Positions 1-64,000 of a stretch of DNA of 64,000 bases are shown here, piece by piece. A model generated the notes under the pieces. That model ran no database searches, was not told where the DNA came from, and was given only the letters and a program-made list of their open reading frames with translations. This stretch comes from Gluconacetobacter takamatsuzukensis (GTDB taxonomy: Bacteria; Pseudomonadota; Alphaproteobacteria; Acetobacterales; Acetobacteraceae). Position 1 is the first letter of the stretch, and each line of letters opens with the position of its first letter. A program made the translations under genes and the position numbers. The stretch spans positions 372,001-436,000 of the forward strand of contig NZ_JABEQK010000001.1 of NCBI RefSeq assembly GCF_014174275.1, in the 5' to 3' direction.

Positions 1-216
1 GGACGGGCCCGCGCGCGTTAGGCGGGCGGGGCCGTGCGGGTTGGGCGCGGTCTGTGCATCGGACGGCCGGTCATGCTAGGCTTTCCGACCCCGGTACCCA
101 TATCCGGGGGATCGCCGTGCGGTTGCCGCGGGGGGATGGTCGTTTTCGTGTTGTTTCGCCGGCGCTTGCCCGGCGGTTGGTTTCATGCCCCGGCCACCTG
201 CCGGCCCAGCCCGTTG

Positions 217-834
217 ATGGAGGGTATATTGCCGGATGCCAGTCGCCCGTGCGCCCCGATCGTCATCAAGAAATACGCAAACAGACGTTTGTACGACACG
301 GAACGCTCGATCTATATCACGCTCGACACGCTGGCGGATATGGTTCGTTCTGGCAAGGATTTCGTGATTTTCGATGCCCGTACGGGCGACGACATCACCC
401 GTGCCGTCCTGACCCAGATCATCATGGAGGAAGAGACCAAGGGGCGGGCCATGCTGCCCGCGAGCTTCCTGCGGCAGATCATCCGCTTCTACGGCGACAG
501 CATGCAGGGGCTGGTCCCGGAATATCTGGACCAGATGATGGAGCAGTTTACCGCCAACCATCACCAGATCCGCACCACCATGCAGCGGACCATGGAGGCG
601 TTCCTGCCCCCCGGGATGGAGCAGCTCGGCCGGCATGACATCGAGATGATGGACCGGGCGATGTCGATGTTCGCCTCGCTCTACGGGCCCGGGGCGGCGC
701 CCGGGATGGTGGGGCTGGCGGGCGAGGCCGCGCCCGAGGGGGGCGAGAGCGTGGAAGAGGAAGTGCTGCGCCTGCGCCGCGAGGTGGCCGACCTGCGGGC
801 CGCGCTGGCCGCGCCGCCCGCCGTGGGGGGGTGA
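217..834 (+). CDS. phaR: PhaR-type polyhydroxyalkanoate synthesis repressor
   Basis: Encodes a 205-residue DNA-binding regulator of polyhydroxyalkanoate synthesis and granule (phasin) genes. The N-terminus carries the hallmark PHB/PHA accumulation regulator domain, beginning IVIKKYANRRLYDTERS and followed by a conserved alpha-helical block (about residues 13-75). A second PHB-binding-like region (about 80-130, rich in Met/Gln) follows, then a C-terminal heptad-like helix (EEEVLRLRREVADLRAAL) suited to oligomerisation. The open frame extends upstream to 34, but the ATG at 217 is the sensible start because everything before it is low-complexity and unlike the family. It stands alone, convergent with the DUF2125 gene. 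No PHA synthase lies nearby, so it acts in trans. Family assignment is firm. Confidence 0.92.
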   Translation: MEGILPDASRPCAPIVIKKYANRRLYDTERSIYITLDTLADMVRSGKDFVIFDARTGDDITRAVLTQIIMEEETKGRAMLPASFLRQIIRFYGDSMQGLVPEYLDQMMEQFTANHHQIRTTMQRTMEAFLPPGMEQLGRHDIEMMDRAMSMFASLYGPGAAPGMVGLAGEAAPEGGESVEEEVLRLRREVADLRAALAAPPAVGG

Positions 835-859
835 GGGCCGCTTTTTCGGAAACGGCGTT

Positions 860-1942
860 CTACCGGATCCAGTCCATGGGGTGGCCTAGCGGCAGGGCGC
901 CGATATAGAACATGCCTGCGCTGAGATGCAGGGGCAGGCTCAGCGGCTGGTCGGTGAGGGCGGGGGTGTCGGGCTGGGCTGGGGCGGTTGCCGGATAGCC
1001 CGCGGCCAGCCGGTCGAGCGCCGTGACCGCGCGGGCGAGGTCCGGGGACAGCGTGCCGGCCTGGTCCAGCGTCCGGACGGTGTGGCCGATGCCCGCGACG
1101 GAGAGGGTGAACGTGCCCTCGGGGCCGCCGGCCGGCGAGAGGTGGGCGTTGCCCGTGACCGACAGCGACAGATGCGTCCATCGCGCGTGCAGGGCCTGCA
1201 CCAGCACGGGGGTGTCCGCGCCGCCGGGGAGGGAGAGGGTCAGGCCGGCATCGGACAGGCGGTGGGCATCGGTCGGGGCCGGGGGCAGGGGCCATGTGGG
1301 GGGCAGGTCGATCGCGGTGGCGCTGGCGGTCAGGGCCAGGCGGCTGGCGTCGGGGCCGGCATGGTCGTTCCATAATCCGTGGCCGTGCAGGTCGTGCAGT
1401 GTCAGGTCGGTCGTGCGGCCATCGGATTGCAGGATCTGGAGGGCGAGCGTGCGGGCGGCCCAGGCCGCGCGGCCTGTTGCCGCGCCGGGCGGCAGGCCGA
1501 GGGGGATGAAGAGGCGGGCGTTTTCGCTCTGGATCCGGACTGCCTGGGCGGTATAGGGGCCGGTGAGACGCGCGGCCTGAGTGCCGTCGAGGCCGATCCG
1601 GACCGTCAGCGGATGGAGCAGGGAGAGCGACAGCGTGAGGCTGGTGGCGCCCCAGGCGATGGTCCGGTTGCCGACCGGGCCATCGAGGCGCGGGTCCTGC
1701 AGGGTGAGGCGGGCCGTCAGCGGGGAGCCGCCGCGCGTGGGTTGGCCGGGGCGTATAGTCCAGCCCTGGTGGCGTAACTGCGTGCTCCAGTGCGCCAGCA
1801 TCCGGTCCAGTTCGCCTTGTGCCGCCTGCCAGGCGAGGCCGTCGACGACCGCGAGGCCGAGCAGGGCGAGGGCGGCCCGGCGTGGCCATCTGCGCCGGCC
1901 GGAAGGGCGTCGGCGTGCGGGCTGGGGGGAGGGCGGTGGCAT
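860..1942 (-). CDS. DUF2125 domain protein, membrane-anchored periplasmic
   Basis: A 360-residue protein with an Arg-rich N-terminus followed by a single hydrophobic segment (about residues 22-42, AALALLGLAVVDGLAWQAA), consistent with a membrane anchor or uncleaved signal and a periplasmic body. The body (WTIRPGQPTRGGSPLTARLTLQDPRL, then AWGATSLTLSLSLLHPLTVRIGLDGTQAARL) matches the alphaproteobacterial DUF2125 family, which is beta-rich and of unknown function. Convergent with phaR, with only about 25 bases between the two stop codons. Function cannot be inferred from the neighbourhood. Confidence 0.8.
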   Translation of the reverse strand: MPPPSPQPARRRPSGRRRWPRRAALALLGLAVVDGLAWQAAQGELDRMLAHWSTQLRHQGWTIRPGQPTRGGSPLTARLTLQDPRLDGPVGNRTIAWGATSLTLSLSLLHPLTVRIGLDGTQAARLTGPYTAQAVRIQSENARLFIPLGLPPGAATGRAAWAARTLALQILQSDGRTTDLTLHDLHGHGLWNDHAGPDASRLALTASATAIDLPPTWPLPPAPTDAHRLSDAGLTLSLPGGADTPVLVQALHARWTHLSLSVTGNAHLSPAGGPEGTFTLSVAGIGHTVRTLDQAGTLSPDLARAVTALDRLAAGYPATAPAQPDTPALTDQPLSLPLHLSAGMFYIGALPLGHPMDWIR

Positions 1943-2298
1943 GTCGATCCTGATAAGGCACTTTCCGGACGGCCGGGAACAGATTGATTCACAAATCTTT
2001 CATGGAGTCGGGCCGGCGGGGAAAAGAGCGGGGGATCGAATTTATCCACAGTTCGGGCCAGCCGGGGGTGTGGAGCGGTGCCGGGACGGACCACCAGAGG
2101 GCACGGGCACCGGGACGGTCGGGAAAATATGTTAAAAACGGGTGTAAGTTTAATATGTTATTGCGCGTTTTTCCGCCATCCGGTGCCCGGCGGCGCGGCA
2201 TGGAGTCCGGGGATGGCGGAGGGTGGCGCGGCTGAGGTCAAACGGACACTCACAGGCCCGCCGAGTGACCGGTTTGACTGCCCACAGAGTTATCCACA
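1943..2298 (+). other. AT-rich gap with DnaA boxes (origin-like)
   Basis: A 307-base gap without a gene. It holds a perfect DnaA box TTATCCACA at 2042-2050, a second perfect box at 2290-2298 (inside the 3' end of the acyltransferase gene) and a degenerate one (TGATTCACA, 7 of 9) at 1985-1993, all on the same strand. Between them lies an AT-rich patch at 2123-2163, striking in this GC-rich window. Three GANTC sites (1986, 2005, 2203), the target of the alphaproteobacterial CcrM methylase, fall in the same gap. These are the ingredients of a replication origin or a DnaA-regulated locus. The function is inferred; the flanking genes are not canonical oriC neighbours, and their orientation does not obviously diverge from this site. 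Confidence 0.35.
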
Positions 2299-3053
2299 GG
2301 CTTGTTCGCGTCCTCGATCCTGCCGAAGCGGTTGGACAGGTCCTGCCAGCGGGCGGTGATTTCGGTGAGGATGCGGGCCTTGCCCAGGTCGGAGGGCAGG
2401 GCTGGGCCGATGGCGATGTGAATGGGGCCCGGACGCTTGACGAAGGCGTTGCGCGACCAGCGCAGGCCGGAATCGGTCGCCACGGGGACGATGGGCAGGC
2501 CGGTATGGGTGGCCATGGCGACGATGCCGGGGTGCAGGCGCCGGGTTTCGCCGGCCTGGGTGCGGGTGCCTTCGGGGAAGATCACGATCTGCCGGCTGTC
2601 GGTCGCGGCCTCGCCCGTCGCGGCCAGCAGGGCGCGCAGGGCCTTGGCGCCGTCGGCGCGGCGGACCGGGATCATGCCCGCCAGCAGGAGCATGGGGCCG
2701 ACCAGGGGGATGCGCGTCAGTTCTTCCTTCATCACATAGGCCGGGCGATCGACCAGGTTCATCCAGACCAGCGTGTCGAAGGCCGACTGGTGCTGCGAGG
2801 CCAGGAGGCAGGGGCCGGCCGGCAGGTGTTCGCGGCCCGTCACCACGACCCGGATGCCGCAGATATGGCACAGGCCCGCCACCGAGAGCCGGGTCCACAA
2901 TTTGGCGTAGGACAGCGCGTAGCGGTGGGCGAACAGGCGGATGGGCATTGCGGCGATGCCCATCGCGACCGTCAGCAGGACGAAATACAAATTGAACAGG
3001 CACGCGCGGACGAAAATCATGGCTGGCGGGGACATTCCGGACGGGTCGGGCAC
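2250..3053 (-). CDS. plsC: 1-acyl-sn-glycerol-3-phosphate acyltransferase (PlsC family)
   Basis: Transfers an acyl chain to lysophosphatidic acid to give phosphatidic acid at the inner membrane, an early step of phospholipid synthesis. 267 residues from the first possible start; the Met at residue 12 (MIFVRACLFNLYFVLLTVAMG, position 3020) leads directly into the N-terminal membrane segment and is an equally good start. The acyltransferase motif I HQSAFDT (H-x4-D) and motif III FPEGTRTQAG are both present, so the enzyme looks intact. It runs in the same direction as the YdcF-like gene and ftsEX upstream, with a 77-base gap. Which PlsC paralogue it is cannot be decided here. Confidence 0.85.
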   Translation of the reverse strand: MPDPSGMSPPAMIFVRACLFNLYFVLLTVAMGIAAMPIRLFAHRYALSYAKLWTRLSVAGLCHICGIRVVVTGREHLPAGPCLLASQHQSAFDTLVWMNLVDRPAYVMKEELTRIPLVGPMLLLAGMIPVRRADGAKALRALLAATGEAATDSRQIVIFPEGTRTQAGETRRLHPGIVAMATHTGLPIVPVATDSGLRWSRNAFVKRPGPIHIAIGPALPSDLGKARILTEITARWQDLSNRFGRIEDANKPVDNSVGSQTGHSAGL

Positions 3054-3130
3054 GACAGGCGTGCGATGGGGCGGCGTACATCAGAAAAACGGCCCCGAGA
3101 CAAGGGTACGAAGATGGGGGCTGCCCGCCG

Positions 3131-3763
3131 TCAGGTCTGGCCCCTGGTGGCCATGTTGCGGGCCAGGCCCAGCCCGGCCATGAGCCATTTGTCGTATTCC
3201 GTCGCCATCAGCCGGAGGGAGGAGCCGCGCAGCGGCGAGCGCAGGGCCGGCGGGCGGACCGCATAGGGGGTGAGCGCCACGTCGGGCAGGGTGCGGTGGA
3301 TTTCCATGATCGCGCGGCGGATATGGTAGCCGGCGGTGACGACGATCAGCGAGTGCAGGCCGTTCGCGCGGGCCCATTGCGCGGTTTCGTCGGCATTGCC
3401 GATGGTCGATGTCGCGTGCCGGCCCAGCGTGACCTGCTGCCAGATGCCGGGGGGCAGGCCGGCCGCGAGGTCGGGCTGGAGGGCGCCGGCGACGCTGGCG
3501 ATGGTGGCGTGGGGGGCGACGCCGGAGATCAGCAATTGCCGGGCCCGGCCGTCGGCCAGCAGGCGCAGCGAGGCCTCGATCCGCCCCTGTCCGCCGGTCA
3601 GGGCCACGATGCCGTCGGCCATGGGGGGGCGGCCGGGCGCCTTGAGCGCGTCGTGGACGAACCAGGCGAAGCCTGCGCCCCACAGGAGCATGCAGCCCAG
3701 CAGCCCGGCCAGCGTGCCGTGGAGGAATCGTCGGGCCGTGCCGCCATGCCGCCGCTGCCTCAT
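3131..3763 (-). CDS. YdcF/SanA/ElyC-type DUF218 protein
   Basis: 210-residue protein with one N-terminal membrane segment (about residues 14-36) followed by a DUF218 domain: GIVALTGGQGRIEASLRLL, LISGVAPHATIASV, STIGNADETAQWARANGLHSLIVVTAGYHIRRA. DUF218 members such as ElyC and SanA act in envelope integrity, in some cases on peptidoglycan or undecaprenyl-lipid metabolism. The ATG overlaps the stop of ftsX by one base (TAATG), so it is translationally coupled to ftsEX and may be part of a cell-envelope or division operon. The enzymatic activity is not known for the family in general. Confidence 0.82.
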   Translation of the reverse strand: MRQRRHGGTARRFLHGTLAGLLGCMLLWGAGFAWFVHDALKAPGRPPMADGIVALTGGQGRIEASLRLLADGRARQLLISGVAPHATIASVAGALQPDLAAGLPPGIWQQVTLGRHATSTIGNADETAQWARANGLHSLIVVTAGYHIRRAIMEIHRTLPDVALTPYAVRPPALRSPLRGSSLRLMATEYDKWLMAGLGLARNMATRGQT

Positions 3764-4744
3764 TACGGGAGGGTTCGCAGCCAGGCGCGCACCGTGGCCT
3801 GGGTGGTCAGCCAGCCGATCAGCGCGGCGGCGGGGGCAAGGGCCAGCAGGGTGGCGACCAGGGGTGTGGGCAGCGTGTGGGCCAGGGTTGTCCAGCCTGT
3901 CGCCCAGTCCGCTGTCGGGGTGGGCGGCGGCGTGGCGGAGGTGGCGAAGGGGGCGGCCACGCGCGACAGCAGCACCAGGAGCGGGAGTGCCAGCACGCTG
4001 CCGGCCAGGCCGCCGATGAAGGCCAGCAGGGCCGTGCGGCGGGCGAAGCGGCCGGCGATATAGCCGTCGGTCGCGCCCATGGCGTGGATCAGTTCGATCG
4101 GCAGGCGGCGGGCCGCCAGCCCGGCGCGGGTGGTGGCCGCGATCAGCACCACCGCGATGCCGACCACGATCGCCACCGCCAGCAGGGCGCAACTGTGCAG
4201 GCTGTCGGCCAGGCGGCCCAGGCGCTCGCCCCATTCGGCATTGCGTTCGACCAGCGTGCCGGGGGCGGTGGCCGCCAGCCGGCGGGCCAGGGCGTCGGCA
4301 TCGGCAGGCCGGGCGGCCTGCATGTGCAGTTCGACGATGGCGGGGAGGGTGAGGGCGAAATCGTTCTGCTGCCCCAGCCAGGGGGCCAGCAGGGTTGCCA
4401 GTTCCGCCTTGTCCAGCCGGTGCACGCGCGCGGCGCCCGGTGTGTCGGCAAGGGCGGCCAGCACGGCGTCGGCGCGGGTCAGGGGCGGGGTGGTTTTCGC
4501 CGTCGCCGGGGCCTCCGGATCGGGGATCTGGATGGTCAGCATGGAGGCGGCGCCGCTGGACCAGCGGGCGGAGAGGATCTGCGCGCCCGTGGCACCTGCG
4601 AGTGCCAGCGCGGCGAGGACCGCCATGGCGGCGACCAGCAAGGGCAGCAGCCGGTCGGGCAGGGCGCGGCGCAGGGCCAGCCCGTCGGCCCGGCGGGCGC
4701 GGTGCCATTGGGCGAACAGGCCCGGCCGTGCCGCCCGGTCCCGG

Positions 4745-4752
<8 letters not shown>
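3763..4752 (-). CDS. ftsX: Cell division ABC transporter permease FtsX
   Basis: 329-residue integral membrane protein. A first membrane helix (about residues 35-58, LLVAAMAVLAALALAGATGAQIL) is followed by a periplasmic loop (about 60-190) and then three more helices (ALLAVAIVVGIAVVLIAATT, LLAFIGGLAGSVLALPLLVLL, LVATLLALAPAAALIGWL), the classical FtsX topology. With FtsE it couples cytosolic ATP hydrolysis to activation of periplasmic peptidoglycan hydrolases at the septum. Its start overlaps the end of ftsE by 8 bases. Sequence conservation of FtsX is low in alphaproteobacteria; the assignment rests on topology and the ftsE partner. Confidence 0.88.
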
Positions 4753-5425
<673 letters not shown>

Positions 5426-5450
5426 GGGTGGGGGGCGGGCAGGCGGTGCG

Positions 5451-5861
5451 TCACATCTCGCGGGCCGCGACGGCGGCCAGCGTGGCGCAGAGTGCCGCCG
5501 CCGCCATCATCAGCAGCCCGTCGACCACCAGCGAATCGGCCGTGATGACGTGCGAGCCGATGATGACCTGGTGGGGGATGGTGCCGGCGACATGGGTGAC
5601 GATGTCGCGCGTCTGCGGATCGGCCGAGGCGGCGCTGGTGCCGATGGCGCCGACGATATGGGGCAGGGCGGCCCAGCCCACGCCGAGGATCAGCACCAGG
5701 GGGGCCATCAGTTCCGTGACCTGCTGGACGAAATAGAAAAGCCCGTAGAAGACGGCGCATATCGCCACGCGGGCGATGCGGGCGAAGGGGAAGCGCTGCG
5801 ATCCGTCCTGGCGGGACGGAAGGAATCGGTCGGTAGCGCGGCCCGAATTGAAACTGTCCAT
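5451..5861 (-). CDS. Small inner-membrane protein of unknown function
   Basis: 136 residues starting at the Met of MDSFNSGRATDRFLPS; the frame continues 18 codons further upstream (to 5915) but that part is not protein-like. After a short charged N-terminus there are two clear hydrophobic stretches (VAICAVFYGLFYFVQQVTELMAPLVLILGVGWAAL, then LLMMAAAALCATLAAVAA at the C-terminus), separated by a loop of about 55 residues. The architecture resembles DUF4282-like or accessory membrane proteins, but no family was recognised with confidence. It lies 25 bases upstream of ftsE on the same strand and could be co-transcribed with ftsEX. Confidence 0.6.
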   Translation of the reverse strand: MDSFNSGRATDRFLPSRQDGSQRFPFARIARVAICAVFYGLFYFVQQVTELMAPLVLILGVGWAALPHIVGAIGTSAASADPQTRDIVTHVAGTIPHQVIIGSHVITADSLVVDGLLMMAAAALCATLAAVAAREM

Positions 5862-6011
5862 GACGGTCGGATCTCCGGCGGCGGCTGCGGCGCGCCCGAT
5901 CTGCCGGGTACGCATCCCTGCCGGAGGTAGCCGTCACTTGTATTAAATGCAATCTTCGGGAAGAAAAGCAGGCAGGGAACGCGCCGGAACGGCATTGCCG
6001 GACCGGCTCGG

Positions 6012-6542
6012 GTGGAAGGCAGCAAAGCCCCGGTGTCAGTGGCCGTCGTCATCTTCCGTCTCGTGGATACATGCTACGGCCTGCCCGCGTCCGCGGTGCG
6101 GGAGTGCATGCCCATGCCGGCACTTGTGCGCCCCCCGGGGACGCCGCCGCCGGTGCTGGGGTTTTTTCGGCTGGGTGCCGAACGGGTGGTGGCGATCGAC
6201 CTTGCGGTGCTGCTGGGCCTGCGGGGGTGGAACCCGCCGGACGATGCCGCGATGCTGTACCGCCCGTTGCTGCTGTGCGGTCCGGCTGCCGGGATGAAGG
6301 TGGCCTTCATGGTCGACAGCGTGCTGGATGTGCGGCAGATGGCAGGGGGCGTGACGGCACTGCCCGCCGACAGCATGCCGGAAGGCGGCTGGCTGGTGGG
6401 GGACGTCGAACTGGCCGGAGGAATGACCGCGTTGCTGATGGATCCGGACCGGCTGCTGATGGAACGCGAACGGCAGCGGATCGAGGCCCTGGCCCTGGAG
6501 GCGGCATTGCGCGACGCCTTGTGGGAGCGCGCGGATGACTGA
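6012..6542 (+). CDS. cheW: CheW-like coupling protein, first gene of chemosensory operon
   Basis: 176-residue CheW domain protein: VAVVIFRLVDTCYGLPASAVRECMPMP is the first beta-sheet subdomain, GFFRLGAERVVAIDLAVLLGL the central part, and LLLCGPAAGMKVAFMVDSVLDVRQM the second. CheW proteins tether the CheA kinase to methyl-accepting receptors at the inner membrane. Start is a GTG at 6012. The stop overlaps the start of cheR by 8 bases, placing it at the head of a co-directional run of eight chemosensory genes to 17159. The order CheW-CheR-CheW recalls WspB-WspC-WspD. Confidence 0.85.
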   Translation: MEGSKAPVSVAVVIFRLVDTCYGLPASAVRECMPMPALVRPPGTPPPVLGFFRLGAERVVAIDLAVLLGLRGWNPPDDAAMLYRPLLLCGPAAGMKVAFMVDSVLDVRQMAGGVTALPADSMPEGGWLVGDVELAGGMTALLMDPDRLLMERERQRIEALALEAALRDALWERADD

Positions 6543-7935
6543 CCGGCAGCGTGTCCTGGAACGGCTGGCCGCCCGGATCGTCGCGCGGACCGGGCTGCAT
6601 TATTACGCCGACAAGATGGACCTGCTGGAAATGGTGCTGCAGCGGCGCATGGAGGCCTGTGGCTGCGCCTGCCCGATGGATTACCTGTCGCGGCTTTCGG
6701 ACGAGTCGGCGGGCGAGGCCGAGTGGCGGGCGCTGGAATCGGCCGTGACGATCGGCGAGACGTTCTTCTTCCGCTATGCCGAGCAGTTCCATGCGCTGGA
6801 ACGTACGATCCTGCCCGACCTGATTACGCGGCTGCGGCCCCGGCGCACCATCCGGATCTGGAGCGTCGGCTGTTCCAACGGTGCCGAGCCCTATTCGCTG
6901 GCCATTCTGCTGCACCGGTTGCTGCGGGCGCGGGGCGAGCTGGACTGGACCGTCGATATCCTGGGCACCGACATCAGCGTCCAGGCGCTGGAGCGGGCGC
7001 GGGCCGCCGAATATGGGGCGTGGTCGCTGCGCGATGTCGGGGCGTCGGAGCGGCGGCAATGGTTTCGCCCTGCCGCGAGCGGGCGGCACTGGATCCTGCG
7101 TGATGTCTATCGCCGGATGGTGCGCTTCGAATACGGGAACATCATGGACCTGCCGTCGGGCGGGGGGCCTGCCGGGCCGTTCGACCTGATCCTGTGCCGC
7201 AACGTGCTGCTCTATTTCGAGGCGACGCGGGCGCTGGAGTTGGTGCGGGCGCTGGCGGAGCGGCTTTCGCCGCCGGGGTGGCTGCTGCTGGGGCATTCGG
7301 ACCCGATCGGGGAATGCGGCGATTTTCTGGAGACCGTGACCTTTGCCGGCACGGTGGCGTTTCGCGCCGCCGGGTCGCGGCATGGGCCGGCCGCGCCGCG
7401 TCGCTGCGTGCTTTCCCGCGCGTCCGGGACGCGTCTTTCGCTGACCGCGCCGTTTCGGCCGGCAAGGGCGCGCACGCCCGATATCGTCGCCCGGGCCGAC
7501 GCGGGACTGGCGCGGGCCGAGGTGCGGGTGCTGGCCGACCGGGGGGCCGTGGCCGAGGCGCGCGCCGGTTGCCGCGCGGCGCTGGACCTTTATCCGCTGG
7601 ATGCCGGGCTGCATTTTCTGTCGGGCGTACTGGCGGAGGACGCGGTGGCCGCCGGGGAGGGGTTCCGGCGGACCCTCTATCTGGATCGCGAGCATGTCAT
7701 GGCGCATGTCCATCTCGCCCGGCTGCTGCGCGATGCCGGGGAGGAGGATGAGGCCGAACGGATGCTGCGGCAGGCGCGGACCCTGCTGCATCGGCTTCCG
7801 CCCGGCGCCACCGTGCCGGATGGGGACGGGCTGACCGTCGCCGGGCTGTTGCGGCTGGTCGGCGGGGATGGCGCTGCGGATGGCGACGAGACGATCGCGC
7901 ACGGGTCGTCGCTGCTGGCGCGGAGCGTGTCCTGA
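6535..7935 (+). CDS. cheR: CheR methyltransferase with C-terminal TPR region
   Basis: 466 residues. N-terminal all-helical CheR domain (1-80, ending ITIGETFFFRYAEQFHALE), then the SAM-dependent methyltransferase domain with motif IWSVGCSNGAEPYSLAILL, DILGTDISVQALERAR and FDLILCRNVLLYF. From about residue 320 a helical repeat region follows (LARAEVRVLADRGAVAEARAGCRAALDLYPLDAGLHFLSGVLAE... AHVHLARLLRDAGEEDEAERMLRQAR), which reads as tetratricopeptide repeats. CheR-TPR fusions are typical of Wsp-like non-flagellar chemosensory systems. It methylates glutamates of the receptor encoded two genes downstream. The usual GEEPYS loop reads GAEPYS here. Confidence 0.92.
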   Translation: MTDRQRVLERLAARIVARTGLHYYADKMDLLEMVLQRRMEACGCACPMDYLSRLSDESAGEAEWRALESAVTIGETFFFRYAEQFHALERTILPDLITRLRPRRTIRIWSVGCSNGAEPYSLAILLHRLLRARGELDWTVDILGTDISVQALERARAAEYGAWSLRDVGASERRQWFRPAASGRHWILRDVYRRMVRFEYGNIMDLPSGGGPAGPFDLILCRNVLLYFEATRALELVRALAERLSPPGWLLLGHSDPIGECGDFLETVTFAGTVAFRAAGSRHGPAAPRRCVLSRASGTRLSLTAPFRPARARTPDIVARADAGLARAEVRVLADRGAVAEARAGCRAALDLYPLDAGLHFLSGVLAEDAVAAGEGFRRTLYLDREHVMAHVHLARLLRDAGEEDEAERMLRQARTLLHRLPPGATVPDGDGLTVAGLLRLVGGDGAADGDETIAHGSSLLARSVS

Positions 7936-7949
7936 CCGGTCGGGGTATC

Positions 7950-8486
7950 ATGCCCGGGGCTGCGGGGGATGGGGATGACGCCGCGGCGCGCTATGCGGGC
8001 CGGGTGATGGCGGAGCGGGCGCGGCTGCTGGCCGCGCGCGGATATGCGCCGGCCGACGATGCGGGGCGGCGGGCGGCCGTGATCCTGGACGTGGGCGGGC
8101 AGATCTATGCCATCGACCTGCATCATGTGCTGCGCATGGCCGAGCCGGCCTGGAGCGCCATGCCCCGGCGCCCCGACTGCCCGGCTTCGGTGCGGGGCGT
8201 CTATGGCTATGTCGGCCATCTGTATACAGTGATCGATCTGTCGGTTCTGCTGGGCGGGGCGCCGATGGATCATGCCGGGGCCATGGCGCTGCTGCGCCCG
8301 GTGGCCGGCCTGCCGGTGGCGCGGATCGCGCTGCTGGCCGGGCGGACGCTGGGGGTGGACGATGTCGTGGGGGCGCCCGCCGCCGCATCCGTGCCGGGTC
8401 ACCCGATGGCGGCCCTGCCGGACGGGCGGCTGGTCGCGGCGCTGGACCCTGCCCGCCTGTTTGCCGCGCGTCCATTCGGAGTCTGA
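7950..8486 (+). CDS. cheW: Second CheW-like coupling protein
   Basis: 178 residues. After about 40 residues of Arg/Ala-rich N-terminal extension the CheW domain begins at VILDVGGQIYAIDLHHVLRMAEPAW, followed by VRGVYGYVGHLYTVIDLSVLLGG and VARIALLAGRTLGVDDVVGAP. It is distinct in sequence from the CheW at 6012, so the array has two different couplers, as in Wsp systems (WspB and WspD). It lies between cheR (14 bases) and the receptor gene (6 bases). Confidence 0.85.
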   Translation: MPGAAGDGDDAAARYAGRVMAERARLLAARGYAPADDAGRRAAVILDVGGQIYAIDLHHVLRMAEPAWSAMPRRPDCPASVRGVYGYVGHLYTVIDLSVLLGGAPMDHAGAMALLRPVAGLPVARIALLAGRTLGVDDVVGAPAAASVPGHPMAALPDGRLVAALDPARLFAARPFGV

Positions 8487-8492
8487 CCTGTC

Positions 8493-10175
8493 GTGACAAT
8501 CGCCAATCGTCTTCTGTTCGGGTTTCTGGTCGGCGTGATGCTGATGGTGTCGATCGGCGTGTATGCGCTGGGGCAGATCCGCAATGTCCGCGACGAGATG
8601 ACGGTGATCGTTACCCGGGACCTGCTCGTCTATCGGCATCTGAACCATCTGCGGGTGCTGGAGAACGACCTGGTGGCGCGGCGGCTGTCGATCCTGTCGC
8701 ATTATTATGCCCGGGATTACCAGAAGGACCCGGCGATGCTGGATGCGGCGGTCGCGGACTGGACAGGGATCGACCGGCAGGCCGAGGATACGCTGGTGCA
8801 GGCGATGGCCGCCGCCAGCCAGGCCGACGACGAGGCGCGGATCGATGCGCGGCGGGCCATGTTCGCCACCATTTCGGCCCGCCTGCACGAGGCGCTGGAC
8901 CAGGCGCGGCAGAATGCCGAGGCGGCGTCGGACCTGTTCGCGGCGATCCATCAGGGCGACGACGCGGCGGTGCGCCAGCAATCCGCGCGCTCGGACACGC
9001 GGGACCAGACCATCGACCGGCTGATTTCCGAGGCCGGGACCACGCTGGATGGCGGCGTGCAGGCCGGCGAGACGCAGAGCAGCGCGCTGTATGAATTCAG
9101 CCGCCGCTCGCTGATCCTGGGGCTGGCGGTGGCGGTCATCGTCGCGCTGACCGTGACCTTCTGGACCCGGCGGTCGATCCTGGCCCCGCTGGCGGCGCTG
9201 ATGCGGGTGATGGAGCTGGTCGGGCAGGGGGACCTGTCGACGCATGTGACGGTCGGGGGCTCGGGCGGGGGACGGGACGAGTTCGAGCGGCTGGCCAGCG
9301 GGCTGAACCGGATGATCGACGGGTTGCGCGAGATCGCGCAGCAGAGCCGCGAGGCCACGCGCAACCTCGATGCGGCGGTGGCCGATATCCGGGCCTCTGC
9401 CCAGCAGCAGGCGGCGAGCGTGGAGGAGCAGTTTGCGGCCGTGCAGGAGACGGCGGCGACGGTGGACCAGATCACCCATTCCGGCGCGCAGATCAGCAAG
9501 CGTGCGCGGGAGGTGATCTCGTCGGCCGAGACCATCGTCCACAGTTCGGCCAGCGGGCTGGAGGCGGTCGAGGAGACCGCGCGGGCCATGGAGCGTACGC
9601 AGGAAGGGGCCGAGGCCGTGGCCTCGAACATCGTCGCGCTGTCGGAGCGGACGGATGCGATCAGCGAGATCATCACCGCCGTCAACGACCTGTCGGAACG
9701 CTCGCACCTGCTGGCGCTGAATGCGGCTATCGAGGCCGCCGCCGCCGGCGAGCATGGGCGGTCCTTCGCCGTGGTCGCGGCCGAGATGAAGATCCTGGCC
9801 GACCAGTCGCGGGATGCCACGCAGCATGTGCGCTCGATCCTCGGCGACATCCAGCGCGGCATCAATACCTCGGTCATGCTGACCGAGGAGGCGGTGAAGC
9901 GCGTTTCGGCGGGCAAGGAGCGGACCGATATCGCCTATCGCACCATCGAGCGCATGACCGGCGGTATCGAGGAAGGGGTGAATGCGTTCCAGCAGATCGT
10001 GGCCTCGACCAACCAGCAGCAGATCGGCATCGAGCAGGTGATGACCGCGTTGCAGAGCATCCGCCAGGCCAGCCAGCAGACGGCGGCGGGGACCCGCAAC
10101 CTGGAGGCCTCGGCCAGCAACCTGGGCAGCCTGTCGCACCAGCTCCTGGCCATTTCCGCGCGTTACCGGACCTGA
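8493..10175 (+). CDS. Methyl-accepting chemotaxis receptor
   Basis: 560 residues, starting with GTG. TM1 is about residues 7-28 (LLFGFLVGVMLMVSIGVYALG), followed by a roughly 175-residue, mostly helical periplasmic sensor domain of four-helix-bundle type, TM2 near 207-226 (LILGLAVAVIVALTVTFW) and HAMP (about 228-285). The cytoplasmic coiled coil has the signalling tip ERSHLLALNAAIEAAAAGEHGRSFAVVAAEM (about residues 405-435). The C-terminus ends LLAISARYRT without an NWETF-like CheR tether. It is the only receptor in the operon and presumably provides the input. No ligand can be inferred. Confidence 0.92.
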   Translation: MTIANRLLFGFLVGVMLMVSIGVYALGQIRNVRDEMTVIVTRDLLVYRHLNHLRVLENDLVARRLSILSHYYARDYQKDPAMLDAAVADWTGIDRQAEDTLVQAMAAASQADDEARIDARRAMFATISARLHEALDQARQNAEAASDLFAAIHQGDDAAVRQQSARSDTRDQTIDRLISEAGTTLDGGVQAGETQSSALYEFSRRSLILGLAVAVIVALTVTFWTRRSILAPLAALMRVMELVGQGDLSTHVTVGGSGGGRDEFERLASGLNRMIDGLREIAQQSREATRNLDAAVADIRASAQQQAASVEEQFAAVQETAATVDQITHSGAQISKRAREVISSAETIVHSSASGLEAVEETARAMERTQEGAEAVASNIVALSERTDAISEIITAVNDLSERSHLLALNAAIEAAAAGEHGRSFAVVAAEMKILADQSRDATQHVRSILGDIQRGINTSVMLTEEAVKRVSAGKERTDIAYRTIERMTGGIEEGVNAFQQIVASTNQQQIGIEQVMTALQSIRQASQQTAAGTRNLEASASNLGSLSHQLLAISARYRT

Positions 10176-10184
10176 CGGCCGGCC

Positions 10185-12284
10185 GTGGAGGCTCTGCGAC
10201 AGGAACTTCTGGCGGTCTTCGAAGCCGAGTATCGCGACCATCTGCGGGTGGTGCGGGATATCCTGGCCGCCGGGCCGCTGGATGGGCGGGGGATCAGCGA
10301 GATCTTCCGGCGCGTGCATTCGCTGAAGGGCGCGGCCCGCGTCGTGGAACGCGCCGATATCGAGACGATCGCCCATGCGCTGGAGGGGCGGCTGTTCCGG
10401 CTGCTGGACGGGCAGCAGCCGGTGACGGGAGACGATCTCGCGGCCATCGGTACCGCCATGGACCAGATCGATGCCCGCATGCAGGAGATGCCGGACCCGG
10501 CAGAGGGCCCTGAGGACGGGGCGGCGAGCCCCCCCGGGCGCGAGGAGCCGGCTGCCGGCTATGTGCAGGTGCCGGTTTCGCGCCTGGATGCGCTGGTCGG
10601 TGTCGTGCACGACATGATGGGCATTGCCGAACGGCAGGAGCGGCTATGGGCCGATCTGGAGGACCTGACCGCTGCCGCCGCGCGCCGGGCCGGGCCGACG
10701 ACCGACCCGGCGGCGGAGCTGGCGCGGCTGACCCGTGCGCTCGCCGCCCTGTCGCGCGAGCGGGGGCGGATCGCGGGGCAGGCCGACCGGGCCATGATGC
10801 GGCTGGACGAGGAGGTGCGGGCGGTGACGCTGGTGCCTGCCGGGACGGTCTTCGGGTCGCTGACCGGCATGGTGCGGCAGATCGCGCGCGAGCATGGCAG
10901 CGGCGAGGTGACGGTGCGCCTGCTGGGCATGGATGTGCGGGCCGACCGGCGGGTGATGCAGGCGCTGCGCGACCCGGTGATCCATCTGCTGCGCAACGCC
11001 ATCGTCCATGGGCTGGAGAGCCCGGCCCGGCGGCAGGCGGAGGGCAAGCCGGCGGAGCCGGTGCTGACCCTGTCGGTGCGGATGCTGGGCGTGCGCCTGC
11101 TGGTATCGGTCGGCGATGACGGGCGGGGGCCGGACCTGGAGGCGATTGCCGCCCGGGCCGTCCGGCAGGGGCTGATGCAGCCCGACGAGCCGTGCCTGCC
11201 CGAAACCCTGCTGAACCTGGTGTTCGCGCCCGGTTTTTCCACCCGGGCGGCGGCCGACCGGCTGTCCGGCCGGGGGATGGGCCTGTCAGTGGTGGCCGAG
11301 GCCGCGCGGGCCTTGCAGGGGTCGGTGCGCATGGAGGCGGGCGCGCCGTGGGGGACGGTGGTGACGATGGCCGTTCCGGTCTCGCGCCGGCAGCGCACGA
11401 CGCTGGTGGTCGAGGCCGGGGATGTGACCGTGGGCGTGCCGGGGCGGGTGATCGAGCGGCTGGCGCGGGTGCGGCAGGCCGACGTGCGGATGGTCGATGG
11501 CCGCGCCTATTTCGCCCTCGACCGGCGGCGGGCCGCGGCGGGGGGCGGGGCCGCGGAGGCCGTGCTGGTGCCGGTGGTGCCGCTGGCGGCCTTTCTGGGC
11601 CGGCCGGATGCGGCGTTGCCGGTACATGACGGGGCGCTGTCGGTCGTGGTGCTGGCCATGGCGGATGGCGGGTGCTGCGGGTTTGCCGTCGACCGGATGC
11701 GCGAGGTGCGGGTGCTGCATATTTCCGACGCCGATGCAGTCGGGCTGGACAGCGAGCTGATCCCCGGTGTCGGCTGGCCGCGCGGGGATCGGCCGGTCTT
11801 TGTCCTCAATCCCGATACGCTGCTGGAGCGGTGGCAGAAGGCGGGCGGCACCGGCGGGCATTTCGACGGTGCCGAGGATGCGGGGCCGGGGGGCGGGGAG
11901 GCGGCGCTGCGCCGGGTGCCGGTCGTTCTGGTGGTTGACGATTCGATTACCACACGGACTCTCCAGAAGACGATCCTGCAGACCCACGGCTATGATGTGC
12001 TGCTGGCGACGGATGGGGTCGAGGCCCTGTCGCTGCTGCACCGGTCGCCGCGTCGGATCGACGTGATCGTGACGGACGTGGAGATGCCGCGGATGGATGG
12101 TTTCGCATTGCTGGACGCGGTCAGGTCGGACCCGCGCCTGTCACGGATTCCGGTGGTGCTGATGACGTCGCGCAACGAGGAAGCCGATATCAGGCGCGGG
12201 CTGGAGGGCGGGGCCCGGGCCTATGTCACCAAGCAGGGGTTCGAGCAGGGCGAGCTGCTGGACATCATCCGGGGTGTGCTGTGA
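10185..12284 (+). CDS. cheA: CheA histidine kinase fused to CheW-like and receiver domains
   Basis: 699 residues, GTG start. HPt domain with the phospho-acceptor His45 in VHSLKGAARV; a dimerisation segment (about 120-200); a kinase ATPase domain with N-box HLLRNAIVHGLES, G1 GDDGRGPD and G2 GRGMGLSVV. A CheW-like regulatory domain follows (about 400-545), and then a C-terminal receiver domain with VVDDSITTRTLQ and the phosphorylatable Asp631 in VIVTDVEMPRMDG. This is the WspE/FrzE-like hybrid CheA architecture, in which the attached receiver acts as phosphate sink or output. There is no separate CheY in the operon. The last bases overlap cheB (GTGA). Confidence 0.93.
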   Translation: MEALRQELLAVFEAEYRDHLRVVRDILAAGPLDGRGISEIFRRVHSLKGAARVVERADIETIAHALEGRLFRLLDGQQPVTGDDLAAIGTAMDQIDARMQEMPDPAEGPEDGAASPPGREEPAAGYVQVPVSRLDALVGVVHDMMGIAERQERLWADLEDLTAAAARRAGPTTDPAAELARLTRALAALSRERGRIAGQADRAMMRLDEEVRAVTLVPAGTVFGSLTGMVRQIAREHGSGEVTVRLLGMDVRADRRVMQALRDPVIHLLRNAIVHGLESPARRQAEGKPAEPVLTLSVRMLGVRLLVSVGDDGRGPDLEAIAARAVRQGLMQPDEPCLPETLLNLVFAPGFSTRAAADRLSGRGMGLSVVAEAARALQGSVRMEAGAPWGTVVTMAVPVSRRQRTTLVVEAGDVTVGVPGRVIERLARVRQADVRMVDGRAYFALDRRRAAAGGGAAEAVLVPVVPLAAFLGRPDAALPVHDGALSVVVLAMADGGCCGFAVDRMREVRVLHISDADAVGLDSELIPGVGWPRGDRPVFVLNPDTLLERWQKAGGTGGHFDGAEDAGPGGGEAALRRVPVVLVVDDSITTRTLQKTILQTHGYDVLLATDGVEALSLLHRSPRRIDVIVTDVEMPRMDGFALLDAVRSDPRLSRIPVVLMTSRNEEADIRRGLEGGARAYVTKQGFEQGELLDIIRGVL

Positions 12285-13357
12285 CCGGGCCGCGCGTCAG
12301 GGTGCTGGTCGTCGAGGATTCGGCGGTGGTGCGGCATGTGCTGGTACGGCTGATCCGCGACGATCCGCGGCTTGAGCTGCTGGAGGCGGTGGAGACGGCC
12401 GAGGAGGCGCTGCGGCTGGTGCCGATGCTGCGGCCCGACGTGATTTCGATGGATGTGCGGCTGCCCGGCATGGACGGGCTGGAGGCCACGCGGCGCATCA
12501 TGGCCGAGTGCCCGACGCCGATCGTGATCGTGAGCGATTCCTCGACCGATCCGGCGCTGCGGATCTCGATGAACGCGCTGCGTTCCGGCGCGCTGTCGGT
12601 GGTGCAGAAGCCGGCCGGCTGGCCGGTGGATGCCGCCGGGGGAGCGGCGATCGCGACCCAGCTCTACATCATGAGCCAGGTGCCGGTGATCCGGCATCGG
12701 CTGCATTATGGCGCGATCGTGCCCGATGCGGCGCCGCCGCCGCCGCGCCTGCGGCCGCGCCTGGTCGGCATGGCGGCGTCGACCGGGGGGCCGCAGGCCT
12801 TCGCGCATATCATGGGTGCGCTGCCGGCCAGCTTCCCGTGGCCGATCCTGCTGGTGCAGCATATGGGCACGGGGTTCATGGAAGGGTTCGCCGCCTGGCT
12901 GGATACCCAGACCCGGCTGCCGGTCGGGCTGGCGCGGCAAGGGGAGATCATGCGGCCGGGGCATGTCTATGTCGCGCCGGCCGAGGCGCACCTGACCCTG
13001 GGGCTGGGCGACGAGATCCGGTTGATAAAGGCGGCCCCGCTGGCCGGGCAGCGGCCGTCGGCCACCGCCCTGTTCGCCTCGATGGCGCGGGTTGGGGCCG
13101 GGGCGATCGGCGTGCTGCTGACCGGCATGGGCGAGGACGGGGCCGTGGGGCTGCGCGACATGCGCCGGGCGGGCGGATATACGATCGCGGAGGATCGGAG
13201 CACGTCGATCGTGCATGGGATGCCGGGGGCGGCCGAGCGGATCGGCGGGGCGTCGATCAGCCTGCCCCTGGGGCAGATCGCGCCGCATCTGGTGGCCGTC
13301 GCCTCCGCCGCGTCGCCCCTGCCGGTGGCGGCCGGGATGGAAGGGCGGGGACCATGA
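12281..13357 (+). CDS. cheB: CheB protein-glutamate methylesterase
   Basis: 358 residues, GTG start overlapping the cheA stop. The N-terminal receiver domain has acidic residues VVEDSAVV and phospho-acceptor Asp58 (VISMDVRLPGMDG). A linker leads to the methylesterase domain, whose catalytic triad is intact: Ser167 in GMAASTGGPQ, His194 in LVQHMGTG and Asp287 in LTGMGEDGA. It removes methyl groups added by CheR to the receptor, giving adaptation feedback. Its stop overlaps the next gene by ATGA. Confidence 0.94.
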   Translation: MTGPRVRVLVVEDSAVVRHVLVRLIRDDPRLELLEAVETAEEALRLVPMLRPDVISMDVRLPGMDGLEATRRIMAECPTPIVIVSDSSTDPALRISMNALRSGALSVVQKPAGWPVDAAGGAAIATQLYIMSQVPVIRHRLHYGAIVPDAAPPPPRLRPRLVGMAASTGGPQAFAHIMGALPASFPWPILLVQHMGTGFMEGFAAWLDTQTRLPVGLARQGEIMRPGHVYVAPAEAHLTLGLGDEIRLIKAAPLAGQRPSATALFASMARVGAGAIGVLLTGMGEDGAVGLRDMRRAGGYTIAEDRSTSIVHGMPGAAERIGGASISLPLGQIAPHLVAVASAASPLPVAAGMEGRGP

Positions 13358-15225
13358 CCGACGCATCCGCAGACGCGGTGCCGCCGACGCTGCTGCTGGT
13401 CGAGGATTCCGACACCCAGGCGCTGCGGATACGGCGGATGCTGGAAGGCCATGGTTTCGCGGTGACGCGGGTGGCCAGCGGCGAGGCCGCGCTGGATACG
13501 CTGGATACGCGCATCCCCGACCTGGTGGTGGCCGACTACCACCTGCCGGGCATGAATGGCGGGCAGATGGCCCGCCAGCTGCGCATGAGCGCGGCCACCC
13601 GCATGATCCCGGTGCTGATGCTGACCGAGGGGGGCGAGCCGGGGCTGGAGCGCGAGGGGCTGGAGAGCGGCGCCGACGCGTATGTTCCCAAATCGGCCGA
13701 GCCGGACCTGATCGTGTTTCGCATCCGCGCGCTGCTGCGCGAGGGGGCGGGGGCCGGCAGCGGGCAGCGGGATGCCAGCCCGCTGTTTCGTCGTGCGCGG
13801 ATCCTGATCGTCGGCGGTGAGGGCGCGCGTGCGCATGCGGTGGCGGCGCTGGCGGCGCTGATGCGCAATGACGGGCATGACGTGACGGTGATCGGCTATC
13901 CCGGCGCGATGGAGCGGGACGACTGGTTCGACCCCGCGCGGGCGCCGGACTGCGTGGTGGTCGACCTGGTGTCCGACCGGTTCGACGGCATCGCCTTCTG
14001 CCAGGAGCTGGACGATCTGCGGCAGGATGTCGTGGTGGCGGGTGGCGGCGCGCCGCGGATTCTGGGGCTGAGCGGGCCGGGGGCGGCGCGCGGGGTCTTT
14101 CCTGCCCGGGCGTTCGAGGCCGGTGTGGACGATATCGTGGCCGACGATATCGAGCCCGATGTGCTGGCCCTGCGGATTCGCGCGCTGGTGCGGCGCAAGC
14201 TGTTGCAGGACGATGTGCGGCGCATCGACCTGGACCGGCAGGCGCGCGAGATCGCGATCGAGGCCGCGCGGGCGGAGGCGGCGGCGATTGCGTCCAAGGC
14301 CTCGCTGGCCGAGGCGCTGGAGCAGGCGAATGCCGAGCTGGCCGATGCCAATCGCCGGCTGATCGAAACCCAGGGCAAGCTGGTCCAGACCGCCAAGATG
14401 GCGTCGCTGGGCGAGCTGGTGGCCGGCATCGCGCATGAAATCAACAATCCGCTGGCCTTTATCCTGGCCCACAAGGACACCGTGGCCCGCCTGCTGGCGC
14501 AGGTGATCGCCGAGGAGCCGGCCACGGATGGAGACGGGGCCCGGCACGCCGTGCTGATGAAATGCCGCGACCGTGTCGAATCGATGAGCCTGGGGCTGCG
14601 GCGGATCCAGAACCTGGTGCTGAACCTGCGGAAATTCTCGCGCCTGGACGAGGGGCTGTTCCAGGTGATCGACGTGCCCGAGGCGCTGGAGACGGTGTTG
14701 GCCCTGCTGACGCAGAAATTCGGCAACCTGATCGTTGTGGAGCGGGATTATCGCGCGCCCGAGCGGCTGTACTGCCAGTCCGCGTTGCTGAACCAGGTGA
14801 TGATGAACATCATCAGCAATGCCGCCGATGCGATCCATTCCATGCTGGAGGATGCCGGGCAGGGCGGCGACCCGGCGGGCCCGGCGCGGGGGATCATCCG
14901 GATCGGCACCGAGCTGCGGGTGAGCGAGGTGACGGGCGAGCAATCCTATGTCTTTATCGTGACGGATAATGGGCCGGGCATTCCGGCCGAGGTGAAGGAG
15001 CGGATCTTCGAGCCGTTCTTCACCACCAAGCCCGTCGGCGCGGGGACGGGGCTGGGGCTGGCCATCGCCTATAGCGTGGTACAGGCCCATCACGGGACGA
15101 TCACGATCGCCGATGCGGGTGCCGGGGGAGGACAGGGAAGCGTGTTTACCATTTCGGTGCCCTGGCAGCCGCATTTCGAGGCGATGGCCGAGCCGGCCCA
15201 CGGCATGACGGAGATGCAGGCGTGA
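13354..15225 (+). CDS. Hybrid histidine kinase with N-terminal receiver domains
   Basis: 623 residues. Receiver 1 (about 12-125; LLLVEDSD, Asp61 in [12 protein letters not shown]). A second receiver-like domain (about 147-285; [46 protein letters not shown]) is missing the usual N-terminal acidic pair and is probably degenerate. A coiled coil (about 290-345) joins this to the HisKA domain with His361 in [13 protein letters not shown]. The HATPase domain has N-box [13 protein letters not shown]1 DNGPGIP and [19 protein letters not shown]. It has no membrane segment, so it senses its input through the receiver, probably phosphate from the CheA. ATGA overlap with cheB and GTGA overlap with the next kinase imply strict co-expression. 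Confidence 0.88.
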
Positions 15226-17159
15226 CCGACCGCCCCGTCGTGCTGCTGGTGGATGACGAACCCGAGATCCTGGTGGCGCTGACCGACTTGCTGGAGGACG
15301 GGTTTACCATTCTCTCGACCACTTCGCCGGTCGAGGCGCTGGAGATCCTGGCCCGGCGGCGGGATGTCGATGTCATCGTGTCGGACCAGCGCATGCCCGA
15401 GATGGGCGGCGACGTGATGCTGGCGCGCGCGCGGGGCCTGTGCGACGCGCAGGCGATCCTGCTGACCGGCTATGCCGATATCGGCGCGGTGGCGGCGGCG
15501 CTGAACCAGGGGCGGATTTCCTTCTATTCGCACAAGCCCTGGGACGGGGATGCCCTGCGCGCCATGGTCGTGCAGGCGGCGCATCGCCACATGCTGGAAG
15601 GCGAATTGCAGACCGAGCGGATGCTGCTGCGCGGCCTGCTGGGGAACCTGCGCGCGGGGCTGGCCTTCAAGGACCCGGACGGGCGCTTCATCCGGATCAA
15701 CCGCAAGGCCGCCGCCTTTTATGGCCGGGACGAGGCCGGCTGCCTCGGCCAGCGCGAGGAGGATCTGTCGGACCCTGCCCTGCTGCCCGCGCTGCGCGCG
15801 GCCGAGGCGCGGCTGGAGGCCGAGGGGCGGGACGAGGAGGTGATGCCGGTATCCGGCCCCGGCGGCAGCGTGACCTGGCGGGAATTCACGCGCGCGCGGC
15901 TGGGCGTCAACAGCCGGGGGGAGGCGTATTCGGTCCTGATCAATCGCGACATCACCCGCCAGCGGGAGATGGAGGCCCGTCTGCGCCAGGCGGAGAAGAT
16001 GCAGGCGCTGGGTACCATGGCCGGCGGAATCGCACATGATTTCAATAATCTGCTGACTGCGGTGATGGGGTCGCTGGAGCTGGCCGTCGATATGGGCGAG
16101 GGGCTGGACGACCGTACGACCCGTCTGCTGGAAAATGCCATGGGCGCGGCGCGGCGGGGGGCGGACCTGACGCGCCGGCTGCTGAATTTCAGCCGGCCAC
16201 GGGATTTGAGCCTGCAACCGGTCGACGTGAACGCCCTGCTGCGCGGGATGCATGACCTGCTGGTGCAGGGTGTTGCCGCGCGCAGGCGCGAGGGTGCGGC
16301 GTCGCGCCTGCCGGTCGAGATCGGGATGGAGATGACGGACCCGGCCGGCGACGTGCCGATGGTGCGGACCGATGCCGGGCAGCTGGAACTGGCGCTGCTG
16401 AACCTGTGCCTGAATGCCAGCGATGCCATGCCGGATGGCGGCGCGATCATGCTCTCGACCCAGGTGGCGCGGCTGGATGCGCCGGGGGCCGGGGGCGACA
16501 TGCCCCGGGACGACCTGCCGCCGGGCGAGTATGTAGTGGTGTCGGTGGCCGACCAGGGTACCGGCATGGCGCCGGAGACGCTGGCGCGGATCTTCGAGCC
16601 GTTCTTCACCACGAAGGATGTCGGGCGGGGGACCGGCCTCGGCCTGTCGATGATCTATGGTTTCGTGCGGCATGCGGGGGGCGACGTGCGCGTGACCAGC
16701 GCGCCGGGGCAGGGGACGCGGGTGGATCTGTACCTGCCCGTCCATCGGTGCCCGGCGGCCACGCTGGATCGGCCCGAGGCGCTGGGCCCGCTGCCTGTCC
16801 GCGAGGGGCTGCGGGTGCTGGTGGTGGATGACGAGGATACGGTCAGGACCGTGACGGCCGGTTTCCTGCGCGGCATGGGACACGAGGCGATCGAGGTGGC
16901 CGGCGGTGCGGAGGCCCTGGACCGGATCGCCGCGATGGCGCCCCACCAGCCCGACCTGGTGGTGCTGGACGTCATGATGCCGAAGATGGGCGGCGAGGAG
17001 GCGGCGCGCCGGATCGGGGCGCTGTGCCCCGACACCCGGATCCTGTTCCTGACCGGCTATGCCGACAATGCCGTGTTGCCGGAGGATGCGCTGGTGCTGC
17101 GCAAGCCCTTCACGCAGGCCCAATTGTCGGGGCATGTCGCCCGCGCGATGGGCGGATGA
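15222..17159 (+). CDS. REC-PAS-HK-REC hybrid histidine kinase
   Basis: 645 residues, GTG start. N-terminal receiver (LLVDDEPE; Asp55 in VIVSDQRMPEMGG) with the output face ending ISFYSHKPWDGDAL. PAS domain (about 135-245, including GLAFKDPDGRFIRINRKAAAFYGRDEAGCLG). HisKA with His272 in GGIAHDFNNLLTAVMGSLEL, HATPase with LNLCLNASDAMPDGG and [20 protein letters not shown], and a C-terminal receiver (VVDDEDTVR; Asp583 in VVLDVMMPKMGG). Cytosolic. It closes the chemosensory operon; no DNA-binding or GGDEF output domain follows, so the final target is encoded elsewhere. Confidence 0.9.
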   Translation: MTDRPVVLLVDDEPEILVALTDLLEDGFTILSTTSPVEALEILARRRDVDVIVSDQRMPEMGGDVMLARARGLCDAQAILLTGYADIGAVAAALNQGRISFYSHKPWDGDALRAMVVQAAHRHMLEGELQTERMLLRGLLGNLRAGLAFKDPDGRFIRINRKAAAFYGRDEAGCLGQREEDLSDPALLPALRAAEARLEAEGRDEEVMPVSGPGGSVTWREFTRARLGVNSRGEAYSVLINRDITRQREMEARLRQAEKMQALGTMAGGIAHDFNNLLTAVMGSLELAVDMGEGLDDRTTRLLENAMGAARRGADLTRRLLNFSRPRDLSLQPVDVNALLRGMHDLLVQGVAARRREGAASRLPVEIGMEMTDPAGDVPMVRTDAGQLELALLNLCLNASDAMPDGGAIMLSTQVARLDAPGAGGDMPRDDLPPGEYVVVSVADQGTGMAPETLARIFEPFFTTKDVGRGTGLGLSMIYGFVRHAGGDVRVTSAPGQGTRVDLYLPVHRCPAATLDRPEALGPLPVREGLRVLVVDDEDTVRTVTAGFLRGMGHEAIEVAGGAEALDRIAAMAPHQPDLVVLDVMMPKMGGEEAARRIGALCPDTRILFLTGYADNAVLPEDALVLRKPFTQAQLSGHVARAMGG

Positions 17160-17169
17160 TGGGGCGGCT

Positions 17170-17197
17170 CTTGTCCTGAGGCGCGAACGGCCTATTT
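17170..17197 (+). promoter_or_regulatory. RpoH-type heat-shock promoter of hslVU
   Basis: CTTG at 17170-17173, exactly 17 bases, then CCTATTT at 17191-17197: this matches the alphaproteobacterial sigma-32 consensus CTTG-N17-CYTATNT. The predicted transcription start falls about 17204-17206, immediately before the hslV ATG at 17207, and no Shine-Dalgarno sequence is visible. Confidence 0.8.
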
Positions 17198-17206
17198 CTG
17201 TCAGTC

Positions 17207-17797
17207 ATGCAGAACATACACGCGACCCCCCATGATCCAGTCGGCTGGCATGGAACGACGATCCTGTGCGTGCGACGCGGCGCGCAGGTGGCAATGGCCG
17301 GTGACGGGCAGGTGACGCTGGGCGCCACCGTCATCAAGGGCAATGCCCGCAAGGTGCGGCGCATCGGGCCGGCCGGCACCATCCTGGCCGGTTTTGCCGG
17401 CGCCACCGCCGACGCCTTTACCCTGCTGGAACGGCTGGAGGCCAAGCTGGAGCGGTTTCCCAACCAGTTGGAACGGGCCTGTGTCGAACTGGCCAAGGAC
17501 TGGCGGACGGACCGCTATCTGCGCCGGCTGGAGGCGATGATGGCGGTGGCCGATATCGAACGCTCCTTTACCCTGACCGGCAATGGCGACGTGCTGGAGC
17601 CTGAGGACGGGATCATCGCCATCGGCTCGGGTGGCAATTATGCCCTGTCGGCGGCCCGCGCGCTGGCCGGGGTCGATGGCCTGTCCGCTGCCGAGATCGC
17701 GCGGCGGGCGATGCGGATTGCCGGCGAGATCTGTGTCTATACCAACCATTCGGTGATCCTGGAGACGCTGGGCGAAAAGGGCGGGGAGAACGCATGA
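17207..17797 (+). CDS. hslV: ATP-dependent protease subunit HslV
   Basis: 196 residues. A 16-residue propeptide precedes the mature N-terminal nucleophile Thr17 ([11 protein letters not shown]). The conserved proteasome-beta core follows: [46 protein letters not shown], and [15 protein letters not shown]. HslV forms the two-ring peptidase that, with HslU, degrades damaged and regulatory proteins in the cytosol under heat stress. The ATG is the only in-frame start before the propeptide. It is driven by the RpoH-type promoter directly upstream and overlaps hslU by ATGA. Confidence 0.96.
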
Positions 17798-19110
17798 TGG
17801 ATATTCCCAACCATTCCCCGCGCGAGATCGTCTCGGAACTCGATCGTTTCATCATCGGCCAGGGGGACGCCAAGCGCGCGGTCGCCATCGCGCTGCGCAA
17901 TCGCTGGCGGCGGGCGCAGTTGCCCGACGGGATGCGCGACGAGGTGGTGCCCAAGAACATCCTGATGATCGGGCCGACGGGCTGCGGCAAGACCGAGATC
18001 GCCCGCCGGCTGGCGCGACTGGCGCAGGCGCCGTTCCTGAAGGTGGAAGCCACCAAGTTTACCGAGGTCGGGTATGTGGGCCGCGATGTGGAGAGCATCG
18101 TGCGCGACCTGGTCGAGGTGTCGCTGAACATGCTGCGCGACCTGCGCCGCCGCGACGTGCAGGCGCGGGCCGAGCAGGCCGCCGAGAACCGGCTGGTCGA
18201 TGCGCTGGTGGGCGAAGGGGCCTCGGCCGATACCAAGGGCAAGTTCCGCCGCATGCTGCGCGCCGGCGAGCTGGAGGAGAAGGAGGTCGAGATTTCGGTC
18301 GCCGATGCCCAGGCCCCCGGCATGGGTGAGATGCCCAACATGCAGCCCGGCACCGTCATCAACTTCTCCGACATGATGAAGGGGCTGATGAACCGCGTGC
18401 CCCAGCGCCGGCGCATGAGCGTGGCGGCGGCGCGCGAGGCGCTGACCCGCGAGGAAGCGGACAAGATGCTGGACAATGATGCGCTGGTCGGCGAGGCCGT
18501 GGCGCATGCCCAGGACCATGGCATCGTGTTTCTCGACGAGATCGACAAGGTGTGTGCCCGGTCGTCGGAAAGCGGGTTCCGGGGCGGCGACGTCTCGCGC
18601 GAGGGCGTGCAGCGCGACCTGCTGCCGCTGATCGAGGGGACGACGGTTTCGACCAAATACGGGCCGGTGAAGACGGACCATATCCTCTTCATCGCCTCCG
18701 GCGCGTTCCATATTGCCAAGCCGTCGGACCTGCTGCCGGAGTTGCAGGGGCGGCTGCCGATCCGTGTCGAACTGGCGCCGCTGACGCGCGAGGACCTGCG
18801 GCGGATCCTGACCGAGCCGGAACATTCGCTGCTGAAGCAGTATACGGCGTTGCTGGGGACCGAGGGGCTGGACCTCGATTTCTCGGACGACGCGGTGGAT
18901 GCGCTGGCGGAGCTGGCCGCGGACATCAACGAGCGGGTCGAGAATATCGGGGCCCGGCGGCTGGCGACGGTGCTGGAGAAGCTGCTGGAGGATGTGTCCT
19001 TCACCGCGGCCGACCGGTCGGGCCAGACCGTGCGGATTACCGCCGACGATGTGCGCGATCGCGTGGAGCCGCTGGCCAGCAAGGGAGACCTGAGCCGCTT
19101 CATCCTGTGA
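17794..19110 (+). CDS. hslU: HslU ATPase subunit of the HslUV protease
   Basis: 438-residue AAA+ unfoldase. Walker A GPTGCGKT at residues 60-67, pore/[20 protein letters not shown] segment following, an insertion (I) domain from about 105 to 230, and Walker B FLDEID at about 246-251. Sensor and arginine-finger regions ([39 protein letters not shown]) and the C-terminal tail LSRFIL, which docks into HslV, are all intact. Unfolds substrates and feeds them to HslV. A repeat element begins immediately after the TGA. Confidence 0.96.
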
Positions 19111-19273
19111 GTTTATGCCCGGAAACGCGCGCTGGCGGCGATCCGGCGCGCGTTTACTGTGCTCCGATGCTCACGGCCCGTATGGCCGCTCCGCTTCGGT
19201 GCTCGGAAACGCACGACGGGCGCGGCCCCTTGGGCCGCTCTCGCTCGCCAGTCCGCGTTTCCGGGCACAAACT
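19111..19273 (+). repeat. Structured 3'-end repeat element, copy A
   Basis: Starts directly after the hslU TGA. The outer arms are AGTTTATGCCCGGAAACGCG at the left and its near-perfect reverse complement ending at 19273. Inside is the conserved core: CTGGCGGCGATCC, a CGGCC-CGTAT-GGCCG hairpin, a GTTTac/GGAAAC long-range pair, and a GCGGCCC-CTT-GGGCCGC hairpin, then CTCGCTCGCCAG closing with the CTGGCG. Element orientation is forward relative to hslU. The remaining bases to 19374 hold only the sufE leader. Confidence 0.85.
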
Positions 19274-19374
19274 GCGTGTTCACGGCGGGGGGCGGGTCGT
19301 GCGGGGTTCAAGCGGGTGGGGATGTGTTTTAGTCTTTGCCTGTTCATTTGCTTATTCTTTGTCAGGTAGCCTTG

Positions 19375-19818
19375 ATGACCGATCCCTTCGTCTTGCCCCA
19401 GGACGAGACTGCCGCCGCCGCGATTGCCGCGATCGGCGAGGAACTGGACCTGTTCGATGACTGGATGCAGCGCTACCAGTACATCATCGAACTGGGCCGG
19501 ACGATGCCGCCCTTTCCCGCCGAATGGATGGACGATGCCCATCGCGTGCCGGGTTGCCAGAGCCAGGTCTGGCTGGAAATGACGGCGCGCGACGGCGTGC
19601 TGTTCTTTGCCGGGGCGTCGGATGCCGCCATCGTCTCGGGCCTGGTGGCGCTGCTGCTGCGGGTTTATTCGGGGCGGAGCGCCGACGAGATCCTGGCGAC
19701 CGATTCCGGCTTCCTGCGCGAGCTGGGGCTGGTGCAGGCGCTGTCGACCAATCGCGGCAACGGGGTGGAGGCGATGGCGCGCGCCATCCGCCATGCCGCC
19801 GCGCAGGTCGCGGCGTAG
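19375..19818 (+). CDS. sufE: SufE family cysteine desulfuration protein
   Basis: 147 residues starting at the ATG in CTTGATGACC. SufE accepts persulfide sulfur from the cysteine desulfurase SufS and passes it to the Fe-S scaffold. The active-site cysteine lies in AHRVPGCQSQVWLEM, the family's diagnostic motif; GRTMPPFP upstream and the SGLVALLLRVYSGRSADEIL region fit as well. No other suf genes are in the window, so it is an orphan relative to a suf operon elsewhere. Confidence 0.92.
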   Translation: MTDPFVLPQDETAAAAIAAIGEELDLFDDWMQRYQYIIELGRTMPPFPAEWMDDAHRVPGCQSQVWLEMTARDGVLFFAGASDAAIVSGLVALLLRVYSGRSADEILATDSGFLRELGLVQALSTNRGNGVEAMARAIRHAAAQVAA

Positions 19819-19829
19819 GACCCGGCGCC

Positions 19830-20747
19830 TTATTGGTGGTCCGGAGGCTCGGCGTCGGCGTCGTACAGCACCTGTAGCACGACGCACCACGGGTAGCGTG
19901 GGTCGTAGCTGTGGCCGGTGGCGTCGGCCAGCTTGCCGTCCGGCCCGACGGGGACGTGGGTCAGGGCCACCGCGTCGTCGACATTGCCGCCGATGATGCT
20001 GATCTGGTGGCCGAAGGGCTGCCCGGTCTGGTTGGTGGCGACGACGATGCCGCAATGGGCGGGGAAACCGTATTGCGTCGGCAGGTTGGCGAAACGGACC
20101 GATTTGCTCGCACCCCGGCCGACGCAGATCAGGTCGCCCAGTGCCGGGGCGTAGGAGGCGGGGTCCTGCGCGCGGACGCCGCTTTCGGTGCCGGCGGCGG
20201 CGGCGTTGATATAGGTGGAATGGTTGGGGGAATAGGCGAAGCGGTCGTTCGCGCCGGCCACCCGCATGACGTAGGAAATGAAGGCCGCCGACCAGGCGAA
20301 CATGCCGTCATGGACATAGTCGGTGATTGCGCCGTCGGTATTGTGCTTGCCGGTCCAGGCGACCTCGCTTTCGCCCGGGTCCTGGCCGATCCACCAATAT
20401 TCGCCCACCCGCTGCCACAGGCCGGGCATGCGTTCCGGCTTGACGGTCGCGCTCTGGGCTTCGGGGCGCTGTTCGGGGTCGTCGTCATCCACCGGCTGGC
20501 CGAACATCCGCCATTCCCGCATCGCGATCGCCGCGACGCCCTGCCGGGTGAAGGGCTCGAAATTGCGGGTGGCGAAGTCGGGCACGTGGTCGTCGACCGC
20601 CAGTGCGCCCTGGCCGGCCGCATATTGCGCCGAGGGCGTGTGGGCGGGATGCGGAGAGGGATAATGCGGGGCGCAGGCTGCGAGGAGCGCCAGGGGCGCC
20701 ATCAGGGTGATCGTGCGTGATGCCGTCGGGGCGACCTTGCGCGACAT
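19830..20747 (-). CDS. DUF2272 lipoprotein
   Basis: 305 residues from MSRKVAPTASRTITLMAPLALLAAC. The signal peptide ends in a lipobox (LLAAC), so the protein should be a membrane-anchored periplasmic lipoprotein. The body matches the DUF2272 family: GRVGEYWWIGQD-like, MFAWSAAFISYVMRVAG, YINAAAAG, and PALGDLICVGRGA, a fold reminiscent of NlpC/P60 or CHAP amidase domains (Cys and His present as AHCGIVVA). A role in cell-wall turnover is an inference from that resemblance. The frame runs to 20813 but the lipobox fixes the start. Confidence 0.75.
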   Translation of the reverse strand: MSRKVAPTASRTITLMAPLALLAACAPHYPSPHPAHTPSAQYAAGQGALAVDDHVPDFATRNFEPFTRQGVAAIAMREWRMFGQPVDDDDPEQRPEAQSATVKPERMPGLWQRVGEYWWIGQDPGESEVAWTGKHNTDGAITDYVHDGMFAWSAAFISYVMRVAGANDRFAYSPNHSTYINAAAAGTESGVRAQDPASYAPALGDLICVGRGASKSVRFANLPTQYGFPAHCGIVVATNQTGQPFGHQISIIGGNVDDAVALTHVPVGPDGKLADATGHSYDPRYPWCVVLQVLYDADAEPPDHQ

Positions 20748-20904
20748 TGCTTCGCTTCTCCATTCAGCGCGGGCCGGCGCGTGTCGCGCATACGACGGCC
20801 GCCCCCTACCCATAGGACGCGGCGCGTGGCGGGAAAAGAGGCGCCATGGGCGGACGGGGTGGGCCGGCGGGACCGTTCCGGGGTGGCTAGCAATATTATG
20901 AAAT

Positions 20905-21020
20905 GTTTTTTCATTGTCGCGTGGCCGGTTCGGGCGCCCGATGGCGGTGACGGCTCGGCCGTCGCTTGCATACGAGGGAAAGACTTGGCCGGGACGCTTG
21001 CGCGTTCCGGTCCTTTTTTT
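20905..21020 (+). ncRNA. Candidate small RNA or attenuator leader
   Basis: The 331-base gap before the aldo/keto reductase holds an AT-rich -10-like TATTAT (20894-20899), then a string of stem-loops: palindrome TCGGGCGCCCGA (20930-20941), hairpin GACGGC-TCG-GCCGTC (20949-20963), and a strong intrinsic terminator at 20989-21020. The terminator has no open reading frame to end on this strand. A transcript of about 115 nt starting near 20905 would be a compact structured RNA. It could instead be an attenuated leader of the reductase gene. No known RNA family was recognised; the -35 region is weak. Confidence 0.4.
20989..21020 (+). terminator. Intrinsic terminator upstream of aldo/keto reductase
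   Basis: Nine-base-pair stem CCGGGACGC / GCGTTCCGG (one G-U pair) with a TTGC loop, followed by TCC and seven T residues (21014-21020). No plus-strand gene ends before it. Confidence 0.75.
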
Positions 21021-21078
21021 GTTCTATCCCTATCGATGAGTCCGCCCCCATGGGTGGGCGGGCAGGAAGGAGCATTTC

Positions 21079-22062
21079 ATGCCGATGGAAACCATTGCCG
21101 TCTCGGGCATTCCCTTTCCGGTCTCGCGCATTGCGCTGGGCACATGGGCGATCGGCGGCTGGATGTGGGGCGGGGCGGACGACAGCAAGGCCATCGCCAC
21201 GATCCACGAGGCGCTGGACCTGGGGATCAGCCTGATCGACACCGCGCCGGTCTACGGGTTCGGCCATTCCGAGGAGGTCGTGGGGCAGGCGCTGGAAGGG
21301 CGGCGCGACAAGGTGGCCATCGCCACCAAGGTCGGGCTGGACTGGAAGGACGGCAAGCCGTTCCGCAACTGCTCGGCCGCACGGATCCGGCAGGAAATCG
21401 AGGATTCGCTGCGCCGGCTGCGTACCGACCGGATCGACCTCTACCAGATCCACTGGCCCGACCCGTCGGTGCCGCTGGACGAGACGGCGCGGGTGCTGGA
21501 GGACCTGCATCGCGAGGGCAAGGTGCTCGCGCTGGGGGTGAGCAATTTCTCGGTCGCGCAGATGGAGCAGTTCAGCGCCGTGGCGCCGCTGGCCGCCGTG
21601 CAGCCGCCCTATAACCTGTTCGAGCGCGCGATCGAGGACGATATCCTGCCCTGGTCGGTCGAGCATGGCCTGGCCGTGCTGGCCTATGGGCCGCTGTGCC
21701 GGGGGCTGCTGTCGGGCAAGATGAATGCGGACAGCCATTTCGGTGCCGACGACCTGCGCAGTGCCGACCCGAAGTTCCAGGCGCCGCGCTTTGCCCAGTA
21801 TCTGGCGGCGGTCGGGGCGCTGGAGGCGTTTGCCAGGGAGCGGTTCGGCCGGTCGGTGCTGGCGCTGGCGATCCGCTGGGTGCTGGACCAGGGGCCGACC
21901 ATCGCGCTGTGGGGCGCGCGCAAGCCCGAGCAGATCGCCGGGATCGACCAGGCCTGCGGCTGGACGCTGTCGGCGCAGGACAAGGTGGAGATCGACCGGA
22001 TTCTGGCCGCGCATATCACCGATCCGGTGGGGCCGGAATTCATGGCGCCGCCCGGCGGCTGA
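21079..22062 (+). CDS. Aldo/keto reductase
   Basis: 327-residue NADPH-dependent oxidoreductase with a TIM-barrel fold. The catalytic tetrad is complete: Asp54 and Tyr59 in SLIDTAPVYGFG, Lys84 in IATKVGLDW and His125 in YQIHWPDPS. The C-terminal cofactor region includes ALWGARKPEQIAG. A Shine-Dalgarno-like GGAAGGAG precedes the ATG. It resembles the YajO/Tas-like subfamily that reduces aldehydes and sugar-derived ketones; the substrate is not determinable. An inverted repeat (GCCTGA...TCAGGC) directly after the stop probably serves as terminator for this gene and the convergent vapC remnant. Confidence 0.9.
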   Translation: MPMETIAVSGIPFPVSRIALGTWAIGGWMWGGADDSKAIATIHEALDLGISLIDTAPVYGFGHSEEVVGQALEGRRDKVAIATKVGLDWKDGKPFRNCSAARIRQEIEDSLRRLRTDRIDLYQIHWPDPSVPLDETARVLEDLHREGKVLALGVSNFSVAQMEQFSAVAPLAAVQPPYNLFERAIEDDILPWSVEHGLAVLAYGPLCRGLLSGKMNADSHFGADDLRSADPKFQAPRFAQYLAAVGALEAFARERFGRSVLALAIRWVLDQGPTIALWGARKPEQIAGIDQACGWTLSAQDKVEIDRILAAHITDPVGPEFMAPPGG

Positions 22063-22086
22063 TGCCTGAGACGCCGGCGCAGGTCG

Positions 22087-22474
22087 TCAGGCGACGGCGG
22101 TGAGGTCGGTCTGCGAGAAATCGTCCCCCTTGAACAGGAGGGGGAGATTTCGCTCTCTGGCGAGGGCGTAGCTGGCGCAATCGCCGAAATTCAGTCCGGC
22201 GGGGTGCCGGTCCTTGCCGAACCGAAGGAAGGCTTGGCGTGCCAGTGCGGCCTGGGTGGACGAGAAGGGGACGATGGCGATGTCGGCCGTCGATCAACTG
22301 GTCCAGGCCGCTCCAGGCATCTGGGGAGGGGCGGCGCCCGGCCAGTACCATGCTGGTTTTCAGCATGCTGACGCTGGAGAGCAGGCAGCGATCGGCGGTG
22401 ACGATCCGGGCAAGAAAATCGTCCGCATCCGATTCGCCGCGCAAGATCGACACCAGGACCGACGTATCCAGCAC
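22087..22474 (-). pseudogene. Frameshifted VapC-like PIN-domain toxin
   Basis: The first frame (GTG start at 22474) reads LDTSVLVSILRGESDADDFLARIVTADRCLLSSVSMLKTSMVLAG...LDQLIDGR, a PIN ribonuclease N-terminus. Near 22284-22290 the family continuation switches frame: DIAIVPFSSTQAALARQAFLRFG..., then AGLNFGDCASYALA and LLFKGDDFSQTDL, ending at a TGA at 22087-22089. The join needs one base removed or two added. In addition the conserved Glu of the LLEA motif is Lys (MLKTS). With the frameshift and the lost acidic residue the toxin is very probably inactive. A sequencing error could explain the frameshift but not the Glu-to-Lys change. Confidence 0.8.
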
Positions 22475-22476
22475 GA

Positions 22477-22824
22477 TTATGCCGGCAGGCCGTGATCGTC
22501 GTACAGATCGTCGTCGGTCAGGGGAGGATTACCCTGGAGCCGTGCGGCGCTGGCCCGGCTGATGGCCTGAAGGCGGGACAGCAGAGCCGCCTTTTGCTGG
22601 GGCGGCTGCCGACGGCGCACACCGTCAGGGATGAATTCGACCCCGGCCTGTTCGAGAGTCTGCCGGACGGTGTTGGTCGCGAGCGACGACACGCGGGAAC
22701 AGGTGCCCGGCGATTCCAGGCGCCGGATGGTGATGACCGAGACATGGGCACGCCTGGCCAGTTCCTGCTGCGGGAGATTCAGGAGGGCACGGGCTGCCCG
22801 GATCTGATCATGGGTCACGTCCAT
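22477..22824 (-). CDS. XRE-type antitoxin with VapB-like tail
   Basis: 115 residues. Residues 1-70 form a helix-turn-helix XRE domain (QIRAARALLNLPQQELARRAHVSVITIRRLE..., then TLEQAGVEFIPDGV). The C-terminus, ISRASAARLQ...LTDDDLYDDHGLPA, resembles the toxin-wrapping tail of Rv0623/PSK-type VapB antitoxins, which also end in a D-x-x-GLP motif. Such VapBs normally have a ribbon-helix-helix or AbrB DNA-binding domain, so this looks like a domain swap. Its stop is two bases before the vapC start. It probably binds the direct repeats overlapping its own start codon. Confidence 0.8.
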   Translation of the reverse strand: MDVTHDQIRAARALLNLPQQELARRAHVSVITIRRLESPGTCSRVSSLATNTVRQTLEQAGVEFIPDGVRRRQPPQQKAALLSRLQAISRASAARLQGNPPLTDDDLYDDHGLPA

Positions 22825-22852
22825 GATCGTTATATATCATTATGATCGTTAT
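22823..22852 (-). promoter_or_regulatory. Direct-repeat operator of the toxin-antitoxin locus
   Basis: Two identical 11-base repeats ATGATCGTTAT at 22823-22833 and 22842-22852 (19 bases apart) straddle an AT-rich TATATA stretch and overlap the antitoxin ATG. This is the usual arrangement for autorepression by an antitoxin; the binding protein is inferred. Confidence 0.55.
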
Positions 22853-22899
22853 GGATTAATGACGGGCAGGGGGAAGGGCTGCCCAGCTGACGTCTCTCC

Positions 22900-23490
22900 C
22901 TATTCCGGCAGGAAGCAGACGGACAGGCTGCGGACGCCCTGGGCGCCGCGGATCAGGACGCCCTGGATGTCGGCGGTGGCGGAGGGGCCGCTCATGAGCA
23001 CGCCGTAGCGGGCGGTGTGGAATTCCGGGCGCAGGTAGGCGGTGTGCATGCTGGCCGTGATCTGCGCCGGGTCCAGCAGGACGACCATATGCTGCGTGAG
23101 ATGGGCCAGGGCGTTGAGGTGGAGCTGGGCCTCGCTGAGGAAGATCGAGCCGGTTTCCGCGATGCCGAAGGCGGCGCGGACGATGGTGACGTCGACCGGT
23201 TCGGCGGCCTGCGGCGTGGGCAGGTCTTCGATCCGCACCGTGCCGGTGGCTTCGGGCACCAGCGAGCAGATCATCAGGCCCGGTTTGGGGAAGCGGCGGG
23301 CGATGGCCTGGTCGAGCGGTTCGTCGGGGCCGCGGTCCAGCATCGTGCCGCCCATCTGGGTCAGGCTGGCGCTGAACCGTTCCGGGCTGGCGTCGGATTC
23401 GCCCAGCAGGGCCGGGTCGGGCAGGGGGTGGGCGGCCGGGTCGGGGCTGTTGCGGCGCAGGGCGGCCAGGATGGTGTCGCGGGCGCTCAT
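22900..23490 (-). CDS. lutC: LutC-type lactate utilization protein
   Basis: 196 residues, beginning MSARDTILAALRRNSPD; an ATGA overlap with lutB fixes the start although the frame is open upstream. The LUD domain is recognised by VDVTIVRAAFGIAETGSIFLSE, AHLTQHMVVLLDPAQI and GVLMSGPSATADIQGVLIRGAQGVRSLSV. LutC is the third subunit of the LutABC iron-sulfur L-lactate dehydrogenase complex that oxidises lactate to pyruvate at the membrane. It is the last gene of the lut operon. Confidence 0.92.
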   Translation of the reverse strand: MSARDTILAALRRNSPDPAAHPLPDPALLGESDASPERFSASLTQMGGTMLDRGPDEPLDQAIARRFPKPGLMICSLVPEATGTVRIEDLPTPQAAEPVDVTIVRAAFGIAETGSIFLSEAQLHLNALAHLTQHMVVLLDPAQITASMHTAYLRPEFHTARYGVLMSGPSATADIQGVLIRGAQGVRSLSVCFLPE

Positions 23491-24905
23491 GCCTTGGTCT
23501 CCGCGTTGTCGGGTTTGCCGGGCTTGGCTGCCGGGCGGTTGCGGCGGTGCCAGCTGTGGAAGGTTTCCTTGACCGGTTCGGGGAGTTCGCGATTCTTGCC
23601 CCACGGGTTCAGCCAGTTGTAGAGCGCGAAGCGGGGCAGGGTGCCCAGTGCGGTTTCGGTGCCCGCGATGGCGGCGCGGTAGAGTTTGGGCTGGCCCATC
23701 AGCTTGCCAGCCATGTGCATGATCTCGCGCTTCACAAACGGCATCTGGTGGTGTTCGACCAGGACCTGCCGCCATTTGAAAAGCTGTTCGTGGATATTGA
23801 TCTTGACCGGGCAGACATTGGTGCAACTGCCGTTGAGCGTCGAGGCGTAGGGCAGCGTGCTGTATCTGCGCTCGTTGAAGGTGGGGTCGATGATCGCGCC
23901 GATCGGGCCGGAATAGACCGCGCCGTAGGACAGGCCGCCCGAGCGGCGGTAGACCGGGCAGGTGTTCATGCACGCGCCGCAGCGGATGCATTTCAGCGAC
24001 GTCCAGAAATCCGCCATGCCCAGCCGGGCGGAGCGGCCGTTATCGACCAGCACCACATGCATCTCGCCGCCATCCTGCGGGCCGCGGAAATGGCTGGTAT
24101 ACTGGGTGATGGGCGAGCCCAGGGCGCTACGCGACAGCAGGCGGATGAACACGCCGAGATCGGCCATGCGAGGCACGACGCGCTCGATGCCGATGGTGGC
24201 GATATGCACGCCGGGCACGGTGGCGCTGAGGTCCGCGTTGCCCTCGTTGGTGCAGACGACGAAGGTACCGGTTTCGGCCACGAAGAAATTGCCGCCGGTC
24301 ATGCCCGCGTCGGCGTGCAGGATGACCGGGCGCGCGGCCAGGCGCTGTGCCTCGGCCAGCTGGTGCGGGTCGTTGGCGTCGGGGTCGGTGCCGTAATGCT
24401 GGGCGAAGATGCGTGCCACGTCGCTGGTCAGCTTGTGGACCGACGGCACGACGATGTGGCTGGGCAACTGGTCGTCGAGCTGCTGGATGCGTTCGCCCAG
24501 GTCGGTCTCGGTGACGGTGACGCCCCGGGCGGCCAGGTAGGGGCGGAGGTCGCATTCCTCGGTCACCATCGACTTGCTCTTGATGAGCGTCTTCGCGCAG
24601 CGTGCGGCCAGGATTTCGGCCACGATGCGGTTATGCTCGGCGCCGTCGGCGGCCCAGTGGACGTGGATGCCGTTGCGTTTGGCGTTGCGTTCGAATTCCT
24701 CGAGATAATCCGCGAGGTTGGCCAGCGCGTGTTCCTTGATGGCGGAGGCGCGGCTGCGCAGTTCCTGCCATTCGGGCAGCAGGTGCATCTGGGCGTCGCG
24801 CTTCTGGCGCATGTCCCACAGCCTTGCATCGTGGAAGTCCAGATGCGGCTTGTCGGCGATGAAGGCGACGGCGGCGCCGGCGTGGTCGACGGGTTTTTCC
24901 TTCAT
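23487..24905 (-). CDS. lutB: LutB-type iron-sulfur lactate utilization protein
   Basis: 472 residues from MKEKPVDHAG; ATGA overlaps with lutA upstream and lutC downstream support this start over longer frames. An N-terminal LUD domain (about 60-300, with ECDLRPYLAARG and GNFFVAETGTFVVCTNEGNADL) is followed by a ferredoxin-type region with two cysteine clusters, CIRCGACMNTCPVYRRSGG and CTNVCPVKIN, that should ligate [4Fe-4S] clusters. A C-terminal DUF3390-like helical part follows. Electron-transfer subunit of the LutABC lactate oxidation complex. Confidence 0.94.
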   Translation of the reverse strand: MKEKPVDHAGAAVAFIADKPHLDFHDARLWDMRQKRDAQMHLLPEWQELRSRASAIKEHALANLADYLEEFERNAKRNGIHVHWAADGAEHNRIVAEILAARCAKTLIKSKSMVTEECDLRPYLAARGVTVTETDLGERIQQLDDQLPSHIVVPSVHKLTSDVARIFAQHYGTDPDANDPHQLAEAQRLAARPVILHADAGMTGGNFFVAETGTFVVCTNEGNADLSATVPGVHIATIGIERVVPRMADLGVFIRLLSRSALGSPITQYTSHFRGPQDGGEMHVVLVDNGRSARLGMADFWTSLKCIRCGACMNTCPVYRRSGGLSYGAVYSGPIGAIIDPTFNERRYSTLPYASTLNGSCTNVCPVKINIHEQLFKWRQVLVEHHQMPFVKREIMHMAGKLMGQPKLYRAAIAGTETALGTLPRFALYNWLNPWGKNRELPEPVKETFHSWHRRNRPAAKPGKPDNAETKA

Positions 24906-25651
24906 TGCCGGGCTCCGTTCAGGATTTCGGCGATGTGGATGAAGCGGATGTCCACCCCCGCCCGTTCGGCGCAGCCGCGCTGGTGCATCAAGCACGAGGA
25001 ATCGGCCGAGACGATATATTCGGCGCCCGCCTGGTGGTGGTCGCGGACCTTGTCGAGCCCCATGCGGGCCGAGACCGCTTCCTCGGAGACCGAGAAGGTG
25101 CCGCCGAAGCCGCAGCATTCGTCGGGCCGCGCGGGGGTGGCGAAGCGGATGCCCCTGATGCCCGACAGCAGGGCCATGGGCTTGGAGAAGGCGGGCTCGC
25201 CCAGTTCGGACATGCTGGCGGTGCGCAGGGCGCGCAGGGAGGAGCAGCTATTGTGCAGGCCGACCGTGTGGGGGAATTCCGCCCACGGGAAATCGTGTAC
25301 CTTCAGCACGTCGTGCAGGAATTCGACCAGCTCGTAGGTGTTGGCGCGGACATGGCGCACCGCATCGGTCTGCTCGATGGCGTCGAAATGCGCGCGGACG
25401 TGGTGGGTGCAGCTTCCCGAAGGCATCACGATGGCGTCGAAGCCGGCGAACAGCCGCACGAAGAGGGCCTCGGCTGCGGCGGAGTCGGACACGCAGCCGG
25501 CGTTGGTCATCGGCTGGCCGCAGCAGGTCTGTTCGGGGGGGTAGGTGACGTCCTGGCCCAGCCGTTCCAGCAGTTCGAGGGTTGCGATGCCGACGCCGGG
25601 ATAGAAGGCATCGATGTAACACGGGACGAACAGGCCTATCTTCATTCGCAT
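24902..25651 (-). CDS. lutA: LutA-type CCG-domain lactate utilization protein
   Basis: 249 residues with two cysteine-rich CCG domains: TCCGQPMTNAGC near residue 43 and DECCGFGGTFSV near 165, which bind a non-cubane Fe-S cluster or interact with quinone/heme partners. SGSCTHHVRAHF lies between them. The first ATG (25651) is preceded by GAGAGGGG at good spacing; the ATG two codons later is an alternative. First gene of lutABC, preceded by a promoter with an overlapping palindrome at 25733-25762. Confidence 0.93.
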   Translation of the reverse strand: MRMKIGLFVPCYIDAFYPGVGIATLELLERLGQDVTYPPEQTCCGQPMTNAGCVSDSAAAEALFVRLFAGFDAIVMPSGSCTHHVRAHFDAIEQTDAVRHVRANTYELVEFLHDVLKVHDFPWAEFPHTVGLHNSCSSLRALRTASMSELGEPAFSKPMALLSGIRGIRFATPARPDECCGFGGTFSVSEEAVSARMGLDKVRDHHQAGAEYIVSADSSCLMHQRGCAERAGVDIRFIHIAEILNGARQ

Positions 25652-25732
25652 CGGGCTTTCCCCTCTCGGCGCCGCCGCCCGCGCGGGCCGTCATGATGGA
25701 CCGTTCCGGTCTTCTCGGTTTTGGACAGGAAA

Positions 25733-25762
25733 TTGTTATAACAAGTTGCCGGGCCGACTCAA
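25733..25762 (-). promoter_or_regulatory. Promoter and palindromic operator of lutABC
   Basis: On the minus strand TTGAGT (25757-25762), 16 bases, then TATAAC (25735-25740) form a plausible sigma-70 promoter. The perfect 12-base palindrome TTGTTATAACAA (25733-25744) covers the -10 hexamer, a placement expected for repression. A lactate-responsive GntR-family repressor is a natural candidate, but no such gene lies in the window. The rest of the gap 25652-25796 shows nothing else. Confidence 0.5.
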
Positions 25763-25796
25763 CCGGCGGATTGTTCGGGGGAGCCTTCTTCGGTGG

Positions 25797-26147
25797 TCAA
25801 TGATCGTCGGCCGGGCGGTCGCCGGCGGCATTGCCGGTGATGCGAATCCATGCGCCCCGGCTTTCCATGCAGAGGGCGTAATCGGTCTTGAGGCGTTTGA
25901 ACTGGTTGCCGCCGCCGCCCGTCATCACGGTGCCGTTCGTCGCCGCGCTGACCGAGGCGTCGGTCTGGCAGAAGGCGTCGGCCGAACGGTAGGCGTCGCT
26001 ATTGCGATCGAGGATCGCGCGGTATCCGGAGATGGAGCCGTAGATCGAATGTTCCTTGTGGGCGTGGGCCGGCGTGGTGGCGGCGATGGCCAGGCCCGTG
26101 CCGGCCAGCAGCGGGAGCAGGCGGCGGGCGTCGATGCGGATGGTCAT
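25797..26147 (-). CDS. Small secreted protein of unknown function
   Basis: 116 residues with a cleavable signal peptide (RRLLPLLAGTGLAIAATTPAHAH, cleavage after AHA). The mature part, SIYGSISGYRAILDRNSDAYRSADAFCQTD...NQFKRLKTDYALCMESRGAWIRI, has two cysteines that could form a disulfide in the periplasm. I do not recognise a family. It is divergent from cbpA across a 215-base gap and is transcribed away from it, toward the lut operon. Confidence 0.6.
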   Translation of the reverse strand: MTIRIDARRLLPLLAGTGLAIAATTPAHAHKEHSIYGSISGYRAILDRNSDAYRSADAFCQTDASVSAATNGTVMTGGGGNQFKRLKTDYALCMESRGAWIRITGNAAGDRPADDH

Positions 26148-26231
26148 GGTCGTGGTCCCTGGTTTCTGTGCCCCGGCCCGTCGTGCCGGGAGGAGCGCGC
26201 GCAGGATAGCAGCCCTGCGTGCCGGCTTACA

Positions 26232-26260
26232 TTGACCGTCCGGCGGCTGCTCCCCATTAT
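26232..26260 (+). promoter_or_regulatory. Sigma-70-type promoter of cbpAM
   Basis: TTGACC at 26232-26237, 17-base spacer, CATTAT at 26255-26260. The predicted start near 26267 leaves a leader of roughly 95 bases before the cbpA GTG. No RpoH-like CTTG is present. Confidence 0.6.
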
Positions 26261-26362
26261 TTCAGACAAGGGGCGTGCCTGGATGACGGGGCGCCGGGAT
26301 GAAGGCGGGCTGTGCGCCCGCTTGTGCGATATCGCGTTCAGCCAGGGAGAAGACGCATAGCC

Positions 26363-27286
26363 GTGAGTACCGATCCGTACGAGATCCTGGGCCTGTCGCG
26401 GACGGCCAGCCAGGACGACATCCGCAAGGCGTATCGCAAGCTGGCCAAGAAATGGCATCCGGACCTCAATCCGGGTGACAAGGCGGCAGAGGAGAAATTC
26501 AAGGCAATCGGCTCGGCCCACGCGCTGCTGTCGGATGCCGACCAGCGGGCGCGCTTCGACCGGGGCGAGATCGATGCCGCGGGCCAGGAGCGCGGCTGGG
26601 CGGGCGGTGGCGGCGGTGGTGGCTATCGCGACCATGCGGAGGGCGCGCAGGGGTTCCGCTATTCGGCCGGCGGGTTTTCCGAGGACGATCTGGGCGACAT
26701 GTTCGGGTCCATGTTCGGCCAGCAGCGGGGCTTTCGCCGCCGTCCGCAGGGGCCGGCGCGGGGTGAGGACCGGAATTTCTCGCTGACCATCAGTTTCGAG
26801 GATGCTGTGAACGGGGGCACGTCGCGCGTGACCCTGCCGGGTGGCGGGACGCTGGATGTGAAGATTCCGCCCGGGATCGAGGACGGGCAGGTGATGCGCC
26901 TGCGCGGCAAGGGTGGCGAGGGCCATCAGGGCGGGCCGGCCGGCGACGCGCTGATTACCATCGGCATCGCGCCCAGCGAGATCTATACCCGCGACGGCAA
27001 CGACCTGCGCATGACCTTGCCCGTGGGGGTGAAGACCGCCGTGCTGGGCGGGCCGATCAAGGTGCCGACGCCGGGTGGCACGGTGTCGATGAACGTTCCG
27101 GCCCATTCCGACACCGGCAGCGTGCTGCGCCTGCGCGGCAAGGGAGTGAAGGCGCATGGCGGGCAGGAGGCGGGGAACCTGTACGTCACGTTGCAGGTGA
27201 CGGTCGGCCCGGTCGACGCGGCGCTGGAGACCTTCCTGAAATCCTGGACCCCGCCGGGCGAGGCGAAAGGGGGAGGTGCCGCATGA
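26363..27286 (+). CDS. cbpA: CbpA/DnaJ-type co-chaperone
   Basis: 307 residues from a GTG (VSTDPYEILGL). J-domain (about 1-70) with the essential HPD in KKWHPDLNPGD, a Gly-rich linker (GGGGGGGYRD), then the two C-terminal peptide-binding domains with RNFSLTISFEDAVNGGTSRVTLPGGG and ALITIGIAPSEIYTRDGNDLRM. No zinc-finger CxxCxGxG region, so it is a type II J-protein. It stimulates DnaK and binds unfolded clients. Immediately followed by its modulator cbpM with an ATGA overlap. Confidence 0.93.
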   Translation: MSTDPYEILGLSRTASQDDIRKAYRKLAKKWHPDLNPGDKAAEEKFKAIGSAHALLSDADQRARFDRGEIDAAGQERGWAGGGGGGGYRDHAEGAQGFRYSAGGFSEDDLGDMFGSMFGQQRGFRRRPQGPARGEDRNFSLTISFEDAVNGGTSRVTLPGGGTLDVKIPPGIEDGQVMRLRGKGGEGHQGGPAGDALITIGIAPSEIYTRDGNDLRMTLPVGVKTAVLGGPIKVPTPGGTVSMNVPAHSDTGSVLRLRGKGVKAHGGQEAGNLYVTLQVTVGPVDAALETFLKSWTPPGEAKGGGAA

Positions 27287-27621
27287 TCACGATCGAGGCC
27301 CTGTGCCTGCGGGTGGGCAATGTCAGCGTGGTCGACGTCCAGCACTGGATCGACAGCGCCTGGCTGCGGCCCGAGGGTGAGCCGGGGGCGTATGTCTTCC
27401 AGGATATCGACGTGGCGCGGGCGCGGCTGATTGCCGAGCTGACCGGCGAGCTGGGGATCGGGGAGGACGGCATGCCGGTGGTGCTGTCGCTGCTGGACCA
27501 GCTTTACGACGCAAGGCGCCAGATGCTGCGCCTGCGCGCGGCGCTGGAAAGGCCGCAGGCCGCCGAGCTGCGCACCAGCCTGTTCAGCCTGCTGGGTGTG
27601 GCGGACGAAGGACGGGGTTAG
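27283..27621 (+). CDS. cbpM: CbpM-like chaperone modulator (MerR-like fold)
   Basis: 112 residues: MITIEALCLRVGNVSVVDVQHWIDSAWLRPEGEPGAYVFQDIDVARARLIAEL is a MerR-type winged helix as in CbpM, which binds the J-domain of CbpA and blocks its stimulation of DnaK. The remainder is helical. Translationally coupled to cbpA. A tandem pair of repeat elements occupies the space after its stop. Confidence 0.85.
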   Translation: MITIEALCLRVGNVSVVDVQHWIDSAWLRPEGEPGAYVFQDIDVARARLIAELTGELGIGEDGMPVVLSLLDQLYDARRQMLRLRAALERPQAAELRTSLFSLLGVADEGRG

Positions 27622-27650
27622 CTTTTCCCGGCTTCTCGAAGACGGCCTCG

Positions 27651-27814
27651 CAGAGGGTGGTCGGAAATGTGGGCTGATGAGCGAGAGCGGCCCGCAGGGC
27701 CGCGCCCGGCGTGTGTTTCCGAGCACCGAAGCGGAGCGGCCTGACGGGCCGTGAGCGCCGAAGGGGAGGAAACGCGTGCGGATCGCCATTAGCGGCGCTT
27801 CCACGGGTCACGCG
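27651..27814 (-). repeat. Structured repeat element, copy B (tandem, incomplete)
   Basis: Shares with copy C the 3'-side arm CAGAGGGTGGTCGGAAATG and the whole core (GAGCGAGAG, GCGGCCC-GCA-GGGCCGC hairpin, GTGTGTTTCC, CGGCC-TGACG-GGCCG hairpin), but its own 5'-side arm (read on the minus strand) is not complementary. It therefore looks like a 164-base tandem duplication of copy C that has since degenerated. Confidence 0.8.
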
Positions 27815-27981
27815 CAGAGGGTGGTCGGAAATGTGGGCTGGTGAGCGAGAGCGGCCCGCAGGGCCGCGCCCGGCGTGTGTTTCCGAGCACCGGAGCGGAG
27901 CGGCCTTATGGGCCGTGAGCACCGAAGCGCAGGGAACGCGCGCCGGATCGCCACCAGCGTGCATTTACGACCACCCTCTCA
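27815..27981 (-). repeat. Structured 3'-end repeat element, copy C
   Basis: On the minus strand it begins at the TGA (27981-27979) of the small secreted protein gene. The 5' arm AGAGGGTGGTCGTAAATG pairs with AGAGGGTGGTCGGAAATG (read on the plus strand at 27816-27833). The core contains both hairpins, with loop CATAA in CGGCC/GGCCG and GCGGCCC-TGC-GGGCCGC. Together with copy B it fills the 357-base gap after cbpM. Confidence 0.85.
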
Positions 27982-28326
27982 GTCGTTGCGGCTTAGGGGG
28001 AGGTTGACCGTCTGGCCGGGCTTGGTGCCCTTGATTGTCAGGGTGGCGCTGTTGGCGGAAACCAGCTGGAACGTGACCAGCGGGTCATGGCCCGGCGATT
28101 GCAGTTCGGCCTTGCCGTGGGGGGCCAGCGTGACCTCGTGCGGGGCGTAGGTGTGCAGCTCGTCGGGCAGGGTGACCTGGACCTGATGGTGGGCGTCGGG
28201 CGCGGCGACCACGACCGGGGAGAGGCCCATGGCGGCCCATTCGCCCGTAAAGGGGCTGGCGGCGGCGCGGGCCTGGGTGGCGGACAGGGCCAGCAGCGCG
28301 GCGGCAATGGCGTAAAGGCGGGGCAT
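27979..28326 (-). CDS. Small secreted protein of unknown function
   Basis: 115 residues with a signal peptide (LYAIAAALLALSATQARAA). The mature region is beta-rich (VQVTLPDELHTYAPHEVTLAPHGKAELQSPGHDPLVTFQLVSANSATLTIKGTKPGQTVNLPL), suggesting a small immunoglobulin-like or lipocalin-like periplasmic protein. No family recognised. It follows the efflux operon on the same strand with 37 bases between, so it may be its last gene. Repeat element copy C starts at its stop codon. Confidence 0.6.
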   Translation of the reverse strand: MPRLYAIAAALLALSATQARAAASPFTGEWAAMGLSPVVVAAPDAHHQVQVTLPDELHTYAPHEVTLAPHGKAELQSPGHDPLVTFQLVSANSATLTIKGTKPGQTVNLPLSRND

Positions 28327-28363
28327 GGGTGACTCTCCGGGTCTGTCTCGTCTGGGCGGGACC

Positions 28364-29401
28364 TTACTGTGTCCGGCCCGGGTCCGACAGGGGTGCGGCG
28401 GTCTGGGTGGGGTGCAGGGCGGCGTTGGGCGGTTTGGGGCGGACCAGGAACCGGTGCAGCCCGTCGAACAGGGAATGCCATGACAGGCGCGGGCGGCGCC
28501 CGTCGGGCGTGACCATCGAGACGCTGGCCGTCATGCCCGCCGAGAGCGTCAGCCCCGCCGGCATGGTGTCGATATGGATGCGCACCGGGATGCGCTGGGC
28601 CAGCCGGACCCAGGTATAGACCGGGTTGACCGAGGGCAGGCCCTGGGTCGACCGTTCGGCATTGGTCGAGGAGATGCCGCGGGTGATGCTTTCCACATGG
28701 CCCCAGAGCGGGGTCGGCACGCCCATGAGGTCGATGCGCATCAGGGCGCCGCGATAGAGGCCGCGCAGGCGCGTTTCCTCGAAATAGCCGTCGACCCAAT
28801 AGGAATCGGCGTCGATCACCTGGATGTCGGAGATGCCGGCGGTCGCGAAATCGCCCACGCGCATCGTCAGGTTGGTGACGTAGCCGTTGACGGTGCTGTG
28901 GATCTGGGTGCGCTCGAGGTTGATGCGTGCCTGCGACAGGGCTGCCAGGGCCTCGGCATACTGGGCCTTGGCCTGTTCGGCCACGGCTTCGAACTGCTGC
29001 TTTTCCTCGGCCGAGGCGGAGGCGGAGGAGAGTTGCTGGCGGCGCTGGTGCTGGGCGAGGCGCAGGGTCATGTCGGCCTGGCGTTCGTTGACGCGGGCCG
29101 TGGCCTGGGCGACCGCGACGCGGAAATCGAACGGGTCGATGGTGTACAGCACGTCGCCCCGGTGCACGTACTGGTTGTCGGCGACGCGGATATCCTCGAT
29201 CTGGCCCGAGACGCGCGGTGCGATGTTGGCCACCTGGACGCGCACCTGGCCGTTCCGGGTCCAGGGGGCGGCGGTGTAATATTGCCACAGGCCCAGCAGG
29301 ACGATCGTGGCAACGGCCAGGATGGCCAGGGTGGTGGTAATCCGCATGACCATGCGGGCGCGTTCGAACACCATCGGACCCTTTTCAGAGAAGAAAGACA
29401 T
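28364..29401 (-). CDS. HlyD/EmrA-type membrane fusion protein of efflux system
   Basis: 345 residues. One N-terminal membrane helix (TTTLAILAVATIVLLGLWQYY) is followed by the first lipoyl half-motif (NIAPRVSGQIEDIRVADNQYVHRGDVLYTIDPFDF), a coiled-coil hairpin (about 95-180), the second lipoyl half (IHSTVNGYVTNLTMRVGDFATAG) and a beta-barrel domain. This AaeA/EmrA-like periplasmic adaptor links the FUSC permease to an outer-membrane channel. It overlaps the DUF1656 gene by 17 bases. Confidence 0.88.
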   Translation of the reverse strand: MSFFSEKGPMVFERARMVMRITTTLAILAVATIVLLGLWQYYTAAPWTRNGQVRVQVANIAPRVSGQIEDIRVADNQYVHRGDVLYTIDPFDFRVAVAQATARVNERQADMTLRLAQHQRRQQLSSASASAEEKQQFEAVAEQAKAQYAEALAALSQARINLERTQIHSTVNGYVTNLTMRVGDFATAGISDIQVIDADSYWVDGYFEETRLRGLYRGALMRIDLMGVPTPLWGHVESITRGISSTNAERSTQGLPSVNPVYTWVRLAQRIPVRIHIDTMPAGLTLSAGMTASVSMVTPDGRRPRLSWHSLFDGLHRFLVRPKPPNAALHPTQTAAPLSDPGRTQ

Positions 29402-29579
29402 ACAGCCCGACCAGGCAGATCAGGATGCCGAATTCGGCCAGCGGCACGTTCCATAGCCGCTTCTGCACCATCCGGCTGGCCAGCAGCGGGCGCAGTGCCA
29501 GCAGGGTCAGCACCGCCAGCCCGGCATCGACCAGGAAGGAGGCGACCTCGACCCCCGCGATGGAGATGGTGGGCGTCAT
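29385..29579 (-). CDS. DUF1656 (AaeX-like) small membrane protein
   Basis: 64 residues with two membrane helices (VASFLVDAGLAVLTLLALRPLLA and LAEFGILICLVGLYVFLL), starting MTPTISIAGVEV. Matches the DUF1656/AaeX family that is almost always encoded between the permease and adaptor of aromatic carboxylic acid efflux pumps, as here. ATGA overlap with the permease gene. Exact role in the pump is not known. Confidence 0.85.
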   Translation of the reverse strand: MTPTISIAGVEVASFLVDAGLAVLTLLALRPLLASRMVQKRLWNVPLAEFGILICLVGLYVFLL

Positions 29580-31657
29580 CGCGGGGCCCCAGGCACCGGC
29601 AGGATGCCGTAATGGCGCAGGGCCCTTGCGTTGCGGTCCAGCAGGCGGGACGCGCCGAACAGGCCCGATGCGGCGCCGACCAGCGTTTCGCGGTCGGCGG
29701 GGGGGAGGGTTGCGGCCGCCGCCAGCAGGTGGGTCGCCTGGCCCAGCAGGGGGGCGCCGGCTTCGGACAGGTTGAGCGTGCGCAGCATGTCCTGGGTGCG
29801 GGCCACCGGCTCGGCCACCGCCTGGATGGCGGCGGCGCGGACCAGGTGGCGGCGGGCGCGGGCTAGCGCGCCGTTGAGGTCGCCCAGCGACACGATGCGG
29901 TCGAACACGCGCAGGGTGATGGGTTTCTGCGGCAGGTGGCCGGTCCAGGTGCGGGCCTGGAGCAGGCGGTCATATTGCCGGCTGATGAGGGCGGGGCTGG
30001 CGATGTCGCCCCGGCCGGTGAATTGCCGCCGCAGGGTCATTGCCACCGCCATGGCGATGCGGAACCGCCGCCGGCGCGCCGAGGGGGGCGCCAGGGTGAG
30101 GGTGAAGAACAGGATCACCGCCGAGAGCATGTAGTAGAGATTGCGGTCGACGAACTGGGTCGGGTCGTAATTATGGACATTGTCCAGCCCCAGCACGATG
30201 AAGAAGAAGACCCCGAAATTCAGCCCCACCGGCATCAGGCGCGGATGGATCAGCAGCAGGCAGCTGGCGAAGATGATCGGGGCGAGCATCAGCGAGAAGA
30301 AGACCATGCCCGAGCCGTAGGGCAGGATGCGGGTGTCCAGCACGAAGGCGCAGACCGTGGAGAGCGGCACGCCGACCAGGGCGCCCACGCCGAAGGCGCG
30401 GGTGTCGAAGGTCGTGATCGACAAGGTGAGGATGGTGGCGACCTGCAGCAGGGTCGTCGTCGTGCCCGGCAGGCCGCTGAGGATGCAGATGATGGCGGCG
30501 GCGGTGAAGCCCGCCATGACCCGCGCGCCGTTGAGCAGCGCCAGCACCGGGTCCTGCTGGCGGGCGATCCGCACGCCCGGCGCGATGCGGGGGGCGGCGC
30601 GGCCCTCGGCCAGGGTGCGGATGCCGTCGGTGACCCGGCGCCCGTAGGTGAGCAGGGCCATCGTGCGTTCGATCAGGTAGGCTTCGGCCGGGGTGAGGGG
30701 GGGCTCGCCGGGGTCGATGTGCAGCAAATGGTCCAGCGCGCGGCTGGCTTCGGCCTCGTCGACGAAGGGGGTGCCGTCGCCGAAGCGCTGGCGCACGCGG
30801 GCCAGGATGGCGGGTCGGACGTCCTCGTTCATGCGCAGGATGCCGCTGATGGCGCGGCTGCACGAGATCATGTCCAGCATCGAGACCATCGCCGAGCGGG
30901 CGCCCGTCATGCGCAGGGCGCTGTCGGCCAGTTCGGTGCGGGCGAAGGAGACCTGGCTGGTCAGGGCCATGATGTGCCCGGCCAGCGACAGCCAGGTGAC
31001 GTCGTCGGGCGAGCCGTGCCCGTTGACGGCGTCGCGCGCGATGCGCCGGACCTCGCCGGCGCCGTGGCGCAGGCCGGTGGCCAGACGGTGCCAGGCGGTG
31101 GGCGAGCCCGTCACGTCGTTGACGACCGCGACCGAGACGATGCCGATCATGATGGCCGAGACGCGGAAGATGGCGACGGTAAAGACCTGCTCCGGCCGGT
31201 CGATGCAGCCGATGCCGATGATGGCGACCGTGTAGCCTGCGAGCAGCGCGCCATAGGCCCGGAAGTCGCGCGCCAGGGTGCCCAGCACCACGCACAGGCC
31301 CAGCCACAGCGCGACGCCGCCCAGGAACATCACCCGGTCCTGCCCGAAGACCGCGATCAGCCCGATGGCCACGGCGGCGCCGGCCAGGGTGCCGGCCATG
31401 CGGTACAGCGCCTTGGACAGGATCTGGCCGCGCAGGGGCTGGGTCAGGATCATGACCGTGACGCCCGCGCTGGCGGGGGAGTCGATCTGCAGCCAGAAGG
31501 CCACGCCCAGCGCCAGCATGACGGCGGCCCAGCTGCGCAGGCAGAAGGCGATGCTGCCCGGCGGCAGCCAGGCCGGGCGTGCGGCCGGCAGCCAGATCCA
31601 GCGCGCGAGGGCTGTTGCCATGCCCGTTCCGCCGCCCTGTTCCATCGCCTTCATCAT
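29576..31657 (-). CDS. FUSC family aromatic acid efflux permease (AaeB-like)
   Basis: About 693 residues if it starts at MMKAMEQGGG (31657); the frame is open to 31726 and Met residues at 31645 and 31621 are alternatives. Two similar halves, each with a cluster of membrane helices: SWAAVMLALGVAFWLQI...VTVMILTQPLRGQILSKALYRMAGTLAGAAVAIGLIAVFG near the N-terminus, then a long cytosolic stretch, then AGFTAAAIICILSGLPGTTTTLLQVATILTLSITT... in the second half. This is the FUSC/PET organisation of AaeB. Probably exports hydroxybenzoate- or furfural-type weak acids. With DUF1656 and HlyD it forms one operon. The 251-base divergent gap to the exonuclease gene holds promoters, not resolved here. Confidence 0.87.
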   Translation of the reverse strand: MMKAMEQGGGTGMATALARWIWLPAARPAWLPPGSIAFCLRSWAAVMLALGVAFWLQIDSPASAGVTVMILTQPLRGQILSKALYRMAGTLAGAAVAIGLIAVFGQDRVMFLGGVALWLGLCVVLGTLARDFRAYGALLAGYTVAIIGIGCIDRPEQVFTVAIFRVSAIMIGIVSVAVVNDVTGSPTAWHRLATGLRHGAGEVRRIARDAVNGHGSPDDVTWLSLAGHIMALTSQVSFARTELADSALRMTGARSAMVSMLDMISCSRAISGILRMNEDVRPAILARVRQRFGDGTPFVDEAEASRALDHLLHIDPGEPPLTPAEAYLIERTMALLTYGRRVTDGIRTLAEGRAAPRIAPGVRIARQQDPVLALLNGARVMAGFTAAAIICILSGLPGTTTTLLQVATILTLSITTFDTRAFGVGALVGVPLSTVCAFVLDTRILPYGSGMVFFSLMLAPIIFASCLLLIHPRLMPVGLNFGVFFFIVLGLDNVHNYDPTQFVDRNLYYMLSAVILFFTLTLAPPSARRRRFRIAMAVAMTLRRQFTGRGDIASPALISRQYDRLLQARTWTGHLPQKPITLRVFDRIVSLGDLNGALARARRHLVRAAAIQAVAEPVARTQDMLRTLNLSEAGAPLLGQATHLLAAAATLPPADRETLVGAASGLFGASRLLDRNARALRHYGILPVPGAPR

Positions 31658-31908
31658 CCTCCGTCCGCTCGCAGGCCGCGGACTATGGCGGTTGCGGACG
31701 AGCCATATATGTCCCGGTCGCGACAAACCGTATCAGAGGGTGGGTGTTCCGGGGACCGGAAATGCGTGAATTCGGAAAATATTCGTGCGGATAAGGAGAG
31801 ATTTCTCTTTTTTGTGTGCGGACCGGCTCGTTTTTCGGTGACGATGGCTGGTATGCGTCGCCGGCATGTCCCTCTGGCCGTCATCGCCGGATCGGGCGAT
31901 AAGGGAGT

Positions 31909-33051
31909 ATGCGCCTGCTTCATACGTCCGACTGGCAGATCGGCAAGGTCTTCCGCTTCGCCGACGACGATATCCTGCCCGTCCTGCAACAGGAACGGCT
32001 GGAAGCGATTGGCCGGATCGGCCGCCTGGCCCGCGCCCAGGGGGCGGAATGCGTCGTGGTGGCGGGGGATATCTACGACCATCTGCGCCCATCGGAACGC
32101 ACGCTGCGCCAGCCGGTCGAGCGGATGCGGCAGTTTCCCGACCTGCGCTGGCACCTGATCCCCGGCAACCATGATTTCAACGAACGGGACGGGTTGTGGG
32201 AGCGGCTGGCGCGGACCGGGCTGCCGGACCATATCGTGCCGCATCTGGCCCCCGTGCCGGCGCCGCTGGATGCGGCGGGGACGGCGTGGCTGCTGCCGGC
32301 GGGGCTGGGGCATCGGCATGTCATCGGGGACCCGACCGCCTGGATGGATGGGGCGGCGACGCCGGAAGGGACGATTCGCGTGGGGCTGGCGCATGGGTCG
32401 GTGCGCAGTTTCGGGGAAGAGGCGGCGGGGCATAATTTGCTGGCCATCGACCGGGCGCGGCTGGCGGGGCTGTCCTATCTGGCGCTGGGGGACTGGCATG
32501 GTGCCATGCGGATCGATGCCCGTACCTGGTATTCGGGCACGCCGGAGGTTGACGGGTTCGATGTCGGCGGGGCGGGCGGCGGGCAGGCGCTGCTGGTGAC
32601 GCTGGATGGGCCGCGGGCCGAGCCGGTGGTCGAGGCCCATGCCGTCGGGCGCTTTCGCTGGGCGCGGGCGCAGGCGGTGCTGACCGGGGCCGACGACATC
32701 GCGGCGCTGGAGGGGCGGTTGCGTGCGATCGATCCCGACGACCCCAGCCGGGTGCTGGTGTGGCTGGCCGTCAGCGGGGCGCTGGGCCTGTCGGACCTGG
32801 AAGGCTGGCAGGCGCGGATCGTGGACGGGCTGGGCTCGGCCTTGCGGCTTTTGCGGATCGACGGTGCGCCGGGGCTGGCGCCGTCATCGGACGATCTGGA
32901 GGCTTTCGGGCCCGGGGGCGCGGTGCGGGCCGCCACCGAGACGCTGGCGCGGCAGGCCGGGGAGGGCGACGAGGCGGCGCGGGCGGTCGCGGCGGCGGCA
33001 TTGCAGCGGTTGTATCTGCTGGCGCGCGATGTGGCCGGGGGGATGGCATGA
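31909..33051 (+). CDS. Mre11/SbcD-like DNA repair exonuclease (YhaO type)
   Basis: 380 residues. Calcineurin-like phosphoesterase motifs are complete: LLHTSDWQIGK, VVVAGDIYD, LIPGNHDF, VGLAHGSVRSF and ALGDWHGAMRI, giving the two-metal nuclease centre. A capping and ATPase-interacting C-terminal region follows. Shorter than SbcD partners with long caps and most like the YhaO group. Co-translated (ATGA) with the Rad50-like ATPase. Acts on DNA double-strand ends in the cytosol. Confidence 0.85.
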   Translation: MRLLHTSDWQIGKVFRFADDDILPVLQQERLEAIGRIGRLARAQGAECVVVAGDIYDHLRPSERTLRQPVERMRQFPDLRWHLIPGNHDFNERDGLWERLARTGLPDHIVPHLAPVPAPLDAAGTAWLLPAGLGHRHVIGDPTAWMDGAATPEGTIRVGLAHGSVRSFGEEAAGHNLLAIDRARLAGLSYLALGDWHGAMRIDARTWYSGTPEVDGFDVGGAGGGQALLVTLDGPRAEPVVEAHAVGRFRWARAQAVLTGADDIAALEGRLRAIDPDDPSRVLVWLAVSGALGLSDLEGWQARIVDGLGSALRLLRIDGAPGLAPSSDDLEAFGPGGAVRAATETLARQAGEGDEAARAVAAAALQRLYLLARDVAGGMA

Positions 33052-35738
33052 GCGGCGGCATGATCCTGCGGGGGCTGGAGGTCGAGCAGGTGCGGCGGTT
33101 CGGCGATGCCGTGCGGCTGGCGGGGCTGGGGCCCGGCATCAACCTGCTGGGGGCGCCGAACGAATTCGGCAAATCGACGCTGCTGGCGGCGTTACGCGCG
33201 GTGTTTCTGCTGCCGCACGGGTCGAAGGCGCGGCCGGTGGCGGAGTTGCAACCTTATGGCGGGCGGGGGGCGCCGCGTGTCGCGGTCGATTTCACGCTGG
33301 ATGGCTGCGACTGGCGGCTGGAAAAGCGCTTCATGCAGCGGGCCTTCGTCCGGCTGGAGGGGGGCGGCGAACGGCTGGATGGCGATGCGGCCGAGGCGCG
33401 GCTGCATGACCTGCTGGGCGTGGAGGGGGGCAAGCGCGGTGCCGAGGCCATGGGCCTGCTGAATGCGCTGTGGGTCGGGCAGGGGCACAGTCTGGTGCAG
33501 CCCGATTTCTCGGACCCGGCGCGGGCGACCATCCGGTCGTGTCTGGAAGCCGATCTGGATGCCATGACGGGCGGGGATGCTGCCGGGCGGGTGCTGTCGC
33601 GCGTGGCGGCGGATCTGGCCGTGCTGCTGGACGGGCGGGGCAATCCGCGCGGGCGTTATCGCGCGGCGAAGGAGGGCGAGCAGGAGGCGGCGGCCGAACT
33701 GGCGCGGCTGGAGGCGCGCCGGCAGGCGTTGGAGGACGACCTGAACGCTATGGCGGATCTGCGTCGTCGGCTGGCGCATGAGGACGATGCCGACCGGCGC
33801 GAGAAGGAGCGCGCCGACCTGGCCGAGGCGGGCCGGGTGCGCGACCGGCTGCGTGACCATGATGCCCGGTATCGGGCCGCGCGGGCTGTGCGCGACCATG
33901 CGGCGGCGCAACTGGCGGCCGTGCGGCAGGATCTGGCCGGGCGCACGGCCTGGGAGCGCGATCTGGCGGCCGGTGTGGCGCGGGTGGCGGAACTGGAGGG
34001 TGCGTTGCTGACCGCGCAGGGCGCGCAGGATGCGGCGGGGGCGGCGCATGCCGCGCGGTTGGAGGCGGTGCGGGTGGCCGATGCCGCGCGCCAGGCGGCG
34101 CGTGGGGCGCTGGACCGGGCGGCCGGCCGGGTGGAGCGGGCGCGGCTGGTGCATGAGCGGGGCGAAGCGGCTGCCGCGCTGGACCGGCTGGACCGGGCGG
34201 CGCAGGCTGTGACGCGGGCCTCGGCGGAACTGGCGGCCTGCACGATCGACGATGCGCGGATGGGAGCCATCCGCAAGGCCGAACGGGCGCTGGATGCGGC
34301 GCGGGCTGCGAGCCGGGCGCAGGCGACGACGCTGGATATCGCGTTGGCCGATGGCGGGCGCGGGCGGCTGGTGCTGGATGGGGCGGCACTGGAGAGCGGG
34401 CGCGTCGTGGTGACGGATAATGCCGTGCTGCGGATCGAGGGGATCGGCACCATTTGCATCGAACCGGCCAGCCATGGGCGCGACACGCTGCGGGCGGCGC
34501 TGGCCGGGGCGGAAGAGGCCTTGCGCCGGGCGCTGGCGGCGGTTGGCTGCGCCGACATTGCCGGTGCCGAGGCGGCGCTGGCGGCGCGGCGGCAGGCCGA
34601 ACTGGCCGCGCAGGCCGCGCAGACGGTGCTGGGGGGGCTGCTGGCCGCCACCGGCCAGTCGCCGGTGACGGCGATGGATGTGGCGCGGCGGCGGCTGGCG
34701 GATTTGGATGTGCGCCTTGGGCGGATCGGTGCGGCGGATGGCGAGGATATAGCGGGCGATCCGGTGGCGGTGCTGGACGCGGCCCGGGAGGCGATGCAGG
34801 TGGCCGAGGAGCGGTATGGCGCCGCGCATCAGGCCCTGCTGGCCCCGGATGAGACGATGCGTCGGGCGGCGGAGGATCTGGCACGGCTGCGGGCCGAATG
34901 GCAGGTGGCGCGGGATGGCGCGGCCCAGTTGGCGCGCGACCTGGAGGCCGCGCGGGCGGTGGAGGCGGATGAGGCGCTGTCGGCGCGGCTGGCGGCGGCC
35001 CATGCGGGGGCCGAGGCGGCGGAACTGGCGCTGCTGCGGATCGAGGAGACGCGGCCCGAGGGGACCGAGGCGCTGGCCGATGCCGCGATCCAGCGGCTGG
35101 AGCGCACGATTCAGGAGGGACATGCCCGTCTGGCGGCGTTGCGGCAGGAGATGGCGGCGCGGGAGGCGCGCATTCGCGCGGCGGAGGGCGACGGGCTGGA
35201 CGAGCGGATTGCGGCGCAGGAGCGGCTGCGTGCGGCCCATGCCGCCGAAGATGCGGCGTGTGCACGGGAGGTCGCGATCCTGCAATGTCTGCGCGATGCG
35301 GTGGCGGCGGCGGAGCGGGCGGCGACCGAGCGTTATCTGGCGCCGCTGGCCCGGGCGATCCAGCCGGCGCTGAGCGCGCTGTTTCCGCGCGCCGTGGCCA
35401 CGGTGGAACCGGATTTCAGCATTTCGGCCCTGTCGCGGCGGATCGACGAGCCGTTCGTGAACCTTTCGGACGGCACGCGCGAGCAGATCGCGGTGCTGGC
35501 GCGGCTGGGGCTGGCCGACCTGATGCGGGCGCGGGGGCGGCCGGCGATGCTGGTGCTGGACGATGCCCTGACCTATGCCGATTCGGGGCGGCTGGACCGG
35601 ATGTTCGACATCCTGACCGAGGCCGCCGGCCGGTTGCAGATCGTGATCCTGACCTGCCGCACGGAGCTGTTCACCGGGCTGGGGGCCCGGCGGCTGGCGG
35701 TCGAGGCGGTTGGTGACGCGACCGCGGAAGGCCATTGA
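33048..35738 (+). CDS. Rad50/SbcC-like AAA ATPase without zinc hook (YhaN type)
   Basis: 896 residues from [14 protein letters not shown]. Walker [11 protein letters not shown] at residues 35-44; a very long coiled coil (about 190-810) rich in Ala, Glu and Arg; C-terminal signature [22 protein letters not shown] and Walker [15 protein letters not shown]. No CxxC zinc hook is found at the coiled-coil apex, which distinguishes it from SbcC/Rad50 and matches YhaN. A compact beta-like segment ([31 protein letters not shown], about 430-470) interrupts the coil. Partner of the nuclease encoded just upstream. Confidence 0.85.
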
Positions 35739-35770
35739 CGCCGTTTCGGGCGATGGAGGAACATGCCGCC

Positions 35771-36319
35771 ATGTCAAAGCTGGACCTTACCCGCCCCTTC
35801 CTGCCTGTTCGTATCGCGGTGATGACCGTCTCGGACACGCGTACCCTGGAGACCGATACGTCTGGCACCCTGCTGGCCGAGCGGATCGTCGCCGCCGGCC
35901 ATCAGCTGGCCGCGCGCAGCATCGAGCCGGACGATGTCGACCATATCACCGGCTGCCTGAAGGAATGGATCGCCGATCCGGAGATCGACGTGATCATCTC
36001 GACCGGGGGGACCGGCGTGACCGGCCGGGACGTGACGCCCGAAGCCTATGAGCAGGTGCTGGAAAAGCGCATCGAGGGGTTTGGCGAGCTGTTTCGCATG
36101 CTGTCGTACCAGAAGATCGGGACCTCCACGATCCAGTCGCGGGCGCTGGCCGGGGTGGCGGGGGGGACCTATCTGTTCGCGCTGCCCGGATCGAGCGGGG
36201 CGGTGAAGGACGGGTGGGACGATATTCTGGTCTGGCAGCTCGACAGCCGGCATCGACCCTGCAATTTCGTGGAGCTGATGCCGCGCCTGCGCGAGCATCT
36301 GCCGGCTTCACACGGCTGA
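35771..36319 (+). CDS. moaB: Molybdenum cofactor biosynthesis protein MoaB
   Basis: 182 residues from [13 protein letters not shown]. Carries the MogA/MoaB fold signatures: [41 protein letters not shown] and [18 protein letters not shown]. MoaB-type proteins adenylylate molybdopterin or bind it before metal insertion. The long N- and C-terminal extensions relative to E. coli MoaB are normal for alphaproteobacterial forms. No other moa gene is in the window. Confidence 0.93.
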
Positions 36320-36331
36320 ACGACGGGTACC

Positions 36332-36928
36332 ATGACAGAAAGGACAGCGACCATGGGCGCGAAGAAACTGCTGCTGCTGGCGGGCGACTATGTCGAGGAT
36401 TACGAGATCATGGTGCCGTACCAGGCGCTGTCGATGCTGGGCTTTACCGTCGATGCCGTCTGTCCGGGCAAGAAGGCCGGCGAATATGTGCTGACGGCGA
36501 TTCACGATTTCGAAGGGGCGCAGACCTATAGCGAGAAGCCGGGCCATCGCTTTACGCTGACGGCGGATTTCGAGAGCGTGAACGCGGCGGATTATGCCGG
36601 GCTGGTGATTCCGGGCGGCCGGGCGCCGGAATATCTGCGGCTGGACCCGCGCGTGATCGATCTTGTGCGTGCCTTTGTCGGCCGGCCGATGGCGGCCATC
36701 TGCCATGCCGGGCAGTTGCTGGCCGCGGCCCGGGTGATCGAGGGGCGCACCGTGTCGGCCTATCCGGCCTGTCGCCCGGAGATCGAGCTGGCGGGCGGGA
36801 TCTATGCCGATATCGCGGTCGATGACGCGGTGACGGACGGGTGGCTGGTCTCGGCGCCGGCGTGGCCGGCGCATCCGCGCTGGCTGGCGCAGTTCATCGC
36901 CGTGCTGGGGGTGCGCGTCACGATCTGA
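36332..36928 (+). CDS. DJ-1/PfpI family protein
   Basis: 198 residues. Flavodoxin-like DJ-1 fold with the nucleophile elbow [10 protein letters not shown], Cys124 followed by His125, and the Glu-bearing segment [13 protein letters not shown] near the N-terminus. [14 protein letters not shown] is the usual loop before the elbow. Family activities include glyoxalase III, deglycase-like repair and peptidase; which applies here is open. Thirteen bases downstream of moaB, probably co-transcribed. Confidence 0.85.
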
Positions 36929-37041
36929 CCGCTGGGGCCGCCCATGTCGGGGGTTGGCATTGGCACGGGCGGATAGCTGTGCATCATGGACGGGCAAGGG
37001 CGGCGTTCCGGCCGCCCGATCGGACATGGGAGAATTCCGTC

Positions 37042-37653
37042 TTGCGCACCCGTCATCTTCTGGCCCGCTCCGCGCTGGCCGTTGCGATTGCCACCGGCTT
37101 TGCCTCCGCCTCGTTCTCCGGCCCGCAGGCCTTCGCCGCCGGCCCGCCGGCGGCCACCGCGCCTCTGAAACTGAAATCGCTGGTCATTACCGGGAACAAG
37201 CAGGTCTCGACGGACGACATCCTGGCGGCGTTGCCGTTCCATCAGGGTGATACCGTGACCCGCAACCAGATCGACGCCGGCGCGCAGGACGTCATGGGCG
37301 TGTACCAGAAGAAGAATGTGGGCCTGAAATTCGGCCAGAAGCTGAAATTCGCCGGCTCCGCCGTCTATATCGAATGGGCGATCGAGGAACAGGCGCCGGA
37401 GGTGGTCCAGACCGCGCTGGTGGTCGACAAGATCGTCTTCGAGGGCAACAAGAAGCTGTCCGCCGCCGACCTGACCAACGCGACGAAGCTGCGGACCGGA
37501 TCGACGATCGACCAGGCCGCGATGGCGGCCGACCAGGAAGCGGTGCAGAAGGCGTACCAGGCGCGTGGCGTCAGCGCGGCAATCAATGTTGTGCCGTCGC
37601 AGCCGGCCGGGGATAACCATGTCGTGCTGACCTACAAGATCAGCGAGCAGTAA
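37042..37653 (+). CDS. Secreted protein with two POTRA-like domains, no barrel
   Basis: 203 residues from a TTG (LRTRHLLARSALAVAIA) preceded by GGGAG at good spacing; an upstream in-frame ATG exists but lies within a non-homologous region. Signal peptide to about residue 33 (AFAAG). Two POTRA-type repeats: LKLKSLVITGNKQVSTDDILAALPFHQGDTVTRNQIDAGAQDV (about 45-110) and LVVDKIVFEGNKKLSAADLTNATKLRTGSTIDQAAMAADQEAVQKAYQARGVSAAI (about 125-185). BamA, TamA and FhaC carry such repeats before a beta-barrel, but this protein stops after them. It may be a periplasmic partner of the BAM machinery; that is inference. Confidence 0.75.
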   Translation: MRTRHLLARSALAVAIATGFASASFSGPQAFAAGPPAATAPLKLKSLVITGNKQVSTDDILAALPFHQGDTVTRNQIDAGAQDVMGVYQKKNVGLKFGQKLKFAGSAVYIEWAIEEQAPEVVQTALVVDKIVFEGNKKLSAADLTNATKLRTGSTIDQAAMAADQEAVQKAYQARGVSAAINVVPSQPAGDNHVVLTYKISEQ

Positions 37654-37663
37654 GACGAGTTGG

Positions 37664-37704
37664 GCGCGGAGTGCGGCTGTTGGCCGGGCTCCGCGCTTTT
37701 TTTT
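37664..37704 (+). terminator. Intrinsic terminator after the POTRA protein gene
   Basis: Stem GCGCGGAG (37664-37671) / CTCCGCGC (37689-37696) with a GC-rich 17-base loop, followed at once by eight T residues (37697-37704). Confidence 0.9.
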
Positions 37705-37831
37705 CGGTAGAGCCTCGTCCGGGCGGGGGATCAAGATTGGTTTTCCGGCATATCGCCGTTTGCGCCTTTACGGCCGGGTTGCCGGATGGAGTGGTGCCTT
37801 TACCCGGTTTCAGCTTTACGGGGAGCCGATC

Positions 37832-38347
37832 ATGGTGATCTGCTCGGTCAGGGGCAGGCTATTCGCGTTCGGTGGGGCCGCGGTCATGGCCTCGGCTCTA
37901 TCGTGCCCGGTCGCAGGAATCGCGGCGGTATGGACGCCTGCGATCATCGAGCATGGCGTCACGGTGGACGGTGCCGTTGCGACCAACAGGCATCTTCCGC
38001 AGTCGCAATTCGATTATCTGCTGAAGGAAGCGTCGAGGGGCGATGCGCAATGGCTTCGCGCGCTGGCCTCTTTGTATCCCGGAACCGATGGTGCCCGGGC
38101 GGAGGGGATGGAAATGGCCCTGAGCGACGCGTTGCAGACGAATCCCGAAGAGGTGTTGTCCCTGCTGACGACATATTCCGATCTGCCGCAGCCTGACAGG
38201 CTCTGTGAGAACAGGGAAATCGAACCGACGGCAAGCAATGTGCGGCGGTATTACGACCGTGCGTTACAGGCGGTAGAAGCCGTTGATGACCCGATGCTTC
38301 GCTCGGTCAAGGCTCGGTGCCTTGCCCAGCTTCGCCGGAGACGCTGA
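37832..38347 (+). CDS. Secreted protein of unknown function
   Basis: 171 residues from MVICSVRGRLFAFGG; a GGGAG ribosome-binding site lies 6 bases upstream. A signal peptide ends near AGIAAV. The mature part is helical and contains LLKEASRGDAQWLRALASLYPGTDGARAEGMEMALSDALQTNPEEVLSLLTTY, with two cysteines (C in RLCENRE and ARCLAQ). Codon use is less GC-biased than the neighbours. No family recognised. Isolated between a terminator and a convergent peptidase gene. Confidence 0.6.
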   Translation: MVICSVRGRLFAFGGAAVMASALSCPVAGIAAVWTPAIIEHGVTVDGAVATNRHLPQSQFDYLLKEASRGDAQWLRALASLYPGTDGARAEGMEMALSDALQTNPEEVLSLLTTYSDLPQPDRLCENREIEPTASNVRRYYDRALQAVEAVDDPMLRSVKARCLAQLRRRR

Positions 38348-38402
38348 GCCGGGGCATGGATGCCGGAGGCCGTGATATCCGGCGCCGGATAGCGTGGTGG
38401 GG

Positions 38403-38426
38403 GCACGCCGGATTGCTCCGGCGTGC
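38403..38426. terminator. Perfect 10-bp hairpin between convergent genes
   Basis: GCACGCCGGA-TTGC-TCCGGCGTGC, a perfect stem-loop between the stop of the secreted protein gene (38347) and the stop of the convergent peptidase gene (38438). No T-run on either side; it probably acts as a bidirectional 3' end structure. Confidence 0.55.
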
Positions 38427-38437
38427 GGTTGGTGGGA

Positions 38438-40561
38438 TCAGTTCGGATCCGTGCCCAGGATGCGGTGGTTGAGCATGGGGGTGATGTCGGGGTCCTTGCC
38501 GTAGAAGGCGCGGAACATCGGGCCGTAATCCTGCGTGTGGCCCTGGGAGAGGATCAGGTCGCGGAAATGCTGGCCGTTCTGGCGGGTCAGGCCGCCATGG
38601 TCGCGGAACCAGGCGAAGGAATCGTCGGCCAGCATCTGGGTCCACAGATAGGCGTAGTAGCCGGCCGAATAACCGTTCGACCAGATGTGCAGGAAGTAGG
38701 TCGAGCGGTAGCGGGTGGGGACGAGGGCGGTGTTGAGGCCGGTCTTGTCCAGAGCCGCTTTTTCGAAGGCGTCGACATCCTGCTGCGGGGCGCCGGCGGG
38801 CAGGCTGTGCCAGGCCATGTCGAGCTGGGCCGCCGCGATGATCTCGCCCATATTGTAGCCGCGATTGAAGGTGGCGGCTTTCTTGATCTTGTCGACCAGC
38901 TCTTGCGGCATGACGGCGCCGGTCTTGTAGTGGCGCGCATAGTGGGCGAACACGGTCGGGTCGAGCGCCCAGTGCTCGTTGAACTGCGAGGGGAATTCGA
39001 CGAAGTCGCGCGCGACCTGGGTGCCGGAGACGATCGGGTAGGTCTGGTTGGCGAACAGCCCGTGCAGCGCATGGCCGAATTCGTGGAACATCGTGACCAC
39101 GTCTTCGAAGCTGATGAGGTCGGGCTGGCCGGCCGCCGGCCTTGCGATGTTCGCGACGTTATAGATGACCGGCTTCGTGCCCAGCAGCCTGGACTGGCCG
39201 ACGAAATTGGACATCCACGCGCCGCCGTTCTTGTTGTCGCGCTTGAAATAATCGAAATACATCAGGCCGAGCGTCGAGCCGTCCTTGTCGAAGACCTCGA
39301 ACACCATCACGTCGGGGTTGTAGACGGGGATGTCCTTGCGCTGCTTGAACGTGATGCCGTAGAGCTGTGTCGCCGCGAAGAACACGCCGTCGCGCAGGAC
39401 CGTATTGAGCTCGAAATAGGGCTTCACCTGATTTTCGTCGAGCGCATAATCCTGTTTGCGCACCTGCTCGGCATAATGGGTCCAGTCCCACGGTTGCAGC
39501 GCGAAGGACTGGCCGTCCTTGCGGATCGTGTCCTGGATGCGGGCGGCCTCGTGATCCTGCTGCGTGCGGGTGGCGGGCGCCAGTTCGGCGATGAAATGCT
39601 GCACGGCGGCCGGTGTGTCGGCCATCTGGTCGTACAGCACGTAGGATGCGAAATCGAGGTAGCCGAACAGGGCGGCCTTCTGTGCCCGCAACTGGGCCAG
39701 GGTCGCGATCGTGGCGCGCGTGTCGTTGGCGTCGCCCTTCTCGGCGCGTGTCCAGCTTTGCTTGAACAGGGCCTCGCGCGTCGCGCGGTCGGTCATGTCT
39801 TGCAGGTCGGGCTGCTGCGTCGTGTTTTGCAGCGGGATGACCCATTTGCCGGGGAGCTTGCGATCTGCCGCATTTTTCGCGAATGCGGTGATCGTGCCGT
39901 CATCGAGGCCGGCCAGCGCGTTCTTGCTGTCGACGACCAGGGCGCCGTCGCGGGTGGCGGCCAGCAGCTTCTGCTGGAATGCGGTCTCCAGCGTGGAGAT
40001 CTGCGTGTTCAGGGCCCGCAGCTTCTCCTGGTCGGCGGGGGAGAGGCGGGCGCCGGCGTGGACGAACTGCTGGTAGTAGAGGTTGAGCACCTGCGCCTGT
40101 TCGGGTGTCAGGGCCAGGTGGGCGCGGTTGTTGTACAGGATTTCGACGCGGTTGAAGAGTTTCGCATCGAGATAGATCGAGTCCTGATGTTGCGAGAGCA
40201 GCGGTGCGATGTCGCTCTGCGTCTTGTCCAGCGTGTCGTTGGTGTTGGCCTGGTAGACGCCGTAGAAGGTCAGCGACACGCGGTCGAGCATCCGGCCCGA
40301 GCGTTCCATCGCGACGATGGTGTTGTCGAAGGTCGGGGCCGCGCGATTATCCGCGATCCGGCGGATTTCGCCTTTCTGGAGCGCCATGGCCTGGACGAAG
40401 GCCGGTTTGTAGTCGGTATCGTGGATGGCGTCGAAACGCGGGGCCTGGAGCGGAAGCGTGCTGGGACTTGCGAACGGATTGGAGGCGGCCGTTGCGACGC
40501 CGGAAAGACCAGCCAGCGCGGTCGTGGCGACCAGCGTGCCGATGCGGAAAAATCTTGTCAT
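38438..40561 (-). CDS. dcp: M3 family peptidyl-dipeptidase (Dcp-like), exported
   Basis: 707 residues. N-terminal signal peptide (FFRIGTLVATTALAGLSGVATAA), so the mature enzyme should be periplasmic. The M3 zinc site is intact: HEFGH at residues 493-497 (MFHEFGHALHGLF) with the third ligand region EFPSQFNEHW following. Other conserved blocks include YFDYFKRDNKNGGAWMSNF and the C-terminal GYSAGYYAYLWTQML. Peptidyl-dipeptidases release dipeptides from the C-terminus of oligopeptides. The leader distinguishes it from the cytosolic OpdA type. Confidence 0.93.
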   Translation of the reverse strand: MTRFFRIGTLVATTALAGLSGVATAASNPFASPSTLPLQAPRFDAIHDTDYKPAFVQAMALQKGEIRRIADNRAAPTFDNTIVAMERSGRMLDRVSLTFYGVYQANTNDTLDKTQSDIAPLLSQHQDSIYLDAKLFNRVEILYNNRAHLALTPEQAQVLNLYYQQFVHAGARLSPADQEKLRALNTQISTLETAFQQKLLAATRDGALVVDSKNALAGLDDGTITAFAKNAADRKLPGKWVIPLQNTTQQPDLQDMTDRATREALFKQSWTRAEKGDANDTRATIATLAQLRAQKAALFGYLDFASYVLYDQMADTPAAVQHFIAELAPATRTQQDHEAARIQDTIRKDGQSFALQPWDWTHYAEQVRKQDYALDENQVKPYFELNTVLRDGVFFAATQLYGITFKQRKDIPVYNPDVMVFEVFDKDGSTLGLMYFDYFKRDNKNGGAWMSNFVGQSRLLGTKPVIYNVANIARPAAGQPDLISFEDVVTMFHEFGHALHGLFANQTYPIVSGTQVARDFVEFPSQFNEHWALDPTVFAHYARHYKTGAVMPQELVDKIKKAATFNRGYNMGEIIAAAQLDMAWHSLPAGAPQQDVDAFEKAALDKTGLNTALVPTRYRSTYFLHIWSNGYSAGYYAYLWTQMLADDSFAWFRDHGGLTRQNGQHFRDLILSQGHTQDYGPMFRAFYGKDPDITPMLNHRILGTDPN

Positions 40562-40749
40562 TCAGTGAGTCCTCGGAACCCGGGCGGCGCCGCCCGGCGC
40601 CGCTGGCGAAGCCGGATGATCCGGCCGATGGTCATTTATAGGCAGGCATGACCGGTGTGGAAACCGGGGGCCCCGTCCGCGACGACTGGTCGGGGCGGTG
40701 CGGGCACTTCAATCATTCGGCATTCCGCGACGGTGTCGCGGCTGCGCGG

Positions 40750-41649
40750 TTAGGCCTGTTCTTCGGTGCAGGCGCGGAGGGCTTCCGCGACCTTTTGCCG
40801 GTCGGGGTCGGGGAGGGGGAGCAGCGGCCGGGGCGGCTGGGCCTCGGACAAGCCCAGATGATGGATGGCTGCGTATGCGACGCGGAGGCTGCCGAAGGCG
40901 CGGAAGAGGGCCCATAGCGGCTGGAGGCGGGCATTGCAGTGCCGCACCGTCGCCGCGTCGCCGTTGCGCGCGGCGGTGACCAGGGTGCGGGCAAGTGTCG
41001 GCAGGAAGCCGCCGAGGACGCTGAACCAGCCGTCGCAGCCTGCCAGCAGGGCCTCGGCGGCGATCCAGTCGCCGCTATAGCCGATCGACAATTTTCCCAC
41101 CGGTCCGGCGCGGAGGCGGGCGAGTTCGTCGGCGACAGAGCCTTCGGGCGGGGGCGGCATCTTGACGGCGGCGATGGTGGGGATGCCCGCCAGCCGTTCG
41201 AGCAGGTCCGTGCCGAAGGTGAAATGGGTGGTGCTGGGGTTGTTGTAGATGCACAGCGGTAAGTGGGTGGCGCCGGCGACGGCCGCGTAATGGCGGTAGG
41301 CCTCTTCCTGCGTCAGGGGCGTGTAGGAGACGGGGGCCATGAGCAGCCCGTCCGCGCCTTCGGCCTCGGCATCGCGGGCCAGCGCCTGGGCGTCGTCGGT
41401 GCGCAGGGTGCCGATGCCGATGACCAGGGGCGTGCGGCCGCCGACGCTTTGCACCGCCGCGCGGATGGCGCGACGCCGTTCGGCGCGGGTGAGATACGCA
41501 TATATGCCGGTGCTGCCCAGCAGGCCGATGGAATCGACCCCCGCCGCCGAGAGATGGGCCGTGAGGCGCATGACGCCTTCGACATCCACCACGCCATGGT
41601 CGTCGGCGGGCGTGATCGGGAAAGCGGACAGGCCATGGAAGAGCGACAT
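40750..41649 (-). CDS. Dihydrodipicolinate synthase family protein
   Basis: 299 residues, a class I aldolase/lyase with TIM-barrel fold. The catalytic residues are Tyr135 in CIYNNPSTTHF and the Schiff-base Lys163 in IAAVKMPPPPEG; the GxxGE-like loop reads GLLGSTGIYAYL. The replacement of the DHDPS GTTGE motif by GSTGI suggests a substrate other than aspartate semialdehyde, for example a 2-keto-3-deoxy sugar acid or related pyruvate aldol. It is followed closely by folE on the same strand (folE lies upstream in transcription). Confidence 0.85.
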   Translation of the reverse strand: MSLFHGLSAFPITPADDHGVVDVEGVMRLTAHLSAAGVDSIGLLGSTGIYAYLTRAERRRAIRAAVQSVGGRTPLVIGIGTLRTDDAQALARDAEAEGADGLLMAPVSYTPLTQEEAYRHYAAVAGATHLPLCIYNNPSTTHFTFGTDLLERLAGIPTIAAVKMPPPPEGSVADELARLRAGPVGKLSIGYSGDWIAAEALLAGCDGWFSVLGGFLPTLARTLVTAARNGDAATVRHCNARLQPLWALFRAFGSLRVAYAAIHHLGLSEAQPPRPLLPLPDPDRQKVAEALRACTEEQA

Positions 41650-41679
41650 GCTACGCCTCGGTGCCGTTGCGGATGGCGG

Positions 41680-42297
41680 TTACAGGTGGGCGGTGGCGAC
41701 CGAGGGGCGGTTGAGCATGGACATCAGTTCGCGCCGTGTGTCGGAATTGGTGCGGAAGACGCCCAGCATGCGGCTGGTGACCATGGACACGCCGGGGCGG
41801 TGGACGCCGCGGGTTGTCATGCATTGATGCCCGGCCTCCAGGATCACCGCGACGCCGTGGGGTTGCAGCACGTCGTTGATCGTGTTGGCGATCTGTGCCG
41901 TCAGGCGTTCCTGGATCTGAAGACGGCGGGAAAAGGCGTCGACCACGCGGGCCAGTTTCGAGATGCCGACCACTCGCTTGCTGGGCAGGTAGGCCACATG
42001 GGCGACGCCGATGATCGGCACCATATGGTGTTCGCAATGGCTTTCGAAGCGGATGTCGCGCAGCAGCACGATCTCGTCGTAATCGTCGACCTCGGAGAAG
42101 GTGCGCGACAGGATGGAGGACGGGTCTTCGCCATAGCCGGCGAAGAATTCCTCGTAGGAGCGTACGACCCGGCCGGGCGTGTCCAGCAGGCCCTCGCGCG
42201 ACGGGTCCTCGCCTGCCCAGCGCAGCAGGGTGCGGATCGCATCTTCCGCCTCCTCGCGAGAGGGGCGGAGAAGGGGGGCCTGGGACATCTCGGTCAT
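41680..42297 (-). CDS. folE: GTP cyclohydrolase I
   Basis: 205 residues from [21 protein letters not shown]; the frame is open much further upstream but homology starts here. Zinc ligands and active site are present: [21 protein letters not shown] (Cys88, His91) and [12 protein letters not shown] (Cys159). It converts GTP to dihydroneopterin triphosphate, the first step of folate synthesis. Downstream of apaG and metZ on the same strand, so methionine and one-carbon metabolism genes are adjacent. Confidence 0.96.
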
Positions 42298-42337
42298 GAA
42301 TCCTGTCTGCTCGGGGGAAGTGCCGCCGCGCGGCGCG

Positions 42338-42814
42338 CTAGTGGATGATGGTGGGGTGGTAGGGGCAATCCAGGCTGAAAGGCGGGACCTGGACGTCGAA
42401 CGGGCGGCGCGAGCGGGTCTCGACCATATGATAGAAGCCGCGCATGAAGCCGGTCGGTGTCTGGAGGCCGGTGCCGGAGGTGTATTCGAAGACCTGGCCC
42501 GGTTCCAGCACCGGCTGTTCGCCCACCACGCCGTCGCCGTGGACATGCTCGATCCGGCCGATGGCGTCCATGATCTCCCATGTCCGGCGCAGCAGCTGGA
42601 CCGTCTCGTTGCCCAGGTTCTCGATCCGGATGCGGTAGGCCCAGGCGAAGCGATGGTCCTCGGGCATGGACTGGTCGTCCAGCCAGAAGGTCTGCACCAC
42701 CACGCGGATCGAGTCCGTGGTGGCCTCGTAGCAGGGGACGCCCTCCATGGCCTCCGCCAGGGCGGCATCCGGGTCGGGCGGCATTCCCGGCGGCGGCGGG
42801 CGGTCGATGGCCAT
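42338..42814 (-). CDS. apaG: ApaG protein
   Basis: 158 residues, about 30 longer than E. coli ApaG because of an N-terminal extension. The fibronectin-type beta fold is recognised by [89 protein letters not shown] and the C-terminal PYHPTIIH. ApaG is linked to Co2+/Mg2+ tolerance and diadenosine tetraphosphate levels, but its biochemical activity is uncertain. Located 18 bases after metZ. Confidence 0.92.
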
Positions 42815-42832
42815 GGCGTGGTCCCCGTGGGT

Positions 42833-44029
42833 TCAGCGCGACCGCAGGGCCGCGAGGCCGCGATCGAGGTCGTCTTTCAGGTCGGCGATGTCTTCCAGAC
42901 CGACCGAGAAGCGGATCGCGCCGTCGCTGATGCCCAGGCGTGCCCGTTCCTCGGGGCCGATCTTCATGTGCGTGGTGGTGGCCGGGTGGGTGACCATGGA
43001 GCGCGCGTCGCCCAGATTGTTGGAGATCGCGATCAGGCGCAGCGCGTTCATGAAGGCGAACGCGCCCTCCTTGCCGCCTGCGACCTCGAACGCCACCAGG
43101 GTGGAGGCGTCGCTCATCTGGCTCCGCGCCAGGTCGTATTGCGGGTGGTCGGCGCGGCCGGGATAGAAGACGCGGGTCACGCCCTCGGCGGCGGCCAGGT
43201 GGTCGGCGACGGCGGCGGCGTTTTCGGTCATGGCCCGCACGCGCAGCGGCAGCGTTTCCAGACCCTTCAGCATCACCCACGCATTGAAGGGCGACAGGGC
43301 GTTGCCGGTGTTGCGGGTAAAGGGTTGCAGCGTGTCGGTGATCCAGTCGCGCCGGCCCAGCACCGCGCCGCCCAGCACGCGGCCCTGGCCGTCGATATGC
43401 TTGGTGCAGGAATAGACGACCACGTCGGCGCCCAGTTCCAGCGGCTTCTGGTACAGCGGGGTGGCGAAGACATTGTCCACCACCACCAGCGCGCCGGCCG
43501 CGTGCGCCAGTTCGGAGATCGCGCGGATATCCAGGATTTCCAGCATCGGGTTCGACGGGCTTTCCAGCAGCACCGCCGCCGCCGGGCGGGACAGGGCCGT
43601 GGCCCAGGCATCGAGATCGCGGCCGTCGACGAATTCGGTCTCGACACCGTAGCGGGGCAGCAGGTTGGCGACGATCCAGTGGCAGGACCCGAACAGCGCG
43701 CGCGATGCCACCACCCGGTCGCCGGCCTTGACGTGCGCCAGCAGGGCCGAGGAGACGGCGCCCATGCCCGTGGAGGTGGCGATGCAGGCCTCGGCACCCT
43801 CCAGGTCCGCCAGGCGGGATTCCAGCGCCGCGACGGTGGGGTTGCCGAAACGGCTGTACTGGTAATGGACCACGTCGCCGGTGAAGGTGGCCTCGGCCTG
43901 CTCGGCATTGTCGTAGACGAAGCCGGAGGTGAGGAACATCGCCTCGCTCGTCTCGCCGAAAGGCGTGCGCTCGACGCCGGCATGCAGCAGGCGGGTGGCG
44001 GGGCGGTAGGCGGTGGAATCAGTGCTCAT
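42833..44029 (-). CDS. metZ: O-succinylhomoserine sulfhydrylase
   Basis: 398 residues starting [21 protein letters not shown]-dependent Cys/Met metabolism enzyme that makes homocysteine from O-succinylhomoserine and sulfide. Internal aldimine Lys210 in [31 protein letters not shown] and the glycine-rich [13 protein letters not shown] phosphate-binding region are intact; the C-terminus has [22 protein letters not shown] riboswitch lies about 140 bases upstream, matching repression by S-adenosylmethionine in many alphaproteobacteria. Confidence 0.93.
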
Positions 44030-44167
44030 CGTCAGTTCCCGGAACAAAACCGTCAGGAGGCCGAGGCTGGGAGCATCCGGGTGACGAACCGGTTCCGTGG
44101 CCCCGCGTCCCGACGCGGAAATCCGACCGTGGAAACCGTGACGCCCGCGGAGTCTGGCGGTGTCAGG

Positions 44168-44224
44168 CCTCTTTAGCGCGTCTGTTTAACCTCGTCGCAA
44201 GCCGGCCGATCCAAATCACGAGGG
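44168..44224 (-). promoter_or_regulatory. SAM-II riboswitch upstream of metZ
   Basis: On the minus strand the leader contains the SAM-II hallmarks in order: CGTGATTTGG, CGGCTTGC, TTAAAC and GCTAAAGAGG. The P1 stem is CCTCGT (44223-44218) paired with ACGAGG (44195-44190). SAM binding should fold the pseudoknot and lower metZ expression. A candidate promoter lies just upstream: TTGACG at 44283-44288, 18 bases, AATAAC at 44259-44264. The remaining ~140 bases to the metZ ATG hold a CCGCGTC-GG-GACGCGG hairpin without a T-run. Confidence 0.88.
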
Positions 44225-44312
44225 CCCGTGGGCCCCCGTGGGGGCTGCGGACGACAGGGTTATTGCGGATCGCAGGGCTGCTCGTCAACCATGTGGGGTG
44301 GCGGAGGATGGA

Positions 44313-44341
44313 TTGCATCGGGGCGGGCGGTGCGGTATAGG
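44313..44341 (+). promoter_or_regulatory. Promoter of tRNA-Gly
   Basis: TTGCAT at 44313-44318, 17 bases, TATAGG at 44336-44341, placing the start a few bases before the tRNA at 44354. It is divergent from the metZ promoter. Confidence 0.65.
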
Positions 44342-44353
44342 GCTAGCCGCGAC

Positions 44354-44427
44354 GCGGGTGTAGTTCAATGGTAGAACGGCAGCTTCCCAAGCTGCATACG
44401 AGGGTTCGATTCCCTTCACCCGCTCCA
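44354..44427 (+). tRNA. tRNA-Gly (anticodon CCC)
   Basis: Cloverleaf with acceptor GCGGGTG/CACCCGC, D-arm TAGTTCAATGGTAGAA, anticodon stem GCAGC/GCTGC with loop TTCCCAA (anticodon CCC, reading GGG codons), T-arm GAGGGTTCGATTCCCTTC and an encoded CCA end at 44425-44427. A structured repeat element begins directly after, its arm overlapping the CCA. Confidence 0.96.
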
Positions 44428-44593
44428 GCCCTGTTCGTAAATGCGTGCTGGTGGCGATCCGGCGCGCGTTTTCTGCGCTTCGGTGCTCACGGCCCATAAG
44501 GCCGCTCCGCTCCGATGCTCGGAAACACACGACGGGCGCGGCCCGTGCCGGGCCGCTCTCGCTCACCAGCCCGCATTTCCAAACAGGGCTTGG
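44428..44593 (+). repeat. Structured 3'-end repeat element, copy D
   Basis: Follows the tRNA CCA without a gap. The arms are CCAGCCCTGTTCGTAAATG (from 44425) and, read as reverse complement at the far end, CCAAGCCCTGTTTGGAAATG. The core has CTGGTGGCGATCC, CGGCC-CATAA-GGCCG, and an extended GCGGCCCG-TGC-CGGGCCGC hairpin. Orientation is forward relative to the tRNA. Confidence 0.85.
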
Positions 44594-44631
44594 ATACTTC
44601 CCCGTGATTTCCTTGGATGCCTTGCCTGCCT

Positions 44632-45204
44632 CTATTGTGGCGGGTGGTCTTCGTGGTGTTGGGCCTGGAATTGTTCGATCGACTGGCGCAGGCCGGTGTC
44701 GGGGGCGGCGGGCATTGTGTCGCGGTAGGTGGTGCCGTTCCAGATCCAGCGGTCGGTGCTGTCGACGATCAGGTCGCGCATGCCGCCGTGGCTGCGGTGG
44801 GACAGGGCGATCGGGCCGCTGACCGAATCCAGGACCTTGACCCAGTCTCGCCGGTCCCGCCGCAGGTAGACCGAGGTGGCGCAGCCCGCCGAGCCGCACA
44901 GATTGGCCGATTGCAATTGCACGAACAGCGCGGTGTCCCCCGCATGGGTCGAAAGCGGGGCGGAGCCGACCAGCACCACGGGCGTGTCGCCCTTGCCGAC
45001 TGCCGCCGCGAGGTCGGACTGGTTGAGCGTGCGCGCGGCCTGGTCCAGCGCGCCGCCGGGCTGCTGGGCCAGGATGACCGGGTCGCCGCTCTCGGCCGCG
45101 CCGGCGACCGGGTGGCGCGGTGCGGCCTGCGCGGGGGCGTGGGCCAGCGCCAGCGTGGCGGCCAGGGCCGGGAGGAGGCGTGTATGACGGGGCAGGCGAA
45201 TCAT
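44632..45204 (-). CDS. Secreted protein of unknown function
   Basis: 190 residues from MIRLPRHTRLLPALAATLALAHAPAQAAP, a clear signal peptide cleaved near AQA. Mature part: AARTLNQSDLAAAVGKGDTPVVLVGSAPLSTHAGDTALFVQLQSANLCGSAGCATSVYLRRDRRDWVKVLDSVSGPIALSHRSHGGMRDLIVDSTDRWIWNGTTYRDT, with a CGSAGC pair that could form a disulfide. The pattern (metal-like CGSAGCxTxVYL, then WxVxLxSVSGPI, then DLIVDxxDRWIWNG) suggests a family seen as secreted proteins in Acetobacteraceae, but no function is known to me. The frame is open to 45324, where no signal peptide would result. Confidence 0.65.
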   Translation of the reverse strand: MIRLPRHTRLLPALAATLALAHAPAQAAPRHPVAGAAESGDPVILAQQPGGALDQAARTLNQSDLAAAVGKGDTPVVLVGSAPLSTHAGDTALFVQLQSANLCGSAGCATSVYLRRDRRDWVKVLDSVSGPIALSHRSHGGMRDLIVDSTDRWIWNGTTYRDTMPAAPDTGLRQSIEQFQAQHHEDHPPQ

Positions 45205-45302
45205 GCGATGAGGTCCGTCGGTTCGCGGGCGGTCCTGTGGGGGCCGCCTGTGGAAAGACTGGCTCCGGACCGTAATCCGGAGCCCCGTGAGGGTAGTAAC
45301 GC

Positions 45303-45521
45303 ATGAACGAGACCGAAAGGACACGGCCGGGCCTGTACCGCCATTACAAGGGCGGGCTGTACACCCTGATCTGTGTCGGTCGCCATTCCGAGACCGAGGA
45401 ATGGCTGGTGACGTATCGCAGCGAGGCGCGCGGCGATTACTGGGTGCGGCCGCTGGCCATGTGGGTCGAGGACGTGGCGGGGGTGCCCCGTTTCAGCCCC
45501 GTTGGGGACGCCGCGGGCTGA
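45303..45521 (+). CDS. DUF1653 family small protein
   Basis: 72 residues: PGLYRHYKGGLYTLICVGRHSETEEWLVTYRSEARGDYWVRPLAMWVEDVAGVPRFSPV matches DUF1653, a small beta-barrel-like domain found as a stand-alone protein. Role unknown. Divergent from the secreted protein gene upstream and 48 bases before the adenosine deaminase gene. Confidence 0.85.
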   Translation: MNETERTRPGLYRHYKGGLYTLICVGRHSETEEWLVTYRSEARGDYWVRPLAMWVEDVAGVPRFSPVGDAAG

Positions 45522-45569
45522 GCAGGGCGGGCTGTTGCGTTTTTGAATCGATCGCCGCACCATCGCCCG

Positions 45570-47153
45570 ATGTCGCGATTCTCCGTTGTCTGTGCCCTGG
45601 CTGCCGGGCTGATCCTGCCCGGGGCCGCTATTGCCGCGCCCGCTTCGCCCGATGCCGCGTCGCGGGCCTTTGCGCTGCTGGGCCGTGACCCGGCGCGGCT
45701 GGATGGGCTGCTGCGCGCCATGCCCAAGGGAGCGGACCTGCACAATCATCTGGCCGGCGCCGTCTATGCCGAGAGCATGCTGGACTGGGCGGCGCAGGAT
45801 GGGCTGTGCGTCTCGCCCGCGCAGGGGCGCATCCTGTCCGGTGCCTGTGCGCCGGGCGGGGAGGCGGGGCGCGTGCGTGCCGCCGATCTGGCCGGGCGGC
45901 CGGATGAGCGGGCCGGGATGATCGATGCGCTGTCGATGCGCGATTTTGTGCCGACTGCGGCCGACCGGTCGGAGCATGACCATTTCTTTGCGACGTTCGC
46001 GCGGTTCATGCCCGCGCAGGCGGCCCATGGCGGGGACATGCTGGCCGAGGCGGTGACGCATGCAGCCGGCGACCATGTGCTGTATCTGGAACTGATGATT
46101 TCGCCCCAGCTTGGCCCGGTGGCGGGGCTGGGGGTGCGGCACCCCCTGCATGACGAGGCGTTTGCCGAGGCCGACCGCGCCATTGCGCCCGACCTGCCGG
46201 CGCTGGTCGCGGCGGCGCGGCGGGATGTGGATGCGATGGAGGCGCGGATGCGCGCCGTGCTGCATTGCGGGACGACGCAGGCCGCGCCGGGATGCGGGGT
46301 GGCGGTGCGCTATCTGTACCAGACGATCCGCACCATGCCGCCCGCCATGGTCTTTCCGCAGTTTGAATTGGGGTATGCGCTGGTCGGGGCCGATCCGCGT
46401 TTTGTCGGCGTGAATATCGTCGCACCCGAGGACGATGCGGTGGCGATGCGCGATTATGGGCTGCATATGCGCATGTTCGGCTGGCTGGCGGCACGCGAGC
46501 CGGGGGTGAAACTGTCGCTGCATGCCGGGGAGCTGGCGCCCGGGCTGGTGCCGCCCGAGGGGCTGCGCGACCATATCCGGCAGGCGGTGGAGGTCGCGGG
46601 GGCGCGGCGGATCGGGCATGGGGTCGATATCCTGCATGAGGACGATCCGGACGGGCTGATGGCGGAGATGGCGCGGCGGCGGGTGATGGTGGAGATCAAC
46701 CTGACCAGCAACGACGTCATCCTCGGCATTGCCGGGGCGGCGCACCCGTTCGCGGCCTATCGCGCGGCGGGGGTGCCGGTGGCGCTGTCGACCGATGACG
46801 AGGGGGTGTCGCGCATCGACCTGACGCATGAATATGCGCGCGCGGCGACGGTTTATGCGCTGGATTATGCCGCCTTGCGGGATCTGTCGCGCGCGGGGCT
46901 GGAATATGCCTTCATCCCCGGCGACAGTCTGTGGCGGGGGGTGGCGCCGTATCGGATGGTCGCGGCCTGTGCCCCTGTCGTGCCGGGGACGGTGCCCGGT
47001 GCGGGGGCGTGCCGTGATTTTCTGGCCGCCAGCGCCAGGGCGCGGCTGCAATGGGCGCTGGAAGCGAGGCTGCATGATTTCGAAACCACGATGATTCGCG
47101 AGGCGGGCCAGCGTGCTGCCGCCGCGCGGCCGAAAGGACAGGGACCGGCATGA
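45570..47153 (+). CDS. Exported adenosine deaminase-like enzyme (ADGF-like)
   Basis: 527 residues from MSRFSVVCALAAGLILPGAAIAA, which gives a standard signal peptide; a TTG nine codons earlier is less likely. Metal-dependent amidohydrolase fold: His58 and His60 in ADLHNHLAGAVYAE, LSLHAGELAPG, RRIGHGVDILHED and LSTDDEGVSRIDL supply the zinc ligands and catalytic acid/base. The extra length and export match the secreted growth-factor-type adenosine deaminases rather than cytosolic Add. It would deaminate adenosine in the periplasm. Overlaps (ATGA) the purine permease gene. Confidence 0.85.
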   Translation: MSRFSVVCALAAGLILPGAAIAAPASPDAASRAFALLGRDPARLDGLLRAMPKGADLHNHLAGAVYAESMLDWAAQDGLCVSPAQGRILSGACAPGGEAGRVRAADLAGRPDERAGMIDALSMRDFVPTAADRSEHDHFFATFARFMPAQAAHGGDMLAEAVTHAAGDHVLYLELMISPQLGPVAGLGVRHPLHDEAFAEADRAIAPDLPALVAAARRDVDAMEARMRAVLHCGTTQAAPGCGVAVRYLYQTIRTMPPAMVFPQFELGYALVGADPRFVGVNIVAPEDDAVAMRDYGLHMRMFGWLAAREPGVKLSLHAGELAPGLVPPEGLRDHIRQAVEVAGARRIGHGVDILHEDDPDGLMAEMARRRVMVEINLTSNDVILGIAGAAHPFAAYRAAGVPVALSTDDEGVSRIDLTHEYARAATVYALDYAALRDLSRAGLEYAFIPGDSLWRGVAPYRMVAACAPVVPGTVPGAGACRDFLAASARARLQWALEARLHDFETTMIREAGQRAAAARPKGQGPA

Positions 47154-48268
47154 GGATGGACGCAGTGCGGACGCGATCGGGGCGCCGTCTGGCGGGGGCC
47201 TGCCTGCTGGCCGCCATGGTTGCGGGGGGAGGGGCCGCCGCCCGTGCGGCGCAGATCCCGGTGCGCGTGGTGGTGGTGACGACGTTCGAGATCGGCAACG
47301 ATACCGGGGACGTGCCGGGGGAATTCCAGACCTGGGTGGAAAAGCTGCCGCTGAAGCAGGAAGTGCCGGCGCCGGGCACCTGGCATGGGGTGATGCGCTA
47401 TAATCCGGACCTTCAGGTGCTGGGCATTGCCAGTGGCGAGGGGCCGGAACATATGGCTTCGGCCATTACCGCGCTGGTGCTGGACCCGCGTTTCGACCTG
47501 CGGCGGGCCTATTTCGTGCTGGCCGGGATTGCGGGGATCGATCCCAATTTCGCCTCGATCGGCGGGGCGGTTTGGGCGCCGCGCGTGGTCAATGGCGGGC
47601 TGGCCCATGCGATGGATGCGCGGGAAATTCCCGCCGACTGGCCGGACGGGTTTACGCCGGTGCAGGGCAGCGTGCCGACCGAGAAGCCGGTGCCGCCTTT
47701 GCATTCGCTGTCGGGCGACATGGCCTATACGCTGAATCCGGCGCTGGTGGGTTGGGCCTATGACCTGACGCGGTCGCTGAAACTGCCCGACACGAAGGCG
47801 CTGAAGGCGATCCGGGCGCGCTATGTCGGGTATCCGCAGGCGCAGAAGCCGCCTGCCGTGCTGCTGGGCGACACGATTTCCGGCGAGACGTTCTGGGTCG
47901 GCGAGCGGATGAACCGGTGGGCCGAGCGCTGGGTGCGCTACTGGACCGAGGGCAAGGGCACGTTCGCGACCACGGCCGAGGAGGATATCGGCTTCATGCA
48001 GGCGCTGACGCTTCAGGCCCAGGCCGGGCGTGTGGACCCGCAGCGGGTGTTGCTGCTGCGCACGGGCAGCAATTTCGATATGCCGCCGCCGGGCGAGACG
48101 GCGGCCGAACTGCTGAAATCCGAGGCCAGCGAGGGCGGGTATTCAGGGTATCTGCCTTCGGTCGCCGCCGCCTATCAGGTCGGCAGCGTCGTGGTGCGCG
48201 AGTTGGCCCTGCATTGGGACCGTTATGCCGACCATGTGCCGGGTGTGGCGGCGCCGCAGGATAAATAG
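47150..48268 (+). CDS. Purine nucleoside permease (NUP family)
   Basis: 372 residues with a signal sequence (LAGACLLAAMVAGGGAAARAA). The body IPVRVVVVTTFEIGNDTGDVPGEFQTWVE, GIASGEGPEHMASAITALVLDPRFDLRRAYFVLAGIAGIDPNFASIGGAVWA, and LLRTGSNFDMPPPGETAAE matches the NUP family (PF06516), named for nucleoside uptake but structurally related to nucleoside phosphorylases. It has no multi-span membrane topology, so an enzymatic or binding role in the periplasm is likely. Coupled to the exported adenosine deaminase, so the pair probably salvages adenosine/inosine from outside. Confidence 0.88.
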   Translation: MRMDAVRTRSGRRLAGACLLAAMVAGGGAAARAAQIPVRVVVVTTFEIGNDTGDVPGEFQTWVEKLPLKQEVPAPGTWHGVMRYNPDLQVLGIASGEGPEHMASAITALVLDPRFDLRRAYFVLAGIAGIDPNFASIGGAVWAPRVVNGGLAHAMDAREIPADWPDGFTPVQGSVPTEKPVPPLHSLSGDMAYTLNPALVGWAYDLTRSLKLPDTKALKAIRARYVGYPQAQKPPAVLLGDTISGETFWVGERMNRWAERWVRYWTEGKGTFATTAEEDIGFMQALTLQAQAGRVDPQRVLLLRTGSNFDMPPPGETAAELLKSEASEGGYSGYLPSVAAAYQVGSVVVRELALHWDRYADHVPGVAAPQDK

Positions 48269-48282
48269 CGGCTGCCAGGCGG

Positions 48283-49044
48283 TTATCGCGGCCAGCTGGC
48301 CGCGATCCGTTCCGCCAGGTCGTCCAGGATCGATTGGGTGAGGTCCGCGACCTGGTCGTCGGTCGTGGCGGGACCCTGGCGGGTGAGGGTGGCGCGCTGG
48401 TGGATCAGCGGCTGGTGTTCGTCGCGGGGGACGATCGACCAGTCGGCGGCCAGCGACGCGGTGCCGTCATGCGCGATGTCCAGCCGGCTGATATTCACCG
48501 CCAGGCGCCAGGTCGCGGGCAGGACCTGCGGCTGGTCGGTCACGAACAGGTCGGTGCGGCTCTGGGCGAGGCGCGCGGTGATGAGGTCGGTGGCGCCGAG
48601 CGACAGGCGGCTGGCCCAGCGGCCGGTGGCGCTGCGTTCGATCCGGTTGCCGTCGCGGGCGATCAGGTCCTGGCCATCGAGATAGTCGGGCAAGGTGATG
48701 CGGGCGACCGTGACGGTCGGCGTGGTGGAGGTGACGCTGCCGACCGGCACCGCACCGGTCGCGATGGCCGGCGCGCCCAGCGTGTAGAACCGTACCGGCG
48801 GCGAAGCGCAGGCGGCGAGCATGGCCGGAAGGGCCAGCGCGGTCAGCCAAGCCGGAACGCGGCGGCTTTGGAATGAAAAAGACTGTTCTGCCAGCCGGTC
48901 TGCTGAGCGAGAGTGCCGCGCAGCGGCACGCCCGGCGTGGGTGCGCGAGCACCGAAGCGGAGCGGCCTTGATGGCCGTGAGCACCGGAGCGCAGCGGACG
49001 CGCGTCGGATCGCCGGCAGGCCGGCTGGCAGGACAGTCTTTCAT
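48283..49044 (-). CDS. PqiC/ABC-auxiliary lipoprotein; N-terminus made by a repeat element
   Basis: The conserved part begins at RRVPAWLTALALPAMLAACASPPVRFYTLGAP, a lipoprotein signal with lipobox LAAC, and continues as an ABC-type transport auxiliary lipoprotein (VARITLPDYLDGQDLIARDGNRIERSATGRWASRL, DDQVADLTQSILDDLAERI). It belongs to the Mla/MCE lipid transport operon as outer-membrane partner. The only usual in-frame start codons upstream are the ATG overlapping the mlaD stop (ATGA) and a GTG, both inside repeat element copy E. A 70-residue element-derived extension would then precede the lipobox, which should hamper export. The true start is uncertain. Confidence 0.7.
   Translation of the reverse strand: MKDCPASRPAGDPTRVRCAPVLTAIKAAPLRCSRTHAGRAAARHSRSADRLAEQSFSFQSRRVPAWLTALALPAMLAACASPPVRFYTLGAPAIATGAVPVGSVTSTTPTVTVARITLPDYLDGQDLIARDGNRIERSATGRWASRLSLGATDLITARLAQSRTDLFVTDQPQVLPATWRLAVNISRLDIAHDGTASLAADWSIVPRDEHQPLIHQRATLTRQGPATTDDQVADLTQSILDDLAERIAASWPR
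48872..49042 (-). repeat. Structured 3'-end repeat element, copy E
   Basis: On the minus strand it starts at the mlaD stop. Arms ATGAAAGACTGTCCTGCC and, at the far end read on the plus strand, ATGAAAAAGACTGTTCTGCC, continue into GGCCTGC/GGTCTGC. Both core hairpins show compensatory changes relative to other copies: GTGCCGC-TGC-GCGGCAC type instead of GCGGCCC/GGGCCGC, and GTCCGC/GCGCAC instead of GTTTCC/GGAAAC. The far arm ends in AGTCTTTTTC, the only copy with a T-run. It is open throughout in the frame of the downstream lipoprotein gene. Confidence 0.82.
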
Positions 49045-50015
49045 GGGCGGCGTCCCATCAGGAGGAGTTGCGGATTGCGTTCCACGTCGCTGGCGAAGCC
49101 GCGCAGGGCGGCGGCGGCGGCGGACAGGTCGCGCAGGGTGGAGTCGATGTTCGCGCGGTCGGCCGAGCGGGGCGAGGTGATGTCGTGCAGGGCCGACAGG
49201 CTCTCGCGGGCCTGGATCACCGTGTCGTTGGCGTTGTGCAGCACTTCGTGCAGGTCGGCGCCGCGGGCGTCGAGCTGCTGGGTGCCGGTATTGGCCAGCC
49301 GGTCGATGGCCGTCAGCGTCGTGTCCAGCCGCTGTTCCAGGTTCTGGATGGCGTGGGTCGCGCTGTCGACGGCGATGCGCGAATGGTCGGAGGTCTGCTT
49401 GACGCTGTCGACCAGGGGCGGCAGGTCCTGGTCCAGCCGTTCGGCCAGCTGGCGGATGCTGGCCAGGGCGGCCTGGGCGTTGTCGGCCAGTTCCTTCAGG
49501 GGAAGCTGGGTCAGGGTTTCCTGCACCTTCTGGATCGCGGACTGGCGGGTCGGGATTTCGACCTGCTTGCCGGTCACGATGTCGGGGTGGAGCACGGCGG
49601 GGGCGGAGGGGTCGAAATCGAGGTCGATCTCGGACTGGCCGGTGACGAAGCTCTGCATGTTCAGCGACGCGCGCAGCCCGTGGTCGATCATGCTTTGCAG
49701 GCTCAGGCTGCGGTGGGTGCCCGAGGTGCCGGCGATGGAGATGTTGTTGGGCTGGAGTGCGACCGCCACCGGAATATAGGCGGCGTGGGTGCGGGCATCA
49801 TAGGTGATCGAGATGGAATCGACCGCACCGACCCTGACCCCCCGGAACGTGACCGGGGCGCCGATGGTCAGGCCCGATGTCGAGCCCTGGAACACCACGG
49901 TGGCCTGCCGCGTGGGCGAGAAAATGTTGAAATTGCCGAAGAAGACCAGGGCCCCCATGCCCAGGGCCACCCCTCCGACGACAAAGGCGCCAACGATCGT
50001 TTCTCGGTTTGCCAT
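49041..50015 (-). CDS. mlaD: MlaD/MCE-domain lipid-binding protein
   Basis: 324 residues. One N-terminal membrane helix (IVGAFVVGGVALGMGALVFFG), then the MCE domain (ATVVFQGSTSGLTIGAPVTFRGVRVGAVDSISITYD), and a long C-terminal helical region (about 160-310) typical of MCE proteins that form hexameric rings or tunnels. It binds and passes phospholipids between inner-membrane MlaFE and the periplasm. Three bases after mlaF, followed by the lipoprotein gene. Confidence 0.92.
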   Translation of the reverse strand: MANRETIVGAFVVGGVALGMGALVFFGNFNIFSPTRQATVVFQGSTSGLTIGAPVTFRGVRVGAVDSISITYDARTHAAYIPVAVALQPNNISIAGTSGTHRSLSLQSMIDHGLRASLNMQSFVTGQSEIDLDFDPSAPAVLHPDIVTGKQVEIPTRQSAIQKVQETLTQLPLKELADNAQAALASIRQLAERLDQDLPPLVDSVKQTSDHSRIAVDSATHAIQNLEQRLDTTLTAIDRLANTGTQQLDARGADLHEVLHNANDTVIQARESLSALHDITSPRSADRANIDSTLRDLSAAAAALRGFASDVERNPQLLLMGRRP

Positions 50016-50018
50016 GGG

Positions 50019-50816
50019 TCAGTCGGTCCTCCCGGACTCGGTTTCGCGTTCGCGGTGCATGAAGGCGTGGACCTGCGGTTCGTCGCAATGATCGCGCAGC
50101 CACGCGGGCGCGCCGTGGGCGATCGGGGTCCTGGTCCTGGCGTCGAGGAAGATTCCGTCATCGGCGATCTTGAACAGGCTGGGCAGTTCGTGGCTGACGA
50201 TGACGATGGTCGCCCCCAGCCCGTCGCGCAGGTTCAGGATCAGGTCGTCCAGCCGGGCCGAGGTGATCGGGTCCAGCCCGGCGGAGGGTTCGTCGAAGAA
50301 CAATATGTCCGGGTCCAGCGCCATGGCGCGGGCCAGGCCGGCGCGCTTCTTCATGCCGCCGCTGACTTCCGACGGATACTGGTCGATGGCCTGCAGCATG
50401 CCCACCAGCCCCAGCTTGAGTTCCACCTGCCTGCGGACGGTGGCGGGGTCCATCTTCGTGAGCATCTGCATCGGCAGGGCGACGTTTTCGCCCACCGTGA
50501 GGGAGCTCCACAGGGCGGCGCTCTGGAACAGGACGCCGAAGCGCCGGCTGACCGTCTGGCGGTGGGCGGGGTCGGATGTCCAGTAATCCTCGCCATCGAC
50601 CAGGTACTGGCCGGCGGCGGGTTTCAGGAGGCCGATCATGCTCTTGAGGACGGTGCTCTTGCCGCAGCCCGATCCGCCCATGACGGCGAAGATGCTGCCG
50701 CGCTTGATGTCGAAGGAGATGTCCTTCTGGATCACTTTCGGCCCGAAGGCGAGCGTGATCCCTTGCAGGGACATCAGGGTTTCGCGGCTGTCGGTGGCGG
50801 GGGTCTGGGGCACCAT
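50019..50816 (-). CDS. mlaF: MlaF-type ABC transporter ATPase
   Basis: 265 residues. Walker A GGSGCGKST at residues 47-55, Q-loop FGVLFQSAALWSSLTVGENVALP, signature EVSGGMKKRAGLARAMALDP, and Walker B ILFFDEPSAGLDP are intact. The ALWSSLTV segment and MKKR signature are characteristic of the MlaF/Ttg2A subfamily. Energises phospholipid transport with MlaE. One base separates its ATG from the mlaE stop. Confidence 0.94.
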   Translation of the reverse strand: MVPQTPATDSRETLMSLQGITLAFGPKVIQKDISFDIKRGSIFAVMGGSGCGKSTVLKSMIGLLKPAAGQYLVDGEDYWTSDPAHRQTVSRRFGVLFQSAALWSSLTVGENVALPMQMLTKMDPATVRRQVELKLGLVGMLQAIDQYPSEVSGGMKKRAGLARAMALDPDILFFDEPSAGLDPITSARLDDLILNLRDGLGATIVIVSHELPSLFKIADDGIFLDARTRTPIAHGAPAWLRDHCDEPQVHAFMHRERETESGRTD

Positions 50817-50817
50817 G

Positions 50818-51954
50818 TCAGATTCCGATCGTCGTCGCGATGACGGCGAAGATCGCGTCCAGCGCGATGACGCCCACGATGCCTACCACCACCGCGCGGG
50901 TCGCGGCCACGCCGACATCGGCGGCGCTGCGGCCGGCTTGCAGGCCGATGCGGCAACTGGTCAGCCCGATCAGGACGGCGAAGAAGATGCTCTTGATGAA
51001 GCCGAACACGAACTGGTTCAGCGCCACGGCATTGAGCGTCTGGTGGAAATAGCCGGCCCCGGTGACGGAGAGCATGCCGATGGCCACCGTGAAGCCGCCC
51101 AGCATGCCGACCAGCGAGCCGTACAGATACAGGAACGGCATGGTGGCGGTGAGGCTGAGGATGGAGGGCAGGATCAGGTAGCTGGAGACCGGGATGCCGA
51201 AGACGGTCAGGGCGTCGATTTCCTCGTTGCCCTGCATGGTGGCGATGCGCGCGGCGTAGGCGCCGCCGGTGCGGCCGGCCATGATGATCGCCGTCATCAC
51301 CGCCGACATCTCGCGCACCATCGCGATGCCGACCAGGCTGGCGACGTAGATGTCGGCCGCGAACTTGCGCAGCTGCACCGCGCCGACGAAGGCCAGGATG
51401 GCACCGACCAGGAAGTTCACGACGCTGACGATCAGCAGCGCCGAGGGGCCGGCGTCGCGGATGTTCGACATCAGGTCGGTCAGGCGCATCCGGCCGCGCC
51501 CGGTCAGGCTGGCGATGCCGCCTCTGGCGGTCTCGACGCCCAGTTCGGTGACGGTGCCGATTTCGGTCAGGCTGTCGATGGTCACGGTACCGATCGCGGC
51601 CAGGGGGGCGAAGCGGCGGCGGGGGATGGGGGGGGCCGGGGCGGGCCGGTCGGGCAGCAGGTCGAGCAGCTTGCGCGCCGCGTCCGGCAGGGTTTCGGCG
51701 CGCATGTCGAGATGGGCCTGGGCCGCGCCCTGCTTCAATGCCCACAGGAAGCCGATCAGCCCGGTATCCCACCGGCCCAGCCCCTCGGCATTGAAGGTCA
51801 GCGGTCGGTCCGGCCGGGCCTGGTGCAGCCCGTCGGGCGGGAAGTCGGGGACATGGCCCTGCTGTGCGATCCAGTCCCCGGACAGGATGATCACGTTGGC
51901 ATCGTCGCCGGCCTGCAGGGACCATTCCGGTTGACCGCGGTCGGTACTGTTCAC
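50818..51954 (-). CDS. mlaE: MlaE permease with N-terminal STAS-like domain
   Basis: 378 residues. The first ~110 residues (VIILSGDWIAQQG...LTFNAEGLGRWDTGLIGFLWALKQGAAQAHLDM) resemble a STAS domain, here fused to the permease; in E. coli the equivalent protein MlaB is separate. The permease part has five membrane helices and the family motif VREMSAVMTAIIMAGRTGGAYAARIATMQGNEEIDAL, followed by YLILPSILSLTATMPFLYLYGSLVGMLGGF. First gene of the mlaE-mlaF-mlaD-lipoprotein operon that maintains outer-membrane lipid asymmetry. No mlaC is present. Confidence 0.93.
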   Translation of the reverse strand: MNSTDRGQPEWSLQAGDDANVIILSGDWIAQQGHVPDFPPDGLHQARPDRPLTFNAEGLGRWDTGLIGFLWALKQGAAQAHLDMRAETLPDAARKLLDLLPDRPAPAPPIPRRRFAPLAAIGTVTIDSLTEIGTVTELGVETARGGIASLTGRGRMRLTDLMSNIRDAGPSALLIVSVVNFLVGAILAFVGAVQLRKFAADIYVASLVGIAMVREMSAVMTAIIMAGRTGGAYAARIATMQGNEEIDALTVFGIPVSSYLILPSILSLTATMPFLYLYGSLVGMLGGFTVAIGMLSVTGAGYFHQTLNAVALNQFVFGFIKSIFFAVLIGLTSCRIGLQAGRSAADVGVAATRAVVVGIVGVIALDAIFAVIATTIGI

Positions 51955-52139
51955 AGCCTCTCCATATCGCAGGGCATCCCGTGGCGGGGTCTGGAAAAAG
52001 GTGGGCAGGCGACGGGGCGCCCGTTGGCGGGTCCTGTCTCCTTATCAGATGGGCACCGTCCGGCAAGGGGGCGGGGGGCCGGGCGGGACGGTTGGAGTGT
52101 GGGACGGGCCGCCGCCCGCGCGTATTCCGCGATGCGCTC

Positions 52140-53204
52140 TCAGGGATGTAGCGGTACCAGAACCCTGCCCTGCGTGGGGGGCACGTCTCGGCCCGTGGCG
52201 GCGGCGGCGAGATCGGCCATTACCATGTGCGCCACCGACTGGCGGTAATGGAGCGGGTCCCAGAAATTGGCGCGGGTGTCGGCGATGGGGCCGGGGATTT
52301 CGAAATCGATTGCCATCGCATGCGGGGTGGCGCGGGCGACGGCGGCGATGGCGACGCGGCAGGCGGCGCGTGCCGCCGCGATCCGGCTGCCCGGTAAGCC
52401 CTGCTGTTCGCGCGCCGTCGGGGGGAACCACAGGATCTTGGTGGTGTCGGTCGGAATGGCGTCGAGCAGGCGGGTCAGGAACGGGATGGAGGCCGGTGGG
52501 GGCGCGGGCCCCTGCGCGCGGGCCGGATTGAATCGCCAGGAGCGGAAGATGGCGTCCACCCGGCGCGGGTCGTAGAGGCTGTCGGGTGGCACGAAGCTGG
52601 TATAGCCGTCAGAACCGAAACGCTGCTGCTTGTGCCCGATCAGCCACATGAACTGGTTGGCGGCTTCCTGCACCGCATACAGGTTCATCATCTCGGCATA
52701 GCCGCGCCAGGGCGAGCCCGCATACATCCAGTCCGGCATCGGCCGGTTGGGTGCCGACAGGCCGTGCTGGTCGGCGAGGCACCACGCCACGTCGATGCCG
52801 ACCAGCACCGCGCGGGGTGCGGGATGGTGACGCAGGAACAGGCGCAGGATGCGGTCCTGCTCCCAGGCCGAGGCGTTGTTCATGGCCAGGTTGACGAAAT
52901 GGGCGCCGAAAAGGGGGGCGAGAACGGCCGGCTGGAGCAGGCGGCCGGTCGAGGTGCCGATCATCGCCGAATCGAAGCGGGGGCTGACGGCCAGTGCCGG
53001 CATGCTGTAGCGGGCGTTGGTGGAAATCGGAATCCGGTGCCAGGGCGGCGACAGGGGCAGCATGTCCCACGGATCGACCGTGACGACGAACAGGTAGACG
53101 AAGGCCCCGGCCGTCGCCGCCGTGCAGGCGAACAGGCGGGCGAAACGGCGCCATGCGGCGCACCCGTCGGGGCCGGGGTCAGAACTGGAAATAGATGAAG
53201 GCAT
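52140..53204 (-). CDS. SGNH-like membrane-anchored protein, MBOAT partner
   Basis: 354 residues with one N-terminal membrane segment (LFACTAATAGAFVYLFVVTV). Motifs consistent with an SGNH/GDSL-like esterase fold: FDSAMIGTSTGRLLQP (nucleophile block), NLAMNNASAWEQDRIL (Asn block) and a C-terminal FWDPLHYRQ (Asp-x-x-His). AlgJ/AlgX-like and WssI-like proteins with this layout complete acyl transfer to exopolysaccharide in the periplasm. Overlaps the MBOAT gene by 26 bases. The polysaccharide target is not visible here. Confidence 0.72.
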   Translation of the reverse strand: MPSSISSSDPGPDGCAAWRRFARLFACTAATAGAFVYLFVVTVDPWDMLPLSPPWHRIPISTNARYSMPALAVSPRFDSAMIGTSTGRLLQPAVLAPLFGAHFVNLAMNNASAWEQDRILRLFLRHHPAPRAVLVGIDVAWCLADQHGLSAPNRPMPDWMYAGSPWRGYAEMMNLYAVQEAANQFMWLIGHKQQRFGSDGYTSFVPPDSLYDPRRVDAIFRSWRFNPARAQGPAPPPASIPFLTRLLDAIPTDTTKILWFPPTAREQQGLPGSRIAAARAACRVAIAAVARATPHAMAIDFEIPGPIADTRANFWDPLHYRQSVAHMVMADLAAAATGRDVPPTQGRVLVPLHP

Positions 53205-54555
53205 CGGGAATCCGTCCGCCGATCAGCAGCAGCAGGAAGACGAAGGCGAGCGCGGCCGGTACCGCGACCAGGGGGCTGGGGCGCAGCATCCGCAGGATTG
53301 CGTCCTGCGAGGAGGGGCCGGCCAGCGCGACGGCCAGGGCGATCCAGAAGATTGCCGCATCCACGATGCCGGCATGGCCCGTGCCGCCCAGCCCGGCCAT
53401 GCCGCGCAGGATGCGGCCGGCGGTCGGGAAATCGGCCGCGCGGAACAGGACCCAGCCGACGATGACGAACAGCATCGTGGCGGCCCATCCCGCCAGGGCC
53501 GGCAGGCGGAGGCCCGCACGCGTCCAGGCATGGTTGGCCGCCAGCCCCGCGCCGTGCAGCGCGCCCCAGGCCACGAAGGTCCAGCCCGCGCCGTGCCACA
53601 GCCCGCCCAGCATCATGGTCGCCATCAGGCCGGCCATCTGGCGTGGCATGCCGTGCCGGTTGCCGCCCAGCGGGATGTAGAGATAGTCGCGCAGGAAGCG
53701 CGACAGCGTCATGTGCCAGCGTTGCCAGAAGGCGCGGAGGCTGGTGGCGCGGTAGGGGACGTTGAAATTGAACGGCAGGCGGAGGCCGAACATCAGCGCC
53801 ATGCCGATCGCCATGTCGGAATAGCCCGAGAAATCGAAGAAGATTTCCAGCGTGTAGGTGAGGGCGGCGACCCAGGCTTCGCCGAGATTCGGCGTGGCGC
53901 CCTGGGCCGCGTGGGCGAAGAGCGGGTTGCAGGTCAGGGCCAGCGTGTCGGCCAAGCCGGCCTTCTTGGCCAGCCCCAGCAGCAGCAGCATCGCGCCGCG
54001 CGACAGGTTTTCCCACATCGCGGGGCCGCGCGGGTCAGTGCCGAACTGGGGCACGATTTCGGAATGGCGGACGATGGGGCCCGCGATCAGCTGCGGGAAG
54101 AAGGTTACGAATTCCAGGAAATCGAGCACGCCGCGCACCGGGCGGGCGCCGCGCAGCAGGTCGGCGTGATAGGCGATTTTCTGGAAGGTGAAGAACGAGA
54201 TGCCCAGCGGCAGGAGCAGGCTCCACGCCGGCGGGGGGCGGCCCGCCGCCCAGGCCAGGTTTTCCGCGAGGAAATGCGCGTATTTGAAGACGAGCAGGGT
54301 CGCGAGGTTGAGCACGATCCCCGCGATGGGCCATAGGCGGCGCCCGGTGGCGGCCCAGGCGCGGCCCAGGGCCCAGTTGGCCAGCGTCAGCGCCACCAGT
54401 GCCGGGACGAGGCGCCAGTCCCACGATGCGTAGAACAGCAGCGATGCCCCGACCAGCACCGCCTGCCGCCCCGTGCGATTGCCCGCGCACAGATAGAACA
54501 GCGCGAGCGTCGGCGGCAGGAAGCCGAGCAGGAAGGCCTGGGTGCTGAACAGCAT
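53179..54555 (-). CDS. MBOAT family O-acyltransferase (AlgI-like)
   Basis: 458 residues with about ten membrane helices. The family core is clear: YTLEIFFDFSGYSDMAIGMALMFGLRLPFNFNVPYRATSLRAFWQRWHMTLSRFLRDYLYIPLGGNR, and the catalytic His in MMLGGLWHGAGWTFVAWGALHG. It moves an acyl (usually acetyl) group across the inner membrane for modification of an exopolysaccharide or envelope glycan. Coupled with the SGNH-like gene. No polysaccharide synthase lies in the window. Confidence 0.93.
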   Translation of the reverse strand: MLFSTQAFLLGFLPPTLALFYLCAGNRTGRQAVLVGASLLFYASWDWRLVPALVALTLANWALGRAWAATGRRLWPIAGIVLNLATLLVFKYAHFLAENLAWAAGRPPPAWSLLLPLGISFFTFQKIAYHADLLRGARPVRGVLDFLEFVTFFPQLIAGPIVRHSEIVPQFGTDPRGPAMWENLSRGAMLLLLGLAKKAGLADTLALTCNPLFAHAAQGATPNLGEAWVAALTYTLEIFFDFSGYSDMAIGMALMFGLRLPFNFNVPYRATSLRAFWQRWHMTLSRFLRDYLYIPLGGNRHGMPRQMAGLMATMMLGGLWHGAGWTFVAWGALHGAGLAANHAWTRAGLRLPALAGWAATMLFVIVGWVLFRAADFPTAGRILRGMAGLGGTGHAGIVDAAIFWIALAVALAGPSSQDAILRMLRPSPLVAVPAALAFVFLLLLIGGRIPDAFIYFQF

Positions 54556-54576
54556 GCGGGGCGCGCGCCGCCCGCC

Positions 54577-55314
54577 CTATTGGTGGCGGAAGGTCACGAC
54601 CAGCACGTCGCGATAGGCGGGTCTTGCGGGGTCGATCGGCCGGACGGCGGTGACGCCGTGATAGACGCGGTTATCGTCGACCAGGGCGGCGTCCAGTGGG
54701 TCGGTCAGGGTGAAATGGCCGACCGGGCGGCGATGGAGGTCGTGGATCGTCGTCTCGCCGCTGGCCACGTTCTGGCGCTGGACCATCAGGACCAGCACCC
54801 AGTCCACGCCGTCGCGATGGAGGCCTTCGGGCGTCGGCTCGCCGGGTTCGCCGGCGCGGGCCTCGATGCGGAACTGGTGGATTTCGACGTGCCAGGCGTC
54901 GGGGCGGCGGTCGGGCGGCGTGAGGTCCGTGACCAGGCGCCGCATCAGGCGCAGGATCGCGATGAGGGCGGGGTGGGTGCCGATGGCGGGTTCCACCGGG
55001 CTGAACCAGCGTTCGATCCCGCCATTCAGCTCGTTGTAATCGCGGCTCTGGTAATGGGGCTGGTGCTTCTTGCGCTCGATGCCCTGTGCCGAGACCGTGT
55101 AGGTGGCGTGCCGGCGGCGGCGGTAGCGGCCGCCGTCGGCCATGTAGCGGTCCAGCCCCAGCCGGTTCCAGCTTTCGGCGAATCCGTCCCAGTCGGCCAG
55201 GCCGTATGGCGCCAGCAGGGCATGCGTCGTGGGGGCGTGCAGGCAGGCGAAGCCGTCCTGCGCCAGGGGGGATTCGACGCCGGCGAGGTCGGCCGGGAGG
55301 GGGGTGTCATTCAT
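54577..55314 (-). CDS. 2-oxoglutarate/Fe(II) dioxygenase family protein
   Basis: 245 residues of the 2OG-Fe dioxygenase family represented by PF10014 (BsmA/isoleucine hydroxylase-like). The iron triad is seen as His and Asp in EGLHRDGVDW and His in RVYHGVTAVRP, the latter followed by the Arg-containing 2OG-binding segment. RRRRHATYTVS and HYQSRDYNELNGGIERWFSPVEP are typical family blocks. Members hydroxylate free amino acids or act in stress and biofilm responses. Overlaps the mechanosensitive channel gene by 8 bases, so they are translationally coupled. Confidence 0.8.
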   Translation of the reverse strand: MNDTPLPADLAGVESPLAQDGFACLHAPTTHALLAPYGLADWDGFAESWNRLGLDRYMADGGRYRRRRHATYTVSAQGIERKKHQPHYQSRDYNELNGGIERWFSPVEPAIGTHPALIAILRLMRRLVTDLTPPDRRPDAWHVEIHQFRIEARAGEPGEPTPEGLHRDGVDWVLVLMVQRQNVASGETTIHDLHRRPVGHFTLTDPLDAALVDDNRVYHGVTAVRPIDPARPAYRDVLVVTFRHQ

Positions 55315-57856
55315 GCGGCGGGTCCGGTTGGAGGGGCGCCGGCGCGGTGTTGGTATTGGCGGGCGGCGCCGGCTCGGCCTGTCCGATCAGGAAGGGCGAG
55401 GTGCCGAGATTGGTCATCATCGAGATGGAGGTGGGGGTCGGGAATTTTACCCCTTCGGCCACCATGCGCAGGCCCAGGCGCCGATAATATTCGCGCGACA
55501 CCTTCCATTTGCTGCCCGGCGTGGTGCGGAACGACCCGATGAATTTCGCGCCGTTGCCGTCGGCATTGTCGACGCCGAGGAAGGTGAAGTCGGACAGGAT
55601 CATCGGTGCGAACGCGGTATCGGCCCGCATGTCGGTCACGACTGCCGCCAGCACGCCGGCCACGCGGTCGGGGTTTTCGCTGAGGTCGAGCATGAAGCTG
55701 ACGATGACGACATTATAGTCGCGCGAGGTGTTGGCAATCGAGGTGACGGACGAGAACGGGATGATGTGCACGTCGCCCGAGGTGGTCCGCAGGCGCAGGG
55801 TACGGATGGACAGATGCTCGACCGTGCCGGACACGCCGCCGGCCGTGACCCAGTCGCCGACCTGCATGGCGTTTTCCACCAGCATGAAGAAGCCGGTGAT
55901 GAAATCCTTGACCAGGCTTTGCGAGCCGAAGGCGATCGCGGCGCCCATGATGCCCGCACCCGTCAGCAGCGGGGCCACGTTCAGCCCGATCTGCGACAGG
56001 GTGGTGACGGCGACGATGATGACGATGACCGTCAGCAGCACGGTCCGGATGATGGGCAGGACCGTGCGCAGGCGGATGGCGCGCGAGACCTGCTCGCTGC
56101 TTTCGAAATGATTGATCTGGTTCTGCAAGGCGGCGTTCGCGGCCTCCCACACCACGATGGCGACCGTGAAGGCGATCATGATCGACAGGATGGCGGCGAC
56201 GATGCGCGTGCCCAGTTCGCCGTGCAGGAAGAAGGCGACGGCCGGGATGCCCCAGGCCTGAAGCAGGATGACGACCGTGACGAAGACCAGCAGCGCCGAC
56301 AGGGAGCGCCTGGCATACGGATAGTAGTAATCGGCCCGGACCCGCAGGCCGGGATAGCGGGCCTCGACATCGTCGCTGATATGGAACAGCCGGTTCTGCG
56401 CGCCGAAGAGCAGGAGGGAGAGCATGCGCGAGACGACGATGACGACGATGGTCATGACAGTGGTGCGCCAGATCCAGGCATAGCCGCCCCGGACATGGGT
56501 TGCCCAGACCAGCCACAGGGCCATGTCGAACACCATTGCCGGCAGCCACCAGAGCTGGGCCAGCCGGCTGACGAAGAGCCAGAACGAGCTTTTCTGGAAG
56601 CGGGCCGGCGGGTGCAGGGCGGCGGCCACCTGATGGCGGATGCGCCAGATGAACACCGCGATCATGAGATGTTCGGCCAGCACCAGCGCGCGGATCAGGG
56701 CCTCGGTCCCGCGCGGGGCGAGGTGGAACAGGCCGCCCAGCGTGGAGAGGCAGACCACGATCGAGGGCATGGCGACCAGCACGTTCCACCAGCGGGTGAC
56801 GATGCGGGCCGTGCGGTCGGATGCGCGGCACAGGCGGATGGTGGGCGATTTCGGCACCAGGACGGTTTCGACCAGCAGGTAGATGCCGCGGGCCGCGGCA
56901 TAGGCGTTGGCCAGGGTGAGCGTGACCAGTTCGGCCTGCTCGCTGCCGCCGAGGAAGGTGGCGCCGGCATAGCCGACGCCCAGGAACAGCGCCACGGGCA
57001 GCAGCTTGGTCAGCAGATGCAGCAGCGAGAAGGGAATCCGGCGGATGATGCGCAGGGTTTCGACCTGCTTGCGGTCGTCCTGGCGCCTTGTGTCCTGGAC
57101 CGTCCGTTCGGCCTGGGTTTCGCCGGTGGGGGTGGGGGCGTCGTCCTCGGCCTGGACCTGGGCCGCGCGCTGGTTCAGGCGGCGTTCGGCGTCGACCGCG
57201 CGGGCGGTGATGCTGGCCAGCGGCCGGCGCAGCGCGAGCGACAGGCCGCGTTCGGCGGCCATGGCGAGGAGGATGATCAGGCCCGCGCGGCCGAATGCGT
57301 CGAACAGGGCGTGCCGCGAATCCGGATCGGACAGTTCGGTGCGGAACCAGTGGCCGACGAAGGCCAGGTCGGCGAAGAGGGCGGCGAATTCGCGCGCCTG
57401 ATGGACGACGCCGTTGCGCATGGTCGACAGTTCGTCCAGCACGTCGCTGCCCACGCTGTCGGGTTCCAGCCCCACATCCGATTTGTCGGCGGATGCGCCG
57501 GCCGGGCGGGCGGGGGCAGGCGCCGGTGCGGCCGGGGGGGCTGCGGGGCGCGGGGCGGGAGGCGTGGCGGCGGGGGCCTGCGGCAGGCCGTTTGCGATCG
57601 CGCTGAGGGTGCGGGTGAATTCGGCGCGCTTCTGCGGGTCATTCAGCACGCCCAGGACCTGCTGTGCCTGCTGGGCGGTCATGGCGGGGGGCGGCGATTG
57701 CGACGTGGACGGGGGCGGGGGTGCGGCATCGTCGGCGTGGCCGGCGGCCGACGGCAGGACGAGTGCGCCGAGAAGCAGGAGCAGGATCGGCATCAACCGC
57801 CATGGGCGCCGTCCGGCGCGGGGAAAGGAAGGGCCACGAACGGGGAAGACCGACAT
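55307..57856 (-). CDS. Large MscS-family mechanosensitive channel
   Basis: 849 residues. A signal peptide (LMPILLLLLGALVLPSAAGHA), a Pro/Ala-rich periplasmic region with a helical part (to about 200), then many membrane helices (about 11 in total) leading to the C-terminal MscS core. The pore helix and beta domain are recognised by NVAPLLTGAGIMGAAIAFGSQSLVKDFITGFFMLVENAMQVGDWVTAGGVSGTVEHLSIRTLRLRTTSGDVHIIPFSSVTSIAN. It protects against osmotic downshock, as the YbiO/MscK-like large channels do. Length and topology are of that extended type. Confidence 0.9.
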   Translation of the reverse strand: MSVFPVRGPSFPRAGRRPWRLMPILLLLLGALVLPSAAGHADDAAPPPPSTSQSPPPAMTAQQAQQVLGVLNDPQKRAEFTRTLSAIANGLPQAPAATPPAPRPAAPPAAPAPAPARPAGASADKSDVGLEPDSVGSDVLDELSTMRNGVVHQAREFAALFADLAFVGHWFRTELSDPDSRHALFDAFGRAGLIILLAMAAERGLSLALRRPLASITARAVDAERRLNQRAAQVQAEDDAPTPTGETQAERTVQDTRRQDDRKQVETLRIIRRIPFSLLHLLTKLLPVALFLGVGYAGATFLGGSEQAELVTLTLANAYAAARGIYLLVETVLVPKSPTIRLCRASDRTARIVTRWWNVLVAMPSIVVCLSTLGGLFHLAPRGTEALIRALVLAEHLMIAVFIWRIRHQVAAALHPPARFQKSSFWLFVSRLAQLWWLPAMVFDMALWLVWATHVRGGYAWIWRTTVMTIVVIVVSRMLSLLLFGAQNRLFHISDDVEARYPGLRVRADYYYPYARRSLSALLVFVTVVILLQAWGIPAVAFFLHGELGTRIVAAILSIMIAFTVAIVVWEAANAALQNQINHFESSEQVSRAIRLRTVLPIIRTVLLTVIVIIVAVTTLSQIGLNVAPLLTGAGIMGAAIAFGSQSLVKDFITGFFMLVENAMQVGDWVTAGGVSGTVEHLSIRTLRLRTTSGDVHIIPFSSVTSIANTSRDYNVVIVSFMLDLSENPDRVAGVLAAVVTDMRADTAFAPMILSDFTFLGVDNADGNGAKFIGSFRTTPGSKWKVSREYYRRLGLRMVAEGVKFPTPTSISMMTNLGTSPFLIGQAEPAPPANTNTAPAPLQPDPPHE

Positions 57857-57912
57857 GCCTGTGTATTACCTCCTGGAGGGATGGCCGGGATTGGACCGGA
57901 TCGTCACGCAGG

Positions 57913-57964
57913 GCCTGACTGGACATGCGCGCTTCGGCGATCCGGCGCGCATGTCCAGTCAGGC
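57913..57964 (-). terminator. Perfect 20-bp hairpin after thiM
   Basis: Arms 57913-57932 and 57945-57964 are exact inverted repeats of 20 bases (GCCTGACTGGACATGCGCGC), separated by a 12-base loop. On the minus strand it begins two bases after the thiM TGA. The loop with flanking bases contains GGCGATCCGGCGCGC (plus strand), a 15-base match to the start of the repeat-element core. No T-run follows. Confidence 0.7.
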
Positions 57965-57966
57965 TC

Positions 57967-58806
57967 TCAGGGGGCGAGGATAGCGATCCGCGCTTCTCGC
58001 GTCACCGTGTCGCGGTCCAGATGATACAGCTCGTCCAGCAGGCGGACCTGAAGGCTGCCCGGTCCGGCGGCGTGGCGGGCCGCGCGTTCGCCCGCCACGC
58101 CGATCAGGACCATGGCGTGCGCGCAGGCGGCCGTCGCATCGGGTTCCACGGCCAGGCAGGCGCCGGCCAGCGCGGTGGCGGTGCAGCCCAGGGCGGTGAC
58201 ACGCGTCATCATCGTGTGCCCGTTCGCCACCGTGGCGATGCGCGTGCCGTCGGTGATGTAGTCGGTCGCGCCGCTGATGACGATGCTGGCGCCGGTGGCC
58301 CGGGCCAGCCGGCCGGCCGCGTGCAGGGCCTGTTCGGCGGCTTGCAGCGAATCCACGCCGCGCCCGGCGGGGGGCGGTTCGGCATGGCCTTCGCGCAGGT
58401 GGGCGAGGGCGAGGATTTCCGAGGCGTTGCCGCGAATCGCCCGGGGGGCATGGGCCAGGCTCTCGACCGCCACGCGGGCGCGGAAGGGCAGGGCGCCCAC
58501 CGCCACCGGATCGAGGATCCATGGCGTGCCGGCCGCCTGTGCCGCGCGGGTGGCGCGGGCGATGGCGGCGGCCTGCGGCGCGGTGATGGTGCCGATATTG
58601 ACCACCAGCGCGGCCGCCATGGCGGCGAAGGATTCGACTTCCTCCTCGGCGCTGACCATGGCGGGGGAGGCGCCGAGGGCGAGGAGGGCGTTGGCCGTGC
58701 TGTTCGCGGCCACGATGTTGGTGATGTTGTGGACCAGCGGCGTGGCGGCGCGGATGCGCTCCAGCGTCGTGGCCACGGCATCGGGGGTGAAGAGGATGTG
58801 CGACAT
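57967..58806 (-). CDS. thiM: Hydroxyethylthiazole kinase
   Basis: 279 residues from MSHILFTPDAVATTLERI. Ribokinase-like fold with family blocks PLVHNITNIVAANSTANALLALGASPAMVSAEEEVESFA, WILDPVAVGALPFR, IRGNASEILAL and VISGATDYITDG. It phosphorylates 4-methyl-5-(2-hydroxyethyl)thiazole in thiamine salvage. No thiE or thiD neighbour and no TPP riboswitch can be seen upstream; instead repeat element copy F fills the leader. ATP/thiazole-site residues appear intact. Confidence 0.93.
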   Translation of the reverse strand: MSHILFTPDAVATTLERIRAATPLVHNITNIVAANSTANALLALGASPAMVSAEEEVESFAAMAAALVVNIGTITAPQAAAIARATRAAQAAGTPWILDPVAVGALPFRARVAVESLAHAPRAIRGNASEILALAHLREGHAEPPPAGRGVDSLQAAEQALHAAGRLARATGASIVISGATDYITDGTRIATVANGHTMMTRVTALGCTATALAGACLAVEPDATAACAHAMVLIGVAGERAARHAAGPGSLQVRLLDELYHLDRDTVTREARIAILAP

Positions 58807-58867
58807 GGGCTCACGCTCCCGCGAAGGTCGACCGCCGGCTTTTCGGGTAACTTTGCAAACAGCCTGC

Positions 58868-59033
58868 GAGAACCTGACCGTCAATGTGGACTGGTGAGCG
58901 AGAGCGGCCCGTCTGGTCGCCTCCGCCGTGGGTTTCCGAGCATCGGAGCGGAGCGGCCTTATGGGCCGTGAGCACCGAAGCGCAGGAAACGCGCGTCGGA
59001 TCGCCGCCAGACCGCATTGACGGTCAGGTTCTC
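58868..59033 (-). repeat. Structured 3'-end repeat element, copy F
   Basis: On the minus strand it starts at the TGA of the RDD gene (59034-59032). The arm GAGAACCTGACCGTCAATG is perfectly repeated in inverted form at 58868-58886. The core has CTGGCGGCGATCC, GTTTCC/GGAAAC and CGGCC-CATAA-GGCCG intact, while the GCGGCC hairpin is weakened in this copy. It lies between the RDD gene and thiM. Confidence 0.85.
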
Positions 59034-59646
59034 AGGTTGGTGGGGTGAAGCTGACCAGCGCCTCTTCCTGGCTGCGGATGACGCAGGTGCCGGCCAGCAG
59101 GTCGTGCAGGGCCTGGCGGCGCCGGGTCCAGACCACCATCAGGAAGCCCAGGCCGAGGGTCAGGATGGACAGGAAATGGCCCACATAGCGCACCGTGGCA
59201 CGGCCGAAGCCGATCTGCCGGCCGTGAAGGTCCGTGACGCGCATGCGGCACACCCGCTTGCCGGGCGTGCCTTGCAGGCGCGAGGATTCGAACAGGACGT
59301 AATAGAGCGCCGGCAGGAGGAGTTGCAGGATCTCGTACACCCCGTTTCCGTGCCATGTCGGGTGGAACCCGCTGTAGGAATAGGAATAATCCACCGGGAG
59401 GGTGGTGGTCACGTCGCTGATGCGGACGATGTCGGAGATCTGGTACTTGTCCGCCGCCGCGCCGCCGTTGGTCAGCGTGACGGTGAGGCTGGGGGCGACC
59501 AGAATCCGCATGATCCCGCCCAGCACGCTGAGGATGCAGGCGTCGATGATCCAGGCCAGCGTCCGGAACCAGAAGCCCGCATAGACCCAGACATGGCGGG
59601 GATGGAGACTGCCGAACGGGTCGGAAAGCGGCGGCACGTCGGACAT
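59032..59646 (-). CDS. RDD family membrane protein
   Basis: 204 residues with an RDD domain: AGFWFRTLAWIIDACILSVLGGIMRILV (helix 1 with the Arg/Asp pair), YEILQLLLPALYYVLFESSRLQGTPGKRVCRMRVTDLHGRQIGFGRATVRYVGHFLSILTLGLGFLMVVWTRRRQALHDLLAGTCVI. Family function is largely unknown, possibly ion or small-molecule transport. It is upstream of thiM on the same strand with a repeat element between. Confidence 0.88.
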   Translation of the reverse strand: MSDVPPLSDPFGSLHPRHVWVYAGFWFRTLAWIIDACILSVLGGIMRILVAPSLTVTLTNGGAAADKYQISDIVRISDVTTTLPVDYSYSYSGFHPTWHGNGVYEILQLLLPALYYVLFESSRLQGTPGKRVCRMRVTDLHGRQIGFGRATVRYVGHFLSILTLGLGFLMVVWTRRRQALHDLLAGTCVIRSQEEALVSFTPPT

Positions 59647-59684
59647 GGGGCGGTCTCCGCGCGGGTCGGTGAACTGCTTGGGTG

Positions 59685-60917
59685 TCAGCTGCGATAGGAC
59701 CCGTTGATGTCGATATAGCCGTGGGTCAGGTCGCAGCTCCAGGCCGTGCCGGTGCCGTTGCCCAGGCCGAGATCGATCGTGATTTCGATTTCCGGGTCCT
59801 TCATGTGGGCGACGACCGGGGTTTCGTCATAGCCCGGGACCACGGTGCCCTCGCGGGCGATCCAGACGCCGCCGATGGCGACCGACAGCGTGTCGCGGTT
59901 GGCGGGTTCGCCGCTCTTGCCTACCGCCATGACGACGCGGCCCCAATTGGCGTCCTCGCCCGCGATCGCGGTCTTGACCAAGGGGGAATTGGCGACGGCC
60001 ATCGCCACCTTGCCGGCGGATTCGTCGCTGACGGCGCCCTTGACCTGGATTTCGATCAGCTTGGTCGCGCCTTCGCCGTCGCGCACCACCAGCAGGGCCA
60101 GTTCCAGCAGCAGCTCGTCCAGCGCCTGGGCGAAGGAAGCCAAGGCCGGGTCGGCGGGGCCGGTGACGGGCGGGTTGGCGGCCTGGCCGGTGGCGAACAG
60201 CAGCACCATGTCCGAGGTCGAGGTGTCGGAATCGACCGTCGTGCGGTTGAAGCTGCGGTTGGTGCCCGCCGCCAGCAGCGGTTGCAGGACTGAGGGCGGC
60301 AGGGCGGCGTCGGTCGCCACGAAGCACAGCATGGTTGCCATGTCCGGCGCCACCATGCCGCTGCCCTTGGCGATGCCCTGGATGCGGACCGGCACGCCGC
60401 CGATTTCCGTCTCGCGCACCGCGGCCTTGGGGAAGGTGTCGGTGGTCATGATGCCGCGGGCCGCGTCGGCCCAGCCGGTTTCGGACAGGGTGGCGTACAG
60501 GCCGGGCAGGGCCGTGGAAATCTTTTCGAAGGGCAGGACTTCGCCGATCACGCCGGTCGAGGCCAGGAAGACCTCGCTGGCGGCGCAGCCGACCAGGCGG
60601 GCGGCGTCGGCGGCGTTGGCCTGCGTGGCCTCGTATCCGGCGCGGCCGGTGAAGACGTTGGCGTTGCCGGCATTGACCACCAGCGCGCGGGCCGAGCCGT
60701 CGGGCAGGGCGGCGCGGCACCAGTCGACGGGTGCGCCGGGGCATTTGTTGCGGGTGAAGACGCCCGCGACCGTGGTGCCGGGGACGAAATCGGCCATCAC
60801 CAGGTCGGTCCGCCCCACATAGCGGATGCCGGCCGCCGTCGCGCCGAAACGCACCCCGGCCACGGGCGGAAGGTCCGGCAGCGCGCGGGCGAGGGGGGAT
60901 ACGGGGAGGGGAGCCAT
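59685..60917 (-). CDS. argJ: Bifunctional ornithine acetyltransferase / N-acetylglutamate synthase
   Basis: 410 residues from MAPLPVSPLARALPDLPPVAG; the frame is open 35 codons upstream without homology. The self-cleavage and nucleophile site is Thr195 in KGSGMVAPDMATMLCF, splitting the precursor into alpha and beta chains. Other blocks: VNAGNANVFTGRAGYE, FLASTGVIGEVLPFEKI, DSDTSTSDMVLLFATG, DGEGATKLIEIQVKGA and the C-terminal THGYIDINGSYRS. It recycles the acetyl group in arginine synthesis. In the order parvulin isomerase, argJ on the same strand, as often in acetic acid bacteria. Confidence 0.96.
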   Translation of the reverse strand: MAPLPVSPLARALPDLPPVAGVRFGATAAGIRYVGRTDLVMADFVPGTTVAGVFTRNKCPGAPVDWCRAALPDGSARALVVNAGNANVFTGRAGYEATQANAADAARLVGCAASEVFLASTGVIGEVLPFEKISTALPGLYATLSETGWADAARGIMTTDTFPKAAVRETEIGGVPVRIQGIAKGSGMVAPDMATMLCFVATDAALPPSVLQPLLAAGTNRSFNRTTVDSDTSTSDMVLLFATGQAANPPVTGPADPALASFAQALDELLLELALLVVRDGEGATKLIEIQVKGAVSDESAGKVAMAVANSPLVKTAIAGEDANWGRVVMAVGKSGEPANRDTLSVAIGGVWIAREGTVVPGYDETPVVAHMKDPEIEITIDLGLGNGTGTAWSCDLTHGYIDINGSYRS

Positions 60918-60995
60918 CGGTCCGGTCTTCTTTTCTGGGGGCGGCAATGGTCCGGCCCGCCGGGGCCGGACTGGATGTCGTGTATAACGCATCGG

Positions 60996-61046
60996 GGGCC
61001 GGCCGCGATGCTCCGGTTTCATGTGAAACCGGGATGCGCGGCCGGG
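60996..61046 (-). terminator. Long imperfect hairpin after parvulin gene
   Basis: Centre CCGGTTTCA-TG-TGAAACCGG (61013-61032) is perfect; outer arms GGCCGGCCGCGATGC / GATGCGCGGCCGGG extend it to about 24 bp with a few bulges. On the minus strand it begins a few bases after the parvulin TAA. No T-run. Confidence 0.6.
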
Positions 61047-61053
61047 CTGGGGG

Positions 61054-62004
61054 TTATTTCTTGACCGGAGCGGCCGGGGCCGGAGCCGCCGCCGGGGCGG
61101 GGGTGTCGGGGATCGGCTTGCCGCTGGGGTCGTAGCGGACGACCTTGACGCCGGAGACCGCCTTTTCGACCGCTTCGCGGACGCCCTGCTGGATCAGCTT
61201 CTGGCGGATTTCGTCACGCACCGCGTCCAGCTTGGGCACGGCGGCGGTGCGGGTATCCAGCACCTCGATGACGTGCCAGCCGTACTGGGTGTGCACCGGC
61301 GTCTGGCTGACCGTGTGGGGCTTCATGGTGAAGGCGGCGTCGGAGAAGGCCGGCAGCATGTCGCCCTTCTTGAACCAGCCCAGGTCGCCGCCATTCTGCT
61401 TGGCGGAGGCCTTGTCGGTCGATAGCTTGGTGGCCAGGGCCCCGAAATCGGCGCCGGCCTTGAGCTGCTTGATGACGTCCTTCGCCTCGGCTTCCGTCGC
61501 CACCAGGATATGGCGGGCGTGGATTTCCTGCTCCGGCTTCTTGTTGGCGTAGTTCTGGTCGTAATAGGCCTGGATCGCGGCGTCGGTCAGCGTCGGCGTG
61601 ACCTTCTGCGAGAGGTAGGCGTTCTGCAGCGCGTTGGCGGCGGCGGTCTGCATCTGCTGCTTGACCTCGGGCTGGCTCTCCAGCCCTTCCTTGTGCGCCG
61701 CGAGCTGGATTGCCTTCTGGTCGATCAGCTGGTTCAGCAGCATCGGGAAGATCATGTTCGGCGGCAGCTGGCGCAGCTGCTGCGGCATGCCGGCCGCGGC
61801 CTGGCGCACGTCGTCGAGATGAATGTCTTCGCCATTCACGGTCGCGACGAGCGGGTTCGGATTGGCCGGGGGTGCCGGCTGGGCCGCGGCGGCGGCCGGC
61901 GCGGGCGCGGCGGCCGGGGCGGCGGCATGGGCATGAGGAATGGAAAGGGCAGGAACGAGCAGGGCTGCCGCCAGAATGGAGGCTGCCGGGCTGGAAGGCC
62001 GCAT
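61054..62004 (-). CDS. Parvulin-type peptidylprolyl isomerase, periplasmic
   Basis: 316 residues. Signal peptide (ASILAAALLVPALSIPHAHAAA) followed by a Pro/Ala-rich linker, a SurA-N-like chaperone region (about 50-160: VATVNGEDIHLDDVRQAAAGMPQQLRQL...LNQLIDQKAIQLAAHKEG) and a parvulin rotamase domain (about 165-260: IHARHILVATEAEAKDVIKQLKAGADFGALATKLSTDKASAKQNGGDLGWFKKGDMLPAFSDAAF). It assists folding of exported and outer-membrane proteins. Divergent from secA, which fits a joint role in protein export. Ends in an Ala/Pro/Lys tail. Confidence 0.92.
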   Translation of the reverse strand: MRPSSPAASILAAALLVPALSIPHAHAAAPAAAPAPAAAAAQPAPPANPNPLVATVNGEDIHLDDVRQAAAGMPQQLRQLPPNMIFPMLLNQLIDQKAIQLAAHKEGLESQPEVKQQMQTAAANALQNAYLSQKVTPTLTDAAIQAYYDQNYANKKPEQEIHARHILVATEAEAKDVIKQLKAGADFGALATKLSTDKASAKQNGGDLGWFKKGDMLPAFSDAAFTMKPHTVSQTPVHTQYGWHVIEVLDTRTAAVPKLDAVRDEIRQKLIQQGVREAVEKAVSGVKVVRYDPSGKPIPDTPAPAAAPAPAAPVKK

Positions 62005-62093
62005 GTGTTGAGAACCCTAAGATATAAGCGTCCGAGGCATCATGGCCGAGCCTGTCCGCTCCTGCAAGGCTGGGCGGGAGGGGCGGGCTTCGG

Positions 62094-62122
62094 TTGACCG
62101 GTGGCGGCGTGGGTCCTATCTC
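62094..62122 (+). promoter_or_regulatory. Sigma-70-type promoter of secA
   Basis: TTGACC at 62094-62099, 17 bases, TATCTC at 62117-62122; predicted start near 62129, leaving an 84-base leader before the secA ATG. Confidence 0.55.
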
Positions 62123-62212
62123 AGATGCCGCGCGCGAGAATGCCCTTGCTCCAGTTTCAGCCCGTCCGGGGGTCCGGCCGGGTGTGGGGCCGCGCCATTC
62201 CGGAAGGTCTAC

Positions 62213-64000
<1,788 letters not shown>

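Follow-up and report, generated by a model that had tools for sequence, protein, structure and literature searches.

Introduction

The closest described counterparts of the repeats reported here are the REPs, RAYT-associated palindromes of the GTAG and CGTC types that are dispersed near the 3' ends of open reading frames, mostly in convergent and codirectional gaps, and that can supply stop codons, the GTAG REPs for instance a TAG (PMC3733652). Ribosome stalling, effects on mRNA decay and proximity to the ends of open reading frames have been reported for REPs near stop codons (PMC12306157, PMC3733652, PMC5082802), and in E. coli those lying at most 15 nt from the stop affect translation (PMC12306157). 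CGTC REPs are reported missing from Acetobacteraceae. Among the intergenic repeats known from Alphaproteobacteria, the CcrM-associated intergenic repeats (CIRs) of Caulobacter, Brucella and relatives are about 110 bp long and carry a conserved GANTC (PMC2229807), and the Rickettsia palindromic elements (RPEs) are palindromes of 100-150 bp. Repeats of the ERIC, RIME and YPAL type share this size class and are likewise dispersed and intergenic.

The locus studied here, a stretch of 64,000 nucleotides of Gluconacetobacter takamatsuzukensis referred to as the window, carries six copies (A to F) of a repeat of about 165 nt which, like the REPs, is a dispersed palindrome at gene 3' ends. An earlier note on this DNA had described a dispersed family of structured repeats with covarying hairpins; the covariation tests and Rfam searches given below support a structured, strongly covarying family without a match in Rfam. 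The note had overlooked the exact sense-strand register of the copies to stop codons or a tRNA 3' end, their mobility and their spread across the class.

Results

All six copies are present where the earlier note had placed them, A and D on the plus strand and B, C, E and F on the minus strand, with edges that proved sharper than first given (the upper limits of C, E and F lie at 27978, 49040 and 59031, respectively); an automatic repeat search recovered them at 73-94% identity. Copy A (19111-19273, plus strand) begins with the base that follows the TGA stop (19108-19110) of hslU (17794-19110, plus strand; Pfam AAA_2/AAA), its upstream sense gene. On the plus strand, its outer arms span 19111-19129 and about 19253-19272, its apical hairpin CGGCC-CGTAT-GGCCG lies at 19174-19188 and its second hairpin GCGGCCC-CTT-GGGCCGC at 19222-19238, and three congeners have its ortholog behind this stop codon too, the changes in the arms being paired. 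Copy C (27815-27978, minus strand) immediately adjoins the stop codon (27979-27981) of a minus-strand gene (27979-28326) with its first base and forms a tandem with copy B (27651-27814, minus strand), the second unit, which is more distant from the stop codon; G. asukensis and G. aggeris have a single copy here. Copy D (44428-44593, plus strand) follows without a gap on the CCA 3' end (44425-44427) of its upstream sense gene, a tRNA-Gly with encoded CCA (44354-44427, plus strand; RF00005, 72.9 bits). Two congeners carry a decayed copy at the same place and two more a remnant, so that any function is dispensable at least at this locus. Copy E (48872-49040, minus strand) immediately follows the stop codon (49041-49043) of its upstream sense gene, which is MlaD-like (49041-50015, minus strand; PF02470), and lies within an operon ahead of an ABC_trans_aux lipoprotein gene, where four congeners also carry the element, with paired arm changes. 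Copy F (58868-59031, minus strand) has directly in front of its first base the stop codon (59032-59034) of its upstream sense gene, a member of the RDD family (59032-59646, minus strand; PF06271). Thus, four copies in the window start after a stop codon, one after a tRNA CCA and one is a tandem unit. Rfam found only tRNA and a SAM_alpha riboswitch in the window, leaving the repeats without a match, and a search of three repeat loci with E-values up to 1 gave no relevant match.

The element is 120-175 nt long and consists of an outer stem leading to a three-way junction, from which a long imperfect arm with an apical hairpin and a short G+C-rich hairpin extend, the latter being absent from several other genera. 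Counted from the stop codon, the outer stem has a median of 16 pairs with at most one mismatch. The folding energies of copies A and C are -107 and -102 kcal/mol, respectively (z about -9), and 0 of 200 shuffles were as good. The stems named in the earlier note were confirmed, as were the two-sided changes of copy E. Across 64 diverse copies, standard pairs make up 95.9% of the cells compared with about 40% when the partners are slid by one to three columns, and two-sided changes occur in 39 of 54 pairs. Their number, 461, compares with a shuffle mean of 104, and on each of five measures 0 of 500 shuffles were as good; these controls correct incompletely for relatedness, which the slid controls preserve. 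The unpaired apical bases are conserved class-wide, and most arms follow a common consensus that drifts pair by pair. As one G. diazotrophicus copy has a terminator-like outer stem, insertion of the core into the loops of pre-existing terminators was considered; it was rejected because most arms share this consensus and drift pairwise, and because no start at the stop is seen for the ordinary 8-bp hairpins of the same genome.

The register was analysed genus-wide with genes called by a codon-usage gene finder that was written for the analysis and trained on these genomes. The upstream gene has the same orientation as the element in 107 of 114 copies (107:7, about 94% sense). Without the downstream tandem units there are 99 first copies, 80 of which have their start at a sense stop; truncated loci or the tRNA case account for several of the remaining 19, and for about 10% of single copies no stop was recognised at the start. 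The last base of the stop codon falls in a single model column in about 50 cases and in columns 3-7 in most. None of 118 copies lies inside a predicted gene, 69 of the 118 have sense genes on both sides, and many are found inside operons. The flanking genes have no common function. Beside the elements, TGA, TAA and TAG account for 65, 8 and 7 of 80 stops, compared with 70%, 16% and 13% genome-wide, so the adjacent stop is mostly that of the host.

The element is mobile. Copy F splits the short gap between the RDD gene and the next gene in G. takamatsuzukensis only; in 12 other genomes with the gene the element is absent, and RDD ends at the same residue. At a second locus, whose genes we take from their order to be ftsZ and lpxC, the element follows lpxC in this genome and in G. 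diazotrophicus and is absent or a remnant in others, the end residue of the protein again being the same. Since the C-termini of RDD and LpxC are unchanged with or without the element, the stop codon pre-dates the insertion, and random insertion near gene ends with a stop supplied by the element was rejected for both genes. Insertion polymorphism is seen at a third locus, where G. tumulicola and G. asukensis carry a recent element that separates an older element from the stop codon. Only the older element is present in G. aggeris, whose 200-nt upstream coding flank is identical to that of G. tumulicola; this freshest insertion did turn the stop from TAG into TAA. The automatic scan for filled and empty sites was mostly confounded by tandem copies, and the two G. 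diazotrophicus genomes represent one strain (99.7% identical) and are uninformative as a species pair for empty sites. Tandem arrays vary from one to four units among close species, some units having unpaired arms, and orthologous copies at some loci are kept across the genus. No autonomous parent element was seen in the loci read, and the arms vary from locus to locus. Carriage by plasmids or phages was rejected, as neither a plasmid nor a phage collection contained a match. The Y1 transposase RAYT (PF01797) was rejected as mobiliser because it was found in 0 of 14 genus genomes, while control genomes gave matches in 5 of 14, and a reverse transcriptase as shared mobiliser because RVT_1 occurs in only 4 of the 14 genus genomes.

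In this genome, the element occupies at least 46 places, as found by BLAST with one core and with part of the candidates scored. All genomes of the genus and some other genera of Acetobacteraceae carry copies, and the named carriers of the exact 39-base core are all Gluconacetobacter. As the earlier note had proposed, related Acetobacteraceae were searched with a covariance model (R1), which found the element in 29 of 150 genomes and, patchily, in 23 of 102 genera. Among 17 readable loci of other genera, where the length of a frame was the sole criterion for it, about 13 start at or near the stop of a long sense frame. Class-wide, R1 matched in 12 of 224 sampled genera, small genomes with 42-54% G+C among them; the apical core is common to these matches and several begin directly after stops of long frames. 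A second model containing the apical core alone (R2) matched strongly in several more families of Alphaproteobacteria and no more than weakly outside the class, the calibration of both models being short and weak E-values therefore rough. A sense frame of at least 180 codons ends near the stem base in 13 of 15 readable R2 loci, many within 0-3 bases. Searches of the open-licence literature for palindromic repeats of Gluconacetobacter or Acetobacteraceae gave no description of the family; an earlier description elsewhere is possible.

Discussion

We propose, with a confidence only slightly better than even, that the repeats are a non-autonomous, still mobile, REP-like palindromic element of gene 3' ends which acts as an mRNA 3' barrier. 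It would insert and persist in the same orientation as the upstream gene, exactly where the stop codon or a tRNA CCA ends, and because it stands in sense right behind the stop, every transcript leaving that gene would meet a Y-shaped hairpin from the first base after the stop. From this placement we infer that the element is transcribed and has a role in the cell: as a 3'-UTR structure it would be expected to stop 3'-to-5' exonucleases and to limit the access of Rho, and it may slow terminating ribosomes, as E. coli REPs close to stop codons do. The copies in operons such as ftsZ-lpxC and mlaD-lipoprotein provide a large natural data set for 3'-end effects on expression.

The alternative that fares best, which we consider possible but clearly less probable, is an ordinary MITE moved in trans by a transposase with a CTGA-like target, the stop-only pattern resulting from the loss of harmful insertions. 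The insertion events are clear, the base before the stop is C in 56 of 71 copies as opposed to 45% genome-wide (p=2e-8), and the trinucleotide directly after the right arm is the same again in 9-10 of 71 copies compared with a background of about 1 (TGA in 10 of 71), a weak hint of a 3-bp target duplication. However, the frequency of CTGA targets does not explain the stop-codon register. Intergenic CTGA outnumbers CTGA stops by about 2:1 (742 to 344), so that the motif alone predicts about 32% of first copies at stops, yet about 81% (80:19; p=1e-21), and up to about 90%, are found there. The bias also holds in convergent gaps, with 28:4 at stops as opposed to 88:148 for CTGA (p=5e-8). In such gaps no promoter is at risk, both flanks being 3' UTR. 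Moreover, TAA and TAG stops are also used, and one copy begins at the tRNA CCA end.

That the element is a large intrinsic transcription terminator is in our view unlikely. It does sit directly behind genes, and at ftsZ it takes the place of a terminator, as the outgroups have an ordinary T-run terminator there and the element-bearing clade has none in the region read. However, TTTT is present at the stem base in only 14 of 71 copies, and many copies are followed within an operon by a sense gene at a distance of 20-300 nt, which limits any role in termination. Owing to the rare T-tracts and the many copies in operons, a barrier to 3'-exonucleases or Rho is preferred over a terminator.

Somewhat less likely still is a cis-regulatory or trans-acting structured RNA family under selection on its RNA structure. 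The strong covariation, the strict sense orientation, the unpaired apical bases conserved across the class and the orthologous copies retained genus-wide would all fit such a family, and the earlier note had taken the compensatory changes to argue for selection on, or replication through, a folded RNA or single-stranded DNA. Covariation alone is insufficient for this conclusion. Selection on RNA pairing should leave more G-U than A-C cells, but the opposite is observed among aligned stem cells (37 and 71, respectively; p=0.001, without correction for relatedness), and the pair changes are almost all from one Watson-Crick pair to another. The flanking genes, as noted, lack a common function, copies are lost or decayed at some loci, tandem units can have unpaired arms, and the occurrence in 23 of 102 genera of Acetobacteraceae is patchy. 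Nothing points to replication through a folded intermediate either, the other route named in the earlier note. Such stems can arise and be kept up without selection through template switching during replication (PMC8794818), which, as the covariation comes without tolerance of G-U pairs, is in our view likely to keep the arms complementary in place of selection on RNA. Several pairs can differ at one orthologous locus with both arms changed to match, the pattern that template switching between arms yields; a response-regulator locus has different perfect arms in three species, with flanks 87-92% identical. Strong covariation should therefore be read with caution, as it need not mean selection on RNA and can be produced by template switching.

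That a repeat lands or persists at stop codons to the exact base, with one orientation and throughout a bacterial class, raises the question of what recognises a stop codon in DNA. It is conceivable, with about as little probability as the RNA family, that a class-wide mobile element recognises the stop as such and not a DNA motif, with translation termination or else an RNA 3' end setting the integration site and DNA integration thus guided at the RNA level. Most doubtful is RNA-level integration guided by an RNA 3' end, either an A-site-cleaved stop codon or a mature tRNA CCA end, to which the identical exact register for three stop codons and the tRNA CCA end and the TAG-to-TAA change of the freshest insertion behind an identical coding flank would be suited, but for which there is a single tRNA case, no known enzyme and, with RVT_1 in 4 of 14 genus genomes only, no shared reverse transcriptase. 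The family accounts for many unannotated hairpins in Alphaproteobacteria, and the covariance models can be used to annotate them.

The element proposed here as a mobile 3' barrier is best placed by comparison with the known systems. REPs are single hairpins of 20-40 nt, whereas the present element has 120-175 nt, a three-way junction, a conserved apical core, an exact zero-offset register, 94% sense orientation and no RAYT in the genus; given its size and the lack of a RAYT, it is not filed as a REP. CIRs, compared by description only, are described as two arms and a linker without a closing outer stem. They are nevertheless a serious candidate for kinship because GANTC is enriched in the relatives from other genera than Gluconacetobacter (5.9 per kb compared with 0.9 in the flanks), a motif found 0 times in 19 sampled Gluconacetobacter copies. 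RPEs insert in frame inside genes, unlike the present family, and ERIC, RIME and YPAL-type repeats are set apart by description, namely by the exact stop-codon register and the class-wide core of the element. The attC sites of integron cassettes are also structured palindromes behind genes in which the arm structure, and not the sequence, is conserved, but the present element lies behind syntenic housekeeping genes (hslU, ftsZ, lpxC) and not in cassette arrays. Taken together, the repeats have the appearance of a REP-like element of gene ends of a kind not yet catalogued.

Tandem number and orientation at gene ends

The number of tandem units of the element at a single stop codon ranges from one to four across close species: the locus L159 (G010:C1) carries four units, L174 one unit and a partial one, and L189 a single unit. 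This varying tandem number could serve as a typing marker. At L248, a locus of G. tumulicola (G007:C15, position ~82,700), two convergent genes apparently have one element each at their own stop codon, both oriented in sense to the respective gene.

Other repeats and a riboswitch

A second direct repeat of the window (14959-15072 and 16545-16658; 114 nt, 71% identity) lies within two long, adjoining ORFs and probably represents duplicated domains of related genes. L044, a locus of another genus, has two more long hairpins (1285-1420 and 2448-2556), which gave sub-threshold matches to plant and animal miRNA in Rfam and are possibly other palindromic repeats. The window also contains a SAM_alpha riboswitch (44152-44232, minus strand, 58.6 bits) with an O-succinylhomoserine sulfhydrylase gene a short way downstream (42833-44047, minus strand), which is an ordinary arrangement.

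Genome set, distant matches and GANTC sites

Two genomes resembling G. diazotrophicus PA1 5 (G003 and G012) were entered as separate species; their assemblies are 99.7% identical over the compared parts. Outside the Alphaproteobacteria, the conserved apical core gave weak matches (f176, f182, f191 and f194; E 1e-8 to 1e-4), including eleven near-identical ones in the genome G514; these weak matches may be due to chance or to a distant relative. The CcrM site GANTC occurred in 0 of the 19 Gluconacetobacter copies; outside this genus (L203, L207-L211, L259, L261, L263, L273), it is more frequent in the elements than in their flanks.

Follow-up and report, generated by a model that had tools for sequence, protein, structure and literature searches.

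A repeat element within a lipoprotein reading frame

The window analyzed here, a 64,000-nt stretch of the Gluconacetobacter takamatsuzukensis genome, carries on its minus strand a gene encoding an MlaD-like MCE protein and, directly behind it, a gene encoding a PqiC-like ABC-transport auxiliary lipoprotein (Table 1). The lipoprotein matches the Pfam model with 94.5 bits (cutoff, 26), and its match to the NCBIfam pqiC model lies only below the cutoff of that model. No relative of the PqiC-like lipoprotein was found in the viral contigs searched. Between the ATG of the lipoprotein gene and its signal sequence there is a palindromic repeat element, whose reading frame is open and continuous with that of the gene. 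The lipobox cysteine is codon 79 (LAAC, followed by ASPP) and, judging from this motif, is expected to be residue 1 of the mature lipoprotein. With the element, 64 residues precede the 15-residue hydrophobic and lipobox stretch, compared with 13 to 18 in element-free relatives; for a lipoprotein signal sequence, a leader of some 60 residues is unusually long. The extension is basic, with 12 to 14 lysines and arginines against 2 to 5 aspartates and glutamates ahead of the hydrophobic stretch, a composition compatible with the N-region of a signal sequence. Three in-frame ATG, GTG, or TTG codons stand ahead of Cys79: ATG1, GTG21 (within the element), and ATG75, which is unusable as a start because it is only 4 residues from the lipobox cysteine.

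Table 1. Coordinates of the mla junction, of the further repeat copies in the window, and of the mini-element found in G. diazotrophicus
Feature	Position	Strand	Remarks
mlaD-like MCE protein gene	49041..50015	-	324 aa; Pfam PF02470; PqiB/Mce-like
PqiC-like ABC-transport auxiliary lipoprotein gene	48283..49044	-	253 aa including element-encoded N-terminus; PF03886 at residues 87-248
Repeat element, 164-nt palindrome	48878..49041	-	55 codons (2-56) in the lipoprotein frame
Palindrome arms at mla	49015-49041 + 48878-48904	-	Pair over 27 positions
Lipoprotein ATG start	49042..49044	-	Overlaps the mlaD stop as ATGA; same place in carriers and non-carriers
mlaD TGA stop	49041..49043	-	Last base is the first base of the palindrome
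Hydrophobic stretch and lipobox AWLTALALPAMLAAC	48808..48852	-	Codons 65-79; from sequence
Element copy (core)	27835..27952	-	Stop codon ends 26 nt before core, like the mla copy
Degenerate second element copy	27671..27787	-	Follows the 27835-27952 copy in tandem; no separate ORF end
Element copy (core)	58888..59009	-	TGA of a 264-codon ORF ends 26 nt before core
Element copy (core)	19133..19255	+	TGA of a 501-codon ORF ends 26 nt before core
Element copy (core)	44453..44573	+	Close downstream of tRNA gene 44354-44424, not behind a protein gene; no upstream ORF end found
Mini-element (L103/L172)	G004:C1:944709-944750		20 extra N-terminal residues

We compared the mlaD-lipoprotein gene pair in 14 genomes of the genus; one genome, G013, gives two rows (G013a and G013b). 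The in-frame element was found at the identical point in eight rows, namely, our genome, G. aggeris, G013a, G. tumulicola, G. dulcium, G. sacchari, G. liquefaciens, and G. asukensis. A direct ATGA junction was found in six (G. diazotrophicus, G005, G. azotocaptans, G. tumulisoli, G. johannae, and G013b), and Nguyenibacter has a direct ATGA junction too. The mlaD tree separates the carriers from the other genomes by a branch with a support of 100/100. Because relatives outside the clade of G. liquefaciens show the direct mlaD-ATGA-lipoprotein junction, one insertion in the ancestor of that clade is the simplest account. Recombination within the element seems to have shaped the copy of G013a (L011), which combines a left arm of the G. 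dulcium/G. sacchari type with a remainder identical to that of G. aggeris. Besides this intact copy, G013 has another mla operon (L023), which is Nguyenibacter-like and lacks the element.

These results bear on the original prediction, which had been made from the DNA of the window. It placed a repeat at 48872-49044; a repeat does lie there, but that span adds the ATG and 6 nt past the right arm to the exact palindrome. Its statement that the repeat is open in frame with the lipoprotein gene holds for codons 2 to 56, which are element DNA. It further stated that the element supplies both the start codon and the N-terminus, and that the only usual starts are the ATG at the mlaD stop and a GTG, both within the element. 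The N-terminal codons are indeed those of the element, and ATG1 and GTG21 are present; the ATG, however, is the ancestral mlaD/lipoprotein ATG and not element DNA, and ATG75 had been overlooked. An added peptide of up to about 70 residues had been expected, which is right as to a long extension and too high as to its length. The proposed insertion, to be judged at the same locus in relatives, was borne out by the direct junction in the element-free genomes.

A repeat family placed behind stop codons

The predicted repeat belongs to a real family. Our genome has at least 46 element matches, a lower bound because part of the candidates was scored, and 6 copies are in the window. The copies consist of a conserved core of about 118 nt and two flanking outer arms, and nearly all of those in our genome fold into a single long hairpin (-83 to -137 kcal/mol). 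The outer arms diverge strongly between copies and keep their complementarity (L039-L078), which could reflect compensatory change or template-switch correction of the palindrome. Element matches were found in 22/120 genomes and 20/102 genera of the family sample. Rfam showed no RNA family at the mla element, and a literature search found no description of the element in Gluconacetobacter or Acetobacteraceae. A SAM_alpha riboswitch (RF00521, 58.6 bits) is present elsewhere in the window, at 44152-44232 on the minus strand.

The position of most copies relative to genes follows a rule. An upstream ORF on the same strand, with coding composition, ends near the left arm in 36 of 45 copies in our genome. 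In 28 of these 36, the stop codon (TGA, TAG, or TAA) ends 24 to 26 nt before the core, that is, 0 to 2 nt from the first base of the palindrome, while the antisense version of the test gave 7/45. The mla copy fits this rule exactly (-26), and in several other copies the upstream gene ends at a stop provided by the arm (GCCTGA at -18 and GTAA at -12). Of the nine exceptions, several stand second in a tandem array. The rule also holds for most copies sampled from other Gluconacetobacter genomes. This genome-wide habit, absent from the original prediction, explains why the mla junction was hit. It could reflect insertion targeting or selection against other positions.

Relevant to this choice, at three of six control sites the full-length element was found only in our genome, right behind a stop, and the other genomes of the carrier clade have no full element there. 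At one of the three (L061), two relatives show what may be remnants. Terminal paired arms, together with the evidence of recent mobility at these three sites, are MITE-type features.

We also searched for the pattern ATGA followed by the start of the core. In G. diazotrophicus PA1 5 (G004) and the near-identical G005, a 60-nt mini-element lies in frame exactly after the ATGA of a gene for a cytochrome c lipoprotein (MRGCFKSPAAGDPTRVLKQPPRPRPAFVLAIAAVLLVAGC...; Pfam cytochrome c match), and the upstream partner at this junction is a long ORF. Nine other genomes have a plain ATGA junction there, with an ordinary signal sequence and no mini-element. The same outcome has arisen twice, independently, both times ahead of a lipoprotein signal sequence, and two cases are too few to speak of a preference. 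Most other ATGA matches were either unrelated sequence or out of frame with any clear gene. One in G. tumulisoli (L111) shares the frame of a GntR-like gene but was not counted, because this gene has an ATG of its own farther on, and no claim is made for three copies in our genome (L048, L053, and L075) whose frame enters the downstream gene, where later plausible starts were noted by eye.

We propose tentatively, at somewhat less than even odds, that the family inserts by recognizing the 3' ends of reading frames through stop position and sense strand. ATGA-coupled operon junctions would then be predictable sites for N-terminal coding conversion, and proteins with cleavable signals would be permissive landing sites.

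Origin and fate of the element-encoded extension

The reading that we favor, with a probability of roughly 80%, is that an after-stop mobile repeat became a trapped N-terminal passenger. A mobile hairpin repeat that inserts or survives right after stop codons, oriented like the upstream gene, inserted once behind the mlaD TGA, in the common ancestor of G. liquefaciens and its clade. As this TGA overlaps the lipoprotein ATG, the insertion point falls within codon 2 of the lipoprotein gene. The ribosome would then start at the ancestral ATG, or restart there after mlaD, and reading through the element would add about 55 mostly basic residues before the old signal sequence. Signal peptidase II cuts before the lipobox cysteine, and the element-encoded part is entirely N-terminal to that residue and should thus be removed together with the signal peptide. 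The mature lipoprotein would be unchanged and the insertion tolerable; the predicted absence of the element-encoded part from the mature protein would explain the tolerance. The original start region ahead of the signal sequence would later have decayed in most species, so that the element could no longer be lost or shifted in frame. On this view the element would be a neutral passenger, trapped in place, and not a new functional domain.

One alternative is that the extension has been domesticated. Its peptide might act, for instance, as an N-region in targeting or regulation, or its RNA hairpin might adjust how strongly the lipoprotein is expressed relative to mlaD. The copy is retained in all eight carriers, and the mla hairpin is well kept among these orthologues, with 92% of arm cells paired and 11 of the 27 arm pairs changed on both sides, beyond both shuffles and slid controls. 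Intergenic copies, however, keep paired arms as well, and arm pairing is a property of the family. The left arm of G013a mismatches its right arm, and the gene has been kept regardless. At the codon level there is no constraint beyond control: the pN/pS of the element is 0.67 in the real frame, an intergenic control read in that frame gives 0.54, and we dropped the idea of selection on the element-encoded peptide. The added peptide gives no sign of selection beyond the keeping of its frame. We regard domestication as unlikely.

A second alternative, which we rate as quite unlikely, is that the lipoprotein starts at a noncanonical or species-specific codon just past the element, which would then be purely intergenic. 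G. sacchari does have an ATG there (RRMPAWL), aligned with an in-frame ATG of G. diazotrophicus (NRRMARL), and G. dulcium and G. liquefaciens, which differ in the segment after the element, have a TTG just after it. These three carriers, with their possible downstream start, are one point against the trapped-passenger reading. The other five, however, have GTT or ACG at the position of the G. sacchari ATG and no ATG, GTG, or TTG between the element and the signal sequence, so that no alternative codon is conserved and the element-derived N-terminus is the only ordinary reading in 5/8 carriers. This suggests that the older start decayed after initiation had passed to the element-led one. All eight carriers keep the frame from ATG1. 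Over the eight carriers, the mature lipoprotein is intact and under purifying selection, with a pN/pS of 0.19, and therefore some start must be in use; ATG1 is the only start common to all carriers and is probably the site of initiation.

The behavior of the frame was compared with that of other copies. Among the eight orthologues, with a mean divergence of 16%, there is no frame-shifting indel and no stop in the element; the sole indel near it is one of 9 nt at its right edge. We dropped the lack of stops as proof of translation, since only about 1.2 to 1.6 stops are expected under random substitution (P, ~0.2 to 0.3 for none), and since 23 of the 44 other copies in our genome are open in the same frame, which makes an open frame in one copy unremarkable. 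The real signal is the arrangement conserved in 8/8 carrier genomes. Intergenic control copies turn over: beyond the three that are full-length only in our genome, others are shortened or lost among genomes of the carrier clade. In the best-retained one, a comparison of six orthologues shows indels of 8 nt and 1 nt, and another (L049) shows, by eye, length differences that are not multiples of three. Frame retention relative to intergenic controls thus backs translation, more weakly than the start-codon evidence does.

That the insertion damaged the gene, leaving a degrading pseudogene or a failure of export, we consider very improbable: the long extension and the loss of the ancestral N-terminus would fit it, but the mature part is under the constraint given above and has no stops, a lipobox (LAAC or VAAC) is kept in all eight carriers, and G013, the one genome with a second operon free of the element, also keeps its element copy intact. 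The prediction that the element either impairs lipoprotein export or forces a rare start codon is not supported, in view of this constraint, the intact lipobox and hydrophobic stretch, and the lack of an alternative start common to the carriers.

Relation to other palindromic repeats

Coding palindromes are hard to explain, as insertion into a protein usually should do harm. The Rickettsia palindromic elements (RPE) are repeats of 105 to 146 bp with an open frame which are found in frame in protein genes and are tolerated (PMC2229807). The likeness to them that was part of the original prediction is upheld in principle: our element is a multicopy hairpin palindrome in frame in a conserved protein gene, and in-frame inserts with insert-free relatives are found at mla (eight carriers) and in the G. 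diazotrophicus case. The likeness is one of mode of action. Unlike RPE, the Gluconacetobacter insertion is at the N-terminal edge, its place is set by the stop rule, and it precedes a cleavable signal, so that the cell would be expected to discard its product.

The YPAL/RU-2 hairpin of Yersinia, about 167 to 168 bp long, is in frame with some ORFs, in one of which it forms part of a signal peptide (PMC2759123). The Gluconacetobacter element, from another bacterial class, precedes the signal sequence and does not form it. Target-site duplications of 3 to 26 bp are a mark of YPAL/RU-2. For our element, a comparison of empty and filled sites by eye at several loci showed no consistent duplication. 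YPAL reportedly also lies closely downstream of stop codons. The two would thus share a hairpin of similar length, ORF fusions, and sense orientation behind stops, and the distance of 0 to 2 nt in Gluconacetobacter appears tighter than the spacing reported for YPAL.

Flanking ORFs often take their TAG stop from the terminus of a GTAG-tagged REP (PMC3733652), as the arm supplies the upstream TGA or TAA in some Gluconacetobacter copies. REPs are 20 to 40 bp long with a GTAG or CGTC tag, while our element has 164 nt and no such terminal tag was noted; CGTC repeats are missing in Acetobacteraceae (PMC3733652). The element appears to work like RPE, YPAL/RU-2, and GTAG REPs, beside which we set it by their descriptions, with no sequence relation implied.

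The mla junction offers a possible answer, in two halves, to the problem of coding palindromes. The after-stop rule would give coding insertions only where a stop and a start overlap, and the host protein would be permissive, with the new part ahead of the signal and presumably removed with it. This idea can be tested on two independent cases, one of them conserved in eight genomes. For annotation, start sites at such elements are easily miscalled, and the insertion habit of the family, specific to the 3' ends of genes, deserves its own study. Short derivatives with most of the core deleted (L146, L194, L195, and L103) recur at several loci, and the arms of two of them (L146 and L103) still pair by eye.
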